NCBI RefSeq assembly: GCF_963662555.1
Contig: NZ_OY759719.1
Span: forward strand, 1,694,985 to 1,758,984
Source of the DNA: Thiomicrorhabdus sp.
Lineage (GTDB): Bacteria; Pseudomonadota; Gammaproteobacteria; Thiomicrospirales; Thiomicrospiraceae
Length of the DNA: 64,000 nucleotides
Reading direction: 5' to 3'
Below are positions 1 through 64,000 of this stretch, one piece after another. The position numbers and the translations under genes are program-made. Numbering within the stretch: position 1 is the stretch's first letter; each line of letters opens with the position of its first letter. Below the pieces are notes generated by a model. The model was not told the origin of the DNA and made no database searches. It worked only from the letters and a program-made list of their open reading frames with translations.

Positions 1-181
1 AGCGATTTTTTACACGTAAAAATCAGTATTTATTCTAAATTTACCCTAAAAGATTTTATTCAATGTTATTGCAAGTTAAATAGTTGGTTAAGCCTCGTGT
101 TAATCCCCTGGTTAATCATGCTGAGCAATGTGATAATATGCAGTTAATTTTTTACTTTATCTTTAATGAGTAGATTCTATT

Positions 182-1258
182 TTGCAAAACACTACACCAC
201 TTACAGTCTCAGATAATATCGCCAATAAAAACCTAGCTCACAGCAATAGTGCCTGTGGTTTTAGCGTTGCCCCAATGCTGGATTGGACTGATAAACACTG
301 CCGTTACTTTCATCGACAGCTGTCTCAACAAGCTTGGTTATATAGTGAGATGGTAACAACTGGTGCAATTATTTATGGAGAAAATTTGCCTAGATTTTTA
401 GGGCATAATCCTGAAGAAGTTCCTGTCGTTCTTCAACTTGGTGGTAGTAATTCTCAAGAGCTTGCTCATTGTGCTGCATTGGGTGAGGAGTGGGGGTATT
501 CTGAAATTAACTTAAATGTTGGTTGTCCAAGTGATCGAGTTCAAAACAATATGATTGGTGCTTGTTTACTTGGCCACCCAGAGCTGGTTGCCGAAAATAT
601 TGCTGCGATGAAGTCAAAAGTGTCTATTCCCGTAACTGTGAAAACTCGAATAGGGATTGATGAGCAGGAGGACTACGCCATTCTGCATAGCTTTGTTAAT
701 GGGTTGGTTAATGCAGGCGTAGATGGGGTGATTATTCATGCGCGTAAGGCTTGGTTGCAAGGGCTGTCACCCAAAGAGAATCGTGAAATACCTCCATTAA
801 AATATGACTGGGTTCATCAAATTAAAGCGGATTTTGCAGGTTTAGATATTGCTATTAATGGAGGGTTTTCTACCCATGAGCACGCCTTGAAACACTTTCA
901 AGCCTACCAGGATTTACCGGCCATAGATGGTGTAATGTTAGGTAGGGCGGCTTATGAACAACCATTTATATTGTCTGAAGTTGATCACCTTTATTACGGG
1001 CAAGATAAAAAAGAATTAAGCCGTTTAGAAGTTCTTGAAAAGATGTATCCCTATATTGAAAATCATCTTTCTGAAGGTGGAAAATTAAATCAAATTACCC
1101 GTCATATGTTAGGGTTATTTCACGGTTTACCTGGTGGCCGAATTTGGCGTCGTCATTTATCTGAAAATGCCTTTAAACCAGGTTCAGGTATAGACGTGGT
1201 TGAACAAGCTTATCAGATGGTAGCTGCAGAAATTCAACGAATGGAAGATAGACTGTGA
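182..1258 (+). CDS. dusA: tRNA-dihydrouridine(20/20a) synthase DusA
   Basis: FMN-dependent enzyme that reduces uridine 20/20a in the tRNA D-loop. The N-terminal TIM-barrel opening APMLDWTDKHCRYFHR is the DusA signature. NVGCPSDRVQ carries the catalytic cysteine, and later NGG and GRAAYEQP segments fit FMN phosphate binding. Its 358 residues are slightly longer than usual because of about 26 non-conserved N-terminal residues. The start is TTG at 182; an in-frame stop lies at 167-169 and no ATG occurs before the conserved core, so TTG or the adjacent ATT must be used. The gene overlaps xseA by 4 bases, suggesting co-transcription. Family assignment is secure; the exact start is not. Confidence 0.95.
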   Translation: MQNTTPLTVSDNIANKNLAHSNSACGFSVAPMLDWTDKHCRYFHRQLSQQAWLYSEMVTTGAIIYGENLPRFLGHNPEEVPVVLQLGGSNSQELAHCAALGEEWGYSEINLNVGCPSDRVQNNMIGACLLGHPELVAENIAAMKSKVSIPVTVKTRIGIDEQEDYAILHSFVNGLVNAGVDGVIIHARKAWLQGLSPKENREIPPLKYDWVHQIKADFAGLDIAINGGFSTHEHALKHFQAYQDLPAIDGVMLGRAAYEQPFILSEVDHLYYGQDKKELSRLEVLEKMYPYIENHLSEGGKLNQITRHMLGLFHGLPGGRIWRRHLSENAFKPGSGIDVVEQAYQMVAAEIQRMEDRL

Positions 1259-2901
1259 CTTTTTTAGATGTACCCTTTAGAGAAAAAGATCAAGTAAAGG
1301 CTTTAGGTGCACGCTGGGATGCGGTGAGTAAACGCTGGTATGTTCCAGAAGCGTTATCTGAAGATCTTGATTTGTTTCAAAAATGGCTATTACCTCAGTC
1401 TGGACATGAAAATATATCCAATAATCTATCTAATCATGCAACGTCCAATGAGCGTGATTTATATTCGCACTCTTTAGATTTTAATACTCCGCAAGAATCG
1501 TTATCAGAACAAAAAGGCAGCAAGCTCTCAGTCGTTTTAAGAAAGATTCAAATGACTTTACGGCAGGGGTTTCCTGGTGGAGTTTGGATTGTTGCTGAAA
1601 TTGCAAATATTAACACTCGTCGTGGTCATGTTTATTTAGAGTTAACTGAAACTAATGAGCAAGGCCAAGCAATTGCAAATTGTAGAGCCATGATATGGCA
1701 AAGTCAGGCAAATAATTTACTAGACCGCTTTAATAAAGTAACGGGCAGTTCTTTAGCAATCGGTCAAAAAGTATTGTTATTGGCTGAGGTTAATTTTCAT
1801 GAGCAGTATGGGTTCTCATTTGTGGTTCAAGATTTGGATCCAAGCTATACATTAGGTGAGCAAGAACAGCGTTTAAATGAAATTCGCCTAAGTCTAATTA
1901 AAAAAGGGTTTTATCAAGAAAATAAACGTTTTGATTTACCTGCTGATTATTTTCGCATAGCAGTAATCGCTCCACCTGAGGCGGCTGGTTTGGGTGACTT
2001 TAGGGCTGATGCAGACGTCTTACAAAAAAACAAACTCTGTCAGTTTAATTATTTTTATAGTAGTTTTCAGGGTGAAAAAGTTGAGCCTGAAATGTTAGAG
2101 GCTATATCTGCAGTGCATTCTATGCATCAAACTAAGCCATTTGATGCCTTGGTCGTGATTCGTGGTGGTGGGGCTAAGCTAGATTTAAATATGTTAAATA
2201 TAGAATCTGTTGCTGAAGCACTTTGTAGGGCACAATTGCCAGTGTTATCGGGTATTGGTCATGAAAGAGATAATACGATTTTAGATGAAGTCGCTCACAG
2301 CCGTTTTGATACGCCGAGTAAGGTCATTGGTTTTATTAAAAATCAGATTGTAGATCAGGCAAAAAATGCTCATTTAAACTGGGTAAATATCGAACAATCC
2401 AGTCGTTTAAAAGTGCAAAACCTTCGTCAAAAAATGGTGAACTTACATCATTCAATTACCCGTGATAGTTTAAATAACGTGCATAGGTGGCAGCAAAAAT
2501 TAGAACCTATTAGTTTTAATATAAGACGATTAAGTGAATCCAAAATCAGGCAAGTAGGGCACAACTTAGATGTTTTGTATCAGCAAATACAATCTAAAGT
2601 AAATCAACAGATTACGGTTATTTCTGGAGAAGTTGAACAGCAAAATAAACAGATTCATGAAGCTGCAAGAAGGGCTGTTGCAATGCAAAAACAACAGCTC
2701 ATTCAATCTATTTCATTTATTTTAAGCTCTGGGCCAAAGGCTCAATTAAATCGAGGCTTTAGCATGGCTAAGGGTTTGGACAATAAACCTATTGTTACAG
2801 CTAAAGAGGCATTAAATCATGATGAAATTGAGCTTGAATTTAGTGATGGCTCGATTCGTGCAAAAATACCAAAAAATCAAGATATTAAACAAGCGAAATA
2901 G
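1255..2901 (+). CDS. xseA: Exodeoxyribonuclease VII large subunit with N-terminal DUF5710-like extension
   Basis: Catalytic subunit of exonuclease VII, a single-strand-specific DNase acting with XseB. The usual protein (about 450 aa) starts here near residue 90, at the OB-fold (SVVLRKIQMTLRQGFPGGVW), followed by the nuclease core with VVIRGGGAKLDLNMLN and GIGHERDNTILDEVA, a long coiled-coil region and a C-terminal RGFSMA segment. The first 45 residues, containing YLDVP-like FLDVPFREKDQVKALGARW and a WYVPE end, match the small DUF5710 fold found in DNA-processing proteins. A low-complexity linker joins the two, giving 548 aa. The start is GTG, overlapping dusA by 4 bases. The extension is in frame with no alternative start needed, so the fusion appears genuine. 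Confidence 0.93.
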   Translation: MTFLDVPFREKDQVKALGARWDAVSKRWYVPEALSEDLDLFQKWLLPQSGHENISNNLSNHATSNERDLYSHSLDFNTPQESLSEQKGSKLSVVLRKIQMTLRQGFPGGVWIVAEIANINTRRGHVYLELTETNEQGQAIANCRAMIWQSQANNLLDRFNKVTGSSLAIGQKVLLLAEVNFHEQYGFSFVVQDLDPSYTLGEQEQRLNEIRLSLIKKGFYQENKRFDLPADYFRIAVIAPPEAAGLGDFRADADVLQKNKLCQFNYFYSSFQGEKVEPEMLEAISAVHSMHQTKPFDALVVIRGGGAKLDLNMLNIESVAEALCRAQLPVLSGIGHERDNTILDEVAHSRFDTPSKVIGFIKNQIVDQAKNAHLNWVNIEQSSRLKVQNLRQKMVNLHHSITRDSLNNVHRWQQKLEPISFNIRRLSESKIRQVGHNLDVLYQQIQSKVNQQITVISGEVEQQNKQIHEAARRAVAMQKQQLIQSISFILSSGPKAQLNRGFSMAKGLDNKPIVTAKEALNHDEIELEFSDGSIRAKIPKNQDIKQAK

Positions 2902-2945
2902 AGTTTGCTATTTATTGCAATACCCAAGAATAAAGAGGTTTTAAC

Positions 2946-3167
2946 ATGACACAATCAGCAGAAAGTTTTAAAGAGAATTACCAAAAACTGCAAGATATTG
3001 CTCAGAAACTAGCCAATAGTGGTGAGGTAGATATTGATGAACTCGTACCGATGGTTGACGATGCTACTCGAGCTTATCAGCTTTGTAAGTCAAGAATTGA
3101 AGCAGTCGAAACGGCTTTAAATACCCGATTGGATTCAGATACCAAAGAAGAGGGTAATGGAGAGTAA
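2946..3167 (+). CDS. xseB: Exodeoxyribonuclease VII small subunit
   Basis: A 73-residue protein with the typical XseB pattern: SFKENYQKLQDIAQKLANSGEVDIDELVPMVDDATRAYQLCKSRIEAVE, a two-helix hairpin that binds XseA. It lies 44 bases after xseA with an AAAGAGG ribosome-binding site just upstream, so the two subunits are probably co-expressed. Length and motif agree with the family, and the acidic C-terminal tail is normal. Confidence 0.93.
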   Translation: MTQSAESFKENYQKLQDIAQKLANSGEVDIDELVPMVDDATRAYQLCKSRIEAVETALNTRLDSDTKEEGNGE

Positions 3168-3170
3168 GAC

Positions 3171-3527
3171 ATGGAAAAACAAGCAATTATTTATCATAAT
3201 CCAAGATGTTCAAAAAGTAGAAAAAGCCTAGAAATCCTGCTTGAAAATGGCTACACAGTTAATGAAGTTAAGTATTTAGAAACACCACCAAGTAAAATAG
3301 AGCTTGCTGATCTATGTGACAAAATGGGTAAAACACCTTTTGAGATTATCCGCACTGGAGAAAGTCTTTTTAAGGAGCTTGGCTTATCTAAAATGAATGA
3401 TAAATCGACTGATGAATGGCTAGAGATATTAGTAACGCATCCAAAACTAATTGAAAGGCCTATTGTTAAAATTGGCAATAAAGTCATTATGGGAAGACCG
3501 CCAGAAAACGTATTAACGATAATGTAA
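3171..3527 (+). CDS. arsC: ArsC/Spx-family arsenate reductase-like protein
   Basis: Thioredoxin-fold protein of the glutaredoxin-dependent arsenate reductase family. The N-terminal HNPRCSKSRKSLE contains the H-x3-C-x3-R active site, with catalytic Cys near residue 13. The C-terminal ERPIVKIGNKVIMGRPPENVL is the substrate-binding segment. Its 118 aa length is normal. It starts 3 bases after xseB and seems to end that operon. There is no ars regulator or pump nearby, so a housekeeping role like that of YfgD-type paralogues is as likely as arsenate resistance. Confidence 0.85.
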   Translation: MEKQAIIYHNPRCSKSRKSLEILLENGYTVNEVKYLETPPSKIELADLCDKMGKTPFEIIRTGESLFKELGLSKMNDKSTDEWLEILVTHPKLIERPIVKIGNKVIMGRPPENVLTIM

Positions 3528-3693
3528 TTATCAATGTAACGACCTAAAGGTATTAGCTATCTAAATTTGATAGATCCTTGTTCTTTAGTTTTGATCGTCA
3601 AATACAACACCTACAAATCATCGTTATTTAATGGCTTGTTAATAAATAACTAGTTTTAACAATAATTAGTTATTTACTTGTTATTGATAAATT

Positions 3694-3705
3694 ACCAGGT
3701 CTGGT
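3694..3705. repeat. Chromosomal palindrome copy, one mismatch
   Basis: Reads ACCAGGTCTGGT (one change from ACCAGGCCTGGT), flanked by ATT and AAATC, within the gene-free region. Confidence 0.85.
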
Positions 3706-4337
3706 AAATCTTGAGCTCATTTCAAAGGATTTATTTTTAAACAAGCTGAAAGGCTTTTGCATTTTTACATTCGTAAAATCATTTATATTAAAAGCAGTCT
3801 AAAAAAATCTTTCAATAAACTTTTACGGTAAATTTAACTGTAGATTTTTATCTGATATAGATAGTGAAGTCACAACGTTGCTAGATTTTATTTTTAATTC
3901 ATTTCTCTAATCATATCGATATTTCATTTTTTATTGCGTTCTTTAAATGTATTTACCCAGATAGGGTACTTATTAGAATTGATGCTTTACTATTTAATAT
4001 TCAATTTAACATAATATATATTATACGTATTTTATTAATGTTAAAAATCACGTGATACAAACTATGGATTCTCGATATCTATATGTAATTATGAGGTTTT
4101 TTAATATATTGCTTTAATAACGAAAAGTTTTGCTACATTCACTATATGTCTATATATGCTTCAAGTTATTTCAAATTTATATTGTTTAGATTGCTGGCGT
4201 GTTTGGTTTTATTTAAAGGTTTGTATATCCATGCTTTGTAAGGTAGACAGATTCTTTAAATAAATTTATAGATATGACTAGTTCTCTGTGTGATTAATTA
4301 TGGAAACTACGGTTTTTAAACCATAGATAAAAAGATA

Positions 4338-4366
4338 TAAAAAAACCCGTTAATAACGGGTTCTAT
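4338..4366 (-). terminator. Rho-independent terminator
   Basis: The perfect stem AACCCGTTA/TAACGGGTT (4344-4362) is followed on the minus strand by a run of T (A run on the plus strand). It lies just downstream of the minus-strand gene at 4410. Confidence 0.8.
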
Positions 4367-4409
4367 TTAACAATTAAAGCTTTTAAGAATATTGTTTAAA
4401 GGTATCTAT

Positions 4410-4856
4410 CTAACCTTCGTGCAAACCTAAGACAATTAAAATCATCGGAATAATTGCAATTAAGGCCAGTAAGATTGGTACCCAAGCTTTATCTTCTTTG
4501 TTTCTAAGTCCCATAAAGCCAGCAATAATGGCAACTGGAGCAGCAACCCAAGCAATTGGAGGGAATACAAAACTAAATACGATGGCCACGACCCCTGCTA
4601 CCATACCTAATGTTGCAGAATCACCTGGTTGGTAACTTTTGGTATTGCGCATATCATCAGGCTGAGTGCTTGCAGATTCTAATCGCCCCATAATGCCGTT
4701 AATGTCTGATTCAGTTAAATCTTTTTGAATAACTTCTAAGTCAGTCATTCCAAGTGTGATTTTTTTATTTCTATATAGGGCTTTAACTAAATCATCCCAA
4801 TTAGCATCTTCTGGTAGCTGATCAACAATTTCGTGAGCATCTTCTTTGATAGACAT
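4410..4856 (-). CDS. Small membrane protein of unknown function
   Basis: The 148 aa protein has a soluble N-terminal half (residues 1-75) with charged helices, followed by two hydrophobic segments near residues 83-116 and 124-145. The GMVAGVVAIVFSFVFPP...GFMGLRNKED layout resembles DUF4190-type membrane proteins. An AGAGGAA ribosome-binding site precedes the ATG. It stands alone, with its own downstream terminator, and is divergent from rpoN. No specific function is recognised. Confidence 0.75.
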   Translation of the reverse strand: MSIKEDAHEIVDQLPEDANWDDLVKALYRNKKITLGMTDLEVIQKDLTESDINGIMGRLESASTQPDDMRNTKSYQPGDSATLGMVAGVVAIVFSFVFPPIAWVAAPVAIIAGFMGLRNKEDKAWVPILLALIAIIPMILIVLGLHEG

Positions 4857-5076
4857 ATTTCTTCCTCTGAACTGATAAAAACTTATTTATGTTTTTTTAC
4901 GATTAAATACTAAGGTTTATCATAAAATTCACACATAAAAACTTACTTTAAAACAAAATTGGCATGAAAAATGCCTAAAGTGCTGTATTTACTTTACGTT
5001 TTATATTTATTTTCGATTATTATATCTATAATACTTTTGAATACTATTCTAAATTTTGTCAGGAGCTTTCTCAAAC

Positions 5077-6582
5077 ATGGCACTAATGCCCGGCTTACAG
5101 ATTAATATTGGTCAACAACTGAAACTAACCCCTCAGTTACAACAATCGATAAAGATACTACAGTATTCTGCTTTAGAAGTTCAGCAGACTATTGAAGCAA
5201 CACTTGAAACCAATTTTATGCTTGAAGTTGGAGAAGATTTAGAGCTCGAAGACGATTCAGAACAATCTCCTAACCAGGAGGCTGAACTTTCAAGTAACAA
5301 CGAAAAAAATCAAACACCTGATGATGAAACACCTCTAGATATTAATAGTTCAGACTCTATTAAGGATGACCTTCAAGCTGATTATGATTGGGAGGATGTT
5401 TATACTGATCACACCCCTTCTGTAAGCTCGCAGAGTCAAGAAGAATACGTAAGTGCCGAGACCTATACTGCGTCTGAAGAGACATTGCACGACCACTTAC
5501 ATTGGCAGTCGGATATCTACCCTTGGACTGATGAAGAGTCGGTTGTAGCTTCTTATATTATTGATGATATAAATGAAGAAGGTTATCTGTCGAGTACTCT
5601 AGAACAGCTTAATAGCTCTATTCAAGAAAATGAACCTAACTTTACAGTGACAATTGAATTCATTGAAAATGTGCTAAAAGTTATTCAGCAATTTGAGCCT
5701 ACTGGTGTAGGTGCAAGATCGGTTCAAGAAAGTCTTCTTTTGCAACTGGCAAATATGACTAAAACCCCTTATGTCATGACCGCAATGCAGTTAATAAGAG
5801 AACATTTTGATTGGCTATCTTTTCATGACTCAAAACGTATTAAAAAAATGTACGCTTTGACGGATGATGATTTAAATCAGTTATTGCGATTAGTCCAATC
5901 ATTAAACCCAAGGCCTGGTAGGGATTACTCTAGTACCCAGTCAAGTATTGTTATACCTGATTTGAGATTAAAACGTGCTAAAGATGGTTGGCTAGTTGAA
6001 TTAAATAGTAATGCATTTCCAAAGCTAACGGTCAATTCAGCCTATATCGACCTTGCTTCGAATTTAAAAAATGATGAGCAATCAAAACAAATTAAAGAGC
6101 AACTTATTGAGGCTAAAGGTTTAATTAAAAGTATTCATAGTCGTGGTGAAACTTTATTGAGAGTAGGTAAATTTATTGTTGAAAAACAAGAACGCTTTTT
6201 TGAAGAAGGTGAACATGCTATGCAGCCTCTTGTATTGCGTGAAGTTGCAGAGCATTTAGATTTACATGAATCAACAATATCACGTGCCACTAACCAAAAA
6301 TATATTCAAACACCTCGTGGTACTTTTGAACTTAAATACTTTTTCTCAACTGGTGTAAGTCAATACGGCAGTGCCGATCAATCAGCAATTGCAATAAAAG
6401 CTCATATTAAAGAGTTAATTGATGCAGAAGATCCTAAAAAGCCACTAAGTGATAGCAAGTTGATGGCCATGCTTGAGGAAAAAGAGATTGTAGTGGCTAG
6501 AAGAACTATTGCTAAGTACCGTGAAGCTCTTAAAATCCCCTCCTCTAGTGAGCGAAAAAAATATAACCAATTTAAGTTATAA
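5077..6582 (+). CDS. rpoN: RNA polymerase sigma-54 factor
   Basis: Alternative sigma factor directing RNA polymerase to -24/-12 promoters that need AAA+ activators. Region I is clear (ALMPGLQINIGQQLKLTPQLQQSIKILQ), followed by an acidic region II, the core-binding domain and the C-terminal DNA-binding domain with the RpoN box ARRTIAKYREALKIP. The ATG at 5077 is preferred over a TTG seven codons upstream because AGGAG lies at 5061-5065 and family alignments begin with the MALMPGLQ-like segment. A TATAAT occurs at 5027-5032. The neighbours are not the usual lptB/hpf/ptsN set, which is unusual for rpoN. Confidence 0.95.
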   Translation: MALMPGLQINIGQQLKLTPQLQQSIKILQYSALEVQQTIEATLETNFMLEVGEDLELEDDSEQSPNQEAELSSNNEKNQTPDDETPLDINSSDSIKDDLQADYDWEDVYTDHTPSVSSQSQEEYVSAETYTASEETLHDHLHWQSDIYPWTDEESVVASYIIDDINEEGYLSSTLEQLNSSIQENEPNFTVTIEFIENVLKVIQQFEPTGVGARSVQESLLLQLANMTKTPYVMTAMQLIREHFDWLSFHDSKRIKKMYALTDDDLNQLLRLVQSLNPRPGRDYSSTQSSIVIPDLRLKRAKDGWLVELNSNAFPKLTVNSAYIDLASNLKNDEQSKQIKEQLIEAKGLIKSIHSRGETLLRVGKFIVEKQERFFEEGEHAMQPLVLREVAEHLDLHESTISRATNQKYIQTPRGTFELKYFFSTGVSQYGSADQSAIAIKAHIKELIDAEDPKKPLSDSKLMAMLEEKEIVVARRTIAKYREALKIPSSSERKKYNQFKL

Positions 6583-6597
6583 ATGATATTTAAACCT

Positions 6598-6628
6598 CTT
6601 AAAACCATGAATAACATATGGTTTTAAG
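6598..6628. terminator. Hairpin downstream of rpoN
   Basis: An 11-base stem, CTTAAAACCAT paired with ATGGTTTTAAG, with a 9-base loop, lies 15 bases after the rpoN stop. There is no strong T run, so it may be a weak terminator or an RNA-stabilising hairpin. Confidence 0.45.
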
Positions 6629-6768
6629 GGTAAATAAGCACTTTTTCCTTATTAATCACTCTTTTTGCCTATTCATTCGCTCTCAGGATGCTTTCTATAA
6701 TAGTAATTTATTAATTTCGCTTTTATAATGACTCAAATAAATAAAATAGAAATATTGGGTATATTATT

Positions 6769-7698
6769 ATGAATAGAGCAAATGTAGAGCAAATCCAGCA
6801 ATCAGCTCAACAACAATGGGAACATCAAGCAGAAGTTAAAGAGTATATGTCTGCGGTAAACCCTCCTATGCCAAAAATTGATGTCATTGACTACCCTAGT
6901 GCTTTACATCAAGGTGGTGTTACACGCATCATTCCTTTTGATTTATCAAAGCAACTTAAAACAAATTACCCAGCAACATCTCCTAATTTAATGGCAAGTT
7001 ACATTAAAATATCTGCCGGTGAAATGTTGAGAACAGACGCCGCGGTAACCTCTCAGATGTTTTATGTTATTCGTGGTTCAGGCCGCACTCAGATGAAACA
7101 TGGAACAATTGAATGGAAACAAGGTGATTTATTTACTTTACCTTCAGTTCCTGATGCTCTGCACTCAGCTGATGAAGATGTTGCTATTTATTGGGTTCAT
7201 GATGCTCCACTTCTAAATTATCTTGGCGTAAAACCAGATACTGAGCGTTTTCATCCAGTTCTTTATACCAAAGAGAGATTGTGTGGTGAACTAGCTGAGA
7301 TTCGTAAGCAGGCTGAAGGCCGCAATCGTACTGGTTTTTTATTATCAAATCCAAATTTTCCGCAAACCATGACGTTAACGCATACATTATGGGCGTTATA
7401 TAACGTTTTACCTGCTGGAGTCGTGCAAAAAGCGCATCGTCATAACTCTATTGCACTTGATTTTTGCGTTAGTGCTGGACCAGAAACTTATACCTTAATT
7501 GGTAAAGAGATTGATGAAAACGGCCAAATTATTAATCCAATCAAAGCCATGTGGACACCTGGTTCTGCCTTTATTACACCACCAGGTTGGTGGCATTCAC
7601 ACCATAATGATTCAGGTGAAGATGCTATTGTCCTGCCGATTCAGGATGCTGGAATCATAATGAATATGCAAGTGTTAGACTTTCAGTATATTCGATAA
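6769..7698 (+). CDS. Bicupin domain protein (gentisate dioxygenase-like fold)
   Basis: The 309 aa protein has two cupin domains. The first (about residues 85-150) contains MFYVIRGSGRTQMKHGTIEWKQGDLFTLPS. The second (about 210-300) contains AHRHNSIALDFCVSAGPETYTLIG and FITPPGWWHSHHND, with metal-ligand histidines HRHN and HSHH. This resembles gentisate 1,2-dioxygenase-type bicupins, but no aromatic-degradation genes are nearby, so the substrate is unknown. It precedes the two-component pair in the same direction with an 85-base gap, and the system may control or sense its product. Confidence 0.7.
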   Translation: MNRANVEQIQQSAQQQWEHQAEVKEYMSAVNPPMPKIDVIDYPSALHQGGVTRIIPFDLSKQLKTNYPATSPNLMASYIKISAGEMLRTDAAVTSQMFYVIRGSGRTQMKHGTIEWKQGDLFTLPSVPDALHSADEDVAIYWVHDAPLLNYLGVKPDTERFHPVLYTKERLCGELAEIRKQAEGRNRTGFLLSNPNFPQTMTLTHTLWALYNVLPAGVVQKAHRHNSIALDFCVSAGPETYTLIGKEIDENGQIINPIKAMWTPGSAFITPPGWWHSHHNDSGEDAIVLPIQDAGIIMNMQVLDFQYIR

Positions 7699-7783
7699 CT
7701 CTTTTAATGATGTCTTGATACTAAATCACAAGATCTTTATAAAGAGTGATGAGTATTCAAATTCTTATATTAGGAAATAATTT

Positions 7784-8491
7784 ATGCAAAATACAGACTA
7801 TAAAATCGCAGTCATTGAAGATGATGAAATCCAACTTCGAAGTTTGGTAGAAGCGCTTCAGCAGCAAGGTTTTACAGTAGACCCATTTACTAATAGAGAA
7901 GATGCAGAAAAATCATTCGCTAAAGGGTTACCAAACCTAGTTATCTCAGACATCATTTTAGGTTCTGAAGTTGATGGTGGTTTTGATCTAGCGAAACACC
8001 TTTTAAGTTATAACCAGCCTATTCCGATTATTTTTCTCTCTGAAAGACAGTCTGAATTTGATATTTACACTGGGCATGCTTTGGGAGCTATTGATTATTT
8101 ACCAAAACCAATTAGCTTAAATGTTTTGATTGTTAAGGTAAAAAACTTATTAAGAATTACCGGAACCGCAAAAACGACTGAATCTAATGATGAACAATCA
8201 AAGATACCGCAACTAGAGTTAGCTCCGGATCAGTTCAAAGCATACTGGCATGGTAAACAGTTAGATTTAACGGCAACCGAATTTGAAATGTTAAAGCAAT
8301 TCGCAACCGCAGGAGAAAGCAGTGTTATCTCTTATGATGCGTTGCAATCATCAACTCAAGGCGTTGTAGAGCGTAATACCATTAATACTCATATTTGCCG
8401 TATCCGAAATGCATTTAAAAAGATTACTCCAGAGTTTAATCTAATTCATAATGAATATGGTCGTGGATATAGCTGGCAAGATAAAAACTAA
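7784..8491 (+). CDS. OmpR-family response regulator
   Basis: A 235 aa two-domain regulator. The receiver domain (residues 6-125) has the acidic pocket VIEDDE, phospho-acceptor Asp near residue 56 (NLVISDIIL) and the conserved lysine in YLPKPIS. The C-terminal winged helix (about 145-233) contains LDLTATEFEMLKQFA and NTINTHICRIRNAFKKI, typical of OmpR-type DNA binding. It is 12 bases from the histidine kinase, so they form one operon. It resembles regulators called for the proteobacterial dedicated sortase system, but no sortase gene is visible here, so the target is open. Confidence 0.88.
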   Translation: MQNTDYKIAVIEDDEIQLRSLVEALQQQGFTVDPFTNREDAEKSFAKGLPNLVISDIILGSEVDGGFDLAKHLLSYNQPIPIIFLSERQSEFDIYTGHALGAIDYLPKPISLNVLIVKVKNLLRITGTAKTTESNDEQSKIPQLELAPDQFKAYWHGKQLDLTATEFEMLKQFATAGESSVISYDALQSSTQGVVERNTINTHICRIRNAFKKITPEFNLIHNEYGRGYSWQDKN

Positions 8492-8503
8492 AGTTTAGTT
8501 TCA

Positions 8504-10060
8504 ATGCTAAAACCCAAAGAAATTATGCGACTTTCAATAAGAACAAGATTCTTTATCTTGTTGTTATTGTTAACTATTCTGCCCTTTCTTGCCTACAGAT
8601 TTGCAATTGACTTGCATCGTATAATGCTTAATAACCAAGCGATTGTTCAAGAGCAAACCGTTGAAAACTTAGCCTTAATCTTAGAAAACCGCACCGACTT
8701 GTGGGCTTTACAAATTCAGTCAGGTAAGCCAACTCGTCTCTCACACCTTAATTTAACCAACTCTGTATTGTGGGTGGTTAATGAAAACCGTCAAACCACT
8801 TATGTTGTTGGTCAACTGCCAAATCAAGAGAAGCAAAAGCCGGTTGGCGTATTTACTACAATTGGTAAAGTTCTAATAAAGACTTTAGCGACCTTTTTAC
8901 CCTACTCTTTACCTTACCCTTACCCCCAAAGTCTCACACCTGAAAGTAATCTGATTACTAACTCCTTAAATGGTCAAACTTTTCAGCAATATCGAATGGA
9001 TAAAACGGGCCAACCAATCTCTCTAATGTCAGCAACGCCTTTAATTATAAAAGGCAGAATTATTGGTGCGATTGTTTTAGAGCAGAGAATGGAAACTCTG
9101 TTTAGTCATAACTTAAATTATTTTTATCGTCTTATTGGTATTGGTGCCATTATATTTTTAATTGTTTTAATTGGTGCCTTAATGCATACAGCCTCATTAT
9201 CTAACAGAATCATAAGGTTAGATAATGATGTAAAGAGAACCTTTAACTCCCAAGGTCGTATTACCGATTTAGTTTTTCAAGACACAATCAGTCGTTTTTA
9301 TCAAGATGAACTCTCTGATTTACGCCACCATATTCACGAAATGCTTAAACAATTAGGCGCTTATGAACGCTATCTAAAACAGCTACCTAAAACCTTAAGA
9401 CATGAGATTCATAACCCACTTAATCGTTTATCAATGGCATTATCTCTACTAGAAAACGAAAACCCAGGCCCTAACCCAAACCCACAATTAGATTATGCAC
9501 AACATGCACTTGCTCAATTAAAACAATTAATTAGCTCACTTTCTGAAGCTACGAGTATAGAAGATAGTTTACAAAGTCAAACACCTGAAGATTTCCCAAT
9601 TGGTTTAATGCTTGAACATTATCTAGAAAATACCACAAAACTTCATACTAACTGGCAAATAGATTACTCGTGTCAAATTCCTCATGATGTATTAGTATGT
9701 GGTGATGGCTTTATGATTGAACAGCTTATGGATAAATTATTAAGTAATGCGGCAGATTTCTCGGATAAAAAAATGCCGATTATGATTCGTTGCAAGATGA
9801 TTGATTCGATGATTCAAATTAATGTTGTTAATTCTGGTCCTGCTTTACCAAAAGGTTTAGAGCTGCAAGTGTTTGATGGTATGACATCAATTAGAACTTT
9901 AAATCAAGATAACCAAACGCATTTAGGTTTGGGGCTTTATATCGTTAAGCTGATTACAGATTTTCATAAGGGTAACGTGTACGCTGAAAACATTAACTCA
10001 TTTGAACAGCGTGCAATAAAGGGTGTTAAGTTTACTATTGAACTCCCTTTTCATGTCTGA
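8504..10060 (+). CDS. Membrane sensor histidine kinase
   Basis: A 518 aa kinase paired with the preceding regulator. There is a membrane helix near residues 15-32, a periplasmic sensor region of about 170 residues, a second helix near 206-228, and then the dimerisation/phospho-acceptor helix with LRHEIHNPLNRLSMALSLL (His about residue 300). The ATPase domain has the N-box LLSNAADFSD and the G2 box LGLGLYIVKLI. The H-box has RHEIHNPL rather than the common SHELRTPL, a moderately unusual form. An alternative start is the ATG at 8525 (MRLSIRTRF). The signal sensed is unknown. Confidence 0.88.
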   Translation: MLKPKEIMRLSIRTRFFILLLLLTILPFLAYRFAIDLHRIMLNNQAIVQEQTVENLALILENRTDLWALQIQSGKPTRLSHLNLTNSVLWVVNENRQTTYVVGQLPNQEKQKPVGVFTTIGKVLIKTLATFLPYSLPYPYPQSLTPESNLITNSLNGQTFQQYRMDKTGQPISLMSATPLIIKGRIIGAIVLEQRMETLFSHNLNYFYRLIGIGAIIFLIVLIGALMHTASLSNRIIRLDNDVKRTFNSQGRITDLVFQDTISRFYQDELSDLRHHIHEMLKQLGAYERYLKQLPKTLRHEIHNPLNRLSMALSLLENENPGPNPNPQLDYAQHALAQLKQLISSLSEATSIEDSLQSQTPEDFPIGLMLEHYLENTTKLHTNWQIDYSCQIPHDVLVCGDGFMIEQLMDKLLSNAADFSDKKMPIMIRCKMIDSMIQINVVNSGPALPKGLELQVFDGMTSIRTLNQDNQTHLGLGLYIVKLITDFHKGNVYAENINSFEQRAIKGVKFTIELPFHV

Positions 10061-10191
10061 CCTTTTTTATACTAGCTTTTAAAGGCAAGGTTAAATTAAA
10101 TACAAATAATTAGATTAACGCCTTTACAAGTATTGCTCCCCAACTTACTACTTCTTCCCGTAGAAGTTTATCTAGAAAAATCATAAGCAAT

Positions 10192-10221
10192 AAAAAAGGC
10201 CACATATGTGGCCTTTTTTTA
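10192..10221. terminator. Bidirectional Rho-independent terminator
   Basis: The perfect 16-base palindrome GGCCACATATGTGGCC (10198-10213) is flanked by six A and eight T. It serves the minus-strand SPOR gene and possibly the converging kinase operon. Confidence 0.9.
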
Positions 10222-10241
10222 TAAACCGGTAAACCAAACAA

Positions 10242-11513
10242 TTATTGAACTCTACCAACCAAATCGTTTACTTGACGAATCCATGGATTAATACCGTATT
10301 TTGATTTAATCTCTTTAGCTAACTTATCAGCCTCTGCTCGAGATGCAAGTGATCCTGTTACCACAATGTAATTAGTAGATTTATTACGCGTTTGCGGTAG
10401 AACTTTGGCGTCATTCAATTCTCTGCTAGAGATCATTTTTTGTGCTGCTTTTTGAGTAGGCATGCTCGCTAACTGCAAAATATAGTTTTGTCTAGATTGC
10501 CCTAATAGCCAGCTTATATCTGGGGAAGCATTTGCAATCGGTGCATTTGGCAATTTAGGAGATGTTGGTACAGAAACCTGTTCAGTCAATTTTAAAGTTG
10601 GCTCTTTTACAGTTGGTGTTTTAACAGTTTCAACCGTTGGTGTACTAACTTCCATATCTGCTTCATCAGCCATAGTTGATTTTGAACTTACCAGGCCTGG
10701 TAAATTTTTAATTTGTTTTCCTTGGTTTAAATGCTGAAGAATTAACTCAAGTTTACGATCTATTTTTGTTTCAAGTTTCTGCGTATAAGCATCTAATTTC
10801 TGATCTAAAACGGCCTCAGTAACCAAATTATTTGATTTTTCTGGTGCAGGAACCGTTGAAGGCGTTTTAGAAGCATTTTCTGCATCCAACATTGTTGCAG
10901 AACCCGCTTGTTTTGGCTCTTCGTTTGCAGTGTTAGTAACGACTAAAGTATCTGTAGCTTGATCAGTATTTGCAGAAATGGCTACTGTCCCACCCTGCAT
11001 ACTTTTAATAATAGCTTTAAGTTCTTTTACCTCTCCTTGCAAAGCCAAAACTTTTGACTCAAGTTCAGTAAACAATTCTGTTTTTCCACCAGTGGTTACA
11101 GATTGTTGTAAAGAGTTGAAATCAGTTTGCAGTTCATTAATGTGTTCAAAATTTTGATTTTGTGAAGCGAGTACTTTTTCTTGCTCTTTTTGAAAGCTAC
11201 TGTAAGCAATATATAAAACGCCTAAAATAGTCAGCAAGAGTGACAGCATAATAATAACGCCAAAAAATGATGTTTTATTGCTGGTTGTTGATGTGGTTAA
11301 TAGTTTATTGCTGTAACTCGATTTTGGGTTCGGTTGTTGTGAAGTATGTTTAGGGTTCTCAGGCATAACTTCCTCTGCGGCATTTAACCAATCATTAAGT
11401 GATGGGGATTCATTATTATTTGAATTTTGCGATGTTAGTTTGCCAGCTTTAGATTCAATCTCTTCTAAGATCTTGGCTCTTTGTTCTTCAAGTTCTGAAA
11501 TAGTAAGTGACAT
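10242..11513 (-). CDS. SPOR-domain membrane protein (DamX-like)
   Basis: A 423 aa single-pass protein with a soluble N-terminus (about 1-82, with an SLNDWLNAAEEVMPE motif), a membrane helix near 83-105 (FFGVIIMLSLLLTILGVLYI), a coiled-coil region (about 110-175), a low-complexity Thr/Pro-rich linker, and a C-terminal SPOR domain (about 340-420: NYILQLASMPTQKAAQKMI ... ADKLAKEIKSKYGINPWIRQV). SPOR domains bind denuded septal peptidoglycan, so a cell-division role is likely. The linker contains a copy of the chromosomal palindrome encoding LPGLV. Confidence 0.8.
   Translation of the reverse strand: MSLTISELEEQRAKILEEIESKAGKLTSQNSNNNESPSLNDWLNAAEEVMPENPKHTSQQPNPKSSYSNKLLTTSTTSNKTSFFGVIIMLSLLLTILGVLYIAYSSFQKEQEKVLASQNQNFEHINELQTDFNSLQQSVTTGGKTELFTELESKVLALQGEVKELKAIIKSMQGGTVAISANTDQATDTLVVTNTANEEPKQAGSATMLDAENASKTPSTVPAPEKSNNLVTEAVLDQKLDAYTQKLETKIDRKLELILQHLNQGKQIKNLPGLVSSKSTMADEADMEVSTPTVETVKTPTVKEPTLKLTEQVSVPTSPKLPNAPIANASPDISWLLGQSRQNYILQLASMPTQKAAQKMISSRELNDAKVLPQTRNKSTNYIVVTGSLASRAEADKLAKEIKSKYGINPWIRQVNDLVGRVQ
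10690..10701. repeat. Chromosomal palindrome copy, exact
   Basis: ACCAGGCCTGGT inside the SPOR-domain gene, read on the minus strand as codons for PGLV; the flanks extend it to TTACCAGGCCTGGTAA. Confidence 0.95.
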
Positions 11514-11617
11514 AATGGTTTACGTAATTACCTAAAATGAAAGGGTTATAAAAGTAAATTTATTGTAAAATGCTTTTCTAGAAAAAGATACTTAAACATA
11601 CCTTTGGAGTGATAAAT

Positions 11618-11743
11618 ATGCCTGATATGCAAAGCGTAGGCTCTGCTTTATTAATTACTGCTGCATTACTCGTTGTCAGCTTAACGGTTGTAGGATTAGC
11701 GATGTGGTTTTTATATAAATTTTTTAAAAATAAAGATGAGTAA
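11618..11743 (+). CDS. Putative 41-residue single-pass membrane protein
   Basis: A short ORF on the plus strand: M P D M Q S V G S A, then a hydrophobic stretch of about 24 residues (LLITAALLVVSLTVVGLAMW), then a basic/charged tail FLYKFFKNKDE. TTTGGAGTG at 11603-11611 is a good ribosome-binding site, 8 bases before the ATG. The layout (short N-terminus, one helix, positively charged tail) matches small membrane proteins such as the TIGR02808/DUF3149 type. It lies between the SPOR gene and ychJ, both on the other strand. Confidence 0.6.
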   Translation: MPDMQSVGSALLITAALLVVSLTVVGLAMWFLYKFFKNKDE

Positions 11744-11839
11744 AACCATTTTGTAAGCTTTATTAGTTTAAAGCTAACAAGCATGTTTATAATTTTATTC
11801 ATTAAGTCTTCTTAGTTACCAAAAGTTACCAAAACTCTT

Positions 11840-12235
11840 CTACTTAATCTCGCCATCAACATATTGCCAATGACCTAAAGTATCTCTTATAAAGTAACTT
11901 TTTTCATGTAAGTAGCCATTAGAACCTTCTTGTTGATAATAAGCAGTAAATGTCACCCACCCTTCAGAATCTTTTTTACGTCCCTTTTTTCGGCCGTTAA
12001 TGGTTAATTTCGTCCAATGTAAATTTGGGGTAAATTCTAAATTACCAGGCCTGGTAGATTCATACCAAGTATTTAAAAGGTAGTCTTTTAAATGCATTTC
12101 AAAAGCAACAAAACGGGAACGCATTAATTCCTCAGCTGTTTGAGGATAGAGACCACCTTTGTGAAAAGGTTCACAACACTCTGCATACAATTTAGTTGAG
12201 CCACATAAGCAAAGATTATTTATATTGGATTGCAT
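11840..12235 (-). CDS. ychJ: YchJ-like SEC-C motif protein
   Basis: A 131 aa protein of the UPF0225/YchJ family. The N-terminal zinc-binding SEC-C motif is CLCGSTKLYAECCEPFH, followed by PQTAEELMRSRFVAFEMHLKDYLLNTW and VTFTAYYQQEG, with an NTF2-like core. The function is unknown; SEC-C motifs often mediate protein contacts. The gene contains an exact copy of the chromosomal palindrome, read here in a different frame (encoding TRPGN). Confidence 0.88.
   Translation of the reverse strand: MQSNINNLCLCGSTKLYAECCEPFHKGGLYPQTAEELMRSRFVAFEMHLKDYLLNTWYESTRPGNLEFTPNLHWTKLTINGRKKGRKKDSEGWVTFTAYYQQEGSNGYLHEKSYFIRDTLGHWQYVDGEIK
12044..12055. repeat. Chromosomal palindrome copy, exact
   Basis: ACCAGGCCTGGT inside ychJ; in the minus-strand frame it codes TRPG, a different frame from most other copies. 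Confidence 0.95.
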
Positions 12236-12255
12236 ATCTATTTGAATATTAATGA

Positions 12256-13656
12256 TTATTTAGCTGATAAATGATAATGAAAGACGTTTCGTAATTTTAA
12301 CGAGAGTAGTATAGCGGCTAAAGTTAAGCCAATTACAATCCCTAGCCAAAATCCTGTTACACCCATTGGTTGTGTAATCCAATCGGTAAAAGTAAAAATA
12401 TAACCTAAGCCAAGACCAATTACCCAGTAGCTAATAAAGGTAACGAACATGGTGGTTTTGGTATTGTGAAACCCTCTTAAGGCTCCAGCAGCATTCACTT
12501 GTATTGCATCAAATGTTTGGTATAACGCGGCATAAAAGATTAAGGTAGTGGCAACCGCCAAAACTTCGGGATCGTTTGAATATAATTTAACAATATCTAC
12601 TCTAAAAACATAACTAATTAATGCTAAGAGTAACCCTGTTATCAGTGCCCAGCTTAATCCTGTAAATAGGGTGTTTTTTACTTTTATTCTATCTAATTGA
12701 CCAAAACCATAACCTACCCTTACGGTTAAAGCCATTGCAAAGCTTAGCGGCACCATAAATGCCACAGAGGTAAAACTGATGGCAATCTGATTGGCGGCAA
12801 TGACACTTGTACCTAAAACGGCAATAAATAACGCAATAAAACTAAATAGACTAACTTCAAACAATAGAGCAAAAGAGTTTGGTAGTCCTAAAGAGACTAT
12901 TGGTTTAATCCCCTGTTGCCAATTAACTTTATAGTCTTGTTTGGTTTTGGCTTCTAGAGAGTTTACAGAATCAAGAGGTTTGAGATATCGGCTAAGTTGG
13001 CTATTTTTTAGGATATATAAAAGCCCAATAAAAAACATTGACCACATAACCAAAGAGCTAGCAATTCCGCAGCCCGCTGCTCCATGAGCTTCGATAGGGC
13101 CAAAACCATATATAAATATGGCATTAAGAGGAATATTTAACATTAAAGCGATAAAACTAATCCACATGGTTGGTAGAGTTTTACCAAGGCCTTCCCAAAA
13201 GAATCTCAAGACTTGATAAAGAGCAACACCAGGTAAACCAAAAGCAATAAAGAACAGATAGTCTTTAGTTAATTGATAAACCTCAGGATTTAACCCTAAA
13301 AGCTTTAATAACCAAGACAAATTCATTAAAACGATTAAAGATGCGATGCCTAAAGGAATAGATAACCATAAACCCTGAATAAGATATAAACGAACATTCT
13401 CAGGCTTTTGCTGACCATTTGCCTTTGAAACTAGAGGGGTAATCGCCAATAAAACACCTGTGCCAAATATAAAAACAGGCAACATGATATTCGTACCAAG
13501 ACCGATGGCAGCAAGGTCGTTGGTACCTACTTTACTTGCCATTATGGTATCCACAACACCAAGCCCTGTTAAAGCAAGTTGAGCAAATAAGATTGGTAAA
13601 GCTAGTTTTACTAGAAGTTTAGATTCATGAAAAAAAGCAGTCGAAAATAAAAACAT
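12256..13656 (-). CDS. norM: MATE-family multidrug/Na+ antiporter (NorM-like)
   Basis: A 466 aa, twelve-helix inner-membrane exporter of the MATE family. The N-terminal repeat has LALPILFAQLALTGLGVVDTIMASKVGTNDLAAIGLG, and the second half repeats the pattern (VSLGLPNSFALLFEVSLFSF). Family members exchange cationic drugs for Na+ or H+. An ATG at 13656 directly follows a TTG in frame; ATG is chosen. The short gap to the upstream membrane gene suggests they are co-transcribed. Confidence 0.9.
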   Translation of the reverse strand: MFLFSTAFFHESKLLVKLALPILFAQLALTGLGVVDTIMASKVGTNDLAAIGLGTNIMLPVFIFGTGVLLAITPLVSKANGQQKPENVRLYLIQGLWLSIPLGIASLIVLMNLSWLLKLLGLNPEVYQLTKDYLFFIAFGLPGVALYQVLRFFWEGLGKTLPTMWISFIALMLNIPLNAIFIYGFGPIEAHGAAGCGIASSLVMWSMFFIGLLYILKNSQLSRYLKPLDSVNSLEAKTKQDYKVNWQQGIKPIVSLGLPNSFALLFEVSLFSFIALFIAVLGTSVIAANQIAISFTSVAFMVPLSFAMALTVRVGYGFGQLDRIKVKNTLFTGLSWALITGLLLALISYVFRVDIVKLYSNDPEVLAVATTLIFYAALYQTFDAIQVNAAGALRGFHNTKTTMFVTFISYWVIGLGLGYIFTFTDWITQPMGVTGFWLGIVIGLTLAAILLSLKLRNVFHYHLSAK

Positions 13657-13666
13657 CAACGTAACA

Positions 13667-14083
13667 TCACTTATTTAAACCTGATTTATCTTTTTGATTA
13701 ACATCATGATTATCTTTTGGTTTTTCTTGTTGATTCCAATATTCTTCACCATGTTGTTGCTCAAGCTCTGATAAATCATCATGAACTGTTGAATAAATTT
13801 CATCTTCAGGATCTACATGCACCACCATGCTTGGTAAAAGTAAGATTACGATCAACTTAAAGACCCAATAAACCGTTGCGTAAATGACGACCGCCAAAGC
13901 TAAAACCAAAGGCAAACCAAACACCAAATCAACGATTAACGCTTGCCCTTCAAAAAGCATTTCAAATAGATTTTTGTGAATAAAGGTAAAATAAAGCCAA
14001 CCAATAACCGAAGCCAAGCTAATTAAAATAGCAAATAGATTCATATTGGGTTGGAGTTTGGTATTTCTAAATAGACAAAGCAT
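13667..14083 (-). CDS. Small two-helix membrane protein of unknown function
   Basis: The 138 aa protein has hydrophobic segments near residues 15-34 and 53-85 and a hydrophilic, acidic C-terminus ([27 protein letters not shown]). An AAAGAGA ribosome-binding site precedes the ATG at 14083; an internal ATG (14044, MNLFAIL) is a possible start without a clear site. It lies between nudF and the MATE gene in the same direction. No family is recognised. Confidence 0.65.
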
Positions 14084-14143
14084 AAGGTCTCTTTGATTAA
14101 AATAAATTTGATGGGATAAGGAATATGTTAATTTCTTAGCTAA

Positions 14144-14760
14144 TTACAGTGAGTTTAATTTTTGAAAAAACAACCACTGCAAAGCCATATAGGTGGTAGC
14201 CACGTTAAAACGCCCTTCTAATAACTGCTTTTTGGCGTCTTCAAAAGATAAAATCACCACTCGTATGTCTTCATTTTCTGTAGCAAGTCCAGCATGTGTA
14301 TTAACCTTTTTACACTCCACTTCAGAGGCATAAAGGTGCAAAATTTCATCGCAGGCTCCAGGGCTTGGATAGAACTGGCTAATAAACTCCGGATCAGTAA
14401 TGTCAGCACCAGTTTCTTCTTTTACTTCTCTTATACAGGCTTCTTTAGGGCTTTCGCCTAAATCAATCATTCCAGCTACAGGCTCAATTAACCAGGCCTG
14501 GTTAATATCTTTTGTGGCAAAGGCATTTTCTATGGCACCTGCTCTGCACTGTTCAACTAAAACAACTTTTTCTTCAGTTAAATCATAAAGCAAAACAACC
14601 ACGGCTTGCCCCCTACAAAACACCTCACGCTTTACCAATGAGCTTTGGCCACCCTGAAATAGAGAGTGAGTGAATTGAAGGTTTTTAAGTGTAAAGTAAC
14701 CTTTAAAAACAGTCTTATTATCTTGAATGGTAAGTGATTTTTGGTTTTTATTAGGCATTG
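14144..14760 (-). CDS. nudF: ADP-ribose pyrophosphatase (Nudix hydrolase)
   Basis: A Nudix enzyme hydrolysing ADP-ribose to AMP and ribose-5-phosphate. The Nudix box is GMIDLGESPKEACIREVKEE followed by TGA, fitting G-x5-E-x7-REUXEEXGU. The upstream GYFTLKNLQFTHSLF and downstream QFYPSPGACDEILHLYAS agree with the NudF/YqiE subgroup. The ATG at 14760 (MPNKNQ) is preferred; a TTG six codons upstream would overlap alr. It contains an exact palindrome copy coding NQAWL, the third reading frame used by this repeat. Confidence 0.92.
14491..14502. repeat. Chromosomal palindrome copy, exact
   Basis: ACCAGGCCTGGT within nudF, in a 20-base perfect palindrome from 14487 to 14506 (ATTAACC...GGTTAAT); it codes NQAWL on the minus strand. 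Confidence 0.95.
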
Positions 14761-14762
14761 TT

Positions 14763-15845
14763 TTATTGAACTTCAATCATAGGAACACGTTTAGTTACCC
14801 CGCAAAGCAACTCATAACCAATTGTTCCAGAATGTTTGGCAATAACGTCAACGGATAAATCCTGTCCCCATAAAATAGCTTTTTCACCAATTTTAACTTC
14901 CTCTTGGCAATCGGTTAAATCAACGGTGATCATATCCATAGAAACACGCCCAATTAAGGGAAACTTTTCACCAAGAATAAGAACTGGAGTACCTGTTTTA
15001 GCATGACGAGGGTAACCATCGCCATAGCCAATAGCAATAACTGCAACTAAGCTTTTTCGTTTTGCAGTCCAAGTATTACCGTAACCTACTGACTCACCAA
15101 TTTGAATGGTTTTAAGAGCAATCACTTCTGATTCAAGCTGCATAACGGCATTTGTGGAAATAGTATTATTCGGAATGTCACCTGCACCATATAGGGATAT
15201 TCCAGGACGAACCCAATCATAATGGCTTTGTTTAAAGCGAATTATTCCGGCTGAACTAGCTAAACTTTTAGAATACGGGTAAACCTGGGTCGTTTCAGAA
15301 AAACGTTGAATTTGGTTAGCTGTAAAGTTTTCTGCCGAAACACTGTTTTCATCTGCAGAAGCTAAATGAGACATCAGATGAATACAAAATTCATTATCTG
15401 AACGCTCTAGTTTGGCAATGACCGAGGGGACTTGCTGAACGTCAAAACCTAAACGATGCATACCCGTATCAATCTTGATCCAAACACTAAGTTGTACAGG
15501 GATATTGGTATGTAAAAGCCAATTTAATTGATACTCAGAATGGATCACTACATCCAGTCTATTTTGAATAACAACAGGAAGTTCAGCTTCTGAGAAAAGA
15601 CCTTCAAGCAATAAAATCCTATGCAAAAATCCTTTTTGTCTCAGTAACATAGCTTCATCAATTGAAGCAACGCCAAAACCGTCTGCACTGCTTAATTGGT
15701 GAGCCACACGCTCTATGCCATGACCGTAACCATTGGCTTTTATAACCGCCAAAACTTTACTGTTGGGTGCAAGTGATTGAATTTTTTGCAAATTTTGTTG
15801 TAAAGCTTGAAGATATATATAAGCTTTAGCTGGACGATACATCAT
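14763..15845 (-). CDS. alr: Alanine racemase
   Basis: PLP-dependent racemase producing D-alanine for peptidoglycan. The PLP lysine lies in VLAVIKANGYGHG near residue 35. Other family blocks are HRLGF, SSAGII, RPGISLYG, VGYGNTW and the catalytic-tyrosine region IGYGDGYPRHA, plus SMDMITVDLT. Its 360 aa length is normal. It follows dnaB with a 15-base gap, the usual gammaproteobacterial dnaB-alr order, and precedes nudF. Confidence 0.96.
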   Translation of the reverse strand: MMYRPAKAYIYLQALQQNLQKIQSLAPNSKVLAVIKANGYGHGIERVAHQLSSADGFGVASIDEAMLLRQKGFLHRILLLEGLFSEAELPVVIQNRLDVVIHSEYQLNWLLHTNIPVQLSVWIKIDTGMHRLGFDVQQVPSVIAKLERSDNEFCIHLMSHLASADENSVSAENFTANQIQRFSETTQVYPYSKSLASSAGIIRFKQSHYDWVRPGISLYGAGDIPNNTISTNAVMQLESEVIALKTIQIGESVGYGNTWTAKRKSLVAVIAIGYGDGYPRHAKTGTPVLILGEKFPLIGRVSMDMITVDLTDCQEEVKIGEKAILWGQDLSVDVIAKHSGTIGYELLCGVTKRVPMIEVQ

Positions 15846-15860
15846 ATGCAGATAAAGTTC

Positions 15861-17309
15861 CTAATATTGCTCATTGGGTATATCAAAGCTTGCGTGGTTC
15901 TCAAAGCGAGTGTATTCACCAATAAAGGTCAACGGAACTGTACCCAATGAACCATTACGGTGTTTACCTAAGATAATCTCAGCAACACCTTTATCTTCTG
16001 TTTCTGGGTTATATACTTCATCACGGTAGATAAAGATGATTAAATCGGCATCCTGCTCGATTGCTCCTGATTCACGTAAGTCAGACATTACTGGGCGTTT
16101 ATTAGGTCGTTGCTCAAGGCTTCGGTTTAACTGCGATAACGCAATAACTGGAATATTTAATTCTTTGGCCAGTGCTTTTAAGCCACGAGAAATTTCTGAA
16201 ATTTCATTGACTCGGTTTTCAGAGTTTGCAGAGCCACGCATTAACTGCAAGTAATCCACTACAACTAGACCCAAGCCTGTCACAAACTTCTCTGGATCTT
16301 CTTTCCCCGCTTCAATTGCTTCTTTACGCTGAATATCACGCACATCTTTATCAATACGGCGTGCTCTGGCACGTAGCTCTGTAATCATTAAGGCAGGAGT
16401 ATCATCAATAAAGACTTTGGCTTGTGAAAGAATATTAATCGCTTTATTTAATTTAGGCCAATCATCTTGAGCCAATTTACCGGTACGCATACGCCCTGCA
16501 TCAATTCTACCGATTGAGCTAATCATACGCATAGCGAGCGACTCACCTGGCATCTCCATACTAAACACGGCAACAGGCGTTCCATTCTTAGTGGCAATGT
16601 TCTCTGCCATGTTCATAGAGAAAGTCGTTTTACCCATAGATGGACGACCCGCAACAATAATTAAATCGCCATTTTGCAAACCTGCGGTTAGATCATCAAA
16701 TTTTGTTAAGTGGGTTTCTTGACCAGTGATCGTGCCTTCAGAATTAAAGAGTTCGTCAATTTTATTAATGGCTGATTCAAGAAGCATATCCATCGATTTA
16801 TATAGACGCTCTTTGCCTTCTCCATGCTCAGCAATTCCCATAATTTTTGCTTCTGCAATATCTAAAATATCGCGAATATCTTTACCTTGAGGAAAATAAG
16901 CTGCTTCAGCAACTTCGTTACTGGCTTGAATCAGTTTTCTAAGGATTGATTTATCTCTTACTAATTGCGAGTAATAAAGAATATTGGCAGAACCTGGAGT
17001 GTTTTTAACCAGTTCAGCAAGATATGGTTTTTCGCCGGCAGTTTCTATTTGGCCAGTATTTCCTAAATAGGCCACAACAGAAACTAAATCGAAGGGTTTG
17101 TTGTTACGGTTGAGTTCAATAATCGCATCAAAGATTACTTGGTGTTGTTTGGTGTAAAAATCATTAGAATTAACAATGACACTTACATCATCTAGCACAT
17201 CATCAGACAGCATTAAGCCACCTAAAACAGATTGCTCCGCTTCTATAGAGTGAGGTGGAACTTTAAAGAGTTCTTCAGCTGAGTTATTTGAGGGTTTTCT
17301 TAAGGCCAT
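15861..17309 (-). CDS. dnaB: Replicative DNA helicase DnaB
   Basis: Hexameric 5'-3' helicase at the replication fork. The N-terminal primase-interacting domain (PPHSIEAEQSVLGGLML) is followed by a RecA-like ATPase with Walker A GRPSMGKTT, Walker B VVVDYLQLM, and SDLRESGAIEQDADLI and RNGSLGTV blocks. The 482 aa length is normal and there is no intein. It lies downstream of the rpsF-rpsR-rplI cluster but is separated from it by a terminator. Confidence 0.97.
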   Translation of the reverse strand: MALRKPSNNSAEELFKVPPHSIEAEQSVLGGLMLSDDVLDDVSVIVNSNDFYTKQHQVIFDAIIELNRNNKPFDLVSVVAYLGNTGQIETAGEKPYLAELVKNTPGSANILYYSQLVRDKSILRKLIQASNEVAEAAYFPQGKDIRDILDIAEAKIMGIAEHGEGKERLYKSMDMLLESAINKIDELFNSEGTITGQETHLTKFDDLTAGLQNGDLIIVAGRPSMGKTTFSMNMAENIATKNGTPVAVFSMEMPGESLAMRMISSIGRIDAGRMRTGKLAQDDWPKLNKAINILSQAKVFIDDTPALMITELRARARRIDKDVRDIQRKEAIEAGKEDPEKFVTGLGLVVVDYLQLMRGSANSENRVNEISEISRGLKALAKELNIPVIALSQLNRSLEQRPNKRPVMSDLRESGAIEQDADLIIFIYRDEVYNPETEDKGVAEIILGKHRNGSLGTVPLTFIGEYTRFENHASFDIPNEQY

Positions 17310-17427
17310 AATAGAAAAGTTACGATATCAAATTTGATTAACAAAAAAGTATTATAACGTGTTTTCTAAAAACAAAACTGTAGGTCTTGATTATTTATTA
17401 AAGGAAAATTGAATAAAATTTAGACAT

Positions 17428-17464
17428 AAAAAAAGCGAGGGCTTTCTAATGAAAGCACCCCGCT
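17428..17464 (-). terminator. Rho-independent terminator after rplI
   Basis: A long stem (GCGGGGTGCTTTC with GAAAGCCCTCGC, one bulge) followed on the minus strand by seven T. It lies between rplI and dnaB. Confidence 0.88.
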
Positions 17465-17491
17465 GTCTTTAGTAAATCTTTAAATTAAAGA

Positions 17492-17944
17492 TTACTCAGC
17501 AGAAGCCTTAACTTCAACTGTAATTGAAGCAACTACATCAGAGTGTAATTGAACATCAATTTCATAAGTACCTACGTGACGTAGAGCACCTTCAGGCATA
17601 CGAACGTCGCGACGTTCAGTATCAAAACCAGCTGCTTTAAGTGCGTCAGCAATATCTTGAGTTCCAACAGAACCAAATAATTTACCTTCATCACCAGCAA
17701 CTGACTCAATAGTAACAACTTGACCGTTTAGGTTTTCGAAGATACCTTGAGCAACAGCTAATTCAGCAGCTGCAGCTTTTTCTAATTCAGCACGAATCGT
17801 TTCGAATTCTGCAACATTTTCTTTTGTTGCCGCTTTTGCTTTACCTTGAGGAATCAAGAAGTTACGTGCATAACCAGACTTAACTGAAACTTGATCACCT
17901 AAAGATCCTAGATTTTGTACTTTTTCAAGCAGAATAACATTCAT
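17492..17944 (-). CDS. rplI: 50S ribosomal protein bL9
   Basis: The N-terminal [36 protein letters not shown] is the L9 signature for 23S rRNA binding, followed by the long connecting helix and a C-terminal domain with [18 protein letters not shown]. The 150 aa length is normal. It is the last gene of the rpsF-rpsR-DUF2232-rplI cluster. Confidence 0.97.
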
Positions 17945-17955
17945 AGCTTAAACCT

Positions 17956-18852
17956 CTATAGTTCTTTATTTTCCCATCGGCTTCTAAAATTGACCCAAGT
18001 GTCAACTAAACCAATGGTTGCTAAAATCAACATTGCTTGCGGAAACAAGAATAACAAAATATATAACCCTACTAACCAAGCAGAACTTAACTGCTTAATA
18101 GATACCGTTTGATGAGCAATGGCAATGCCTTGAAACATCAAACCTGCAATGATTACGGAAGATAAATCATATACCAAACCAGGTTGAGCACCGTTTACCA
18201 ATCCAATTACCGCCAGTGCAATAGCCATATAGGCTGTTGTTTTAGGTAATGTTAATTGATAAAAATCGGTTTTGAACTGACCTGGATTATACAATTCACT
18301 TTGCCACCAACGTGCTAAGACTAAAATGGTAAACCATAAAATAATCATAAACACGGCTATGAGCATCGTTACCATTTCAGCTAGAGTAGGAATTAATTCT
18401 TTTTCATAGCTGATTTGTGATGCTTCAAGCATTGGGGCAACGTACTGATTAAACAGTCCTAACCACCACTCAGCTGGATTTGGAACCGTTAGATAAAACA
18501 GAACGACACCAATTCCAACCAAAATCATTGCAAATTGAAGTGCTAAAGCTAATGAATTAGTTTGTCTTAAGACAACGGCCATTAACCAAACAGGAAGCAT
18601 AAATTCAATAACAGAAACAATGGCTGAGAAATACATCCCTGTCATCATTACTGTTAGAGCGATATTTCCAATAACACTCCAAGCAAGGGTTTTAAAACCT
18701 TCAGTTACAGATATTCTTAATGTAACTAAGGCAATAATTGCACCAACTAAAATACCGAATGGTGCTAAAAAGACACTCAATGCTGAGAATAAAACAGCTG
18801 CAATGTTGGCCTGCATAGGGCCTTTCATTGCGTAATTGGCTATTACTAGCAT
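17956..18852 (-). CDS. DUF2232-like multi-pass membrane protein
   Basis: A 298 aa protein with about eight hydrophobic helices (for example residues 18-40, 55-80, 85-105, 165-185, 215-240, 265-290). Position and topology fit the DUF2232 membrane protein often encoded between rpsR and rplI in Gammaproteobacteria; its function is unknown. It begins 36 bases after rpsR and ends 11 bases before rplI, so it is co-transcribed with the ribosomal genes. Confidence 0.8.
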   Translation of the reverse strand: MLVIANYAMKGPMQANIAAVLFSALSVFLAPFGILVGAIIALVTLRISVTEGFKTLAWSVIGNIALTVMMTGMYFSAIVSVIEFMLPVWLMAVVLRQTNSLALALQFAMILVGIGVVLFYLTVPNPAEWWLGLFNQYVAPMLEASQISYEKELIPTLAEMVTMLIAVFMIILWFTILVLARWWQSELYNPGQFKTDFYQLTLPKTTAYMAIALAVIGLVNGAQPGLVYDLSSVIIAGLMFQGIAIAHQTVSIKQLSSAWLVGLYILLFLFPQAMLILATIGLVDTWVNFRSRWENKEL

Positions 18853-18888
18853 AGTGTCCCTGTTACTTCTTATTTACCGTCAAACAAA

Positions 18889-19116
18889 TTATTTATGTTG
18901 ATCAGTATATGGCAGTAACGCAATATAACGAGCACGTTTAATTGCAGTTGCTAATTGACGTTGGTACTTAGCACTTGTTCCAGTAATACGACTAGGAACA
19001 ATTTTACCTGTTTCAGTAATGTATGCTTTCAAAGTATCTAGGTCTTTGTAATCAATTTGTTTAACGCCGTCTGCAGTAAAACGACAGAATTTTTTTCTAC
19101 CAAATCCTCTAGCCAT
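18889..19116 (-). CDS. rpsR: 30S ribosomal protein bS18
   Basis: A 75 aa protein: [25 protein letters not shown], then [28 protein letters not shown], the S18 core. The ATG at 19116 has GGAG upstream and is preferred over in-frame starts further out that overlap rpsF. S18 pairs with S6 in the 30S platform. Confidence 0.97.
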
Positions 19117-19120
19117 CTTC

Positions 19121-19486
19121 TTACTCCTTATTATCGCGAGTATCGCGACGTTTATCAAAACGCTCATCTTTCTTAGCAAGCATTACTGAAGGCTCAGTAA
19201 TAGCAGTTTTTTGCTTAGTAACCATGCTACGTAATACAGCATCGTTATAATAGAAAGCATTTTCAAGTTCATCTAATGCTTCTTGATTACATTCAATGTT
19301 AAGCATGATGTAGTGAGCTTTGTGTACCTTATTAATAAGGTAAGCAAGTTGACGGCGACCCCAGTCTTCTAAACGGTGAATTTGACCACCAGACTGTTCG
19401 ATAAGGGCACGGTAACGTTCTAGCATTGCAGGAACCTGTTCAGATTGATCAGGGTGCACTAGAAATACGACTTCATAATGACGCAT
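19121..19486 (-). CDS. rpsF: 30S ribosomal protein bS6
   Basis: A 121 aa protein with [42 protein letters not shown] and HYIMLNIEC blocks of S6. The C-terminal tail is charged. GGAG precedes the ATG. It is the first gene of the cluster, followed 4 bases later by rpsR. The structured leader and promoter upstream are annotated separately. Confidence 0.97.
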
Positions 19487-19514
19487 TCATTTTCTCCTTA
19501 TGGATGATAAAACA

Positions 19515-19571
19515 GTCTCCTGTCACAAATAATTAAGCTAATTATTTTTAAGCTTATTTGTGCAGTGAGAC
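19515..19571 (-). promoter_or_regulatory. Candidate structured leader of rpsF (possible S6:S18 control element)
   Basis: In the minus-strand transcript, GTCTC pairs with GAGAC and CACAAATAA pairs with TTATTTGTG, separated by a symmetrical ACTG/ACAG internal loop, forming a long imperfect hairpin 29 bases before rpsF. S6 operons are often autoregulated by an S6:S18-binding leader; the CCG bulge typical of that motif is not obvious here, so the assignment is tentative. Confidence 0.4.
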
Positions 19572-19607
19572 AAGGATTTTCTCAGGCAAAGTACCTGGAA
19601 GCCGCGA

Positions 19608-19636
19608 ATTATAAACGATGCAGACTAATAAAACAA
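19608..19636 (-). promoter_or_regulatory. Putative sigma-70 promoter of the rpsF cluster
   Basis: On the minus strand, TTGTTT (19631-19636) and TATAAT (19608-19613) are separated by 17 bases, upstream of the leader hairpin. Confidence 0.55.
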
Positions 19637-19701
19637 ATATTTAAAGATAAAATACTGTTTTATAAAGAAAAGAAGGTAATAAGATGTGTGTTTTGAATTT
19701 T

Positions 19702-19713
19702 ACCAGGCCTGGA
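19702..19713. repeat. Chromosomal palindrome copy, one mismatch
   Basis: ACCAGGCCTGGA, just beyond the 3' end of pyrF; one of two copies 30 bases apart. Confidence 0.85.
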
Positions 19714-19731
19714 AAAAGTAAATTTGATTTT

Positions 19732-19743
19732 ACCAGGCTTGGT
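19732..19743. repeat. Chromosomal palindrome copy, one mismatch
   Basis: ACCAGGCTTGGT, 11 bases downstream of the pyrF stop; the second of a close pair. Confidence 0.85.
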
Positions 19744-19754
19744 AATTTATTAAC

Positions 19755-20486
19755 TTACAGCGTTTCTAAGCTAAGGTTAATTTGTTCTAGAACTTGTAAA
19801 GGTTGATTTGATTGCGTTATTGGTCGCCCTACTACTAAATAGCTAGAGCCCGCTTTCATTGCCATTGCTGGTGTCATAATACGTTTTTGATCATTAGTAT
19901 CACTGCCTTCAGGACGAATTCCTGGTGTGACTAAATAAAAATTATTACCAACTGTTTTGCGTAACACTTCCGCTTCTTGAGCAGAGCAGACTACGCCATC
20001 TAAACCAGAATCTTTAGCCAAAGAGGCTAAGCGTAATACATTGTCTTGAGGAGAGCCTTGTAATCCAATCTCTTCTAGATCTTGCTGTTCCATACTAGTA
20101 AGGATGGTTACTGCAATTAAAAGAGGTTTTTGTTTGATGTCACTCATTTCTGCTAAAGCTTGTTGTGCGGCTTGCATCATTTTTCGCCCACCTAAAGCAT
20201 GCACATTTACCATCCAAACCCCCATGCGCGCAGCGGCTTGTACAGCTTTGGCTACCGTATTAGGAATATCATGATATTTAAGATCTAAAAACACATCAAA
20301 ACCTTGGCCAACGAGGTTTTTAACAAACTCTGGCCCCGCAACAGCAAAAAGCTCTTTACCCACCTTAAGTCGGCACACTCTGTTATCAAGTGTTTGAACA
20401 AAATTTAATGCTGCATTGGCATTAGCAAAATCTAAAGCAATCAAAACTTTAGGGTCTTGGGGAATAGTGGTTAACTGTGAATTCAT
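19755..20486 (-). CDS. pyrF: Orotidine 5'-phosphate decarboxylase
   Basis: Final enzyme of UMP synthesis. Active-site block DVFLDLKYHDIPNTVAKAV carries the D-x-K-x-x-D catalytic residues. The N-terminal VLIALDFANANAALNFV and C-terminal YLVTPGIRPEGS and YLVVGRPIT phosphate-binding segments are typical. The 243 aa length is normal. It follows lapA closely, an arrangement shared with other Gammaproteobacteria. Confidence 0.96.
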   Translation of the reverse strand: MNSQLTTIPQDPKVLIALDFANANAALNFVQTLDNRVCRLKVGKELFAVAGPEFVKNLVGQGFDVFLDLKYHDIPNTVAKAVQAAARMGVWMVNVHALGGRKMMQAAQQALAEMSDIKQKPLLIAVTILTSMEQQDLEEIGLQGSPQDNVLRLASLAKDSGLDGVVCSAQEAEVLRKTVGNNFYLVTPGIRPEGSDTNDQKRIMTPAMAMKAGSSYLVVGRPITQSNQPLQVLEQINLSLETL

Positions 20487-20504
20487 TTATAACTCTGTTT
20501 TTGT

Positions 20505-20840
20505 TTATTTTTCTAATAATTCCAATGAATTAGACTCTTTTTTTAAAGTCTCATTAACTTCGACATTGGCTTTTCTTAGTTGAATAATTTGATTGGAAAG
20601 TTTTTGATTCTCTTTGTTTTTTCTGCGAATCACCCAGCGTAAACGCATAACCTGCATAAAGATAATGATGGCACCAATGATCATACCTAAAATCAATAAA
20701 ACAGCCATTATTACACTTAATGGAAGCGATAGCTTTACAAGAAAAAGATCTAACTCTACAGGGGTAGGATTCAAAACACCTAAGGTTACACCTATTAGTA
20801 TAAATAAAAGTGTAAAAAGGATAGAAACTAGTTTAAACAT
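20505..20840 (-). CDS. lapA: LapA-family (DUF1049) membrane protein
   Basis: A 111 aa protein with two membrane helices (about residues 3-23 and 39-63), the LNPTPVELDLFLVKLSLPLSVIM segment typical of DUF1049/LapA, and a cytoplasmic coiled coil. In E. coli LapA works with LapB to control LpxC stability and LPS synthesis. No lapB gene follows here; pyrF comes next. Confidence 0.85.
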   Translation of the reverse strand: MFKLVSILFTLLFILIGVTLGVLNPTPVELDLFLVKLSLPLSVIMAVLLILGMIIGAIIIFMQVMRLRWVIRRKNKENQKLSNQIIQLRKANVEVNETLKKESNSLELLEK

Positions 20841-20886
20841 GTGAGAATTCTCTATCAGAAGATATAGAGATTATAGTAGAAGAATA

Positions 20887-20916
20887 AAAAAAGGGGTGAA
20901 AATTCACCCCTTTTTT
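20887..20916. terminator. Bidirectional terminator between ihfB and lapA
   Basis: The perfect palindrome GGGGTGAAAATTCACCCC (20893-20910) with A run before and T run after. It should end ihfB transcripts and partly isolate lapA-pyrF. Confidence 0.88.
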
Positions 20917-20920
20917 AATG

Positions 20921-21226
20921 TTATTGCAAAATATCGGTATGTTCTTTAGATTCATCAACACGTTCTCTTAAAGCCTTTCCAGGCTTAAAGTGTGGAACAC
21001 GTTTATCATCTAATTTAACTGTTTCCCCAGTTTTAGGGTTACGGCCGACTCTTGCTTTTCTGTGATGTAAGCTAAAGCTACCAAAGCCGCGTATTTCAAT
21101 ACGTTCGCCTTGTGATAATGTATCAATCATAGAATCAACAATTTGATTCACTGCAATCTCAACATCCTTTTGGGCAAATTGAGTTTGTTTTCTTGCAATG
21201 AGTTCGATAAGTTCAGACTTGGTCAT
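20921..21226 (-). CDS. ihfB: Integration host factor beta subunit
   Basis: A 101 aa DNA-bending protein of the HU/IHF family: [14 protein letters not shown], then [29 protein letters not shown], the beta-arm that inserts proline into the minor groove, and [15 protein letters not shown]. The position downstream of rpsA is the standard one. It forms IHF with IhfA, which is elsewhere. Confidence 0.95.
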
Positions 21227-21270
21227 TTGATATTGCTCTTATTTATCTCTCATCAGAGAGTTTCAATAAA

Positions 21271-21298
21271 CTAATACGAAATATCAAATTCGTATTAG
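21271..21298 (-). terminator. Hairpin downstream of rpsA
   Basis: A 10-base perfect stem CTAATACGAA/TTCGTATTAG with an 8-base loop, followed on the minus strand by TTTATTG. Probable weak terminator or attenuator between rpsA and ihfB. Confidence 0.5.
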
Positions 21299-21371
21299 AG
21301 ACCAAGGTGTAGTCTGTAAGTTAACTAACAAACAGACTACCCTTTTACAAAGACAGGTTTGTAATCAGTGA

Positions 21372-23030
21372 TTACATTTTATCTTTGAAAAGGTCACCTA
21401 AAGTAGTACCAGCAACAACTTGTTGTTCTGAGTACCCTTTAATTGCTTCAGCTTCTTCTGCAGCTTCTTTTGCTTTAACAGAAAGAGATAAAGAACGGTT
21501 TTTACGGTCAATATTGGTAATTCTTGCAGAAACTTCGTCGCCTTCTTTAAGAACGCTTGAAGCATCACGAGTATCTTCCATTAACTCAGAAGCGCGAAGG
21601 TAACCTTCAACTTCAGGAGCTACATCGATAACAGCACCTTTCTCATCAACAGATTTAACTGTACCAGTAACAATAGAACCTTTACCGTTATCAGCAACGA
21701 ACTGACCAAATGGGTCTTGCTCTAACTGCTTAAGACCTAAAGAGATACGCTCACGATCAGGATCGATTGAAAGAATAACTGTTTCTAGCTCGTCACCTTT
21801 TTTGAAGTCACGGATTGCTTCTTCACCAGGCTGGTTCCAAGAGATATCAGTTAGGTGAACAAGACCGTCAATACCACCGTCTAGACCGATAAAGATACCG
21901 AAATCAGTGATTGATTTGATGCTACCAGAGATTTTGTCGCCTTTAGCGTGAGTCGCTGAGAAACCTTCCCATGGGTTAACAGTACACTGTTTGATAGATA
22001 GAGAAATACGACGACGCTCTTGATCAACATCAAGGATCTTAACGCGAACTTCTTGACCTAAGTGAACCACTTTAGATGGGTGGATATTACGGTTAGTCCA
22101 ATCAAGCTCAGAAGTATGAACTAGACCTTCAATACCATCTTCGATTTCGATGAAAGCACCGTAATCAGTGATGTTTGCAACTTTACCAGCCACTTCTGCA
22201 CCCATTGGGTAACGAGAAACCATATCTGCCCAAGGATCTTCTTCAAGCTGCTTAAGACCAAGAGATACACGGTTACGTTCTTTGTCAAACTTAAGAACTT
22301 TAACATCAATTTCATCACCAACTTGTACGATTTCAGATGGGTGATTAACACGACGCCAAGCCATATCAGTGATGTGTAGAAGACCATCAACACCACCAAG
22401 GTCAATGAATGCACCGTAGTCAGTAAGGTTTTTAACGATACCTTTAAGTGATGCACCTTCTTCCATGTTAGCAAGAATTGCTTCACGCTCTGCTGAGCTT
22501 TCTTGTTCGATAACTGCACGACGAGAAACAACAACGTTGTTACGCTTACGATCAAGCTTAACAAGTTTCATTTCTACTTCTTTACCTTCTAGGAAACCAA
22601 AGTCGCGAATTGGACGGATATCCACAAGTGAACCAGGTAAGAAACCACGAACGCCTTCAACGTCAACAGTAAGACCACCTTTAACTTTACCAGTAACAAG
22701 ACCGATAACAACTTCACCCTCTTCCATAGCTGTTTCTAGGCGATCCCAAGTCTTAGCACGCTTAGCTTTTTCACGTGATAAACGAGTTTCACCTAAACCA
22801 TCTTCTAAAGATTCTAGGTAAACTTCAACTTCATCACCAACAGCAACTTCAAGTTCACCGTTTGCGTCTAGGAATTGAGACTTAGGAATAGCAGACTCAG
22901 ACTTCATGCCAGCGTCTACAAGAACAGTTTCTTTGTCAATACCTACAACGGTACCGATGATTAGAGAGCCTGTGTTAAATTTTTCTTGAAATGATTCTTC
23001 AAATAATTCAGCGAAAGATAATTCACTCAT
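21372..23030 (-). CDS. rpsA: 30S ribosomal protein bS1
   Basis: A 552 aa protein of six S1/OB repeats, recognised by repeated blocks such as [34 protein letters not shown] and [10 protein letters not shown], and [29 protein letters not shown]1 melts structured mRNA and guides initiation. The ATG at 23030 ([14 protein letters not shown]) is the conserved start; an in-frame ATG eight codons upstream is less likely. It lies between cmk and ihfB as usual. Confidence 0.96.
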
Positions 23031-23233
23031 GGATAGTATTACCAATATTTTCATACCGTTTATTTATCGCAGATGGGATATAAATAAATAGACGGGTCAG
23101 TTAACAATTGCCAGCTTCCCAGTTGCTAGCTAAAAATACAAATCCCCAGCCTTTAAAAAAGACCAGGGATTTAAAAAACTTTTTAAAATCAATTGGTTAA
23201 AATTGATTTTATAACCAATTAAGAATAAAAAAA

Positions 23234-23902
23234 CTACTTCATAATTCCTTTATCCCACAACAAAGATTCTGCTTTTTTACATACTTCTTGTATATCTAAT
23301 TCAGAAGTATCGATCACAATTGCGTCATCCGCAGGTCTGAGTGGAGCGGTCTTACGACCCGTATCTCGCTCATCCCTTTCTTTGATGTCTTGAGTTATCT
23401 GAGCTATGTTAGCATCAACTCCTTGATTTTTCAACTGTTTAACACGTCTTTCTGCTCTTACCTCAGCAGAAGCTGTTAAATAGAGTTTTACAGGTGAATT
23501 TGGGAAAACAACGGTACCCATATCTCTACCATCTGCAATTAAACCAGGAGACTGTGCAAAGTCTTTTTGACGTTGTAACAATGCCGCTCTAACTTCAGGA
23601 ATAACGGCAACGGTTGAAGCAACACCTGCGACTTCTTCTGTTCTTACTTTAGAAGTAACATCTACTCCATCATATAAAATACTTGTCGCTTTAAATTCAA
23701 CTGGAAGTTTTTCAGCTAAATTTACCAGGCCTGGTATATCGTCAAGAGCCAAATTGTTTTTAACGGCACCAAAAGCTAAAGCACGGTAAATAGCTCCACT
23801 ATCTAGAAGGTGGAATCCCGTTTTGCATGTTAAATATTGAGCCAATGTGCCTTTACCTACGCCACTTGGACCATCAATAGTAATCACAGGTGTATTAGAC
23901 AT
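23234..23902 (-). CDS. cmk: Cytidylate kinase
   Basis: Phosphorylates CMP and dCMP. The N-terminal P-loop is ITIDGPSGVGKGTLAQYL, with LLDSGAIYRALAF, LIADGRDMGTVVFPN and RDERDTGRKTAPL blocks. The 222 aa length is normal. It begins directly at the aroA stop (no gap), indicating tight translational coupling. An exact palindrome copy encodes IPGLVNL. Confidence 0.96.
   Translation of the reverse strand: MSNTPVITIDGPSGVGKGTLAQYLTCKTGFHLLDSGAIYRALAFGAVKNNLALDDIPGLVNLAEKLPVEFKATSILYDGVDVTSKVRTEEVAGVASTVAVIPEVRAALLQRQKDFAQSPGLIADGRDMGTVVFPNSPVKLYLTASAEVRAERRVKQLKNQGVDANIAQITQDIKERDERDTGRKTAPLRPADDAIVIDTSELDIQEVCKKAESLLWDKGIMK
23724..23735. repeat. Chromosomal palindrome copy, exact
   Basis: ACCAGGCCTGGT within cmk, minus-strand frame coding PGLV; flank TTT on the left side. 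Confidence 0.95.
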
Positions 23903-25243
23903 TTATGCATCCTTTTCAGCGGTAACAGACATACCGACTTCATTAATTAATGACAGGAATGTTGGGAAAGAAGTATTTACGTTAGCACAATCATCTATCA
24001 CAATTTCAGAAACCGCATTAATGCCTGCAATCGTCATCGCCATTGAGATACGGTGGTCGTGGTGACTTTGTATCTCAGCATTTTGTACAGATTGTGTTCC
24101 ACCGTTGATAATCATACCATCCGGTGTTGGTAAAGCATCAATACCAACGGCCGTAAGAGCATCAGCCATTACTTGAATTCGATCAGACTCTTTCACACGT
24201 AACTCTTCCGCACCAGTTAATACCGTTTGGCCTTCTGCGGTAGAAGCAACTACAAATAACACTGGAAATTCATCAATCGCTAAGGCAACCAACTCTTCTG
24301 GAATTTCAATACCTTTTAACGGTGCATATTTAATATGTACATCAGCAACGGGTTCACCACCTACCTCGTGGAAATTTTCTAATTGAATATTCGCACCCAT
24401 TAATTTAAGAATATCAATAATTCCAATTCGGGTTGGATTCATGCCTACATGTTCAATGACTAAATCAGAATCTTTAGAAACCGCAGCTGCAGCCATAAAG
24501 AATGCGGCAGATGATATATCTGAAGGCACGTCAATATGACGCCCAGTTAATTTGCCCCCGCCTTGTAAACAGGCTTTCATTCTTTCATGATCTAGCTTTT
24601 CGGATTTTACTTCATAGCCAAAACCATTCAGCATACGCTCTGTGTGATCACGAGTTGGTGCAGGCTCAGTTGCACATACTTGGCCATCTGCATAAAGACC
24701 GGCAAGTAAGACACAAGATTTAACCTGAGCACTAGCCATTGGCAAAATGTAATCAATCGATCTTAAAGTATTGCCCTCACCATAAATCTTCATTGGTAAA
24801 GTACCGCCTTCTGCGGTTTCAATCTTGGCACCCATTTCAGTTAGGGGATCTGTAACACGTTTCATTGGTCGTTTTGATAATGAAGCATCACCAATTAACT
24901 CACAATCAAAATTTTGCCCAGCTAAAATACCAGCCAATAAACGTGTTGATGTCCCCGAATTACCCATATCCATTGGTTTTTCAGGCTTTTTAAGACCACG
25001 CAAACCTACACCTTGAATAGTGACATTACCATTTTCAGGCCCTTCAATTTGCACGCCCATATCTTTAAAAGCTTGCAAAGTGGCTAGAGCATCAGCACCT
25101 TCAAGAAAGCCGGTGACCGTTGTTGTACCCTCAGCTATCGCACCTAACATAATGCTTCGGTGTGAAATGGATTTGTCACCAGGTACTCGAATGCGACCTT
25201 TGATAGTGCCACCAGGTTGTACTTTAAATTTTACGTTTGACAT
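23903..25243 (-). CDS. aroA: 3-phosphoshikimate 1-carboxyvinyltransferase (EPSP synthase)
   Basis: Sixth step of the shikimate pathway. Conserved blocks: GDKSISHRSIMLGAIAEG, MDMGNSGTSTRLLAG, GDASLSKRPMKRV, SAQVKSCVLLAGLYA, and RVKESDRIQ. The 446 aa length is normal. It is part of the tyrA-aroA-cmk-rpsA run. The first-motif residues resemble CP4-like (class II) enzymes in GNSGTSTRLLAG, so herbicide sensitivity cannot be inferred from motifs alone. Confidence 0.96.
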   Translation of the reverse strand: MSNVKFKVQPGGTIKGRIRVPGDKSISHRSIMLGAIAEGTTTVTGFLEGADALATLQAFKDMGVQIEGPENGNVTIQGVGLRGLKKPEKPMDMGNSGTSTRLLAGILAGQNFDCELIGDASLSKRPMKRVTDPLTEMGAKIETAEGGTLPMKIYGEGNTLRSIDYILPMASAQVKSCVLLAGLYADGQVCATEPAPTRDHTERMLNGFGYEVKSEKLDHERMKACLQGGGKLTGRHIDVPSDISSAAFFMAAAAVSKDSDLVIEHVGMNPTRIGIIDILKLMGANIQLENFHEVGGEPVADVHIKYAPLKGIEIPEELVALAIDEFPVLFVVASTAEGQTVLTGAEELRVKESDRIQVMADALTAVGIDALPTPDGMIINGGTQSVQNAEIQSHHDHRISMAMTIAGINAVSEIVIDDCANVNTSFPTFLSLINEVGMSVTAEKDA

Positions 25244-25278
25244 AATTCACTGTTCTTTTAATAGGGTTAATCTGGTTA

Positions 25279-26154
25279 TTAATTGGTCTTGTTAACTATA
25301 TGTTTGTCTCGGGCCTTTTTAGCTTCGCTAAACAAGGTATAAAGAGCATCGGCATCTTTAGACTCTACCAGGCCTGCTAATTCTTCAATTGCCAAACCAT
25401 AATTTTTTAACCATTTAACAATGGCTTCCGAATTATAAATGGCAATATCACGCCACATTACCGCATCACTTGATGCAATACGGGTAAAGTCTCTAAAACC
25501 ACCTGCGGTGTATTGGAACACATCACCTAACTCTTCATGCTCATTAAGCATATCAACTAATGAAAATGCGAGTAAATGTGGTAGATGACTGGTCGCCGCA
25601 AAAATCTCATCGTGTTGCTGAGCGGTCATTATTTCAACTTTAGCACCTAAAGTTTGCCATAACTCTTGTACGGTTTTTACGGCCTGTTGAGAAGTATTTG
25701 GTGTTGGTGTAAGAATCACGCGGTGGTCTATATACAGCTCTTCATCTGCAGCCGTTACCCCACTTTTTTCTTTCCCGGCAATTGGATGACCCGGTACAAA
25801 ATTTACAGGTAACTGCCCAAAAACGTCTTGAGCCGATAGGATGACACTGCTTTTAGCACTGCCACCATCGGTAATAATGGTATTTTCAGCTAAGAAGGGT
25901 TTCATTAACTCTAAAGAACTTTGCATTGCCCCTAAAGGCACGGCAAGAAATATGAGATCACTATCGGTTACGGCTTCTTCCATATCTAAAGAAAAAGAGT
26001 CAATAACACCCAATTCAATGGCTGTTTTTAAATTATCTGGATTTTGGCCAAAACCCATGACTTCATCTACCAGTCCTGCTTTTTTTAAACCTTTAGCAAA
26101 TGAACCGCCAATTAGGCCAACACCAATAATGGTTATTTTTTTAAATGTTTTCAA
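25279..26154 (-). CDS. tyrA: Prephenate dehydrogenase
   Basis: Oxidative decarboxylation of prephenate to 4-hydroxyphenylpyruvate in tyrosine synthesis. NAD-binding ITIIGVGLIGGSFAKGLKKAGL starts near residue 7; the GHPIAGKEKSGV segment and ATSHLPHLLAFSLV are catalytic-domain blocks. The 291 aa length fits the single-domain form with no fused AroA. It sits between hisC and aroA. The C-terminal part contains a palindrome copy with one mismatch (coding AGLV). Confidence 0.95.
   Translation of the reverse strand: MKTFKKITIIGVGLIGGSFAKGLKKAGLVDEVMGFGQNPDNLKTAIELGVIDSFSLDMEEAVTDSDLIFLAVPLGAMQSSLELMKPFLAENTIITDGGSAKSSVILSAQDVFGQLPVNFVPGHPIAGKEKSGVTAADEELYIDHRVILTPTPNTSQQAVKTVQELWQTLGAKVEIMTAQQHDEIFAATSHLPHLLAFSLVDMLNEHEELGDVFQYTAGGFRDFTRIASSDAVMWRDIAIYNSEAIVKWLKNYGLAIEELAGLVESKDADALYTLFSEAKKARDKHIVNKTN
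25367..25378. repeat. Chromosomal palindrome copy, one mismatch
   Basis: ACCAGGCCTGCT within tyrA, minus-strand frame coding AGLV. Confidence 0.75.
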
Positions 26155-26155
26155 T

Positions 26156-27283
26156 TTATTTATCCGCTAACACGGTTTTAAGTGCATCAATAAAGTGGGC
26201 GTTTTCAATCTGTGTTCCAATTGAAACTCTTAAATAATCTTTTATACCGTAATTGGCAACAGGTCTAACAATCACTCCCTCTTCAAGTAGTTTTTGATTG
26301 AGGTGTAGGGCTTTATCACCCAGGTCTATACAAACAAAATTTCCAACTGAAGGAATATAGTTAATATTTAAATCGCTCAGTGTATCAATAATCTGACGCA
26401 TGCCTTGCTGATTCACTTTAACGGCTTCAGTAACAAAATCTTGGTCTTCTATCGCTGCAATAGCAGCAACCTGTGCAAATTGATTGACATTAAATGGTTC
26501 ACGTACTTGGTTGATATATTCAATAATTTCACTATTTCCAACCATATAACCTAAACGCAATGAAGCGAGACCATAAGCTTTGGAAAATGTTCGTGAAATC
26601 AATAAGTTTTTATACTCTTTTAAATAATCAACACCATCAAAATAATCAGCTTCATCAATAAATGATTTTGCATATTCAACATAAGCTTCATCTAAAACCA
26701 CAATCACTTTGTCAGGTACTTGGCTAATAAAGCTCTCCCACTCAGTACGTGTAAAAAATGTACCTGTTGGGTTATTAGGATTAGCAATGTAAATAATTTT
26801 TGTTTTATCTGTAATCGCTGCCAACATAGCTGGTAGGTCATGCCCCCACCCTTTTGCTGGTACTTCAATACCGGTTGCACCGACTACTTGAGCAGATATT
26901 GCATAAACGGCAAAAGCATATTGTGAGTAGATAATTTCATCACCAGGCCCTGCAAAAACACGAGCAACTAATTCAAGTAACTCATTTGAACCATTTCCGA
27001 CGGCAAGTTGTTCTTTTTGTACATTCAGAAACTTGGCCAGGACCTCTTTTAAATCATAAGCACTGCCATCTGGATAGCGAGAAATATTTTGTAACTCGAC
27101 TTGAATGGCATTGATGGCTTGTTGACTACAACCTAACGGGTTTTCATTTGAAGCCAGTTTGGTAATGGATTCAAGCCCTAACTCTCTTTGTAATTCATTA
27201 ACTGGTTTGCCGGGGATATAAGGATGAATTCCTAAAACCTGTGACTGAACCTGATCACAAAAAGAACCTGTATTTATTGTCAT
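26156..27283 (-). CDS. hisC: Histidinol-phosphate aminotransferase
   Basis: PLP-dependent fold-type I transaminase. Blocks: KLASNENPLGCS, VGNGSNELLELV, IYIANPNNPTGTF, LDEAYVEYA and SRTFSKAYGLASLRLGY with the PLP lysine. The 375 aa length is normal. Within this aromatic operon it probably also transaminates aromatic keto acids (a known HisC role); a second his-operon copy is likely elsewhere. It starts 44 bases after pheA and ends 1 base before tyrA. Confidence 0.94.
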   Translation of the reverse strand: MTINTGSFCDQVQSQVLGIHPYIPGKPVNELQRELGLESITKLASNENPLGCSQQAINAIQVELQNISRYPDGSAYDLKEVLAKFLNVQKEQLAVGNGSNELLELVARVFAGPGDEIIYSQYAFAVYAISAQVVGATGIEVPAKGWGHDLPAMLAAITDKTKIIYIANPNNPTGTFFTRTEWESFISQVPDKVIVVLDEAYVEYAKSFIDEADYFDGVDYLKEYKNLLISRTFSKAYGLASLRLGYMVGNSEIIEYINQVREPFNVNQFAQVAAIAAIEDQDFVTEAVKVNQQGMRQIIDTLSDLNINYIPSVGNFVCIDLGDKALHLNQKLLEEGVIVRPVANYGIKDYLRVSIGTQIENAHFIDALKTVLADK

Positions 27284-27327
27284 ATATAAACCTAATTAAA
27301 CGTCTTGCGGATATTAAACCAGTGAAA

Positions 27328-28419
27328 TTAAAGCGGTGATACTGGAAACGAACCTAATAATTTATAAAAGGCTGCATTGGATTCTACTTCTGCTAATGCA
27401 CTTTTTACATTTTCGTCGTCTTTGTGGCCTAAAATATCAATAAAGAAGATGTAATCCCACTTTTTATCCGTTGATGGACGCGAGATAATGCGTGTCATAT
27501 TGATATTGCGTTTGCTAAAGCAACCTAAAATATCCAATAAAGCCCCTGCTTTATTATGGATTGATAAAATTAACGCGGTTTTATCTTCACCACTTGGCTG
27601 AGTAGATTCTTTACCGATTACCCAAAACTTGGTGGTGTTATCTTTAAAGTCTTCAATATTAGATTCTAAAATATTCAACTGGTAAAGCTGTGCTGCTTGA
27701 TCTGAAGCAATCGCTCCTAAAGAAGGATCACTTTGTGCCATTTTTGCAGCTAAGGCGTTTGAGTCTACCGCTTCTATCTCAGCCCAAGGCAAGTTGTTTT
27801 TTAACCAATCCTCACACTGTCCTAATGCTTGTTGGTGAGCCACAACCTTTTGAATGGAATCATGAGATTGGGCTTTAGACATCAAACAGTGATGAATAGG
27901 CAAATCCACCTCTCCAGAAATTTTGAGACTGGTTTTCATTAATTCATTTTGAGTTGACTTAACCACGCCTTCTGAAGAGTTTTCTACGGGCACAATACCG
28001 TAATTGGCTTCACCTTTTTCAACTGCGGCAAATACATCTTCAATCGTTGAAACCGCTACAGCATGAGCAGAAGAACCAAATTGTTTAACTACGCTGGCAT
28101 GAGAATAACTGCCTTCAGGTCCAAGATAAGCCACTGAAACTGGCTGTTCAAGTGCCAAGCATGCGGACATAATCTCTCTAAATAGCTTAGCCATTTCAAT
28201 GTCTGGTAATAAACTGGTATTACGTTCTTTAACCGCCCTTAAAACTTGGGCTTCACGCTCAGGGCGGTAGAAAACCGCATTAACATTACCACCTTGGGTT
28301 TTAATATCAGCCACTTTTTGGGCACACTCAGCTCTTTTGCCAATCAACTCTTGAATTTGTGCATCAATCGCGTCAATCTGGTTACGAATTTCTGTTAATT
28401 GTGCCTGTTCAGTCGTCAT
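27328..28419 (-). CDS. pheA: Bifunctional chorismate mutase/prephenate dehydratase (P-protein)
   Basis: The N-terminal AroQ chorismate mutase (about residues 5-85: IRNQIDAIDAQIQELIGKRAECAQKVADIK) is followed by the prephenate dehydratase domain (about 95-270: VAYLGPEGSYSHAS, GIVPVENSSEGVV, DNTTKFWVIG) and a C-terminal ACT domain (about 280-360: GALLDILGCFSKRNINMTRIISRPS) that senses phenylalanine. The 363 aa length matches the Pseudomonas-type P-protein. Confidence 0.96.
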   Translation of the reverse strand: MTTEQAQLTEIRNQIDAIDAQIQELIGKRAECAQKVADIKTQGGNVNAVFYRPEREAQVLRAVKERNTSLLPDIEMAKLFREIMSACLALEQPVSVAYLGPEGSYSHASVVKQFGSSAHAVAVSTIEDVFAAVEKGEANYGIVPVENSSEGVVKSTQNELMKTSLKISGEVDLPIHHCLMSKAQSHDSIQKVVAHQQALGQCEDWLKNNLPWAEIEAVDSNALAAKMAQSDPSLGAIASDQAAQLYQLNILESNIEDFKDNTTKFWVIGKESTQPSGEDKTALILSIHNKAGALLDILGCFSKRNINMTRIISRPSTDKKWDYIFFIDILGHKDDENVKSALAEVESNAAFYKLLGSFPVSPL

Positions 28420-28459
28420 TAAAAAGCCTGCTGTAAATTATTTTCTATCGTTCTAAAAG

Positions 28460-29554
28460 TTACGCGTTTTCTGTTGCAAATTGTTTCATAAAAGCAATCA
28501 AAGCATCTATACCTTCTTCTGGCATTGCATTATAAATACTTGCTCTCATACCACCAAATGCTTTATGCCCTTTTAAACTTAACAGCCCTGCTGCTTTAGA
28601 CTGTTCTAGAAACAAACTATCCAATTCAGTGTTATTTAAGTTAAAAGTCACATTCATCCAAGAACGTTCAGAGACTTTAATTTTATTGGTGTAAAAGCCT
28701 GAAGCGTCAATATAATCATATAGTTTTTGTGCTTTACGTTCATTGATTTGCGCAATTGCGTGTACACCGCCAGTCTCTTTAAGCCATTCAAAGACCAGGC
28801 CTGCTAAATACCAAGCATAGGTTGCTGGTGTATTAAACATAGAATCATTGTTCGCATAAACATCCCAGTTCATAAGGGTTGGCGTATCACTGCGAGCATT
28901 ACCTAATAAATCTTCACGTACAATCACAATAGCTAAACCTGCCGGACCAATATTTTTTTGTGCTCCTGCATAAATCATTCCGTACTTGCTGACGTCTATT
29001 TCACGGCACATAATATTTGATGACATATCTGCAACAACAGGTTTACCTTGTGCAAAGATCGTTTCTAAATGTTCATCTTTAAGCTCTAAACCAGTGATGG
29101 TCTCATTGACACAAATATGAATATATTTGGCATCAGCAGAAAACTTCCATTCACTCTGTGCAGGGACTTCGGTCGGATTAGCTTCTTGAGCACTGGCCAC
29201 CACATTAACATTTGTATAACGAGAAGCTTCTTTTATCGCTTTGGTTGACCAAACACCCGTGTTTAGATAGTCAACGGTGTCATTTTGCTCAGCTAAATTC
29301 ATTGGAATCGCCGCAAATTGTAACGAGGCTCCACCATGAGTAAAGATAACTTTATAGTTATCAGGAATCTGCATTACATCACGTAAATCTGCTTCCATTT
29401 TATGAGCAACAGCCATGTACTCTTTACTACGATGGCTCATTTCCATGACAGACATGCCAGTAGATTGCCAATCTAAAAATTCAGCCGCTGCTTTTCTCAT
29501 TACCGCTTCAGGTAACATTGCTGGGCCAGCACTAAAGTTAAATGCTCTTGACAT
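28460..29554 (-). CDS. serC: Phosphoserine aminotransferase
   Basis: A 364 aa PLP enzyme of serine and pyridoxal phosphate synthesis. MSRAFNFSAGPAMLPEAVMRKAA, MEMSHRSKEYM, FTHGGASLQFAAIPMNL and YAGAQKNIGPAGLAIVIV (PLP lysine in AQKN) are family blocks. It sits between gyrA and pheA as in many Gammaproteobacteria. The ATG at 29554 has a TAAGGA ribosome-binding site. Confidence 0.96.
   Translation of the reverse strand: MSRAFNFSAGPAMLPEAVMRKAAAEFLDWQSTGMSVMEMSHRSKEYMAVAHKMEADLRDVMQIPDNYKVIFTHGGASLQFAAIPMNLAEQNDTVDYLNTGVWSTKAIKEASRYTNVNVVASAQEANPTEVPAQSEWKFSADAKYIHICVNETITGLELKDEHLETIFAQGKPVVADMSSNIMCREIDVSKYGMIYAGAQKNIGPAGLAIVIVREDLLGNARSDTPTLMNWDVYANNDSMFNTPATYAWYLAGLVFEWLKETGGVHAIAQINERKAQKLYDYIDASGFYTNKIKVSERSWMNVTFNLNNTELDSLFLEQSKAAGLLSLKGHKAFGGMRASIYNAMPEEGIDALIAFMKQFATENA
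28794..28805. repeat. Chromosomal palindrome copy, one mismatch
   Basis: ACCAGGCCTGCT within serC; codes AGLV on the minus strand. Confidence 0.75.
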
Positions 29555-29574
29555 TATATTTCCTTAATAGAATT

Positions 29575-29586
29575 ACCAGGCCTGGT
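29575..29586. repeat. Chromosomal palindrome copy, exact
   Basis: ACCAGGCCTGGT in the gyrA-serC gap, 21 bases upstream of the serC start. Confidence 0.95.
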
Positions 29587-29633
29587 AAGCTGATTTCAAT
29601 AGAAAACCCTCTCTTGCCAAACCAATAACGCAA

Positions 29634-29667
29634 AAAGAACTTAACATCTAAGGATATTAAGTTCTTT
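29634..29667 (-). terminator. Terminator after gyrA
   Basis: An 11-base perfect stem AAAGAACTTAA/TTAAGTTCTTT with a 12-base loop, followed on the minus strand by TTTTTGCG. It lies 18 bases after the gyrA stop. Confidence 0.75.
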
Positions 29668-29684
29668 CTGGTATCACTTTTTAA

Positions 29685-32321
29685 TTATTCAGCTGAATCT
29701 TGCTCAGCCGACTCTTCATTTCCTGAGCCAGCTTCGTTGCTTTCTTCAGTATTAACGGTTTCAATAACTTCGCCTTCAATCACGCCGTCTTCATCCATAT
29801 CCTCTTCGATGTCGACAACAGCAAGACCAACAACCTGCTCACCCTTACCAACATTGATAAGTTTGACACCTTGAGTATTACGACCTACGACTGATATCTC
29901 AGAAACACGTGTTCTTACCAACGTAGCTTTATTGGTGATTAATACGATTTCTTGATCAGGTGAAACCGATACTGCGGCAACAACAGGACCGTTTCGGTCA
30001 GTGGTCTTGATTGATATAACACCTTGACCACCACGGTTGATGGTTGAGTAATCCTCTACTGGTGTACACTTACCAAAACCGTGTTCTGTAGCGGTTAAGA
30101 TTAAGGCTTCAGGTTTAGCCACTTGCATACTAATGACTTTAGCATTAACCAGTTTCATGCCTCGTACACCACGAGCCGTACGACCCATTACACGAACATC
30201 ACTCTCTTTAAAGCGAATCGCTTTACCGATATCACTAAATAGCATAATTTCTTGTTCGCCATCAGTCAGAGCTGTACCGACTAATTCATCATCATCTAAT
30301 AAATCAACCGCAATAATACCGTTAGCACGTGGACGAGAGAAATCTTTTAACGCAACACGTTTAACAATAGAGTTACGGGTTGCCATAAAGACTACACGCT
30401 CATCAAATTCATTTACAGGTAGTACAGAGGTAATATGTTCATTTTCTTCAAGCGGTAAAACATTAACAATTGGCTTACCACGGCTTCCACGACTGGCTAA
30501 TGGTAATTGCCACGTTTTTTGCCAGTAAAGCTTACCTTTGTTAGAGAAGCAAAGTAGCATGTCATGCGTACTCGCCACAAATAGTTGACCTACTTCATCT
30601 TCTTCTTTCATCGCTGTTGCCGATTTACCACGACCACCACGTTTTTGAGCACGGTAATCACTTAATGGTTGTGTTTTGATATACCCATCTTGAGATAGGG
30701 TCACAATACGATCTTCAACGGCAATTAAATCTTCTGCATCAAGGTCTTGGTAGCTGTAATCGATTTCTGTTCTACGTGCATCACCAAAGTTTTCAATGAC
30801 TTCTAATAACTCTTCTTTTACCACTTCTGTTAAGCGATCAGGATTTCTTAAAATTTCTAAAAATTCAGCAATTTTAATAATTAACCCTTTGTACTCTTCA
30901 ATGATTTTGTCTTGCTCTAAACCAGTTAAACGGTGTAGACGCATTTCAAGAATAGCTTGTGCTTGAGCAGGCGATAATTTATACGTTGCACCTTCCGCAC
31001 CAAAGCCTTCAGGAAGGTCTTCTGGACGAACGTCTTTCATCTCGACATTTTCTAGCAAATCAACAACAGCACCAATTGCCCAGGCTTTTTCTAACATGCG
31101 TTCTTTTGCAACCGCAGGGCTTGGTGATGCTTTGATTAATTCAATCATTTCATCGATGTTATTTAGTGCAACTGCTAAACCTTCTAAGATATGGGCTTTT
31201 TCACGTGCTTTACGAAGATCAAAAATTGTACGACGAGTGACAACTTCGCGACGATGTTTAACAAACGCTTCAACCACTTGTTTTAAATTCAGTAGTTTTG
31301 GTTGACCATCAATCAAGGCAACCATGTTCACACCGAATACGGTTTGCATAGAAGTTTGTTTATATAGGTTATTGATAATAACTTCTGGTACTTCACCTCG
31401 ACGAAGTTCAATAACGATACGCATACCGTCTTTATCAGACTCGTCTCTTAAACCAGTGATACCTTCAATTTTTTTCTCTTTAACCAATTCAGCAATACGC
31501 TCAATCAACTTGGCTTTGTTTACTTGGTAAGGAAGCTCATTAACGATGATTTGTGATTTACCAGACTTATCTGTTTCAATCGCTGTTTTAGAACGGATTT
31601 TTACACGTCCACGTCCAGTTTCGTAAGCTTCACGAATACCAGACGTACCGTTAATCAAGCCATGTGTTGGAAAGTCAGGACCTGGAATATGTTCCATCAG
31701 ACCTGCTACATCAATATCAGGGTTTTCAATGTAAGCTAAACAGGCATTAACCGTCTCAGTTAAATTGTGTGGTGGAATGTTAGTGGCCATACCGACCGCA
31801 ATACCAGAAGAACCATTGACTAACAGGTTTGGAATACGAGTAGGTAAAACATTAGGCTCAGTTTCTGACCCATCATAGTTTTCGGTAAAGTTTACTGTCT
31901 CTTTCTCAAGATCGGCTAACAGTTGGTGGGCAATTTTGGACATACGGATTTCCGTATAACGCATTGCCGCAGGTGAATCACCATCAACCGAACCAAAGTT
32001 ACCTTGCCCGTCAACCAACATATAACGTAATGAGAATGGCTGCGCCATACGTACAATTGTGTCATATACTGCTGTATCACCATGAGGGTGATATTTACCG
32101 ATTACATCACCGACAATACGTGCTGACTTTTTGTAAGGTTTATTAAAATCATTACTTAGTACACTCATCGCATATAAAACACGACGGTGAACTGGTTTTA
32201 AACCATCTCTAACATCGGGTAAAGCTCGTCCTACAATTACGCTCATCGCATAACTTAAATAGGATTGCTCCATCTCATCTTCTAGAGCAATAGGAATAAT
32301 TTCGCGTGCAAACTCTGACAT
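29685..32321 (-). CDS. gyrA: DNA gyrase subunit A
   Basis: An 878 aa type II topoisomerase subunit. The N-terminal breakage-reunion domain has [21 protein letters not shown], the [19 protein letters not shown] quinolone region and the catalytic tyrosine in [13 protein letters not shown]. The C-terminal beta-pinwheel carries the GyrA box QKRGGRGKS. The position equal to E. coli Ser83 is threonine, as in some wild-type Gammaproteobacteria. The acidic tail is typical. It leads the aromatic operon on the minus strand and is divergent from ubiG. Confidence 0.98.
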
Positions 32322-32513
32322 TCAACTTCCATTTCTTGAGTAAAACTATAAAAACCTGATTATATAGCAAATAAAGCTCATATGGCGACAATATTATTTT
32401 TCTCGACCCCCTGTCGAGAATGGGTAAAAATCCCGTGAAGGCTGTCTGTATTTAAAATTTTGCATTTTTACGGCTATTTTTCGATTTAATCCTAATCAAT
32501 TTTCATAATCTCG

Positions 32514-32519
32514 TATAAT
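32514..32519 (+). promoter_or_regulatory. Putative -10 box for ubiG
   Basis: TATAAT lies 40 bases before the ubiG ATG. No good -35 box is seen at the right spacing, so this is tentative. Confidence 0.4.
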
Positions 32520-32558
32520 TTTGGCTTTGAAGTTAAAATTAACACCTCAGAGAGCATC

Positions 32559-33278
32559 ATGGCATTAGAAGAAACAATGACAAGTAACGCGGATCAAAAT
32601 GAACTCAATAACTTTAACCGTTTATCAAATACCTGGTGGGATTTAGAAGGTGAATTTGGTGCATTGCATAAAATCAATCCATTTCGTTTAGAATTTATAG
32701 AGAAACACCATCCAATTGAAGGTCAAAGTATTGTTGATATTGGCTGTGGTGGAGGCATTCTTTCAGAATCTCTTGCCAAAGCGGGGGCAGATGTAACAGG
32801 AATTGATTTAGCCAAAGAAGTATTAACCGTAGCTAAACTACACGGATTGGATACTGGTGTTAAAGTAAATTACCAGTTAATTTCAGCTGAGCAATACGCA
32901 GAAGAAAATCCAGAAAAACACGATACCGTCACTTGCATGGAAATGCTAGAACACGTTCCTGATCCGGCGGCTATTATTCAAGCCGCTGCACAATGTGTTA
33001 AACCAGGTGGTTGGGTATTTTTCTCAACCTTAAATCGTAATTACAAATCCTATTTATTAGCCATTTTTGCTGCTGAGCAAGTATTAAACCTTGTTCCTAA
33101 AGGCACTCATACTCATGAAAAATTCATTACTCCTGCTGAAATGGATGCAATGGCACGTCAAGCAGACCTCTATTTAAGAGATTCAGCTGGTATTGAATTT
33201 AATCCATTACTTAATCGTTACGGCTTAAATCATGACGTTAGTGTCAACTATCTACTTGCTTATCAAAAAGCACTTTAA
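32559..33278 (+). CDS. ubiG: Ubiquinone biosynthesis O-methyltransferase
   Basis: A 239 aa SAM-dependent methyltransferase for both O-methylations in ubiquinone synthesis. SAM motif I is IVDIGCGGGILSESLAKAGA; NELNNFNRLSNTWWDLEGEFGALHKINPFR and TLNRNYKSYLLAI are UbiG hallmarks. An AGAGAG site precedes the ATG. It is divergent from gyrA, an order also seen in E. coli, and is followed by gph on the same strand. Confidence 0.95.
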   Translation: MALEETMTSNADQNELNNFNRLSNTWWDLEGEFGALHKINPFRLEFIEKHHPIEGQSIVDIGCGGGILSESLAKAGADVTGIDLAKEVLTVAKLHGLDTGVKVNYQLISAEQYAEENPEKHDTVTCMEMLEHVPDPAAIIQAAAQCVKPGGWVFFSTLNRNYKSYLLAIFAAEQVLNLVPKGTHTHEKFITPAEMDAMARQADLYLRDSAGIEFNPLLNRYGLNHDVSVNYLLAYQKAL

Positions 33279-33382
33279 TAAAGTGCTCGATCGATAAAAG
33301 CTTAAATGTTCAATAAACAACATTTACTAAACTTATAAAATAACAATAACAGCCATACAACAACGATTCACTGAGAAAATTT

Positions 33383-34039
33383 ATGTCCATAAAATGCGTT
33401 CTATTTGATTTAGACGGCACCCTACTTGATACCTCTTACGATTTTGCACACGCTCTAAAACTGACTTGTGAAGAATATGATCAACCTGTACTCAATTATC
33501 AAGATATTAGAAGCACGGTTTCAAAAGGCGGTTTAGCCATGACGCAGCTTGCTTTCCCAGGGTTACAAGGTGACGAGTTAGAAGAGCGTAGACAGGTATT
33601 TTTAAAACACTACTTTGATAATATTAATCACCATACACAAATTTTTGCTGGTTTAGACTCCGGCTTAGATGCACTTGCTGCTAAAGATATTCCTTGGGGC
33701 ATTGTGACAAATAAACCGACACATTTAACCAAAGAACTTCTTAAAAACTTTAGTTTTAAAAGTGAGCCAAAAGCGATTGTATGTGGTGATACCCTATCGG
33801 TAAGAAAACCAAATCCAGAACCAATGTATTTTGCCGCTGACCAGTGTGGTGTTGCCGCCTCAGATTGCATTTATATTGGTGATCATCCGCGTGATATTGA
33901 AGCTGGAATTAACGCTAAAATGAAAACCGCTGCTGCTATGTACGGTTATTTACCTTTAGAAGCCACAGAAAAAGATTGGCCAGCCGATCTGTTTTTTCAC
34001 ACCCCTTTTGAAGTCTCACAATATATTCAATCTCTATAA
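33383..34039 (+). CDS. gph: Phosphoglycolate phosphatase (HAD family)
   Basis: A 218 aa HAD hydrolase removing phosphate from 2-phosphoglycolate. Motif I is CVLFDLDGTLLDTSYD with the nucleophile Asp; VTNKPTHLTKELL (motif II) and YIGDHPRDIEAGINAKMKTAAAMYGY (motif IV) follow. It lies downstream of ubiG, the common ubiG-gph pair. The substrate is inferred from family and context. Confidence 0.88.
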   Translation: MSIKCVLFDLDGTLLDTSYDFAHALKLTCEEYDQPVLNYQDIRSTVSKGGLAMTQLAFPGLQGDELEERRQVFLKHYFDNINHHTQIFAGLDSGLDALAAKDIPWGIVTNKPTHLTKELLKNFSFKSEPKAIVCGDTLSVRKPNPEPMYFAADQCGVAASDCIYIGDHPRDIEAGINAKMKTAAAMYGYLPLEATEKDWPADLFFHTPFEVSQYIQSL

Positions 34040-34090
34040 GCTATAAAGCCTATATCAAGCCCATAAAAAAGAACGGATAACTTTATTAAT

Positions 34091-34807
34091 ATGAAAACCT
34101 ATTTAATTACTGGTGCAGCCCAAGGCTTAGGCAAAGCCTTAGCTCAAAAACTTTTGTCTTTAAATTATCAGGTGATTTTATTAGATAAAGAGTTAAAAAG
34201 ACTCAATGCATTTTACGATGAGATTGAACAATCTGATTTAAATATAGATTTAGTTGCCTTATACCCAATGGATTTGTTAGGTGCGAATATTGATAATTAC
34301 AAACAACTCACTGAAACATTATCCAATGAATATGGGTGTATTGATGGTGTGTTTTTAAACGCCGCTACTTTACCCGCGTTTACCCCAATCGAGCATTTTG
34401 ATTATATGCAATGGTATGAAGTGTTGCATACCAATCTTAATGCTAACTTTCATCTTATTCAGCAAACTTTGCCATTATTAAAAAAATCAAACGAAGGTAA
34501 ATTGGTTGCCATCACGGATGATAACGTAAAACAACACCCCGCTTATTACGGAGCTTATGGTGTGGCTAAAGCAGGTTTAGAACAACTTACTAAAACGGTG
34601 GCTCAAGAAATTAAACAGACTAACATACACTGTTATTTAGCAAACTTAGAAACCTTTGCAACTGAATCTCGCGGCAGACTTTTTCCGGGTGAAAATCCTA
34701 ATAACTTAACTTCTGCAGAAGATATGGCAAGCTATGTTTTAGATTGCATATTTGATAAACCAATCATGACAACAACGGCTGATTTTGGAACAGTAGAAAA
34801 ACTGTAA
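34091..34807 (+). CDS. Short-chain dehydrogenase/reductase (YciK-like)
   Basis: A 238 aa SDR with the N-terminal nucleotide-binding TGAAQGLGKALA, VFLNAAT where NAG is usual, and the catalytic YGAYGVAKAG (Y-x3-K). It follows ubiG-gph in the same direction, as the YciK-like SDR does in many Gammaproteobacteria. Substrate unknown. Confidence 0.8.
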   Translation: MKTYLITGAAQGLGKALAQKLLSLNYQVILLDKELKRLNAFYDEIEQSDLNIDLVALYPMDLLGANIDNYKQLTETLSNEYGCIDGVFLNAATLPAFTPIEHFDYMQWYEVLHTNLNANFHLIQQTLPLLKKSNEGKLVAITDDNVKQHPAYYGAYGVAKAGLEQLTKTVAQEIKQTNIHCYLANLETFATESRGRLFPGENPNNLTSAEDMASYVLDCIFDKPIMTTTADFGTVEKL

Positions 34808-34818
34808 TTAAATAATTT

Positions 34819-34830
34819 ACCAGGCCTGGT
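34819..34830. repeat. Chromosomal palindrome copy, exact
   Basis: ACCAGGCCTGGT 12 bases downstream of the SDR stop, flanked by AATTT and AATTATT. Confidence 0.95.
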
Positions 34831-34853
34831 AATTATTGACTCAATCATTATTA

Positions 34854-34877
34854 GGGCAAAAATCGCTATTCTTGCCC
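34854..34877. terminator. Terminator between the SDR and the AhpD-like gene
   Basis: GGGCAA pairs with TTGCCC across a 12-base loop, followed by TTTAG. It lies between two converging genes. Confidence 0.55.
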
Positions 34878-34905
34878 TTTAGTACAAAAAAACAATTAAA
34901 ACTCA

Positions 34906-35232
34906 CTATTTAAAGTATTTATCTAACTCTTCATATACCACTTCGATATACATTAATTTTGGACCTCCACCCATTACTACCGCCATCATAGCCGCTTCAA
35001 GAATCTCTTCTTTGGTTGCCTTTGCGTCTACACAGCCTTTAATATGAACCGCAATACACCAAGAACACTGAAAAGCCACTCCTAAAGAGAGTAGCATCAA
35101 ATGTTTGGTTTTTTCATCTAAGGCACCTTCAGCTTCTGCACCCTTAACAAATGCAGCAAAACTCTGTAACTGTTTGGGCATGTCTTTCATTAACCGCCCC
35201 ATCATTGCACCAGTCTCTTGTAGTCTTTCCAT
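34906..35232 (-). CDS. Carboxymuconolactone decarboxylase-family protein (AhpD-like)
   Basis: A 108 aa protein with the redox motif CSWCIAVH (C-x2-C-x3-H) near residues 56-63, followed by KEEILEAAMMAVVMGGGP. The motif fits AhpD-type peroxidase-linked disulfide reductases rather than true decarboxylases. AGGAGAGA precedes the ATG. It stands alone; the partner is unknown. Confidence 0.85.
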   Translation of the reverse strand: MERLQETGAMMGRLMKDMPKQLQSFAAFVKGAEAEGALDEKTKHLMLLSLGVAFQCSWCIAVHIKGCVDAKATKEEILEAAMMAVVMGGGPKLMYIEVVYEELDKYFK

Positions 35233-35491
35233 AATTCTCTCTCCTTGAATTGTAAATGATTAAAACCCTTAGTCACAATGAATCAAATGGCATCAAAATA
35301 CAACTGATAAAATCATTAATTTTATAGAAGACTTTAATGTAAATAATAAGCTATTACAGATAGTTAACTCATTAGTGAATGATTTTTTAAAGCCGTAAAA
35401 AGCTGGTTGTTTCACCATTTATCTTACTCAGCGACAAGATATAAAGAATAGGTAAACTGAATTGTTTCAGTTTTATGCACTGATTGTATTT

Positions 35492-35698
35492 TTATATTTT
35501 TACAAAAAACGGTAAGGCAACCAAAATAGAGCCTGTAACAACCAGTACATAAATATTAGTTACAAAAAAAGGAAATACTAAAAGAGCGATGCCTGCCAAT
35601 AATGGGATTATGGTTTTTTGCTTTTTACCATATAGAAAAAAACCTAATCCTAAAGAGCTAAAAAGCAACCCCCAAATAAGTAGTGATGAATCTCCCAT
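35492..35698 (-). CDS. Small two-helix membrane protein
   Basis: A 68 aa protein, MGDSSLLIWGLLFSSLGLGFF, then YGKKQKTIIPLLAGIALLVFPFFV and a C-terminal hydrophobic stretch, giving two to three membrane segments. It resembles a conserved small membrane family in Proteobacteria whose function is unknown (often labelled, without proof, as amino acid transport). A decayed duplicate fragment lies about 0.95 kb away. Confidence 0.7.
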   Translation of the reverse strand: MGDSSLLIWGLLFSSLGLGFFLYGKKQKTIIPLLAGIALLVFPFFVTNIYVLVVTGSILVALPFFVKI

Positions 35699-35798
35699 AT
35701 ACTAATTTACCTAATTTAGTTTTTCTGTAATGTTTTTTACAACAACCCAATTCAATGAACCAATCCAAAATTCTAATCTAATTACATAACCAAAAGGT

Positions 35799-36152
35799 TC
35801 AAACCAAAACTTGCCTAGTATTTGCAATAAACTCATGAACCTGCTTTTCAATTTCAGGGTCAACCATTTGATCTGGACGGCAATTGTTTGGACAAAGCAT
35901 TTGCGGTGTTGTGCCATATAACCTACAGATTAAAGGACGTTCTTCATAAACCTCACAACCATTAGGACCAAGATGTACGCAGGTTAATTCACTTAATGCC
36001 GCATCATGTTCTGCATCCGTTTTGACGGGTAAACGCGACATTTCTTCTGAAGATGTCGTTACAGGCCCACAGCAATCATGACACCCCTTAACGCATTCAA
36101 ATGTTGGAATGTTATCGCGTAGTAGCTCAATAATCTCTAGATTATTATTCAT
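35799..36152 (-). CDS. YkgJ-family cysteine-cluster protein
   Basis: A 117 aa protein with the Cx3CxxCC cluster CVKGCHDCCG, LTCVHLGPNGCEVYEERPLICRLYGTT and a final CPNNC, the YkgJ pattern thought to bind zinc or an iron-sulfur centre. Function unknown. The gene ends close to the small membrane protein gene downstream. Confidence 0.85.
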   Translation of the reverse strand: MNNNLEIIELLRDNIPTFECVKGCHDCCGPVTTSSEEMSRLPVKTDAEHDAALSELTCVHLGPNGCEVYEERPLICRLYGTTPQMLCPNNCRPDQMVDPEIEKQVHEFIANTRQVLV

Positions 36153-36485
36153 TTATACTTACCTTTTGTACTGCTATTTACAAGATTACTCTATAGCTAA
36201 TTTACCTAGAAGCAAACGACTTCTATAAGTTCTTAAAATGCCATAACACCTTGCTCTCCAGGTAGAGTTTGGTGCTAGTTAAATTACGACAACTTTTTAT
36301 TTTGGTTTTATCCATTGATAACGTTATCACCTTATTTGCGACATCAGACAATAGTGTTCAGAGCGAAGCTTTTTACTCTTTGTTAAATAGTTTCAACAAA
36401 CTAGAACCTTAACTTGAGTAAAAATATAACTGTTATGACAGCTATAGCATGTTTTAAATTCATACAAAAACTGCAAAAGAAATTT

Positions 36486-36497
36486 ACCAGGCCTGGT
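36486..36497. repeat. Chromosomal palindrome copy, exact, longest form
   Basis: The core ACCAGGCCTGGT is flanked by AAATTT on both sides in inverted form, making a perfect 24-base palindrome from 36480 to 36503. Confidence 0.97.
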
Positions 36498-36509
36498 AAA
36501 TTTATATTC

Positions 36510-36585
36510 TCACCAAAAAAGGAAGACTAAAAGAACAATCCCTGATTAACAGTGATGAATCGTTCATATAATAATTTATCTGATT
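36510..36585 (-). pseudogene. Remnant duplicate of the 68 aa membrane-protein gene
   Basis: The stretch AAAAAAGGAAGACTAAAAGA resembles AAAAAAGGAAATACTAAAAG at 35563 onward, and AGTGATGAATCGTTCATATA resembles AGTGATGAATCTCCCATATA at 35683. The intervening coding sequence is missing, so this is a deleted copy. Confidence 0.55.
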
Positions 36586-36790
36586 AAGTTCTTAATAAAT
36601 ATATTAAAACAAATGCCTTGGCTTATTAAACACCATCACATCAATATCACATCAATCAAGCTTAACTAAGTATCTTCGCAATACTTTTGTAAGCGTTTTA
36701 AATAGAGTATATGCAAGTCAAGACCCGTGCTACTAACTGTGTATCAAGGGTCTTGTTAGCCAAGAACATCATAAACCAAATGTATGTAGG

Positions 36791-37666
36791 CTATTTTGAC
36801 TCTACAATAGGAGCTTTACGGTATGGATAGTTTTTTAACCTAATGTCACTACGCTTAATCGGGTTAGAAAATGCTTTATCCTTATCAACCCAGTCATCCC
36901 ACTTAAAGTTCTTAATAACCTTCGCTTGATAACTATCATGAAGCGGATGGCTCAGCACATCGTTAACATGTTTCCACTGGTAAAAGCGCAATAGATCAAC
37001 CTGATATGGTTTTGGATGCCCTTTTGCGTTTTTAACTTCATTTTTAAGCTCAATCACTTCTTGCATACTAACTTTGGGGGTCCAGTTTATTTTCCCTGGA
37101 AGAACGACTGGCTCTCCTGGGATGTTATTAATCCCCTTCTTCCAGGTAGCTAAAACGGCAACCTTAGTATCCTCGCGATATAAAAGAACAGAATGGTTGT
37201 AATCCTTGTTTTTAAAAAAACCAAGATTTCCGTATTGAAAACGTGCTCCAGTCAAAAAGGCAACCGCATCTGACCAGCATGGCCCCGTTCCAGAAATTGC
37301 CTTTAAAACACTCCTGTCTATGATTCCATCAGGAAAAAGAATCTCAAATGCTATTTTCATACTATTTGCCGCATGAGTCGTTCCTTCACAATCATGACCA
37401 TGCCATTTAATCATGTCTTTAAGAGTTACCGCATAAGTACGTTGATAATATCGGCCTTGAGTGCCACGAGTGGCAAGAATCTCAAAAACAGGAGCATATG
37501 GCATAGCGACCATAGGTGCATACCAAGTAGGAACTCGATCAGGCTGGGTTACACCTGTTTCTATAAAAATATTAACACCTTGTTTATAGGTAGGTTCTTC
37601 TGCCTGGGCTGATGAATGAATACCGATAAAAAAAACGGCAATCAATAAAAGTGGTTTCATATTCAT
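36791..37666 (-). CDS. Exported FmdE-like protein
   Basis: A 291 aa protein with a signal peptide (MNMKPLLLIAVFFIGIHSSAQA) and a central FmdE-type domain, including WHGHDCEGTTHAANSMKIAFE and GTGPCWSDAVAFLTGARFQYG then GNLGF. FmdE domains are named from formylmethanofuran dehydrogenase operons, but many bacterial versions are of unknown role; the periplasmic location argues against methanofuran chemistry. The start at 37666 fits AGAGG 9 bases upstream; an in-frame ATG at 37741 would hide the signal peptide. It is monocistronic and divergent from the ybh-type exporter. Confidence 0.75.
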   Translation of the reverse strand: MNMKPLLLIAVFFIGIHSSAQAEEPTYKQGVNIFIETGVTQPDRVPTWYAPMVAMPYAPVFEILATRGTQGRYYQRTYAVTLKDMIKWHGHDCEGTTHAANSMKIAFEILFPDGIIDRSVLKAISGTGPCWSDAVAFLTGARFQYGNLGFFKNKDYNHSVLLYREDTKVAVLATWKKGINNIPGEPVVLPGKINWTPKVSMQEVIELKNEVKNAKGHPKPYQVDLLRFYQWKHVNDVLSHPLHDSYQAKVIKNFKWDDWVDKDKAFSNPIKRSDIRLKNYPYRKAPIVESK

Positions 37667-38154
37667 ATTTAACATCCTCTTCAGAAAATGGAGATAACGA
37701 TTAAACTCAATAGAACAAATAAAGCATAACGTAACATGCATTAATAAGTAATTGTTTTTATTGCTTTAACCTCCTTTTAGGAGAAGCAAAATAGCAAATA
37801 AAATCTCACCGAGAATACTTTGGATTGCGACCAGTGCTGAGGAAATAGAACTATACAACTCAGAATTTGGGAGTATAAAATGTTTAGCAGTATCTTCCAT
37901 ATACATTAAGCCATATTAAGCCAGCAATCATCAGGAAGATTACTATGATTTTGGCTTAGCAATTATATTGCTCAAAAGGATTAAAGGCTGTCACTTTTAA
38001 GCATAAAACTCAATTATTTAAGCAGAGTCATTATAAATAAACCGTACTTTTAGGGTGTATACTGAAACTACTAATTAAAATTTGAGTAATTTCTTTTTAC
38101 TTTTATAGAATATTGCCATAGCTGAATTGAACAAACAACCACCACAGGATTTTT
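37667..38154. other. Divergent intergenic region
   Basis: 488 bases between the FmdE-like gene (minus) and the HlyD-like gene (plus). It is AT-rich with possible -10 boxes (TATACT at 38058-38063) but no clear promoter pair, and there is no copy of the chromosomal palindrome. No RNA gene or ORF is supported. Confidence 0.4.
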
Positions 38155-39177
38155 ATGAAAAAAGTATTTATTTTGATTGTCTTAATACTGGCAATAGCTG
38201 CAGGCGGCTGGTATGTTTGGAAACAAGAAAAGCAACAAGCAGATCCTCTCAAGTTGACCTTATATGGAAATATTGACATTCGAGAAGCTCAGCTAGCATT
38301 TAATGGTAGCGAACATATTGACAAAATATTGGTTGAAGAAGGTGAACATGTTAAAAAAGGACAATTACTTGCCACACTTCATACCGAAACTCTCAAGGCA
38401 AATATAGAGCAAATTAAAGCTCAAATCGATGCACAAAAACAGCTTGTTAATAAATTGATAGCCGGTGCACGACCAGATGAAATTGAACGTGCACGTGTTC
38501 AACTTAAAGCAGCACAAATTAAAGCAAAATCAGCGAGTGATACTGAACATAGACTAACTGGGATGTTTAAACGCAAACTGATTTCTGATGAAGATGTCGA
38601 AAATGCCAAAATGTTGGCCGATACTGCAAAATATGAAATGCAGGCCACTCAACTGACGCTTAATTTACTAAAAGAAGGTTCTCGTAAAGAAGATATCGCT
38701 TCCGCAGAAGCACAGTTAGCCGCTTTGCAAGCCAGCCTAAAACTTGCCAATGTTAGCTTAAAAAATGCCAGTTTATATGCTCCCGATGATGGCATTATTC
38801 GTAATCGTATCTTACAACCTGGAGAAATGGCTTTTCCACAAAGCCCCGTTTTTACTTTGGCCCTTGTCAATCCGGTTTGGGTACGCACCTATTTACCAGA
38901 AACCGACTTAGGTAAAATCGCGCTGGGTTCCATTGCCGAAATTCATACCGACAGCTATCCCAATAAAACATATAAAGGCTGGGTAGGCTTTATTTCACCG
39001 ACCGCCGAGTTTACCCCTAAAAATGTGCAAACACCTGAACTACGTACTCGTCTGGTTTATTCTGCACGTGTTTTTGCCTGTAATCCGCAAAATGAATTAC
39101 GCCTTGGAATGCCTGCCACCGTAACGATAAAATTAGGACAAACCGGCACACCAGGCGCCGAACACCAGTGCAAATAA
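38155..39177 (+). CDS. ybhG: HlyD-family membrane fusion protein (YbhG-like)
   Basis: A 340 aa periplasmic adaptor anchored by an N-terminal helix (residues 2-22). The barrel-sandwich half-motifs (VEEGEHVKKGQLLATL near 59 and ASLYAPDDGIIRNRILQPGEMA near 200) flank a coiled-coil hairpin. It begins the four-gene ybhG-ybhF-ybhS-ybhR-type operon, which in E. coli exports cations/drugs (cefoperazone, chloramphenicol sensitivity) and links inner and outer membranes. CAGGA precedes the ATG. Confidence 0.88.
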   Translation: MKKVFILIVLILAIAAGGWYVWKQEKQQADPLKLTLYGNIDIREAQLAFNGSEHIDKILVEEGEHVKKGQLLATLHTETLKANIEQIKAQIDAQKQLVNKLIAGARPDEIERARVQLKAAQIKAKSASDTEHRLTGMFKRKLISDEDVENAKMLADTAKYEMQATQLTLNLLKEGSRKEDIASAEAQLAALQASLKLANVSLKNASLYAPDDGIIRNRILQPGEMAFPQSPVFTLALVNPVWVRTYLPETDLGKIALGSIAEIHTDSYPNKTYKGWVGFISPTAEFTPKNVQTPELRTRLVYSARVFACNPQNELRLGMPATVTIKLGQTGTPGAEHQCK

Positions 39178-39178
39178 T

Positions 39179-40963
39179 ATGACATCACCACTGCAACTCA
39201 ACTCAGTTAGCAAGTCATTTACTAGCGAAGAAGGTAAAGTTCTTGCCGTGGATAATGTCAGCTTTTCACTCTCGCCAGGTAAAGTTACAGGGTTAATTGG
39301 CCCAGATGCAGCAGGTAAAACTACCCTTATGCGTTTAATTGCCAATTTACTTTTGCCTGACTCTGGTCAAATTAATGTATTGGGATTAGATGCCTCTTCT
39401 CAAGGTCAATCCATTCAATCAAGCATTGGTTACATGCCACAAAGCTTTGGTTTGTATGAAGATTTAACGGTACAAGAAAATCTTGATTTATATGCCAACT
39501 TTCAAAGTGTTCCACTAGAACAACGCCAGAGTCGTTATGAAACACTCATGCAAATGACTGGACTACAAGCCTTTACACAACGTTTGGCAGGACAATTATC
39601 AGGTGGTATGAAACAAAAACTCGGACTAGCATGTGCTTTAGTTCGTCCACCTGCTTTGCTGTTATTGGATGAGCCAACGGTTGGTGTTGATCCAGTCTCA
39701 CGCCGAGAATTATGGCAGATTGTTTATAATCAAGTGCAAGATGAAGGAATGAGTGTGTTGATGAGCACCACTTATTTAGATGAAGCAGAACGTTGCCACG
39801 AAGTGTTGTTAATGCACGAAGGTAAAATTTTAGGTAAAGACAAACCAGATGAATTTAATAAAAAACTAACTGGACGTACTTTTCGTTTGCAGGCCAAAGG
39901 AATTCGTTATCGTAGCTTGCTTGCCCAACTTGCCCAACGCCCCGATATTTTAGATGCTTCGCTTGGCGAAGACAGTATTCACTTAATCAGTCACGCAGAT
40001 ATCCCCTTTAATCAGGCTGAATTATTGGCTGAACTCCAGACAATTGACCAAGCCAGTGATATACAAATCACTCCTATTCCAGCTAAGTTTGAAGATGTTT
40101 TTATTGCTACCCTCAAAACCCAATCATCTTCTACACCATCAACACAGAAACTGGTTGCCTCGATGGGATCTATTTCTGATAACAAAGTGATACAGGTCAA
40201 CAATTTAGAAAAACGTTTTGGTGACTTTGTTGCTGTAAAAGGCATCGATTTTTCGGTTCGACAGGGTGAAATTTTTGGCTTATTGGGTGCTAACGGTGCA
40301 GGAAAGTCTACTACCTTTAGAATGCTTTGTGGTTTATTACCGCCTACCAGCGGCAACTTGTCCGTAGCTGGACATGACTTACGTACTGCATCAGCCAAGG
40401 CTCGTAAAAATATTGGCTATATGGCACAAAAGTTTTCACTTTATACCAACCTATCGGTCATTCAAAATTTACGTTTTTTTGCCAGAGCTTACGGTTTAGA
40501 TAAACAACGCCAAGCTGAACGTATTCAATGGGCATTAACAACTTTTGAACTCACTAATTATCAAAATAGCAATGCTAAAGAACTACCGCTTGGCTATAAA
40601 CAACGACTATCTTTTGCTGCAGCATTAATGCATGAGCCGGATATTTTATTTCTGGATGAACCTACATCGGGCATTGATCCGCTCGCAAGGCAGGAGTTTT
40701 GGCAGCGTACAAATGCTTTAGCTGAAACAGGCATTACCGTATTAGTTACCACACACTTTATGGAAGAAGCTAACTATTGTGATCGCCTACTGATTATGGC
40801 AGAAGGCCAAGTTTTAGCAAATGGAACACCTCATGAAATTCGTAAGTTGGCAACAACAAATGAACAGCCACATCCTAGTATAGAAGATGCTTTTATTCAT
40901 TTGATTGAACACCCAACAACCTCTGCAGTGAAGGACTCGAATTCAAAGGATATTACCTTATGA
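39179..40963 (+). CDS. ybhF: ABC exporter ATPase with two nucleotide-binding domains (YbhF-like)
   Basis: A 594 aa tandem ATPase. Domain 1 has GLIGPDAAGKTTLMRL (Walker A), LSGGMKQKLGLACALV and LLLDEPTVGVDP. Domain 2 has GLLGANGAGKSTTFRM, a degenerate signature LPLGYKQRLSFAAAL and FLDEPTSGIDP. This matches YbhF length and asymmetry. It starts 1 base after ybhG and overlaps the next permease gene by 4 bases. Confidence 0.93.
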   Translation: MTSPLQLNSVSKSFTSEEGKVLAVDNVSFSLSPGKVTGLIGPDAAGKTTLMRLIANLLLPDSGQINVLGLDASSQGQSIQSSIGYMPQSFGLYEDLTVQENLDLYANFQSVPLEQRQSRYETLMQMTGLQAFTQRLAGQLSGGMKQKLGLACALVRPPALLLLDEPTVGVDPVSRRELWQIVYNQVQDEGMSVLMSTTYLDEAERCHEVLLMHEGKILGKDKPDEFNKKLTGRTFRLQAKGIRYRSLLAQLAQRPDILDASLGEDSIHLISHADIPFNQAELLAELQTIDQASDIQITPIPAKFEDVFIATLKTQSSSTPSTQKLVASMGSISDNKVIQVNNLEKRFGDFVAVKGIDFSVRQGEIFGLLGANGAGKSTTFRMLCGLLPPTSGNLSVAGHDLRTASAKARKNIGYMAQKFSLYTNLSVIQNLRFFARAYGLDKQRQAERIQWALTTFELTNYQNSNAKELPLGYKQRLSFAAALMHEPDILFLDEPTSGIDPLARQEFWQRTNALAETGITVLVTTHFMEEANYCDRLLIMAEGQVLANGTPHEIRKLATTNEQPHPSIEDAFIHLIEHPTTSAVKDSNSKDITL

Positions 40964-42090
40964 GTTCGCGAACCTTTTCTGCTATTCGACTTAAGGGTAT
41001 GATTTTGAAAGAAAGTTTGCAAATCATTCGTGACCCTTCCAGTATTGCTATTGCATTTGTATTGCCTGTCGTTCTGTTATTTTTATTTGGTTACGGTGTT
41101 TCGCTTGATGCCAAAAATATCCCAGTTGGATTGGTGGTTGAACAACCCGATACTACCACTGCATCGTTTACAGACTCTTTTTCACAGTCTTCCTACTTTG
41201 CACCTCAGTACTTCCATTCAATTCAAGCTGCAGAAACAGCCCTAAAAGACCGAAAAATTGATGGCATTATTTGGTTAAAAAACAATTTTTCATCACAACT
41301 TCATGCAGGCCAAACACCACAGATCGCAGTTAGAGTGAATGGCGTTAACTCCAATCAAGCTAGCATTACCAAAGGTTACATAGAGGGGGCTTGGCTAACC
41401 TGGTTAGAGCACTATTCCGAAAAAACAGGCCATCCATTTAAACAAGTGGTGCAGCTAGAGCAACGAGTTTGGTTTAACCCTGCTTTAAACAGCAGTTTAT
41501 TTCTGGTTCCTGGATTAATCGCCATAATTATGACCTTAATCGGCTCATTGTTAACATCTATGGTGGTTGCCCGAGAATGGGACCGCGGCACAATGGAAGC
41601 GATATTAGTCACCCCATTGCATATTAATGAATTTCTCATTGGTAAGTTAGTGCCCTATTTCATACTTGGAATGGGCAGTATGCTCTTTACTGTAATTTTA
41701 GCAATCTGGCAGTTTGATGTACCATTAAGGGGTTCATTTTGGGTATTGTTACTCGCATCCACTATATTTATGCTCGTGTCCTTGGCAATAGGATTATTGA
41801 TTTCTATTGTTTCTAAAAATCAATTTATCGCTGGTCAGATTTCCATCATTGTCACGTTTTTACCCGCTTTTATGCTTTCAGGCTTTATTTTTGACATTAA
41901 CTCCATGCCAGAAGTCGTTCAATTCATTACTCACATCGTGCCCGCTCGTTACTTTGTGGCTATCTTGCAAACTCTATTTTTAGCAGGCAATATCTGGCCC
42001 GTTGTACTCGCTAATATGGCGGCCTTGTTATTTATGCTAGTTTTCTTTGCGTTTATTGTGCGCAAAAAATCTACTAATCATTTGGAGTGA
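40960..42090 (+). CDS. ybhS: ABC-2 exporter permease (YbhS-like)
   Basis: A 376 aa ABC2-type permease: one N-terminal helix, a large periplasmic loop, then five helices, with REWDRGTMEAILVTPLHINEFLIGKL in the coupling region and FLPAFMLSGFIFDINSMP. Same operon, overlapping both neighbours by 4 bases. Confidence 0.92.
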   Translation: MSSRTFSAIRLKGMILKESLQIIRDPSSIAIAFVLPVVLLFLFGYGVSLDAKNIPVGLVVEQPDTTTASFTDSFSQSSYFAPQYFHSIQAAETALKDRKIDGIIWLKNNFSSQLHAGQTPQIAVRVNGVNSNQASITKGYIEGAWLTWLEHYSEKTGHPFKQVVQLEQRVWFNPALNSSLFLVPGLIAIIMTLIGSLLTSMVVAREWDRGTMEAILVTPLHINEFLIGKLVPYFILGMGSMLFTVILAIWQFDVPLRGSFWVLLLASTIFMLVSLAIGLLISIVSKNQFIAGQISIIVTFLPAFMLSGFIFDINSMPEVVQFITHIVPARYFVAILQTLFLAGNIWPVVLANMAALLFMLVFFAFIVRKKSTNHLE

Positions 42091-43202
42091 GTATGTTTCA
42101 AGCTATTTGGGCTCTTGCAATTAAAGAATTTTTGGCTGTATTACGAGACAAAAAAAGCCGAGCCATTCTAATTGGACCGCCTATTTTTCAGCTTCTTATT
42201 TTTGGTTACGCCGCTACTTTTGACCTAAACCATGTATCTGTTGCAATTTATAACGAAGACCATGGTGCAAGTAGCCGGGAATTTATTAGTAAAATCGAAG
42301 GCTCTCCTAATTTTGATATTATTCGCTACATTGATAAAGAGGCAGATATTGCACCGATCATTAATAATAAAAATGCCTTAATGGTCATACACTTTGGCCC
42401 AAACTTTAGTGCCAATATACAAAAAGGTATCGCTGCACCTTTACAAGTCATTTTAGATGGCCGAAATTCAAATACCGCAATGATTTCTTTAAATTACATA
42501 CGCAGCATCCTACTGAAATTTAACCAAAGCTGGGCAAGTGATCATGGCTCTGGCAACCTGCCTGCTAATATAGAAATTCGTGCTTGGTATAATGAAAACC
42601 TCCAATCTGGTTGGTTCATTATTCCAGGTATTATTGGTTTAATTACACTGGTAATTACCTTAATCGTCACGGCACTATCGGTTGCTCGAGAACGTGAAGC
42701 TGGTACTTTTGACCAGCTTTTGGTCACTCCATTAACACCTTTACAGATATTAATCGGCAAGGCACTACCAGGCGTTATCATAGGATTAATCGAAGCGACC
42801 TTTATAATAATGTTTGCAGTCTACTGGTTTGATATTCCTTTGCGAGGAAGCGTGGGCGCCTTATATCTTGGCTTATTGCTGTTTTTACTTTCAGCAGTGG
42901 GTATTGGTTTAATGATTTCAACGGTTGTTGTTACACAACAGCAAGCAATTTTAGGTGCGTTTATTTTTATGGTTCCGGCAGTAATTCTCTCTGGCTATGC
43001 AACACCTATTGAAAACATGCCCCAAGTGATTCAATGGATAACCTATCTTGATCCACTAAGATACTTACTCATTATTACTCGCGGAGTATTCTTGGAAGGC
43101 GATAGTTATGCATTGCTGTTTCCCCAATACTGGCCAATGGTTGTTATAGGCTTTACAACACTAGCAATCACAGGATGGCTCTTTAAAAAACGAATGTACT
43201 AA
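42087..43202 (+). CDS. ybhR: ABC-2 exporter permease (YbhR-like)
   Basis: A 371 aa paralogue of the preceding permease with AREREAGTFDQLLVTPLTPLQILIGKALPG and VILSGYATPIENMP. It forms a heterodimeric membrane domain with YbhS. It is the last gene of the operon; no obvious terminator follows. Confidence 0.92.
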   Translation: MSMFQAIWALAIKEFLAVLRDKKSRAILIGPPIFQLLIFGYAATFDLNHVSVAIYNEDHGASSREFISKIEGSPNFDIIRYIDKEADIAPIINNKNALMVIHFGPNFSANIQKGIAAPLQVILDGRNSNTAMISLNYIRSILLKFNQSWASDHGSGNLPANIEIRAWYNENLQSGWFIIPGIIGLITLVITLIVTALSVAREREAGTFDQLLVTPLTPLQILIGKALPGVIIGLIEATFIIMFAVYWFDIPLRGSVGALYLGLLLFLLSAVGIGLMISTVVVTQQQAILGAFIFMVPAVILSGYATPIENMPQVIQWITYLDPLRYLLIITRGVFLEGDSYALLFPQYWPMVVIGFTTLAITGWLFKKRMY

Positions 43203-43274
43203 AGTTTGTTAGAACAACTGAATTAAAACCAAAGAGAACCAAAAAGTTGATTGATTATTGGTGAAGAATCAATA

Positions 43275-43859
43275 TTAGTTGGCCACGTTATTTTGTATTT
43301 TGATTGATTGTAAATAACCATAAATGACGAATGATAGAGAGAGTAGTTGTTGCACCATCAGTATGTCCTTATCTTGAAGAAACATTAAAGTAGCCATGCT
43401 CAAATTCATTAACATAAAAAATAAGTATCCAGTGCTATTGTGCTGAGTCATTAGATAACTACCCATTAAAAATCCAAGGGTAACACCGATTTCCAGTAAC
43501 TGAGAAACAGAAGTTATACCACCGTGGTGTTGTACGCTTATAAACACTCCAAATGTGATTGCAAAATACGTTATGTACTTAACGGACGACTCAATAAATG
43601 GGCTAGCTTGAGTTTTATGAAATGTTTTGTACAAGCCAAGTAACATGGCAGGTATGCCCCCTGCTTCGATAGAGGCAGCTATCCAGTTATTTTTTTCTAT
43701 GAGCAGTACAATCCACGCAGGAACACCAATTAAATATGCTGACCATGCAAGCCGTTTAAATTGATTTTTCTTTTCACCTATCTTTGTTTCAGATAACGAA
43801 AAAAACATTTTATTTGCTAAATAAAAACACCCACCCCAAAGTTGTAAAAAGATGTCCAT
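43275..43859 (-). CDS. Multi-pass membrane protein of unknown function
   Basis: A 194 aa protein with about six hydrophobic helices, beginning MDIFLQLWGGCFYLANKMFFSL and containing AYLIGVPAWIVLLIEKNNWI and EAGGIPAMLLGLY. The spacing of helices recalls YgjV/PnuC-like small transporters, but no decisive motif is seen. It converges with the ybh operon and is followed upstream by the exchanger gene, 153 bases away. Confidence 0.65.
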   Translation of the reverse strand: MDIFLQLWGGCFYLANKMFFSLSETKIGEKKNQFKRLAWSAYLIGVPAWIVLLIEKNNWIAASIEAGGIPAMLLGLYKTFHKTQASPFIESSVKYITYFAITFGVFISVQHHGGITSVSQLLEIGVTLGFLMGSYLMTQHNSTGYLFFMLMNLSMATLMFLQDKDILMVQQLLSLSFVIYGYLQSIKIQNNVAN

Positions 43860-44011
43860 CCAGAATTTAAGCCTTATATAAAGTTAACGTTGGGTATGCA
43901 TAGCACCAAAGCACAAAAAGATTTTAACAAGAGAAATACAATCAAAAAGAATAATGAGTTTTGATTACAAAATCAGATGATTTTATTTTTGATAAATTAG
44001 CTATTTTTACT

Positions 44012-45061
44012 TTAATCACTCAGCATAACTAAGCTCAAAGTAATAATATAAATAGCCAAAATTAGAGCACTCTCAAAACCGATTCTACCAATACCATACG
44101 TCTCGCGTCTCACCATACCTAAAAGTAAAATCGCGGTCATTAAAATACTAACCAAACCCCATGTCATCTGAACTGGAGCCATATCATGATAGATAGAACC
44201 TTCGCTATAACCCACATCAGCAGAGGCAATCACCAACATATTAAAACAGTTGGTGCCAAAAATATTACTAACCGCGAGAGTTAACGCCCCAATACGTATA
44301 GCGACAATAGTGGTGACCAACTCAGGTGTAGATGTTGCGAGAGCGGTAAAAAAACCACCCATTAGTGTTTCAGAAATTCCCGTCTGATCTGCAATTTGCT
44401 TTGCAGACTCCATTAAAACCCAGCCTGCAACTCCCGTTAAAAGAGCCATCAAAATAAACATCATCCATACTGAAGATAAATTACCGTAATGATGTTTATC
44501 TGGTTGGTCTGCAACCGTTTGGCGTGTTTGTCGAGGAAACCACATAGGCTTTGTTTTAGTGCTAAGAACCAAATTCAGACCAAATAGATAAGCCGCAATA
44601 ATCACTGGAGTGATTGGATGAATATTAAAAAAGGTGATGGAGGGTGTAAAGACCGCTAGCAACGGTAAAGTCAATAAAACAATAAGTAGCCCTGCTAGCA
44701 TCAGATTAACCGTAGATGCGGCGGCATGTTCCAAATTAGCTTTACGATAAACAATATCAGCCACAGCAAGAAACACCAGATTCACAGCCATACTCCCCAT
44801 GACATTACTCATAGCCAAGTCAGGACGAGAATCTATTGCCGCAGTTAAAGTAGCCGCAAAATCAGGTAGCGAGGTAACTCCCGCTAAGAGTAAAACCCCA
44901 AATAAAGCCTCACCCAAGCCTGTCTTATCTGCTAATGAGTCAGACAGTTTTGCCAACTTGCTACCTGCAACAATAATCACCAGTGCAGCAACACCAAAAG
45001 CGATAATATTAAACATTAACGAAGTAAACATACAAGCCTTTAAAAACAGAGAGGAACTCAA
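44012..45061 (-). CDS. Sodium/calcium exchanger-family (CaCA) antiporter
   Basis: A 349 aa protein with two alpha-repeats: GLGEALFGVLLLAGVTSLPD and GISETLMGGFFTALATSTPE, each preceding ion-binding Asp/Glu residues, and NVMGSMAVNLVF and NIFGTNCFNML. About ten helices. The cation specificity (Ca2+ with Na+ or H+) is not determinable. The true start may be one of several nearby methionines (residues 12, 17). Confidence 0.85.
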   Translation of the reverse strand: MSSSLFLKACMFTSLMFNIIAFGVAALVIIVAGSKLAKLSDSLADKTGLGEALFGVLLLAGVTSLPDFAATLTAAIDSRPDLAMSNVMGSMAVNLVFLAVADIVYRKANLEHAAASTVNLMLAGLLIVLLTLPLLAVFTPSITFFNIHPITPVIIAAYLFGLNLVLSTKTKPMWFPRQTRQTVADQPDKHHYGNLSSVWMMFILMALLTGVAGWVLMESAKQIADQTGISETLMGGFFTALATSTPELVTTIVAIRIGALTLAVSNIFGTNCFNMLVIASADVGYSEGSIYHDMAPVQMTWGLVSILMTAILLLGMVRRETYGIGRIGFESALILAIYIITLSLVMLSD

Positions 45062-45264
45062 AGCATTTTTAGCTAAATGAAGTTATTAAAATGCCATATA
45101 TTTAACTAACCATATCTGAACTACATCTGTAGTTTGTCATATTTCATTAATTCAATACAGACTTTTAAACAACAGAGGGAGCAGATGTAGGACGGCATTT
45201 TTTAGAGTTTACTTCAAGTTAATAAAGTTTACCTTTACTAAAAAATAAAACTCTATTTAAATTT

Positions 45265-45276
45265 ACCAGGCCTGGT
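45265..45276. repeat. Chromosomal palindrome copy, exact
   Basis: ACCAGGCCTGGT between flanks ATTT and AATT, 7 bases downstream of the NERD gene stop. It is the last copy before the accessory island; none follows for 9.5 kb. Confidence 0.95.
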
Positions 45277-45282
45277 AATTGT

Positions 45283-46323
45283 TTATTTTAAAATAAAGTT
45301 AATTGGAAAAAGAAAATAAAATCCAAACCTTCCTTTTTGAAATCTAATGCCGTTAACCTTACCTTTGGCTGTTAAATAATCGTACTCATTCTTTTTCTCA
45401 AAATAACCCAGTTGATGTAATTTGGCAGTAAATTCTTCTTTGCTGATTTTTAATTTCTTGGCCATTTTGGGTAAAGTTAAAAACTCAATCTGATTGGCTT
45501 TATCTTGATTTTGAGGTTGAAGTTGAGATTCTAATTTTGGTTTAGTGATGTAGTTAGCTTGAGGTTCTGAAACAGTAATCACTTCATGAGGTTCTGGAAC
45601 ATTAAAATATTTACGATAATCAATTTGAATGGGTTGATGCATTTGAGATAATTCTTCTGCACATATTTGACATGCTCCGTGACTGAGTGGCATAGTATTT
45701 TTTATTAATGAAGCCATCTCCTTTAAGGCTTGAAACATACCTGTATTATTAGCGGCTTTTTTAATGGCTTTTTCAACCATGTCTGGGCGACAGACATTAT
45801 CAAAACCTTTAATAGGCTTTAAAAGTTCAGCATTGTAATCAACCAGTACAAAATGCTCAAATCCTGTAACCATAAAACCTAAAGCATCTAGAGCTTTTTG
45901 TAGAGTAATTTCATGACGTTTTGATTGCTCTATTGGTGAAGGTATTTCGATATAAGTTTTACGATAGGCATCCCAACGCCAAAATACTTCATTTTCATCG
46001 ACTTTAATACCCGTTGAAAAGTTTTTGGTTTCAAATAAATAAACATAACCAAAACGGTTTAGAATCAGATGATCGATTTGAGCAATACTTCCGTCAATTT
46101 CAAGCCGTAAGTCGTTTATTAAAAAATATTTATCTTTCTTTTCTACGAGTTTGGACAACATATAAGCGGCATTTTGTTCAGCCTTCTTTCCAAGAACTAT
46201 CTTTGCTATTTGGCTCTTTATTTTTTGTTGGGTCTTTGCGGATATATTGCCTTCATTCAACATCTTATTTAACAAATCTAAATCCTGTTCTTTATTAGAT
46301 TTGTATTCTTTAATAATGGGCAT
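45283..46323 (-). CDS. NERD-domain protein
   Basis: A 346 aa protein with an N-terminal nuclease-related domain (about residues 45-165: LGKKAEQNAAYMLSKL, IDGSIAQIDHLILNRFG, YLFETKNFS), where D in QIDH and the E-x-K of ETK match the PD-(D/E)XK-like core. A C-x2-C pair (ACQICAEEL) lies near 220 and a helix-turn-helix-like C-terminus contains LPKMAKKLKISKEEF and LTAKGKVNG. Role unknown; NERD proteins often associate with DNA processing or defence. It borders the island. Confidence 0.75.
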   Translation of the reverse strand: MPIIKEYKSNKEQDLDLLNKMLNEGNISAKTQQKIKSQIAKIVLGKKAEQNAAYMLSKLVEKKDKYFLINDLRLEIDGSIAQIDHLILNRFGYVYLFETKNFSTGIKVDENEVFWRWDAYRKTYIEIPSPIEQSKRHEITLQKALDALGFMVTGFEHFVLVDYNAELLKPIKGFDNVCRPDMVEKAIKKAANNTGMFQALKEMASLIKNTMPLSHGACQICAEELSQMHQPIQIDYRKYFNVPEPHEVITVSEPQANYITKPKLESQLQPQNQDKANQIEFLTLPKMAKKLKISKEEFTAKLHQLGYFEKKNEYDYLTAKGKVNGIRFQKGRFGFYFLFPINFILK

Positions 46324-46362
46324 TTTTTACCTAATTAATTTAATAAACAATATTAACACACG

Positions 46363-46378
46363 AGGGGGTCAGGTCTTG
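46363..46378. repeat. Left inverted end of the REP-transposase element
   Basis: GGGGTCAGGTCTTG at 46365-46378 on the plus strand is the inverse of CAAGACCTGACCCC at 47246-47259 on the other side of the transposase. The transposase stop codon TGA lies within it. Confidence 0.75.
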
Positions 46379-47212
46379 CTTTTTGCCTTAATGATACGAC
46401 TAATACGTGAATAATGTAACTCATAATAATCGCCTATTTCCTTCATGCTAAAAGCACCACTCTCATAAGCCTTACATATTGCGGTGTCTCTATTAACATA
46501 ATGGCTATCATAATAAGCAATCGGCTTTGCTACGTTTCTTGTTTGTGCACCAGGTATTTCTTCCATATTAGTTTTTGAAGATATTTTGCTTTGCATCTCA
46601 TTAATAAAAGATTCATCACCCAGGTATATTTGATTTGTTAATTCACCCCATAGCTCAGGCTTTTTCATGCCTTCCAAAACAAAATCTCGATATATCTTTA
46701 CAGCATGAGCTCTATTGTCAGAAAAGGCCAATAGAATCCAGTCTACCGTTAACCAGCTTCCAATCAAGTTTCAACCCAGCTGTTGACCGATAACTGCTCC
46801 ATGGCCAATCTTGAGCCGTAAGCACCATGTTTGCTCTAACTGGGTTTAATACAATATAGCGTGCTAATTCTAGCAAATACGAATCTCTCTGAACCAAAAT
46901 AGCCTTGAACCGCCCTTGAAAAACATGACCCACTCGACAATGTGTGCGATTAAATCGTTGAGTGTACACTCCGTTTAAATGACGCATACCTTTAGATAAA
47001 TTGCCATCAGGGGTTTCAACCAATAGATGATAATGATTAGACATTAAACAATAAGCATGGATCACCCAATTAAAGCGTTTGCAAACGTCTTTTAATATCT
47101 CAAGAAACATTAATCTATCTTTATCATCATGATAGATATCTTCTTGGGCATTCCCTCTTGAGGTTACATGATATAAAGCACCTGCAAATTCTATTCTTAA
47201 TGGTCTACTCAT
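46369..47212 (-). pseudogene. Frameshifted REP-associated tyrosine transposase (RAYT, Y1/IS200-like)
   Basis: One protein split over two frames. The 5' part (46718-47212) has LRIEFAGALYHVTSRGN, YCLMSNHYHLLVETPDG with the H-x-H metal site and a catalytic tyrosine, and WPWSSYRSTAGL. The 3' part (46369-46767) continues in another frame with GSWLTVDWILLAFSDNR and a C-terminal helix-turn-helix region (FSMKEIGDYYELHYSRISRI). The frame changes between about 46755 and 46775, consistent with a 1-base indel. Such transposases are single-copy domesticated genes acting on REP hairpins. The element's insertion truncates the HNH-like cassette. Confidence 0.88.
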
Positions 47213-47232
47213 AATGACAACTTAATATATTT

Positions 47233-47304
47233 CTTTAGCAAAAGACAAGACCTGACCCCAATGTCTTTTTCTTTAGCAAAAGACAAGACCTGCCCCCAAT
47301 GTCT
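47233..47304. repeat. Tandem REP-like repeats beside the transposase
   Basis: Two copies, 38 bases apart (47233 and 47271), of CTTTAGCAAAAGACAAGACC followed by TG(A/C)CCCCAATGTC. They form the right end of the element and supply the artificial C-terminus of the truncated HNH-like protein. Confidence 0.8.
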
Positions 47305-47678
47305 TCAAGCTGGACTTGACTATAAGCCTTGTTAGTTGATACTCCTGCTCGCCATAATATAGATAAAGCAAATATCTTGAATTTTTTATAATCAATATTT
47401 TTGAAATGCACAACCGGCGGCTCAGGTACTACAAAAAGTTCGTATCCACCATTGAGTAACAAGCTGGCGTACCGCTCGTATTTTGAAAATAATTGCTCAC
47501 ACTCATCACAGAGAAGGCGTTCTCGAATTCCTTTTTGATGAAATTTATTTCTACTATCTTTATCGAGATTTATCTCAAAAAAGCGGCCAGAGTCCTCATA
47601 CAATGTTTTGTACAGGAATTCTGGAATTATATGGGAGTTTCTTAACTCCCGATCTTTCAAGCAAAGTTTGCACACCAT
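47235..47678 (-). pseudogene. Truncated HNH-like cassette gene
   Basis: The N-terminus is intact: MVCKLCLKDRELRNSHIIPEFL, then RLLCDECEQLFSKYE, a pair of CxxC motifs with an SHIIPE box typical of HNH-like nuclease or nucleic-acid-binding cassette proteins. After about residue 122 the reading frame runs into the REP repeats (ending GSGLVFC), so the real C-terminus and the cassette's own attC are lost. The start lies 17 bases from a cassette core site at 47689-47695. Confidence 0.75.
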
Positions 47679-47688
47679 ATCTTTTGAA

Positions 47689-47766
47689 TGCTAACGCTCC
47701 AATAACTGGCGCGCTGCTTTTCGCGCGTCCGGCGCCGCAGGCGCGTAGTTGATTGGCTTGTTAGAT
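47689..47766 (-). other. attC site of the HEPN-like cassette
   Basis: 78 bases between cores TGCTAAC (47689-47695) and GTTAGAT (47760-47766), with a GC-rich imperfect inverted repeat (GCGCG...CGCGC) inside. The R'' core (ATCTAAC on the minus strand) complements the GTTAGAT at the start of its cassette. Confidence 0.85.
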
Positions 47767-48582
47767 TTGTACATTTAGAGCACCTGCCAGTTCTTTTAGA
47801 ATTTTCTCTGACAATTCGACCATGCGCTTACTTACTACAGGCTCCGCCCCGTGAATTATGGAGTTCCTCAATGAAACCAGACTTCTTATTTCTTCAAATA
47901 AACTATAATTAATTTTCTCTGCTCGGAGTATGAATTCGGCAAGCCTCACATTTGAAATTCTTCTTGTTTTGGTCTCACCTTCTAACTGTGACTGATAGGC
48001 TTGCCCATATTTCTGGAGAATGTACTCAAGCTGATTGAAATTCGTTAAGAAGTCTTCAAGGCTTCCTTTGTCTTTTACCTCTGGGGTTGGGTCAACACGT
48101 TGTTGAATAACCTTACTTTCCTTCTCAATTCTTTTGGGTGCAATAACGTCAAAGATAAAATAGGCGATTACTAACAAATTAACAGCAAATGATGATTGGG
48201 CGGAATTCATTAAAATAGTATTCAGCGTTGTATTTTCACTGCTTTCAGACGATATGACGAGATTAGTAATTGCTATAGTGAAGATTGATAAGGCGGTTAC
48301 AAATAACAGAACTTTAAAATACCTCTCTTTTAAACTTTCAACAGCAACCGTTAAAGTATCATCCTCAAACTCCTCCCGACTAAGCTCATTCCGAAAAAAT
48401 ATAAAACCGGTCAAGGTCAGACCATAAATTCCTGCCAAAACCTGCGAAGAAGTAGAATATAAATAAAAAACTTGGTTCTCGTTCAAACTAAGCAATGGAT
48501 TATTAAGTCCAATCAGGCTGGATACTACGGAAGTCAGAACCAACAAGGCCAGAGATAATGAAACTACTTTTAAAGGGGGCAA
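47761..48582 (-). CDS. Four-helix membrane protein with HEPN-like C-terminus (integron cassette)
   Basis: A 273 aa protein with hydrophobic segments near residues 5-26, 42-63, 89-111 and 127-147, and a cytoplasmic helical C-terminus (about 165-265) containing SLVSLRNSIIHGAEP, where R-x4-H around residues 239-244 resembles the catalytic motif of HEPN RNases. The start is TTG with AAAGGA 8 bases before it; there is no better ATG. It is the only gene of its cassette. A membrane-anchored HEPN effector is an inference; the motif also occurs in non-catalytic helical domains. Confidence 0.6.
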   Translation of the reverse strand: MPPLKVVSLSLALLVLTSVVSSLIGLNNPLLSLNENQVFYLYSTSSQVLAGIYGLTLTGFIFFRNELSREEFEDDTLTVAVESLKERYFKVLLFVTALSIFTIAITNLVISSESSENTTLNTILMNSAQSSFAVNLLVIAYFIFDVIAPKRIEKESKVIQQRVDPTPEVKDKGSLEDFLTNFNQLEYILQKYGQAYQSQLEGETKTRRISNVRLAEFILRAEKINYSLFEEIRSLVSLRNSIIHGAEPVVSKRMVELSEKILKELAGALNVQI

Positions 48583-48604
48583 GTAATCAATCCTTTTCTT
48601 TAAA

Positions 48605-48665
48605 ATCTAACGCCCGCGTAATAGGCGCGAGCTTACGAGCGTCCTAATTGACGCGTTTGTTAGGC
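48605..48665 (-). other. attC site of the three-gene nuclease cassette
   Basis: 61 bases. On the minus strand it runs from GCCTAAC to GTTAGAT, both perfect matches to the RYYYAAC and GTTRRRY consensus, with inner inverted arms (ACGCG...CGCG and AATTAGGAC with partners). Confidence 0.9.
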
Positions 48666-48674
48666 GATTTTCGC

Positions 48675-49022
48675 TCACTTTATGAACCAAGCATGGTTTG
48701 ACCCATCCCAGCCATAGTGTTTACCGTGGAATGCATCCATAGCGGCGACATACTGTGAAAGAATTAACGTAACATCACTTGCTTGTGGCACATCATCTTC
48801 GTCTAACATATCCAAGAACTCAATAGACTCTTCATCAGAGAGGACGGTTTTCACTCGCTCAAGAAGACGATTTACAATTTTAATTTTGCTTTTACTTACG
48901 GCAGAATCCGGCTTTTTTTTAGACAGCTCTTTGAACTCTGTATACATAGCTTGGAGCAAAGGCGTCATAGTGTCGTGCGTTTGCGCCTTCTCTTTAGTTG
49001 TATAGAATTTATCTGTACTCAC
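48675..49022 (-). CDS. Small acidic protein, paralogue of the upstream gene (cassette gene 3)
   Basis: The 115 aa protein starts at GTG with AAGGA 6 bases upstream; the TAA stop of the preceding gene lies between them. LSKKKPDSAVSKSKIKIVNRLL and DEDDVPQASDVTLILSQY align clearly with LSKKNPNDAVNKFKLKFVNKLI and DEDDIPQNSDVVFILSQY of the neighbour. No known domain is recognised. The last residues (HYGWDGSNHAWF) resemble the aromatic end of the paralogue (GAWYWRV). The two may form a heteromer that assists or restrains the nuclease. Confidence 0.75.
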   Translation of the reverse strand: MSTDKFYTTKEKAQTHDTMTPLLQAMYTEFKELSKKKPDSAVSKSKIKIVNRLLERVKTVLSDEESIEFLDMLDEDDVPQASDVTLILSQYVAAMDAFHGKHYGWDGSNHAWFIK

Positions 49023-49024
49023 TT

Positions 49025-49429
49025 TTAATCCTTAAGCTTCTTGGGTTTAACGGTGCGAATCAACACCATACCATCATCATCGACACTGTCGTTTTCATCT
49101 CCTTCAACACGCCAATACCAAGCGCCGTTCCGTATTACAACATTATCGGCTCTTTGCTTTTCAAAGCATTGCAGATACTGCGACAGTATGAAAACCACAT
49201 CGCTGTTTTGTGGGATATCATCTTCATCAAAGTTGTCGAAGTCCTCGAAAGGCTTATACTTCTCTGCAAGATATTCGTTACTTTGAGATATCAGCTTGTT
49301 AACAAATTTTAGTTTGAATTTGTTAACTGCATCATTAGGGTTCTTTTTTGAAAGAAGCGATATTTCCTCGTAAATACTGAGCAACTGACCTGATAATTTT
49401 TCAAATATGTCGACATTACTTCTATTCAT
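49025..49429 (-). CDS. Small acidic protein, paralogue of the downstream gene (cassette gene 2)
   Basis: A 134 aa protein starting at the ATG at 49429 with AAAGGAA upstream; an in-frame start 13 codons earlier would overlap the nuclease gene. It shares the helical core and DEDD(I/V)PQxSDV-x3-ILSQY motif with the next gene and has an extra C-terminal segment (VEGDENDSVDDDGMVLIRTV). The start lies 10 bases after the nuclease stop, so the three genes are an operon within one cassette. The function is not recognised. Confidence 0.75.
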   Translation of the reverse strand: MNRSNVDIFEKLSGQLLSIYEEISLLSKKNPNDAVNKFKLKFVNKLISQSNEYLAEKYKPFEDFDNFDEDDIPQNSDVVFILSQYLQCFEKQRADNVVIRNGAWYWRVEGDENDSVDDDGMVLIRTVKPKKLKD

Positions 49430-49439
49430 TATTGTTCCT

Positions 49440-50816
49440 TTAAGATGGGCAAGAGCGTCTAAATTCAATATATTTTTTCTTCAGAACTTCGATCGGTGCA
49501 CGCTGTTTACTTTCATAAACATCAACCATTAACTTCAAGTCATCGTCAGTTATTGCGATTATGCATTTTCTTTGAGATGACCATAAATCGATCGTATTTG
49601 TAAACATCGCTTTGGGTAAAGGATTTCTTGTTAAGAATACACCAAACCTACCAATATTAGATTGCATATATCGATTAAGTTGATTTATATGGTCGCGATC
49701 TATTTTTTTTACATTTTTCATTTCTATGACTAGCTGCCTGTTATCATACTCGGTAAATATTTCATCAAGAAAATCAACATCTCTGTTGTTGTAAAATATT
49801 AAATCACGAATATGTCGACCAGATTCAGTTCTGCTTTGAGTTTGTGCGAAGTCTAAATGAGGGTAAAACAATGTGGCTAAAAGATCCGCTGACAAATCCT
49901 CATACTTCATGTCAGCTCCGTCTTCCTTGCCTGTATTTAGCTTCAGCAGATCGTTCAACTTCCTTTTGGCTGACAAAACTGGGATCTGACTAAATAGAGG
50001 GTCGTTTTGGCAGTCTTGAGCGGTCTTATCTTTATATTTAACGTACTCCTCAATGACACCGTAATTTTCTCTGTTGAAATTTAGAACCTTTACTCTTTCT
50101 TCTGGTTCATTTGGGTTAAATATCTCATCTCTAGGGCAATGTGATTTAAAGTAATCTTCGAAGTTGATCCAAGGATTAAATCTTAACCAGCGCTTAGGGG
50201 TGAATATTAATGGCTCTCTGGTTTTAGGGTTTACGGGCAAAAATAGTTTTTGATTAAGGTCGAATGAATTGCTTTGATAATTATATACTGAGTCAAGAAT
50301 AACCCCCTCGGTGGGTATGTTGTTAATTTCACATTGCTCAATTGTGTAATCAATTAAAAATGATTTTATATAGTTACAAGAAATATCACTTATTCGATCT
50401 TTAGATATTCCTGAAATATAAAGCTGAATCAATTCAAAATGTGTGAATCCAAATTGACTGTATTCTGGTATATCTCTAAATAGATTAAGGATTTCATTCG
50501 CTTGTTTAGAGCCTATTTTTAAGCCTTTTCTGGTTTTAGACACACCAAGGCCAACTTCAGGACATTCTGATAAATTGACAAGCGTTTCAATAGCTTCGCT
50601 TTCCCGCCCCTTTTTGATCAGAAAATTGAGATGATTAAACGAGTTGGTAATAGCAGTATGTAATGACTGATCTTGCATAGATGGCGATTTCCATAGTAGG
50701 TATGGATCGACATAAAGCGGAATGTCTTCGTCAAAAAACTGAATAGCAAAATCCAAGTCTGCCTGTGACTTATGTATACCGTAGTAATCAGTTAATCTTG
50801 GGCGGAATATTTCCAT
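49440..50816 (-). CDS. Putative PD-(D/E)XK nuclease of unknown family (cassette gene 1)
   Basis: A 458 aa soluble protein. The N-terminal two-thirds (starting MEIFRPRLTDYYGIHKSQAD, then IPLYVDPYLLWKSP and SVYNYQSNSFDLNQKLFLPVNP) matches nothing I recognise. The C-terminal third looks like a restriction-endonuclease fold: YEDLSADLLATLFYPHL, RHIRDLIFYNN with Asp near residue 336, and QLVIEMKNVKKID giving E-x-K near 364-366. It leads a three-gene cassette with two paralogous small proteins. A defence nuclease is the best inference; the active site should be checked structurally. Confidence 0.7.
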   Translation of the reverse strand: MEIFRPRLTDYYGIHKSQADLDFAIQFFDEDIPLYVDPYLLWKSPSMQDQSLHTAITNSFNHLNFLIKKGRESEAIETLVNLSECPEVGLGVSKTRKGLKIGSKQANEILNLFRDIPEYSQFGFTHFELIQLYISGISKDRISDISCNYIKSFLIDYTIEQCEINNIPTEGVILDSVYNYQSNSFDLNQKLFLPVNPKTREPLIFTPKRWLRFNPWINFEDYFKSHCPRDEIFNPNEPEERVKVLNFNRENYGVIEEYVKYKDKTAQDCQNDPLFSQIPVLSAKRKLNDLLKLNTGKEDGADMKYEDLSADLLATLFYPHLDFAQTQSRTESGRHIRDLIFYNNRDVDFLDEIFTEYDNRQLVIEMKNVKKIDRDHINQLNRYMQSNIGRFGVFLTRNPLPKAMFTNTIDLWSSQRKCIIAITDDDLKLMVDVYESKQRAPIEVLKKKYIEFRRSCPS

Positions 50817-50836
50817 ATGTTCTCAGTTTATTTGTC

Positions 50837-50916
50837 GCCTAACGCTTTAATAACAGGCAAAATAATGCATAGCGAAGCGACGCATTATTTTGTCCTTGTT
50901 GATTTACTTGTTAGCT
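50837..50916 (-). other. attC site of the small membrane-protein cassette
   Basis: 80 bases between GCCTAAC (50837-50843) and GTTAGCT (50910-50916) with a strong inner inverted repeat (AAAATAATGC...GCATTATTTT around an AGCGAAGCGA loop). The cassette gene stop lies inside it, as is common. Confidence 0.88.
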
Positions 50917-51289
50917 GTTTCATGAGCGGCGCTATTAGCAATGCATATGAGCACAGCATAAGGTACGTGTACCTATAGGGGTATTTCCAACCGGTTCCGC
51001 TAAAGTTGTTACCGAGAAACACGAAAGATAGAACCGTATAAATTACTATAGATGCAATAAGCACCTTCCATGCTTTTATGTTGGTTGTGTAGTGCAAGTA
51101 ACTTTGCATAAATAGCACGAATGCTAAAATATAGGAAAAATAGTGAATTCCTATACCCCACCCCACACCGCCCCTTTGTCTATTGCCAAATTCAGCAGCA
51201 TAAGAAGAACCATAATGATAGAGAATATTTAAGGCTAGCATTCCTAACGTAGCAATTACGACTGACTTAAATATATATTTGGTTTTCAT
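50885..51289 (-). CDS. Four-helix membrane protein (integron cassette)
   Basis: A 134 aa protein with hydrophobic segments near residues 7-27, 45-63, 72-93 and 108-124, and a Gly-rich loop GNRQRGGVGWGIG. No family is recognised. It starts 15 bases after its cassette core (GTTAGCT on the minus strand) and its TAA lies within attC. Two-flank core matching supports it as an independent cassette. Confidence 0.65.
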   Translation of the reverse strand: MKTKYIFKSVVIATLGMLALNILYHYGSSYAAEFGNRQRGGVGWGIGIHYFSYILAFVLFMQSYLHYTTNIKAWKVLIASIVIYTVLSFVFLGNNFSGTGWKYPYRYTYLMLCSYALLIAPLMKQLTSKSTRTK

Positions 51290-51297
51290 GCTTTTGC

Positions 51298-51369
51298 AGC
51301 TAACGCCGCGCTCACCGGTTAATTGGGAGCGTAGCGAGCAATTAATCCGCGTGCAGCGCTTTGTTAAGC
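51298..51369 (-). other. attC site of the restriction-modification cassette
   Basis: 72 bases between AGCTAAC (51298-51304) and GTTAAGC (51363-51369) with an inner inverted repeat (GGTTAATTG/CAATTAATCC) around GAGCGTAGCGAG. Its R'' core complements the GTTAAGC core at 54231-54237, the start of this cassette at the attI side. Confidence 0.88.
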
Positions 51370-52311
51370 GCGTCTATATATGCTCGAAGTAATTTCATTG
51401 CCGTACGATTTTTTGAACATTTTTACAATGGCATTTGAGTCTATATTTTCAGTATCATCCAAAGGTACGTGAAAAATGATATTTTCCAATCGCTTCTGGG
51501 TAAGTTTTCTTCCATAGCTATACTTCCACGACTCTCTTCTAATCAAATAGCAATAAAAGTATAACTCAGCCAGCTCCATTTTCTTCTTGGGTGTCAATAC
51601 ATAGATATCATCGGGGACAGTTAAAAAATCCTGTAGTTGTACAAATGCCGTACTTTTTATTCGTTCTATCGTGATCGTCCCTTTTTTGAATAACGGTGCT
51701 GCGTTAACACTACCAATAACTCCATTGTTATAAGATGTAGCTGATATTAAGGGCGTATCACCAGCGTCTAAAGATTCGAGATAACCTCCGCCCCCCTTAG
51801 AAACATCAAAGAGCTCAAGAATGGAATGTTCTCTCATTTTAGAGAAAGAGCAACTTGCTAAGCTTGTATCTACGTTACAAGGCAAGTAATTGCCAATATC
51901 TTCTAGAGGGAATGGAGTTTCATACTTATTCAAATACAGCTTATTTAGCTGCTTTTGATTCATCCTTCGGCCATATGAATATCCAAATTCTGCAATTTTA
52001 TTTATTTGCATGCAGTAGTAGTATAGTGCCTCAATAGGCATATCCTTTCTTGGCTTAAGGATGGTTATGTTACTTTTATCAACTACAGAAGTTGTGAAAG
52101 TAGTTCGCTGAACAAAGGCTGTACCAAGATAAGAGACTGTAATTAGTGGTGGCTTAAATACCTTCGAATCTTTATCAATCTTTACAAGCTTGATTACACC
52201 ATTATTTTTTGTCGTGCCATATATTAAAGGGATATCTCCAGGTTCTGTAAGCTCTAACGCAGGCAGATTTCCTGTTTGGTATTCAAACAATTCAGAAATA
52301 AGAATCTTCAT
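51364..52311 (-). CDS. Restriction-modification specificity subunit (BcgIB/HsdS-like)
   Basis: A 315 aa protein with two target-recognition domains in tandem: the first has YQTGNLPALELTEPGDIPLI, TTKNNGVIK and SYGRRMNQKQLNKLYL, and the second repeats these as DVSKGGGGYLESLDAGDTPLI, ATSYNNGVIG and SYGRKLTQKRLENIIF. Length and pairing with a 628 aa nuclease-methylase fit the BcgI B subunit. It overlaps the preceding gene by 4 bases. The recognition sequence cannot be read from the protein. Confidence 0.85.
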   Translation of the reverse strand: MKILISELFEYQTGNLPALELTEPGDIPLIYGTTKNNGVIKLVKIDKDSKVFKPPLITVSYLGTAFVQRTTFTTSVVDKSNITILKPRKDMPIEALYYYCMQINKIAEFGYSYGRRMNQKQLNKLYLNKYETPFPLEDIGNYLPCNVDTSLASCSFSKMREHSILELFDVSKGGGGYLESLDAGDTPLISATSYNNGVIGSVNAAPLFKKGTITIERIKSTAFVQLQDFLTVPDDIYVLTPKKKMELAELYFYCYLIRRESWKYSYGRKLTQKRLENIIFHVPLDDTENIDSNAIVKMFKKSYGNEITSSIYRRA

Positions 52312-54194
52312 TGTATCTCAGATTCCTTTTTCATCTTGATTGCAAATGCAGCTGCTTCTCGAACTAGATTATCCATGCCTGCTGATGCTTCTTCAAAAGA
52401 CGGTTGACTGATATCCAAATAGGCTTCTGGAACAAGCTCTAAAGTTTTATCCTCCCAATTTATAGGGCAGGATTTTTGAAATTCAGGGATGTTATCAAGT
52501 GAAATTTTTTGATCCATAAAAAACAACTTTAGATTATTAAGAACAGAATCAAGATCATTCTTTTCGTTTGCAGCAAACAGGCGCTTACCTTTTTTTGTGA
52601 AGTAACCATCATGCATGCATCTAAGCCATAAGATATTTGCATCCTTTTTATGAGGCTCTCCTTTTCTTATAAAGATTCCACAGGTATGAACGCCAACAGG
52701 ATAGAACAGTTTTGGAGGAAGAGTTATAACTGATAGAACAGTATTCTCTCCCAACAACTTATCTTTTCGCCATGACTTAATTGCTCCTGCTTTCAATAAA
52801 ACAGATAATGGAAGAACTGCAAAAAGAAGTCCTCCTTCCTCCATTTGATCTAATGCATGCTGAACAAACTTATATTCCTTTTCATCCTTGTCCTTCAGAG
52901 CAAAGGGAGGATTCATGAGTACCCTTGTAATAGCTTCCTCACCCTCTTTAGGATTTTTATTTGTATATTCTGCAGTTCTAGAGCTATTCAGCTCTGTTCT
53001 TACTAGGCCGCGTGACAAACAATTATCATCAATTATATGGTTGCTTCCGTCACCACGAAATATCATGTTTACAATTGCTAAAGCAGCAACTTTGGGTTGC
53101 TGCTCAATCCCAAATATTCTGTGCTTTTTGAATTCTTCTAGCTGCTTTTTACTAGAGTTTTCTCTTACATGATCAAATGCAGAAACAAGAAACCCTCCTG
53201 TTCCGCATGTTGGGTCATAGACTACATCATGGTGTGTTATATTCATTGCGGAGCATGCAAATTTTGCGATATGTCTAGGAGTTAAGACAATTCCAATGTC
53301 TTTTGCTCCATTACCATACTTCAAGAAAACTTCATAAAACTTTCCTAAAATATCTGTCCCTGATTTCATGGCAGCCTGAATGTCAATTTTCTTCAGTTTA
53401 AAAATTGTGGAAACAAGTGCTTTTTTGTATTTGTTTTGAGCTTCCTTATTGCTTGGTAGTTTAACCTCTATATGCTTTAGAAAGTCTCTCTTGTTGTGTG
53501 ATATTAAAACTTCCTCTGCCCTTGCATTAATATCCTTAACAAAAACCGAAGCGCTGGCGTTATAGTTTGGCTTTGTGTCATCTATTAATGCGAGCAATAA
53601 AGTCGCCATTACTGACGCGCGCTCATCCTTATTAATTGAGCCAAGATGGAGAACTTCATTAATTTCTTCAGCTATTTTTAAAAGTTGGGCCTCATCAATC
53701 TTTAACTCTTCTATTTGATTACTTTGCCTATCAATTAAGTCTTTTGCTAGGGCAGGAGATACAAGGCTCGTAATTTCTTTTCCGTGATAATTTATAGTTC
53801 TAAATTGACCATTAACGTAGAAAGCACTTTTTACAAGGTATCCATCATCATCATTGCCTGCAACGCCAGATACAATTAGGGCGTTAACATGTTCGCTGTT
53901 ATTTATAAGTTTTGCGTAATCTTTAGCTTCTTTGAATGCTTTCTCAATTTCGCTTACATCGCCTTTAGCTTCAATCACATAAAATTGGTCTTCAGACAGT
54001 TTAATAACATACTCGGGCTTTTTTAGGCCTAGCTGTTCTTTTATATATTCAACATCGTGACATTCTTGTTGTGTATATAACTGGCCGTCTGAATTTCTAC
54101 TCGGGTGACGAGTATTCCATCCCGCGCTATTCAGTTCACTTTTGATCCAAATGTAAGAAGTAAATTCTGAAACCTTACTTTTAGTTGAACTCAT
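52308..54194 (-). CDS. Bifunctional restriction endonuclease/N6-adenine methyltransferase (BcgIA-like)
   Basis: A 628 aa fused enzyme. The N-terminal domain (about residues 30-130) has a PD-(D/E)XK-like site, KKPEYVIKLSEDQFYVIEAKGD (Glu-x-Lys near residues 73-75). A helical HsdM-like region leads to the methyltransferase core with DPTCGTGGFLVSAFDHV (SAM motif I), RVLMNPPFAL (catalytic NPPF) and later HTCGIFIRKGE. Length close to BcgIA and co-transcription with a two-TRD specificity protein suggest a type IIB/IIG system that cuts around its bipartite site. It is the first cassette next to attI. Confidence 0.88.
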   Translation of the reverse strand: MSSTKSKVSEFTSYIWIKSELNSAGWNTRHPSRNSDGQLYTQQECHDVEYIKEQLGLKKPEYVIKLSEDQFYVIEAKGDVSEIEKAFKEAKDYAKLINNSEHVNALIVSGVAGNDDDGYLVKSAFYVNGQFRTINYHGKEITSLVSPALAKDLIDRQSNQIEELKIDEAQLLKIAEEINEVLHLGSINKDERASVMATLLLALIDDTKPNYNASASVFVKDINARAEEVLISHNKRDFLKHIEVKLPSNKEAQNKYKKALVSTIFKLKKIDIQAAMKSGTDILGKFYEVFLKYGNGAKDIGIVLTPRHIAKFACSAMNITHHDVVYDPTCGTGGFLVSAFDHVRENSSKKQLEEFKKHRIFGIEQQPKVAALAIVNMIFRGDGSNHIIDDNCLSRGLVRTELNSSRTAEYTNKNPKEGEEAITRVLMNPPFALKDKDEKEYKFVQHALDQMEEGGLLFAVLPLSVLLKAGAIKSWRKDKLLGENTVLSVITLPPKLFYPVGVHTCGIFIRKGEPHKKDANILWLRCMHDGYFTKKGKRLFAANEKNDLDSVLNNLKLFFMDQKISLDNIPEFQKSCPINWEDKTLELVPEAYLDISQPSFEEASAGMDNLVREAAAFAIKMKKESEIQ

Positions 54195-54230
54195 CTTGTT
54201 CCTTAATAATTCTGTGAAATTTTGCTATGC

Positions 54231-54420
54231 GCTTAACATTTAGTATAAGGCATATATGCCTTTATATTTGATATTACACTTATTTTCATGCCACTTTGCC
54301 TTATTATTAAGTCAAACCTGTCAATGTGACTGTTTACCTCGTATTATCAAAGCCTTATAGCATTAAATAAGTAGTTTTATAAATACTAACTCAAGCAAGT
54401 CTCTTTTACTAGATGAAATA
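54231..54420. other. Presumed attI/promoter region of the integron
   Basis: The region between the first cassette core (GTTAAGC on the minus strand, 54231-54237) and the integrase remnant. By analogy it holds attI, PintI and possibly the cassette promoter Pc, but no clear promoter is seen. A perfect 16-base palindrome AAGGCATATATGCCTT at 54247-54262 could be a regulator site. Confidence 0.5.
54247..54262. promoter_or_regulatory. 16-base palindrome near attI
   Basis: AAGGCATATATGCCTT, a perfect inverted repeat lying 9 bases beyond the first cassette core; a possible operator or transcription stop signal. There is no LexA box. Confidence 0.4.
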
Positions 54421-54699
54421 CGCCGTATTTTGCGTAGAGAGGGTTATGCTTACTCAACGGAGAATAGTTATTGCGATTGGGTAAGGTGCTTTGTTAAGTT
54501 TCATGGTATTACCAGTCGTACTTTCAAAGGAGGTGGTTTCACAGGTTTTGCCACTCATTTACTTCAAACGGGTACAGATATCAGAACCATTCAAGCTTTA
54601 TTGAGACATGCAAACTTACAAACCACCATGATTTACATCCATGTTCTAAAACAAGGTGCAAATGGAGTTAAGAGTCCGTTTGATGATCTTACTCTTTAA
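54367..54699 (+). pseudogene. intI: Integron integrase remnant with large internal deletion
   Basis: The open frame carries the N-terminal SAM-like segment [20 protein letters not shown], then [15 protein letters not shown], and directly joins the C-terminal catalytic piece [20 protein letters not shown], then [17 protein letters not shown] and GVKSPFDDL, typical of integron integrases. Some 200 residues are missing between, including the first catalytic Arg and the H-x-x-R box (FRHSFATHLL is reduced to FTGFATHLL); only the later His and the nucleophilic Tyr remain. No proper ATG is seen. It is divergent from the array, as in functional integrons, but cannot be active. Confidence 0.88.
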
Positions 54700-54784
54700 A
54701 GAACAGACTCTTAATGTCTTTGCTCTCTCTCTACCTCAATAGAATTTACCCTATGCTCACACAACAACGATGGCCACAGGGCAT

Positions 54785-54796
54785 ACCAGGCCTGGT
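54785..54796. repeat. Chromosomal palindrome copy, exact
   Basis: ACCAGGCCTGGT, 28 bases downstream of yejF, followed by AAATTA. First copy after the accessory island. Confidence 0.95.
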
Positions 54797-54824
54797 AAAT
54801 TAGCTAACTTGTGACCAATAAAGC

Positions 54825-56450
54825 TTAAGCAAACATAACCTTACGAATCAACTCTGGAGCAGAATTCAATAGTTGTTTGGTATATTCTTGCTGTGGATTA
54901 TGCATGATTTGTTCTACTGTGCCCTGCTCGACTACTTTGCCATTTTGCATCACCGCGACTTTATGGGCGATGCTTGGAATAATGGATAGGTCGTGAGTAA
55001 TAAATAGATAAGAGAGTTGATACTGTTTCTGTAGGTCTTCTAGCAGTTTTAATACTTGTGCTCTTACTGTTACATCTAAGGCACTGGTCGGTTCGTCACA
55101 AATAATTAGTTCTGGTTCTACCGCTAAGGCACGGGCAATGCCTATACGTTGGCGTTGCCCACCTGAAAACTCATGCGGGTAGCGGTGTTTGTGTTCAGGT
55201 TCTAAGCCAACTTGAACCAAAAGCTCTTCAATACGATGGTCTTGGTCTTTTTTGTTTTGGCTACCCACTTTAAGACTCACCATGCCTTCTCTAATAATTT
55301 CACTAATGGTCATTCTTGGGTTAAGAGCTGAGAAAGGGTCTTGAAAGATAACTTGAATTTTTTTGCGTAACGGTTTCATTTGTCTTTCTGTTAGATCCGT
55401 TAGGCGTATTGGTTGACTATCTGAAACGTATGAAACCGAACCTTCTGTTGTGTTCACTAACTTTAAAATGGCTTGACCAATCGTGCTTTTGCCCGAGCCT
55501 GACTCTCCAACTAAGGCGAGAGTTTGGCCTTTTTCAATACTTAAGCTAACACCATCAACCGCTTTAACCATGCCCACAGTTCGTTGGAATAGACCTTTTT
55601 TAATAGGGAAATGTACTTTTAAGTCATTGAGTTCTAATAGTTTCTCAGAATTAACAACTGACTTTAAGGTTTGTTTTGGTACGGCATCTTGAAGTAGTTT
55701 TTGAGTATAAGGATGCTTGGCATTATTAAAAAAGATTTCTTTTTCAGCTTGTTCTAAAATTTTGCCTTGTTTCATCACAGCAACGGTATCGGCCATTTCA
55801 TAAACCACTCCCATATCGTGAGTAATAAACAGAATAGCTAGACCTCTTTTGTCTCTAATATCTTTTAACAGATTAAGCACTTGGGCTTGAATCGTTACGT
55901 CTAACGCCGTTGTAGGTTCATCAGCAATTAATAAATCAGGCTCACAAGCTAACGCCATAGCAATCATCACACGTTGTTTTTGCCCACCTGATAACTGATG
56001 TGGATACCAATCAAAACGTTCATTGGGTTGTGGAATCCCTACCTCTTCAAATAAAGAGACGACTTTAACCCTAGCTTGTTTGCTATTAAGCCCAAGGTGT
56101 AACCGTAAAACCTCTGCCACTTGGTCACCTACTTTCATAACAGGGTTAAGTGAGGTCATAGGTTCTTGAAATATCATCGCCACTTGTTTACCGCGAATCT
56201 TTTGCATTTTGTATTCAGGTAAATCAAATAGGTTTTGATTTTGTAAGGCGATATTACCAGAATCTACCGTTATCACTTCGGGCAGTAAACGCATGATAGC
56301 TAAGGAAGTTAATGATTTACCACTACCGGATTCTCCCACTAAAGCAAAGATTTCGGCTGGTTTAATCTCAAAACTAATATCGTCAATTAAGCGGTTATCT
56401 CCTATATTTAATACAAGATTGGAAACACTTAATACTTTAGATTCAGACAT
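54825..56450 (-). CDS. yejF: Peptide ABC transporter ATPase with two domains (YejF-like)
   Basis: A 541 aa tandem ATPase. Walker [16 protein letters not shown] and [15 protein letters not shown]; signatures [15 protein letters not shown] and [15 protein letters not shown]; Walker [14 protein letters not shown] and [13 protein letters not shown]. It resembles YejF, energising uptake of oligopeptides including microcin C. It is separated from yejE by 177 bases, less tight than the others. Confidence 0.9.
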
Positions 56451-56627
56451 CTGGATTCCTTGGTAAAATCAGAAAATTTAACAAATTATGTAACTTAATT
56501 ATATATTCAATAATGGCTTAGATTGCCTTTAGAACTTGTCAAATCAAAGCGAAAAATGTGAGTTTACGACTTGTAAATGACCATTTTTCAACGCCGAAGT
56601 GGCTAGTTATAAAGGTAATATAAGTTA

Positions 56628-57992
56628 TTATTTTTCGCTTCGAGGGTTAAGAACCCACTGAACACGGTCTGCAAAAAGATTTGCGGCTAACACTAGAATA
56701 AACATAAAACAAAACGCAGAGAGTAAAGACCACCAAACCATCGGTTCGCGAGCCATTTCTAATCTGGCTTGGTTAATCATATTACCCCAGCTAGGCATTG
56801 TTGGATCAACCCCAACACCAACATACGATAACACGGCCTCGGCTAACACTAATCCACTAAAATCTAATACCAATGCGATAAGAATTAAATGAACTAGGTT
56901 TGGCAGTATGTGCTTTCTAATAATAGTAAATGGTTTAAGGCCAAACGCTTTGGCTGCAGTCACATATTCTATTTGACTAATTTTAAGAGTTTCTGCTCTT
57001 AATAAGCGGCATAGCCCTGTCCAGCTTGTCATGCCTAGAATTAAAATTAAAAACAGCAAACGCATATCGGCACGCTCTTCTGTGCTACCAAACCACTCTG
57101 CATGGCTACTCATAATAGACTGCATCACTAACACTGCAGCAGCAATTAATAACACACCTGGTATTGAGTTTAAGGTGGTGTAAAAGTATTGAATGAGATC
57201 ATCTATCCAACCTTTAAAGTAACCTGCACTAATCCCTAAAATCAGGGCTAAAGGCAACATAACAATAGTGGTTAAACCACCAATTAATACGCCAGTTCTT
57301 ATACTTTTAAGTGAGTTGTATAAAACGTCTTCACCTACTTTATTTGTGCCTAAAACATGGTAGTCGAAACTGAGTAAATAAAAACTAGTGCCCATAAACA
57401 CAATAATAAACAGAGTTAACAAGGCTGTTTTTATGGGTAAATCAATGGGCTTGACTGGTGTGTTGGCTTTTTTGCCACGAATCATCAAACGGAATACTAC
57501 TAACAATAAAAAAATAAAAAACACACTATATAAAAATGCATAACCGGTTTGTTTTAAAACATCATTAGCAACTTTACTGTTGTCTCTATCAATATGATTT
57601 GCAACATGTTTTAACGGTAAATAAACCTGTTTAACCTGCCCTTGTTCATCATAAGTAATACTAGAGCTGTATTCATTTAATGCAAAAGGAGCGGAATAAG
57701 TTCTCTCTGCATTGTTAATTAAATGCTCTAAACCAAGGTCTAAAACACTGACTAATTCTTTATTGTTTGAGCTGTCTGCTTTGTGATCTACCTTAAAGTG
57801 AGTAGAGTCGATTAGAGCAATCACAAAATAGATCGCTAAAACGATTACCGATGCCATAGCGGTTTTAGATTGAAACACTTTTCGCCATTGAGCCTTTTTT
57901 TGAGGGTCTTTAATGATTTGCCAAATACCAATGATTAGCAAAAAAAACAGCCCCCAAATCATGATATCTGTCCATAAAAATACTGGGGTCAT
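56628..57992 (-). CDS. yejE: Peptide ABC transporter permease (YejE-like)
   Basis: A 454 aa OppC/YejE-type permease, longer than the E. coli protein (341 aa). There are two extra N-terminal helices and a periplasmic stretch; the core has LGTNKVGEDVLYNSLKSIRTGVLIG and the EAA-like motif EYVTAAKAFGLKPFTIIRKHILPN. It overlaps yejB by 4 bases. Confidence 0.9.
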   Translation of the reverse strand: MTPVFLWTDIMIWGLFFLLIIGIWQIIKDPQKKAQWRKVFQSKTAMASVIVLAIYFVIALIDSTHFKVDHKADSSNNKELVSVLDLGLEHLINNAERTYSAPFALNEYSSSITYDEQGQVKQVYLPLKHVANHIDRDNSKVANDVLKQTGYAFLYSVFFIFLLLVVFRLMIRGKKANTPVKPIDLPIKTALLTLFIIVFMGTSFYLLSFDYHVLGTNKVGEDVLYNSLKSIRTGVLIGGLTTIVMLPLALILGISAGYFKGWIDDLIQYFYTTLNSIPGVLLIAAAVLVMQSIMSSHAEWFGSTEERADMRLLFLILILGMTSWTGLCRLLRAETLKISQIEYVTAAKAFGLKPFTIIRKHILPNLVHLILIALVLDFSGLVLAEAVLSYVGVGVDPTMPSWGNMINQARLEMAREPMVWWSLLSAFCFMFILVLAANLFADRVQWVLNPRSEK

Positions 57993-58966
57993 GACAGCTT
58001 CACTCTTGGATCAAAATAGGTATAAGAGATATCGGTAAGGATTAAACCGATGATATAAAGTACAGAACCTAAAAATACCATAGCTTTAACAATACCAAAA
58101 TCTTGCGATTGAATCGCATCAATGGTGTAGCTTCCCAGGCCTGGTATGGCAAAGAAGGATTCCATAATTAAGCTACCCATAAACAGAGTTGGAATAACAA
58201 CGACAACCCCCGTTAAAATCGGTAACAAGCCATTTTGTAACACATGTCCAAATAAGACTTTAATCTCTGAAAGCCCTTTTGCTCTGGCAGTACGAACATA
58301 ATCTTTGGTAATTTCTTCTAAGAAAATACTGCGATACCATCTTATACCTGAGCCAATCCCTGCAAATACACCAATAAATACCGGCAAAATAATAAATTTA
58401 AGGCCTTCTAGTCCGTCGGCATAACCTGATATGGGTACCCAATGCCAGGTTTTACTAAACAAGACCTGGCCTGCAATAATATAAAACAGTCCAGAAATAG
58501 ACATAATCCCAACCGCAACTGCCATAGTGACGCTATCCAGTGTAGAGCCTCTAAATAAGACAATCAGTAAAGCAATCGCAATATTGGTAACCAATCCAAT
58601 AATAAACGTAGGCAAGGCAATAGCCAGACTTGGCCACATTCTTTCATAAATATCTGCCGAAATTTGACGGCCTGAATCGGACTGCCCAAAATCAAAACTA
58701 AATAACTTTGCAGATTCTTGCACAAATAAGGTGTCGGTAACCGTTTTTAAGCCGTTTTGGTCTGCATTTACAAACAACGGTTTGTCATAACCGTGACTGA
58801 TTTTCCAGGCCTGTATCATTTCTGGCGTAGTTTGTTTTGCTCCAAGCTGAGCACGAGCCATATCATCAGGCGTGTTTACCATAAAAAACAACGCAAACGT
58901 AATCAGGTTAACACCTAATAAAATCGGTACTGCAAACAGTAAACGTCTAATAATATAGGCAAACAT
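57989..58966 (-). CDS. yejB: Peptide ABC transporter permease (YejB-like)
   Basis: A 325 aa OppB-type permease: MFAYIIRRLLFAVPILLGVNLITF at the start, EEITKDYVRTARAKGLSEIKV (EAA loop) and SLIMESFFAIPGLGSYTIDA. It shares 1 base with yejA and overlaps yejE. The palindrome copy with one mismatch encodes IPGLG. Confidence 0.92.
   Translation of the reverse strand: MFAYIIRRLLFAVPILLGVNLITFALFFMVNTPDDMARAQLGAKQTTPEMIQAWKISHGYDKPLFVNADQNGLKTVTDTLFVQESAKLFSFDFGQSDSGRQISADIYERMWPSLAIALPTFIIGLVTNIAIALLIVLFRGSTLDSVTMAVAVGIMSISGLFYIIAGQVLFSKTWHWVPISGYADGLEGLKFIILPVFIGVFAGIGSGIRWYRSIFLEEITKDYVRTARAKGLSEIKVLFGHVLQNGLLPILTGVVVVIPTLFMGSLIMESFFAIPGLGSYTIDAIQSQDFGIVKAMVFLGSVLYIIGLILTDISYTYFDPRVKLS
58134..58145. 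repeat. Chromosomal palindrome copy, one mismatch
   Basis: CCCAGGCCTGGT within yejB at a conserved IPGLG motif; this one may simply reflect the codons of that motif. Confidence 0.6.
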
Positions 58967-61200
58967 TAGCTTTCACCCTTTTCTGTTTTTACTTTAGTTT
59001 CTGTTTTTGCACTCATTACAGAACTTTGGCGTTTTTTATAGGCCTGGGTTAACGGCCAAACAGACAGCAATAAAACTAAAACCACTAAAATTAAAGGCCA
59101 AACGATGGGTTTATTCCACTCTTGTTGTTTGTTATAGCGATCTTGCACATCAATACGTTTGTATTTAGTGGTGTTATTAGCTAAAGCATTAGGGTAAACA
59201 TTTTTTAACCAGCTGTGATACAAAGCCAATGATTTTGGATTAAAACCCCAAATCCACGGAGCATCTTTTTGGGCAATTTTGACCATTTTTTGAATAATGG
59301 CTAACCGTTCAGGATTATTAGGCATGGTTTTCATTTTTTTGAACAAACGGTTAAATTCAGGGTTATCGTAATTGGCACTGTTAATACCTGAACCGTTTGT
59401 ATTGATTATGGCATTGCCGCCAAAGAGTAAAAATAAAAAGTTTTCTGGATCAGGGTAATCAGCGTTCCAACCCCAAGAGAACATCTGTGCCTTAGCGTGT
59501 CTAACCTTGTCTTGAAAACGATTGTAATCGGTTGCACGAATAATTAAGTTAATCCCTAACTTGGCAAACTGTTTACGATACCAATTTAGTTCAGACTGAC
59601 TATCTGGACCTGTTGCAGCGGTATCATAATAGAGTGAAAGAGCTTCGCCATCTGGTTTACGGCCATTTGGGTAGCCCGCTTCTGCTAAGAGCTTTTTAGC
59701 GTATTCGATAGACTTGCGTTTGAGTTGACCTTTATCTTGATTGTAAATATAAGAATTTACAGCTTGTTTACCCGTAGCATGACCAAATATTCCTGGCGGA
59801 ATAGGACCTTGAGCCACCACTCCGCGACCATTTAAAAAGATTGAAATATACTCTTCAAAATTAACCGCAATACTAATCGCCTGCCTCAGTTTTTGTTGTT
59901 TTAAAGAGTATCCCCCAATAACTGGGTCTGCCATATTAAAACCAAAATAATAAATAGTGGGCTGTATCTGACTTAAAAACTTAATACCACGCTTTTTCAT
60001 CGCTGGCGTTAAGTTCATATTACCAGAGCCAGAAATAGATACAGCCTGATCAAAACTATCAGAGCTTACACCTGAAGCATCATAGTAACCCTGTAAAAAT
60101 TTATTCCATAGAGGCACGCTCTCTTTTTCAAGTGTAAATACCACTTGTTTAATAAACGGTAGGCGTTTACCTGCATCGTTTAATAATGTTGGATCAGCAT
60201 CTTCTGATAAGCCAGAACTAGGGTAATAAGCCTTGTGATAAGTGTCATTAGCAACTAAACGCATAACTCGGTTTGGATTATTTTCTGCTAAATAATAAGG
60301 ACCTGTTCCAACAGGTGAAGTATCTAGAGTGATATTGTTTTTTACCAGGCCTGGTTGTTTATAAAAGCGATCTGCCTCCCAAGGAATTGGGGCAAAAAAG
60401 TTCATCGTTAACCAATATAAAAATTGCGGATATTGTCCGTTTATTTTTATTTTAAAATGTTTATTATCAACAATTTGCACACCACTTATTGAAAACTTAT
60501 TTAAGTCATAATAAGTGTCTTTACTCTGTGCACCCTGCTCAGTCAGTTGCTTGGCAAAATCTTCTGTGACTTTTTTTGAATAGTCTCCTAAGCCAACAAT
60601 ATAAGGCAGCATAGAATCTAAAATAGGCGAATGATTTTGACGAAGAGCCATTCTTTTAATGGCATATACATAATCACTTGCTAACAACTCTCTTGTAGCT
60701 TGATGAGAAAAGTCAGACACGCTGTGAATAGAACTTAGCTGTTCAGGTGTTAAGTTATCGTACAGAAATTGGCCAGATTCATCTTTAGCAAATGCCGGAT
60801 GTTTATGAAACTGAATACCGTCTTTTAGTTCAAAAGTATATTCCGTAAACTGAATTGATTTACTTTTTGCATCAACCACCCGGCCTGCTGAATTTAAATA
60901 CTCAATCTTTGGCATTTGAGTGAGCGTTAATGGCTCAACAGTATAGGGACGTTTTAAATAGTGATATTGTAATGGTGGTTCATATATCTGCGACAAAATA
61001 GACCACTCATTTGAATTATAAGAAACAACGGGGTCTAAATGTTTTGGTGGGGAGCTAAAAGAACTAAATAACGTTTGTTGTTTGACTTGTTGATCAGTAT
61101 AAGGCGAGTTCCAATTATTTGCTTTAGCCTGCCAAGAGATAAAAAGTATTCCTAACAGAAAAAGAAGCTTAATCGTTTTAATAGACTGACCGTTTAGCAT
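58966..61200 (-). CDS. yejA: Extracellular peptide-binding protein (YejA-like) with C-terminal membrane anchor
   Basis: A 744 aa solute-binding protein (SBP family 5). The signal peptide is near residues 8-28 (IKTIKLLFLLGILFISWQAKA), with LDPVVSYNSNEWSILSQIYEPPLQ, VGTGPYYLAENNP and QMFSWGWNADYPDPENFLFLLFG blocks of the YejA/MppA group. An unusual hydrophobic segment near the C-terminus (about 701-722, IVWPLILVVLVLLLSVWPL) followed by basic residues suggests membrane anchoring. It is about 140 aa longer than E. coli YejA. First gene of the yejABEF-type cluster. Confidence 0.9.
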   Translation of the reverse strand: MLNGQSIKTIKLLFLLGILFISWQAKANNWNSPYTDQQVKQQTLFSSFSSPPKHLDPVVSYNSNEWSILSQIYEPPLQYHYLKRPYTVEPLTLTQMPKIEYLNSAGRVVDAKSKSIQFTEYTFELKDGIQFHKHPAFAKDESGQFLYDNLTPEQLSSIHSVSDFSHQATRELLASDYVYAIKRMALRQNHSPILDSMLPYIVGLGDYSKKVTEDFAKQLTEQGAQSKDTYYDLNKFSISGVQIVDNKHFKIKINGQYPQFLYWLTMNFFAPIPWEADRFYKQPGLVKNNITLDTSPVGTGPYYLAENNPNRVMRLVANDTYHKAYYPSSGLSEDADPTLLNDAGKRLPFIKQVVFTLEKESVPLWNKFLQGYYDASGVSSDSFDQAVSISGSGNMNLTPAMKKRGIKFLSQIQPTIYYFGFNMADPVIGGYSLKQQKLRQAISIAVNFEEYISIFLNGRGVVAQGPIPPGIFGHATGKQAVNSYIYNQDKGQLKRKSIEYAKKLLAEAGYPNGRKPDGEALSLYYDTAATGPDSQSELNWYRKQFAKLGINLIIRATDYNRFQDKVRHAKAQMFSWGWNADYPDPENFLFLLFGGNAIINTNGSGINSANYDNPEFNRLFKKMKTMPNNPERLAIIQKMVKIAQKDAPWIWGFNPKSLALYHSWLKNVYPNALANNTTKYKRIDVQDRYNKQQEWNKPIVWPLILVVLVLLLSVWPLTQAYKKRQSSVMSAKTETKVKTEKGES
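60344..60355. repeat. Chromosomal palindrome copy, exact
   Basis: ACCAGGCCTGGT within yejA, minus-strand frame coding QPGLV. Confidence 0.95.
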
Positions 61201-61271
61201 ATATGTTTATAGGGTGACTTTTAAGTAAAACCGTTTATAAATAAGTATTTTAAAATTACTACGTTAAAACT

Positions 61272-61283
61272 ACCAGGCCTGGT
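61272..61283. repeat. Chromosomal palindrome copy, exact
   Basis: ACCAGGCCTGGT in the divergent yejA-fabI region, followed by AAATTA, 72 bases upstream of yejA. Confidence 0.95.
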
Positions 61284-61481
61284 AAATTACAGCAGTTTAT
61301 TTTACTAACTTAACAAGAATAAATTTGATACTGATTTTAGTAACTTCAAGCATTATAACCAATAATTTAGCGTTATAATGCGTATAAATTAATGGATTGC
61401 CATCTTAAACTGCCCTCTCTATTTATAAGAGCCTTTTAAAATGAAAATCAGCCACTCATAAATCAAATATTGGAGAACAAT

Positions 61482-62261
61482 ATGGGATTCCTTTCAGGAA
61501 AAAAAGCCTTAATTATTGGTGTTGCAAATAATAAATCTATCGCTTACGGAATTGCAAAACAAATGCATGAACAAGGAGCAGAAATTGCCCTAACTTATCA
61601 AAATGAAAAGTTAAAGGGTCGTGTAGAAAAAATTGCTGATGAACTTGGCTCTTCAATTGTTTTACCTTTAGATGTTGCTAGTGATGCTGAAATTGATGCT
61701 ACTTTTGCCGAATTGGCAAAGCAATGGACTGATGGTTTAGATATTCTTGTTCACTCAGTTGCTTTTGCCCCACGTGAAGAACTTGAAGGCCGTATGATTG
61801 ACGCTTCAACACGTACAGGTTTTAGCATTGCTCACGACATCAGTGCATACAGCTTAACGGCTTGTACTAAAGCGGCTCATGAAATGTTAAAAGCCAAAAA
61901 TGGTTCGGTTATGACGGTTTCTTATTTAGGTGCCGAACGTGCAGTGCCAAATTACAATGTAATGGGAATTGCAAAAGCGTCATTAGAAGCAACGGTTCGT
62001 TATTTAGCGGCAGACTTAGGACAAGAAGGAATTCGTGTTAATGCGGTTTCTGCAGGCCCTATTCGTACATTGGCTGCTGCGGGTATTAAAGACTTTAGAT
62101 CTATGCTAGACAAAGCGGCTCAATCTACCCCACTTCGCCGTAATGTCACGATTGAAGAAGTCGGTAACACAGCGGCATTCTTATGTTCTGACTTAGCATC
62201 TGGAATTACAGGTGAAATCACTTATGTTGATGGTGGGTACAACATTACTGCTTCAACCTAG
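61482..62261 (+). CDS. fabI: Enoyl-[acyl-carrier-protein] reductase FabI
   Basis: A 259 aa NADH-dependent reductase for the last step of fatty-acid elongation. [25 protein letters not shown] is the NADH-binding start, with [15 protein letters not shown] and the catalytic Y-x6-K in [13 protein letters not shown]. The start at 61482 has TTGGAGAAC upstream; a TTG four codons earlier overlaps the ribosome-binding site. It is transcribed divergently from yejA. Confidence 0.96.
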
Positions 62262-62302
62262 TTGATGACATACCAAATAACCTAGTAGCTATACTACCAG
62301 CT

Positions 62303-62314
62303 ACCAGGCCTGGT
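62303..62314. repeat. Chromosomal palindrome copy, exact
   Basis: ACCAGGCCTGGT, 42 bases downstream of fabI, directly ahead of a terminator hairpin. Confidence 0.95.
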
Positions 62315-62321
62315 AAAATTC

Positions 62322-62347
62322 AAAAAGCCGCAGAAATGCGGTTTTTT
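62322..62347 (+). terminator. Terminator after fabI
   Basis: CCGCA GAAA TGCGG stem-loop followed by seven T, about 65 bases after the fabI stop. Confidence 0.85.
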
Positions 62348-62449
62348 TATAGCTTAATTTTGTGAGAGCCTTGAATATCACTATTGCACTAATCTAATGC
62401 CAAATAAAAAAACACATCAGCATTAATTGAAAACAAACGCTAGGAATAA

Positions 62450-62486
62450 AAAAAGCCGCTACAGATTAATATCTGTAACGGCTTTC
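62450..62486 (-). terminator. Terminator after the first tRNA unit
   Basis: A long stem (AAAGCCG and TACAGAT arms with partners) with a T run on the minus strand, just downstream of tRNA-Asp. Confidence 0.85.
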
Positions 62487-62494
62487 TTTTTAAC

Positions 62495-62571
62495 TGGCGG
62501 AGCGGACGGGATTCGAACCCGCGACCCCCTGCGTGACAGGCAGGTATTCTAACCAGCTGAACTACCGCTCC
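62495..62571 (-). tRNA. tRNA-Asp (GTC), copy 1
   Basis: A 77-base cloverleaf with GGAGCGG acceptor, anticodon GTC in CCTGTCACGC, T-loop GGTTCGAACCC and encoded CCA. Identical to copy 2. Confidence 0.96.
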
Positions 62572-62579
62572 TAATTGTA

Positions 62580-62655
62580 TGGTGGGTGATACTGGGCTCG
62601 AACCAGTGACCCTCGCCTTGTAAGGGCGATGCTCTCCCAACTGAGCTAATCACCC
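62580..62655 (-). tRNA. tRNA-Val (TAC), copy 1
   Basis: A 76-base cloverleaf with GGGTGAT acceptor, anticodon TAC in CCTTACAAG, T-loop GGTTCGAGCCC and encoded CCA. It precedes tRNA-Asp by 8 bases. Confidence 0.96.
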
Positions 62656-62737
62656 AGGATAGACAAAAAAGTTTTACATTCAAAATTTGAATAACTTTTC
62701 TGTTTTGTATTACTGCAAACTCCTGAAGATTTGCAAT

Positions 62738-62764
62738 AAAAAAGCTAGTTATAAACTAGCTTTT
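62738..62764 (-). terminator. Terminator after the second tRNA unit
   Basis: AAAAGCTAGTT/AACTAGCTTTT perfect stem with a short loop and T run on the minus strand, between the two tRNA pairs, so each pair can be a separate transcript. Confidence 0.85.
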
Positions 62765-62769
62765 AAATA

Positions 62770-62846
62770 TGGCGGAGCGGACGGGATTCGAACCCGCGAC
62801 CCCCTGCGTGACAGGCAGGTATTCTAACCAGCTGAACTACCGCTCC
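62770..62846 (-). tRNA. tRNA-Asp (GTC), copy 2
   Basis: Same 77-base sequence as copy 1, one base after tRNA-Val copy 2 in the transcript. Confidence 0.96.
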
Positions 62847-62847
62847 G

Positions 62848-62923
62848 TGGTGGGTGATACTGGGCTCGAACCAGTGACCCTCGCCTTGTAAGGGCGATGC
62901 TCTCCCAACTGAGCTAATCACCC
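62848..62923 (-). tRNA. tRNA-Val (TAC), copy 2
   Basis: Same 76-base sequence as copy 1, first gene of the upstream unit. Confidence 0.96.
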
Positions 62924-63060
62924 AATTAAACTTGCTCTACATGGCTTGTGGCCTGTGTTGCTGTGCTTAATTGATGTGGCGTATTATAGAGTTCTGGGAG
63001 AGCTTGTCAATCAAATTTAAATGTTTTTTTACATTTTTTTGATAGCCAATTTGTAAGTTA

Positions 63061-63333
63061 TTAATTAACCGCTTCTTTTAGTGCTTTACCAGCAGTAAAC
63101 TTAGGAACTTTAGCAGCTGGAATTTGCATTTCAGCACCAGTTTGTGGGTTACGACCAGTACGTGCAGAACGCTCACCTACTTTAAAAGTACCAAAACCGA
63201 TAATAGCAACAGAATCACCTGAGCTCATTGCTTTAGTAATAGAAGCTACTGTTGCATCTAATGCTTTAGCTGCATCTGCTTTTGTTAAACCAGCTTCTTC
63301 TGCGATTGCACTTACTAATTCAGATTTATTCAT
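63061..63333 (-). CDS. hupB: DNA-binding protein HU-beta
   Basis: A 90 aa nucleoid protein: [50 protein letters not shown] and [19 protein letters not shown]. The start at 63333 has GGAGA upstream; an ATG four codons earlier lies over that site. It follows lon, the standard gammaproteobacterial order. Confidence 0.96.
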
Positions 63334-63441
63334 TTTTTTCTCCATGAGTTTTTAATGTATTTTTTATCCACCACCTTTGGCTCATGCATTTATAGCAATC
63401 ATAACCAAATGGTGTCAAGTAAAAAAAGCTATTTTCACTAA

Positions 63442-64000
63442 TTAATGTCGATTTGAAGCCTTTACAGCGGTTTTTTGGGCCTTGTCATCAGTATAAGTAA
63501 TGGCCTCAGAAGCTTCACTTAATGGCTTAGGCTTATTAATTAATGCCAAATCTAACACTTCATCTACCCATCTAACCGGATGAATATCGAGTTTATTTTT
63601 AACTTCATCTGGCACATCTGCCAAATCTCTAACATTGTCATGTGGAATTAAAACGGTTTTAATTCCACCACGAAGAGCGGCAAGAAGTTTCTCTTTTAGC
63701 CCTCCGATCGGCAAAACCTCACCTCTTAGGGTGATTTCACCAGTCATGGCAACATCAGCTCTAACAGGTATTTTAGTTAAAACTGATGTAATTGCTGTAC
63801 AAATAGCAATACCAGCACTTGGACCATCTTTTTTGATAGCCCCTTCAGGAAAGTGTAAATGCAGGTCGTTTGTTTCATAAAAGTCATCGGGTAGCCCTAA
63901 TGCCTCTGAACGACTACGTATTACACTCATAGCGGCTTGTACTGATTCTTGCATAACGCTACCTAACTGACCAGTGCTAGACAGTTTTCCTTTACCAGGC
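63442..64000 (-). CDS. lon: Lon protease, C-terminal part (cut by the window edge)
   Basis: The proteolytic domain of ATP-dependent Lon; the coding frame continues to the window end ([23 protein letters not shown]), so the 5' part is outside. The catalytic serine is in [14 protein letters not shown] and the lysine in [15 protein letters not shown]. The C-terminal tail ([20 protein letters not shown]) is poorly conserved. About 185 of the usual 780-810 residues are present. Confidence 0.96.
63994..64000. repeat. Chromosomal palindrome copy, cut by the window edge
   Basis: The last bases TTTACCAGGC match the left arm of the palindrome, inside lon; the right arm is outside the window. Confidence 0.6.

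What the first reader, a model, noticed from the sequence alone, without database searches (positions are those of the whole stretch)
3694..64000. A highly iterated 12-base palindrome, ACCAGGCCTGGT, across the chromosome segment
Seen directly: 12 exact copies (10690, 12044, 14491, 23724, 29575, 34819, 36486, 45265, 54785, 60344, 61272, 62303), six with one mismatch (3694, 19702, 19732, 25367, 28794, 58134) and one cut at the window end. A given 12-mer is expected about 0.004 times in 64 kb of random sequence. Most copies extend to TTTACCAGGCCTGGTAAA. They lie both between genes and inside genes. This resembles cyanobacterial HIP1 in behaviour but is a different sequence, and it contains a StuI/HaeIII-type centre. 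Possible roles: binding site of a nucleoid or segregation protein, methylation target, repair or uptake signal.
Basis: partly seen in the sequence, partly recalled or inferred. Interest (0 to 1): 0.88.

Follow-up and report, generated by a model that had tools for sequence, protein, structure and literature searches.

The report
Palindromic DNA-uptake tags of sulfur bacteria
A 12-letter DNA palindrome found 488 times in this relative of the sulfur bacterium Thiomicrorhabdus, and spelled differently in some related species, is likely a self-recognition tag for taking up DNA from kin, which would make these the third bacterial family known to use such tags; uptake itself is untested.

Summary
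In detail: 12 exact and 6 one-mismatch copies in the window, 488 exact copies genome-wide, the reversed control 0. The motif extends weakly to a 22-bp palindrome, aatTTACCAGGCCTGGTAAatt, and is even along the chromosome. In a 464-kb sample, 54 of 85 copies lie in the ~16% of DNA outside ORFs. In 10 of 10 coding site columns examined it arose by substitution. At the few orthologous places I could align between close species it is kept exactly while flanks diverge.

The decisive new fact is dialects. Eleven of the 35 relatives with few or no copies carry other spellings: ACCGGCCGGT (1025 copies in one genome), TCTRCCAGGTTGGG (302 and 351), CCAGGCTGGG, ACAGGCCGGG, CGCCAGGGGTGG, AACAGGCCTGTT. Several are not palindromic, carry an A-tract on one side, and occur as inverted pairs. 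One plasmid-like conjugative contig has 5 copies where 27 are expected.

This is the signature of DNA uptake sequences (DUS/USS), described as known only in Neisseriaceae and Pasteurellaceae. I predict a third, independent system in the Thiomicrorhabdus/Hydrogenovibrio family. Uptake and receptor are unproven. The main rival is a HIP1-like palindrome serving a chromosomal DNA-binding or methylating protein.

The parts
3694..3705 (.). one-mismatch copy, outside ORFs of 120 aa or more
10690..10701 (.). exact copy inside ORF 10242-11513 (SPOR domain protein)
12044..12055 (.). exact copy inside ORF 11840-12235
14491..14502 (.). exact copy inside ORF 14144-14776 (NUDIX)
19702..19713 (.). one-mismatch copy; first of a pair; the aligned place in G032 is an exact copy
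19732..19743 (.). one-mismatch copy; second of the pair, 30 bp on; the aligned place in G032 is an exact copy
23724..23735 (.). exact copy inside cmk (cytidylate kinase); the same ungapped column carries a site in 6 of 20 relatives, 5 of them the full 12-mer
25367..25378 (.). one-mismatch copy inside ORF 25279-26154 (prephenate dehydrogenase, tyrA-like)
28794..28805 (.). one-mismatch copy inside ORF 28460-29554 (class-V aminotransferase, serC-like)
29575..29586 (.). exact copy between gyrA and the serC-like gene; exact in G032 at the same place
34819..34830 (.). exact copy just after ORF 34091-34807; exact in G032 at the same place
36486..36497 (.). exact copy between ORFs; RNA hairpin -9.1 kcal/mol
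45265..45276 (.). exact copy between ORFs; RNA hairpin -5.7 kcal/mol
54785..54796 (.). exact copy between ORFs, about 30 bp past the stop of ORF 54825-56450
58134..58145 (.). one-mismatch copy inside ORF 57989-58966 (BPD_transp_1 permease)
60344..60355 (.). exact copy inside ORF 58966-61200 (SBP_bac_5)
61272..61283 (.). exact copy between divergent ORFs
62303..62314 (.). exact copy between ORFs, about 40 bp after ORF 61470-62261
63994..64000 (.). copy cut by the window end (ACCAGGC); its completion outside the window was not looked at
   Evidence: last 60 bases of the window

Best explanation
ACCAGGCCTGGT, present 488 times in this genome, is likely a DNA uptake sequence: a self-DNA tag that a type IV pilus protein would bind so that a competent cell would preferentially import DNA of its own kind through ComEC. 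Shown: a huge excess over expectation; an AT-flanked palindrome; excess between genes; origin by substitution at the coding places examined; exact retention at the few orthologous places aligned between close species; clade-specific spellings that replace each other, some non-palindromic with a one-sided A-tract; inverted pairs that fold as hairpins in two of those spellings; scarcity on one plasmid-like conjugative contig; ComEC and type IV prepilins encoded in the genome. Inferred: that biased uptake followed by homologous recombination spreads and repairs the tags (molecular drive), that changes of receptor specificity cause the dialect switches, and that a palindromic tag is two overlapping half-sites readable from either end. 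The receptor is not identified; a minor pilin would be the candidate by analogy with ComP and the predicted ComN.
For: Abundance: 488 copies, reversed control 0; 85 exact against 40 one-mismatch copies in 464 kb. Dialects: of 62 genomes of the family, 27 have 84-718 copies of ACCAGGCCTGGT, 5 have 6-38 and 30 have 0-3. Six of those 30 carry another spelling: ACCGGCCGGT 1025 copies in G027 (reversed control 1) against 0-15 in the other 61 (reversed control 0-19, so background); TCTRCCAGGTTGGG 302 in G008 and 351 in G013, 4 in G007, 1 in G023, 0 in the other 58; AAAATCTRCCAGGCTGGG in G007, AAAATCGCCAGGGGTGG in G014, AAAAACTCAACAGGCCGGGT in G023, these three seen in stretches only. AACAGGCCTGTT is raised in G047, G048, G034, G035, G024 (23-114) and G042 (13), at most 5 in the other 56. 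The A-tract ends 5 bases before CAGG in spellings A, D, E and e, and 4 before in F. Orthologous sites: G000 to G032, 5 of 5 aligned sites exact with flanks 70-81% identical, chance about 1e-7 (85 of 91 sites had no held ortholog); G032 to G000 5 of 7 exact, two at 11 of 12; G026/G033 3 of 3; G008 to G007 2 of 3 aligned sites are sites in the other's spelling, one substitution away; none is missing through a gap. Coding sites: 10 of 10 site columns in seven genes of 21 genomes are ungapped. Intergenic: 54 of 85 against ~16% of DNA, p 8e-23; the same excess in seven further sets of other dialects or genomes. Inverted pairs in G008, G013, G014 and one in G023; one pair each of G008, G013 and G014 folds at -26 to -38 kcal/mol. 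Plasmid-like contig: 5 copies against 27.4 expected, p 2e-7, with TraG_N, TraH, TraF. Spacing exponential, KS p 0.65. ComEC in 37 of 38 genomes with a dialect against 19 of 24 without one found, Fisher p 0.028. Like features are reported for DUS/USS: inverted-repeat terminators, dialects following phylogeny, ~97% conservation against ~85% around, majority intergenic, absence from recently acquired genes (PMC12616744 introduction; PMC3630211 passages; PMC2397512 passages).
Against: No uptake experiment. No report of natural transformation in these genera was seen, but two of the searches showed only part of their hits (15 of 134, 10 of 398); one search found no paper with both 'Thiomicrospira' and 'uptake sequence'. 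The commonest spelling is a perfect palindrome, whereas the USS types and DUS (recalled) are not. No receptor found: the lone pilin of G000 has close orthologs (57% identity or more) in only 9 other genomes, including motif-free G030; GspH (PF12019) rings in only 3 of 62. ComEC is kept in G025, G029, G030, G031, G043 and G051, where no dialect was found, so competence genes do not require the tag; the ComEC association is confounded by incomplete drafts. The inner core is not invariant: CAGG in six spellings, CCGG in G027. The loose C spelling is only 24% intergenic (12 of 50, against 9% of DNA) and sits on two separate branches. Over longer distances sites turn over: in the gyrA-serC spacer 5 of 38 genomes have a site. 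Foreign-DNA depletion rests on one contig.
Confidence: 0.66

Rival explanations
1. A HIP1-like highly iterated palindrome kept by an intracellular process: an orphan DNA methyltransferase, methyl-directed repair, or a Chi-like recombination role acting on its core.
For: Palindromy of the commonest spelling, abundance, substitution origin. HIPs too have derivatives and replacements among related cyanobacteria (PMC4390886 passages).
Against: The spellings CCAGGTTGGG, CCAGGCTGGG, GCCAGGGGTGG and ACAGGCCGGG are not palindromes, three of them lack GGCC, and they carry a one-sided A-tract. A palindromic methyltransferase site does not predict these, nor inverted pairs. Methyltransferase content was not surveyed, so this rival is weakened, not excluded.
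Confidence: 0.15
2. Binding site of a chromosome-organising protein (ParB/Noc/SlmA/MatP-like) whose specificity drifted between clades.
For: Perfect no-spacer palindromes with AT ends resemble sites of homodimeric proteins (recalled); even density along the chromosome.
Against: About 180 sites per Mb, no origin-terminus gradient, non-palindromic dialects, no strand polarity in the one tested.
Confidence: 0.12
3. A transcription-termination or mRNA 3'-end element.
For: Intergenic excess; hairpins, strong for the three paired sites folded.
Against: 31 of 85 sampled copies lie inside ORFs. Three single palindromic copies fold weakly (-5.7 to -9.1 kcal/mol). The convergent-gene excess is not significant (14 of 50, p 0.08). 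Sequence identity, not only stem pairing, is kept at aligned sites.
Confidence: 0.04
4. A mobile palindromic repeat (REP or RPE type) spread by transposition.
For: Dispersed copies, patchy species distribution.
Against: No shared flanks by eye; 10 of 10 coding site columns ungapped; no aligned orthologous site is missing through a gap.
Confidence: 0.02

Closest known systems
USS of Pasteurellaceae (Hin type AAGTGCGGT, Apl type ACAAGCGGT)
   Same: Many copies, clade-specific types, AT-rich flanking tracts (PMC12616744 introduction; PMC1626085 passages); more conserved than their flanks (PMC2397512 passages).
   Different: Unrelated sequence; here the A-tract lies close to the core instead of about two helical turns away, and the commonest spelling is a perfect palindrome. 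Uptake bias is shown for USS, not here.
DUS of Neisseriaceae (eight dialects, core CTG, receptor ComP)
   Same: Dialects that follow phylogeny and differ by few bases (PMC3630211 passages); inverted pairs as terminators, mostly intergenic, absent from recently acquired genes (PMC2397512 passages); atypical distribution in mobile elements (PMC7371117 abstract).
   Different: Different bacterial class and sequence; receptor known there and not here. CAG (=CTG) does occur in six of the seven spellings here, possibly by chance.
HIP1 of cyanobacteria (GCGATCGC)
   Same: Highly iterated palindrome with variants, replacements and losses among relatives (PMC4390886 passages).
   Different: HIP1 has associated methyltransferases; here non-palindromic spellings, A-tracts and inverted pairs occur.

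Membership tests
DNA uptake sequences (DUS/USS) | 9-12 nt motif at hundreds to thousands of copies, far above expectation | tested here: met
   488 copies, control 0; 85 against at most 0.21 expected by 3rd- or 4th-order Markov models in 464 kb
DNA uptake sequences (DUS/USS) | clade-specific dialects consistent with phylogeny | tested here: met
   Seven spellings; mapped on a 39-genome, 7-protein tree (2 of 41 genomes dropped for lack of data; some nodes weakly supported); one loose spelling sits on two branches
DNA uptake sequences (DUS/USS) | invariant inner core | tested here: inconclusive
   CAGG shared by six spellings, CCGG in the G027 spelling
DNA uptake sequences (DUS/USS) | close inverted pairs acting as terminators | tested here: inconclusive
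   Pairs in G008, G013, G014, G023 and strong hairpins in the three folded; termination itself not testable; the A spelling is itself a palindrome
DNA uptake sequences (DUS/USS) | more conserved than flanks, arising by substitution | tested here: met
   few aligned sites
DNA uptake sequences (DUS/USS) | scarce in foreign DNA | tested here: met
   One contig with conjugation genes only: 5 against 27.4. A 25-kb motif-free island-like stretch is within chance and not counted
DNA uptake sequences (DUS/USS) | competence machinery encoded | tested here: met
   ComEC in 56 of 62 genomes, type IV prepilins in 15 of 15 examined; DprA, PilQ, PilT not searched
DNA uptake sequences (DUS/USS) | sequence-specific receptor (minor pilin) | tested here: inconclusive
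DNA uptake sequences (DUS/USS) | biased uptake of motif-bearing DNA | not testable with these tools
   needs competent cells
HIP1-like palindromes | the iterated element is palindromic | tested here: not met
   Met in G000 and most motif-bearing genomes; not met in the D, E, e and F spellings, so not met family-wide
HIP1-like palindromes | associated methyltransferase | not tested
   no methyltransferase survey was made
KOPS/Chi-type polar motifs | strand bias along the replichore | tested here: not met
   42 plus and 53 minus interspersed in G008
matS/SlmA/parS-type sites | concentration or absence near origin or terminus | tested here: not met
REP/RPE mobile repeats | insertion at otherwise intact loci | tested here: not met

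The most novel reading that the evidence does not exclude
A third, independently evolved DNA uptake-sequence system, outside Neisseriaceae and Pasteurellaceae, in free-living sulfur bacteria. Its commonest tag is a perfect palindrome read from either end, and in at least five lineages the receptor switched specificity and the genome was respelled site by site, giving a natural series from palindromic to one-sided tags.
Probability: 0.6. Interest if true: 0.9.

Novelty: new variant of a known kind. Interest (0 to 1): 0.82.

Why it matters
Uptake sequences are described as known in only two bacterial families (PMC12616744). A third lineage with seven spellings, including palindromic ones and forms one base apart in near neighbours, would let receptor-tag coevolution, molecular drive and genetic isolation by dialect be tested directly. 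It would also predict natural competence in these chemoautotrophs and give a practical tag for transforming them.

Tried and rejected
Strand polarity (KOPS/Chi): the listing seemed to show one strand only over long runs in G008 and G013, a complete listing of one variant in G008, showed this to be an artefact of how places are listed. GGGNAGGG is nearly absent from the G000 sample (2 plus, 3 minus).

Mobile repeat: rejected by ungapped orthologs. Methylation core GGCC: not shared by all dialects. Island test by motif gaps: the longest of 99 gaps (25 kb) holds an integrase and SIR2/HD-CE proteins, but with exponential gaps of mean 5.7 kb about one gap that long is expected, so it is not counted. 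Phage carriage: a 16-mer form is in only 4 viral contigs, one site each, not followed. Receptor search: GspH in 3 of 62; the lone pilin has close orthologs in 10 of 62 genomes, itself included; the prepilins of the operon match only general N-terminal pilin models. An enriched-word search in 18 further genomes found no dialect, but several stretches were short (G037 and G045 about 7 kb, G019 9.7 kb; G002 and G017 first gave only N and were fetched again). Six genomes (G001, G003, G016, G018, G020, G040) were not sampled.

Literature: the letters of the motif gave 0 papers, and 'Thiomicrospira' with 'uptake sequence' 0 papers. Mixed searches showed 15 of 43, 15 of 134, 10 of 10 and 12 of 71 hits; none listed was such a report by title. 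The held library is open-access only, without preprints. PMC12616744 was seen as abstract, introduction and passages; the other papers as passages or abstract.


Full report
OBSERVATION. The finding is correct at every coordinate: 12 exact and 6 one-mismatch copies, and a truncated one at the window end. The window is bases 1694985-1758984 of a single 2,696,250-bp contig that holds 488 exact copies; read backwards the pattern occurs 0 times. In a sample of 464 kb (20 evenly spaced stretches plus the window) I count 85 exact, 40 one-mismatch, 49 two-mismatch and 126 three-mismatch copies; Markov models of order 3 and 4 expect 0.05 and 0.21 exact copies. Of the 40 one-mismatch copies, 28 differ at the two outermost positions of a half-site. 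The flanks add a weaker symmetric consensus, aatTTACCAGGCCTGGTAAatt.

WHERE IT LIES. Copies are spread evenly: 99 gaps in the first 563 kb fit an exponential (KS p 0.65), and counts per stretch have variance/mean 0.79 and do not follow distance from the skew-inferred origin (p 0.33). With simple ORF calls, 54 of 85 copies are outside ORFs, which make up about 84% of the sample. Among 50 intergenic copies with both neighbours, 5 are between divergent genes (fewer than by length, p 0.03) and 14 between convergent genes (not significantly more, p 0.08). The 31 copies in ORFs use all three frames (15, 8, 8). The intergenic excess recurs in other genomes and spellings: G021 12 of 23 sites (8% of DNA intergenic), G027 7 of 19 (7%), G023 4 of 13 (8%), G008 11 of 14 (11%), G013 7 of 14 (15%), G014 5 of 5 (7%), and weakest in spelling C, 12 of 50 (9%).

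HOW IT ARISES. In seven genes (cmk to gyrA) of 21 genomes, 10 of 10 columns where some genome has a site are ungapped: the site comes by substitution. Where held orthologous DNA could be aligned, the site is kept exactly in 5 of 5 cases from this genome to G032, although flanks are only 70-81% identical (about 1e-7 by chance); in the other direction 5 of 7 are exact and the other two have 11 of 12. G026 and G033 share 3 of 3. Most sites had no held ortholog (85 of 91 for G000 to G032), so these are small numbers. At greater distance sites turn over: the cmk column has a site in 6 of 20 relatives, the gyrA-serC spacer in 5 of 38 genomes, G000 included.

DIALECTS. The motif is patchy in the family: of 62 genomes 27 have 84-718 copies, 5 have 6-38 and 30 have 0-3 (one search showed that the order holds the same 62). 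Stretches of genomes poor in it revealed other spellings: B ACCGGCCGGT in G027; C nnCAGGCCTGnn (AACAGGCCTGTT and relatives) in G024, G047, G048, G034, G042; D AAAAACTCAACAGGCCGGGT in G023; E AAAATCTRCCAGGTTGGG in G008 and G013; e AAAATCTRCCAGGCTGGG in G007; F AAAATCGCCAGGGGTGG in G014. Whole-genome counts: B 1025 in G027 (reversed control 1), 0-15 elsewhere (reversed control 0-19); TCTRCCAGGTTGGG 302 in G008, 351 in G013, 4 in G007, 1 in G023, 0 in the other 58; AACAGGCCTGTT 23-114 in five genomes (one of them, G035, mainly spelling A), 13 in G042, at most 5 in the rest. The D, e and F spellings were counted in stretches only (28 in 80 kb, 20 in 146 kb, 6 in 54 kb). Eighteen further genomes sampled showed no such word, some from short samples, and six were not sampled. 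On a FastTree of 39 genomes rooted on G017, A occurs on several deep branches, B, D and F in one genome each, E/e in one clade, C in two places; some nodes are weakly supported.

The non-palindromic spellings D and E line up with A on CAGG, with the A-tract ending at the same offset: AAATTTACCAGGCCTGG (A), AAATCTRCCAGGTTGGG (E), AAACTCAACAGGCCGGG (D); in F the tract is one base closer. At two orthologous places G007 and G008 have sites that differ by the one base that separates their dialects; a third G008 site has no counterpart in G007. So some places are kept while the spelling changes.

PAIRS AND FOREIGN DNA. In G008 the E motif lies on both strands (42 and 53 for the TCTACC form), with inverted pairs about 30 bp apart; one pair each of G008, G013 and G014 (listed) folds into a hairpin of -25.8, -29.5 and -37.5 kcal/mol. 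DUS pairs are known as terminators (PMC2397512 passages). Three single A palindromes fold weakly. A 96.8-kb contig of the two-contig genome G021 encodes TraG, TraH, TraF and a TraG-like ATPase (8 of its proteins from one stretch were scanned) and holds 5 copies against 27.4 expected (p 2e-7). Whether it is circular was not checked. DUS are absent from recently acquired genes (PMC2397512) and atypically distributed in mobile elements (PMC7371117 abstract).

MACHINERY. ComEC is found in 56 of 62 genomes: 37 of 38 with a dialect, 19 of 24 without one found (Fisher p 0.028, confounded by drafts). G000 encodes ComEC beside LpxK and several type IV prepilin clusters. One operon (G000:1031500-1041000) has four prepilins, two of them 477 and 495 aa, with a response regulator and a histidine kinase; prepilin clusters judged similar by eye were seen in the 12 other genomes fetched for this, not all with the two-component genes. 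I could not name the receptor.

READING. Abundance, dialects that follow the tree, AT flanks, intergenic excess, site conservation beyond flanks, inverted pairs, and scarcity on a conjugative contig together match the description of DUS and USS (PMC12616744 introduction; PMC3630211, PMC2397512 and PMC1626085 passages). An 18-base form scanned over a collection of 84,980 species genomes was found in 37 stretches, 33 of them in Hydrogenovibrio, Thiomicrospira and Thiomicrorhabdus records and four single hits elsewhere; that scan may omit near relatives of the window. I therefore predict a third, separately evolved uptake-sequence system. In the sequence features tested it behaves like DUS/USS, apart from its palindromic spelling and the lack of a fully invariant core; membership by function is untested. 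The palindrome is the best argument for the HIP1-like rival, which I weigh at 0.15.

Noticed in passing
window 1-16000 (G000:1694985-1710985): GC skew turns from positive to negative near the window start and from negative to positive near 0.3-0.4 Mb, so the window may contain the replication terminus.
   Followed up: partly
window 62495-62923: tRNA-Asp/tRNA-Val pair present twice in tandem.
   Followed up: no
L188:3808-5241 (G000:1035307-1036740): A 477-aa type IV prepilin whose C-terminal part matches the repeat of a solved antifreeze protein (3p4g, E 5.7e-15).
   Followed up: no
L230 (G000:52808-72807): The longest motif-free gap of the first 563 kb holds an integrase next to cytochrome bd genes, then a SIR2_2 protein and an HD-CE ATPase, perhaps a defence island.
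   Followed up: partly
L077 (G007:1-20000): A 28-copy repeat with words such as CAGACCTAGCCG and ACCTAGCCGCGG, CRISPR-like by its copy number only; it hid the G007 dialect at first.
   Followed up: no
L114:8003-8255 (G031): Tandem 18-bp repeat, 14 exact cores.
   Followed up: no
L202:13876-14296 (G038): Five copies of a word at exact 105-bp spacing.
   Followed up: no
all dialects: CAG, the reverse complement of the Neisseriaceae DUS core CTG, is in six of seven spellings; may be chance.
   Followed up: no
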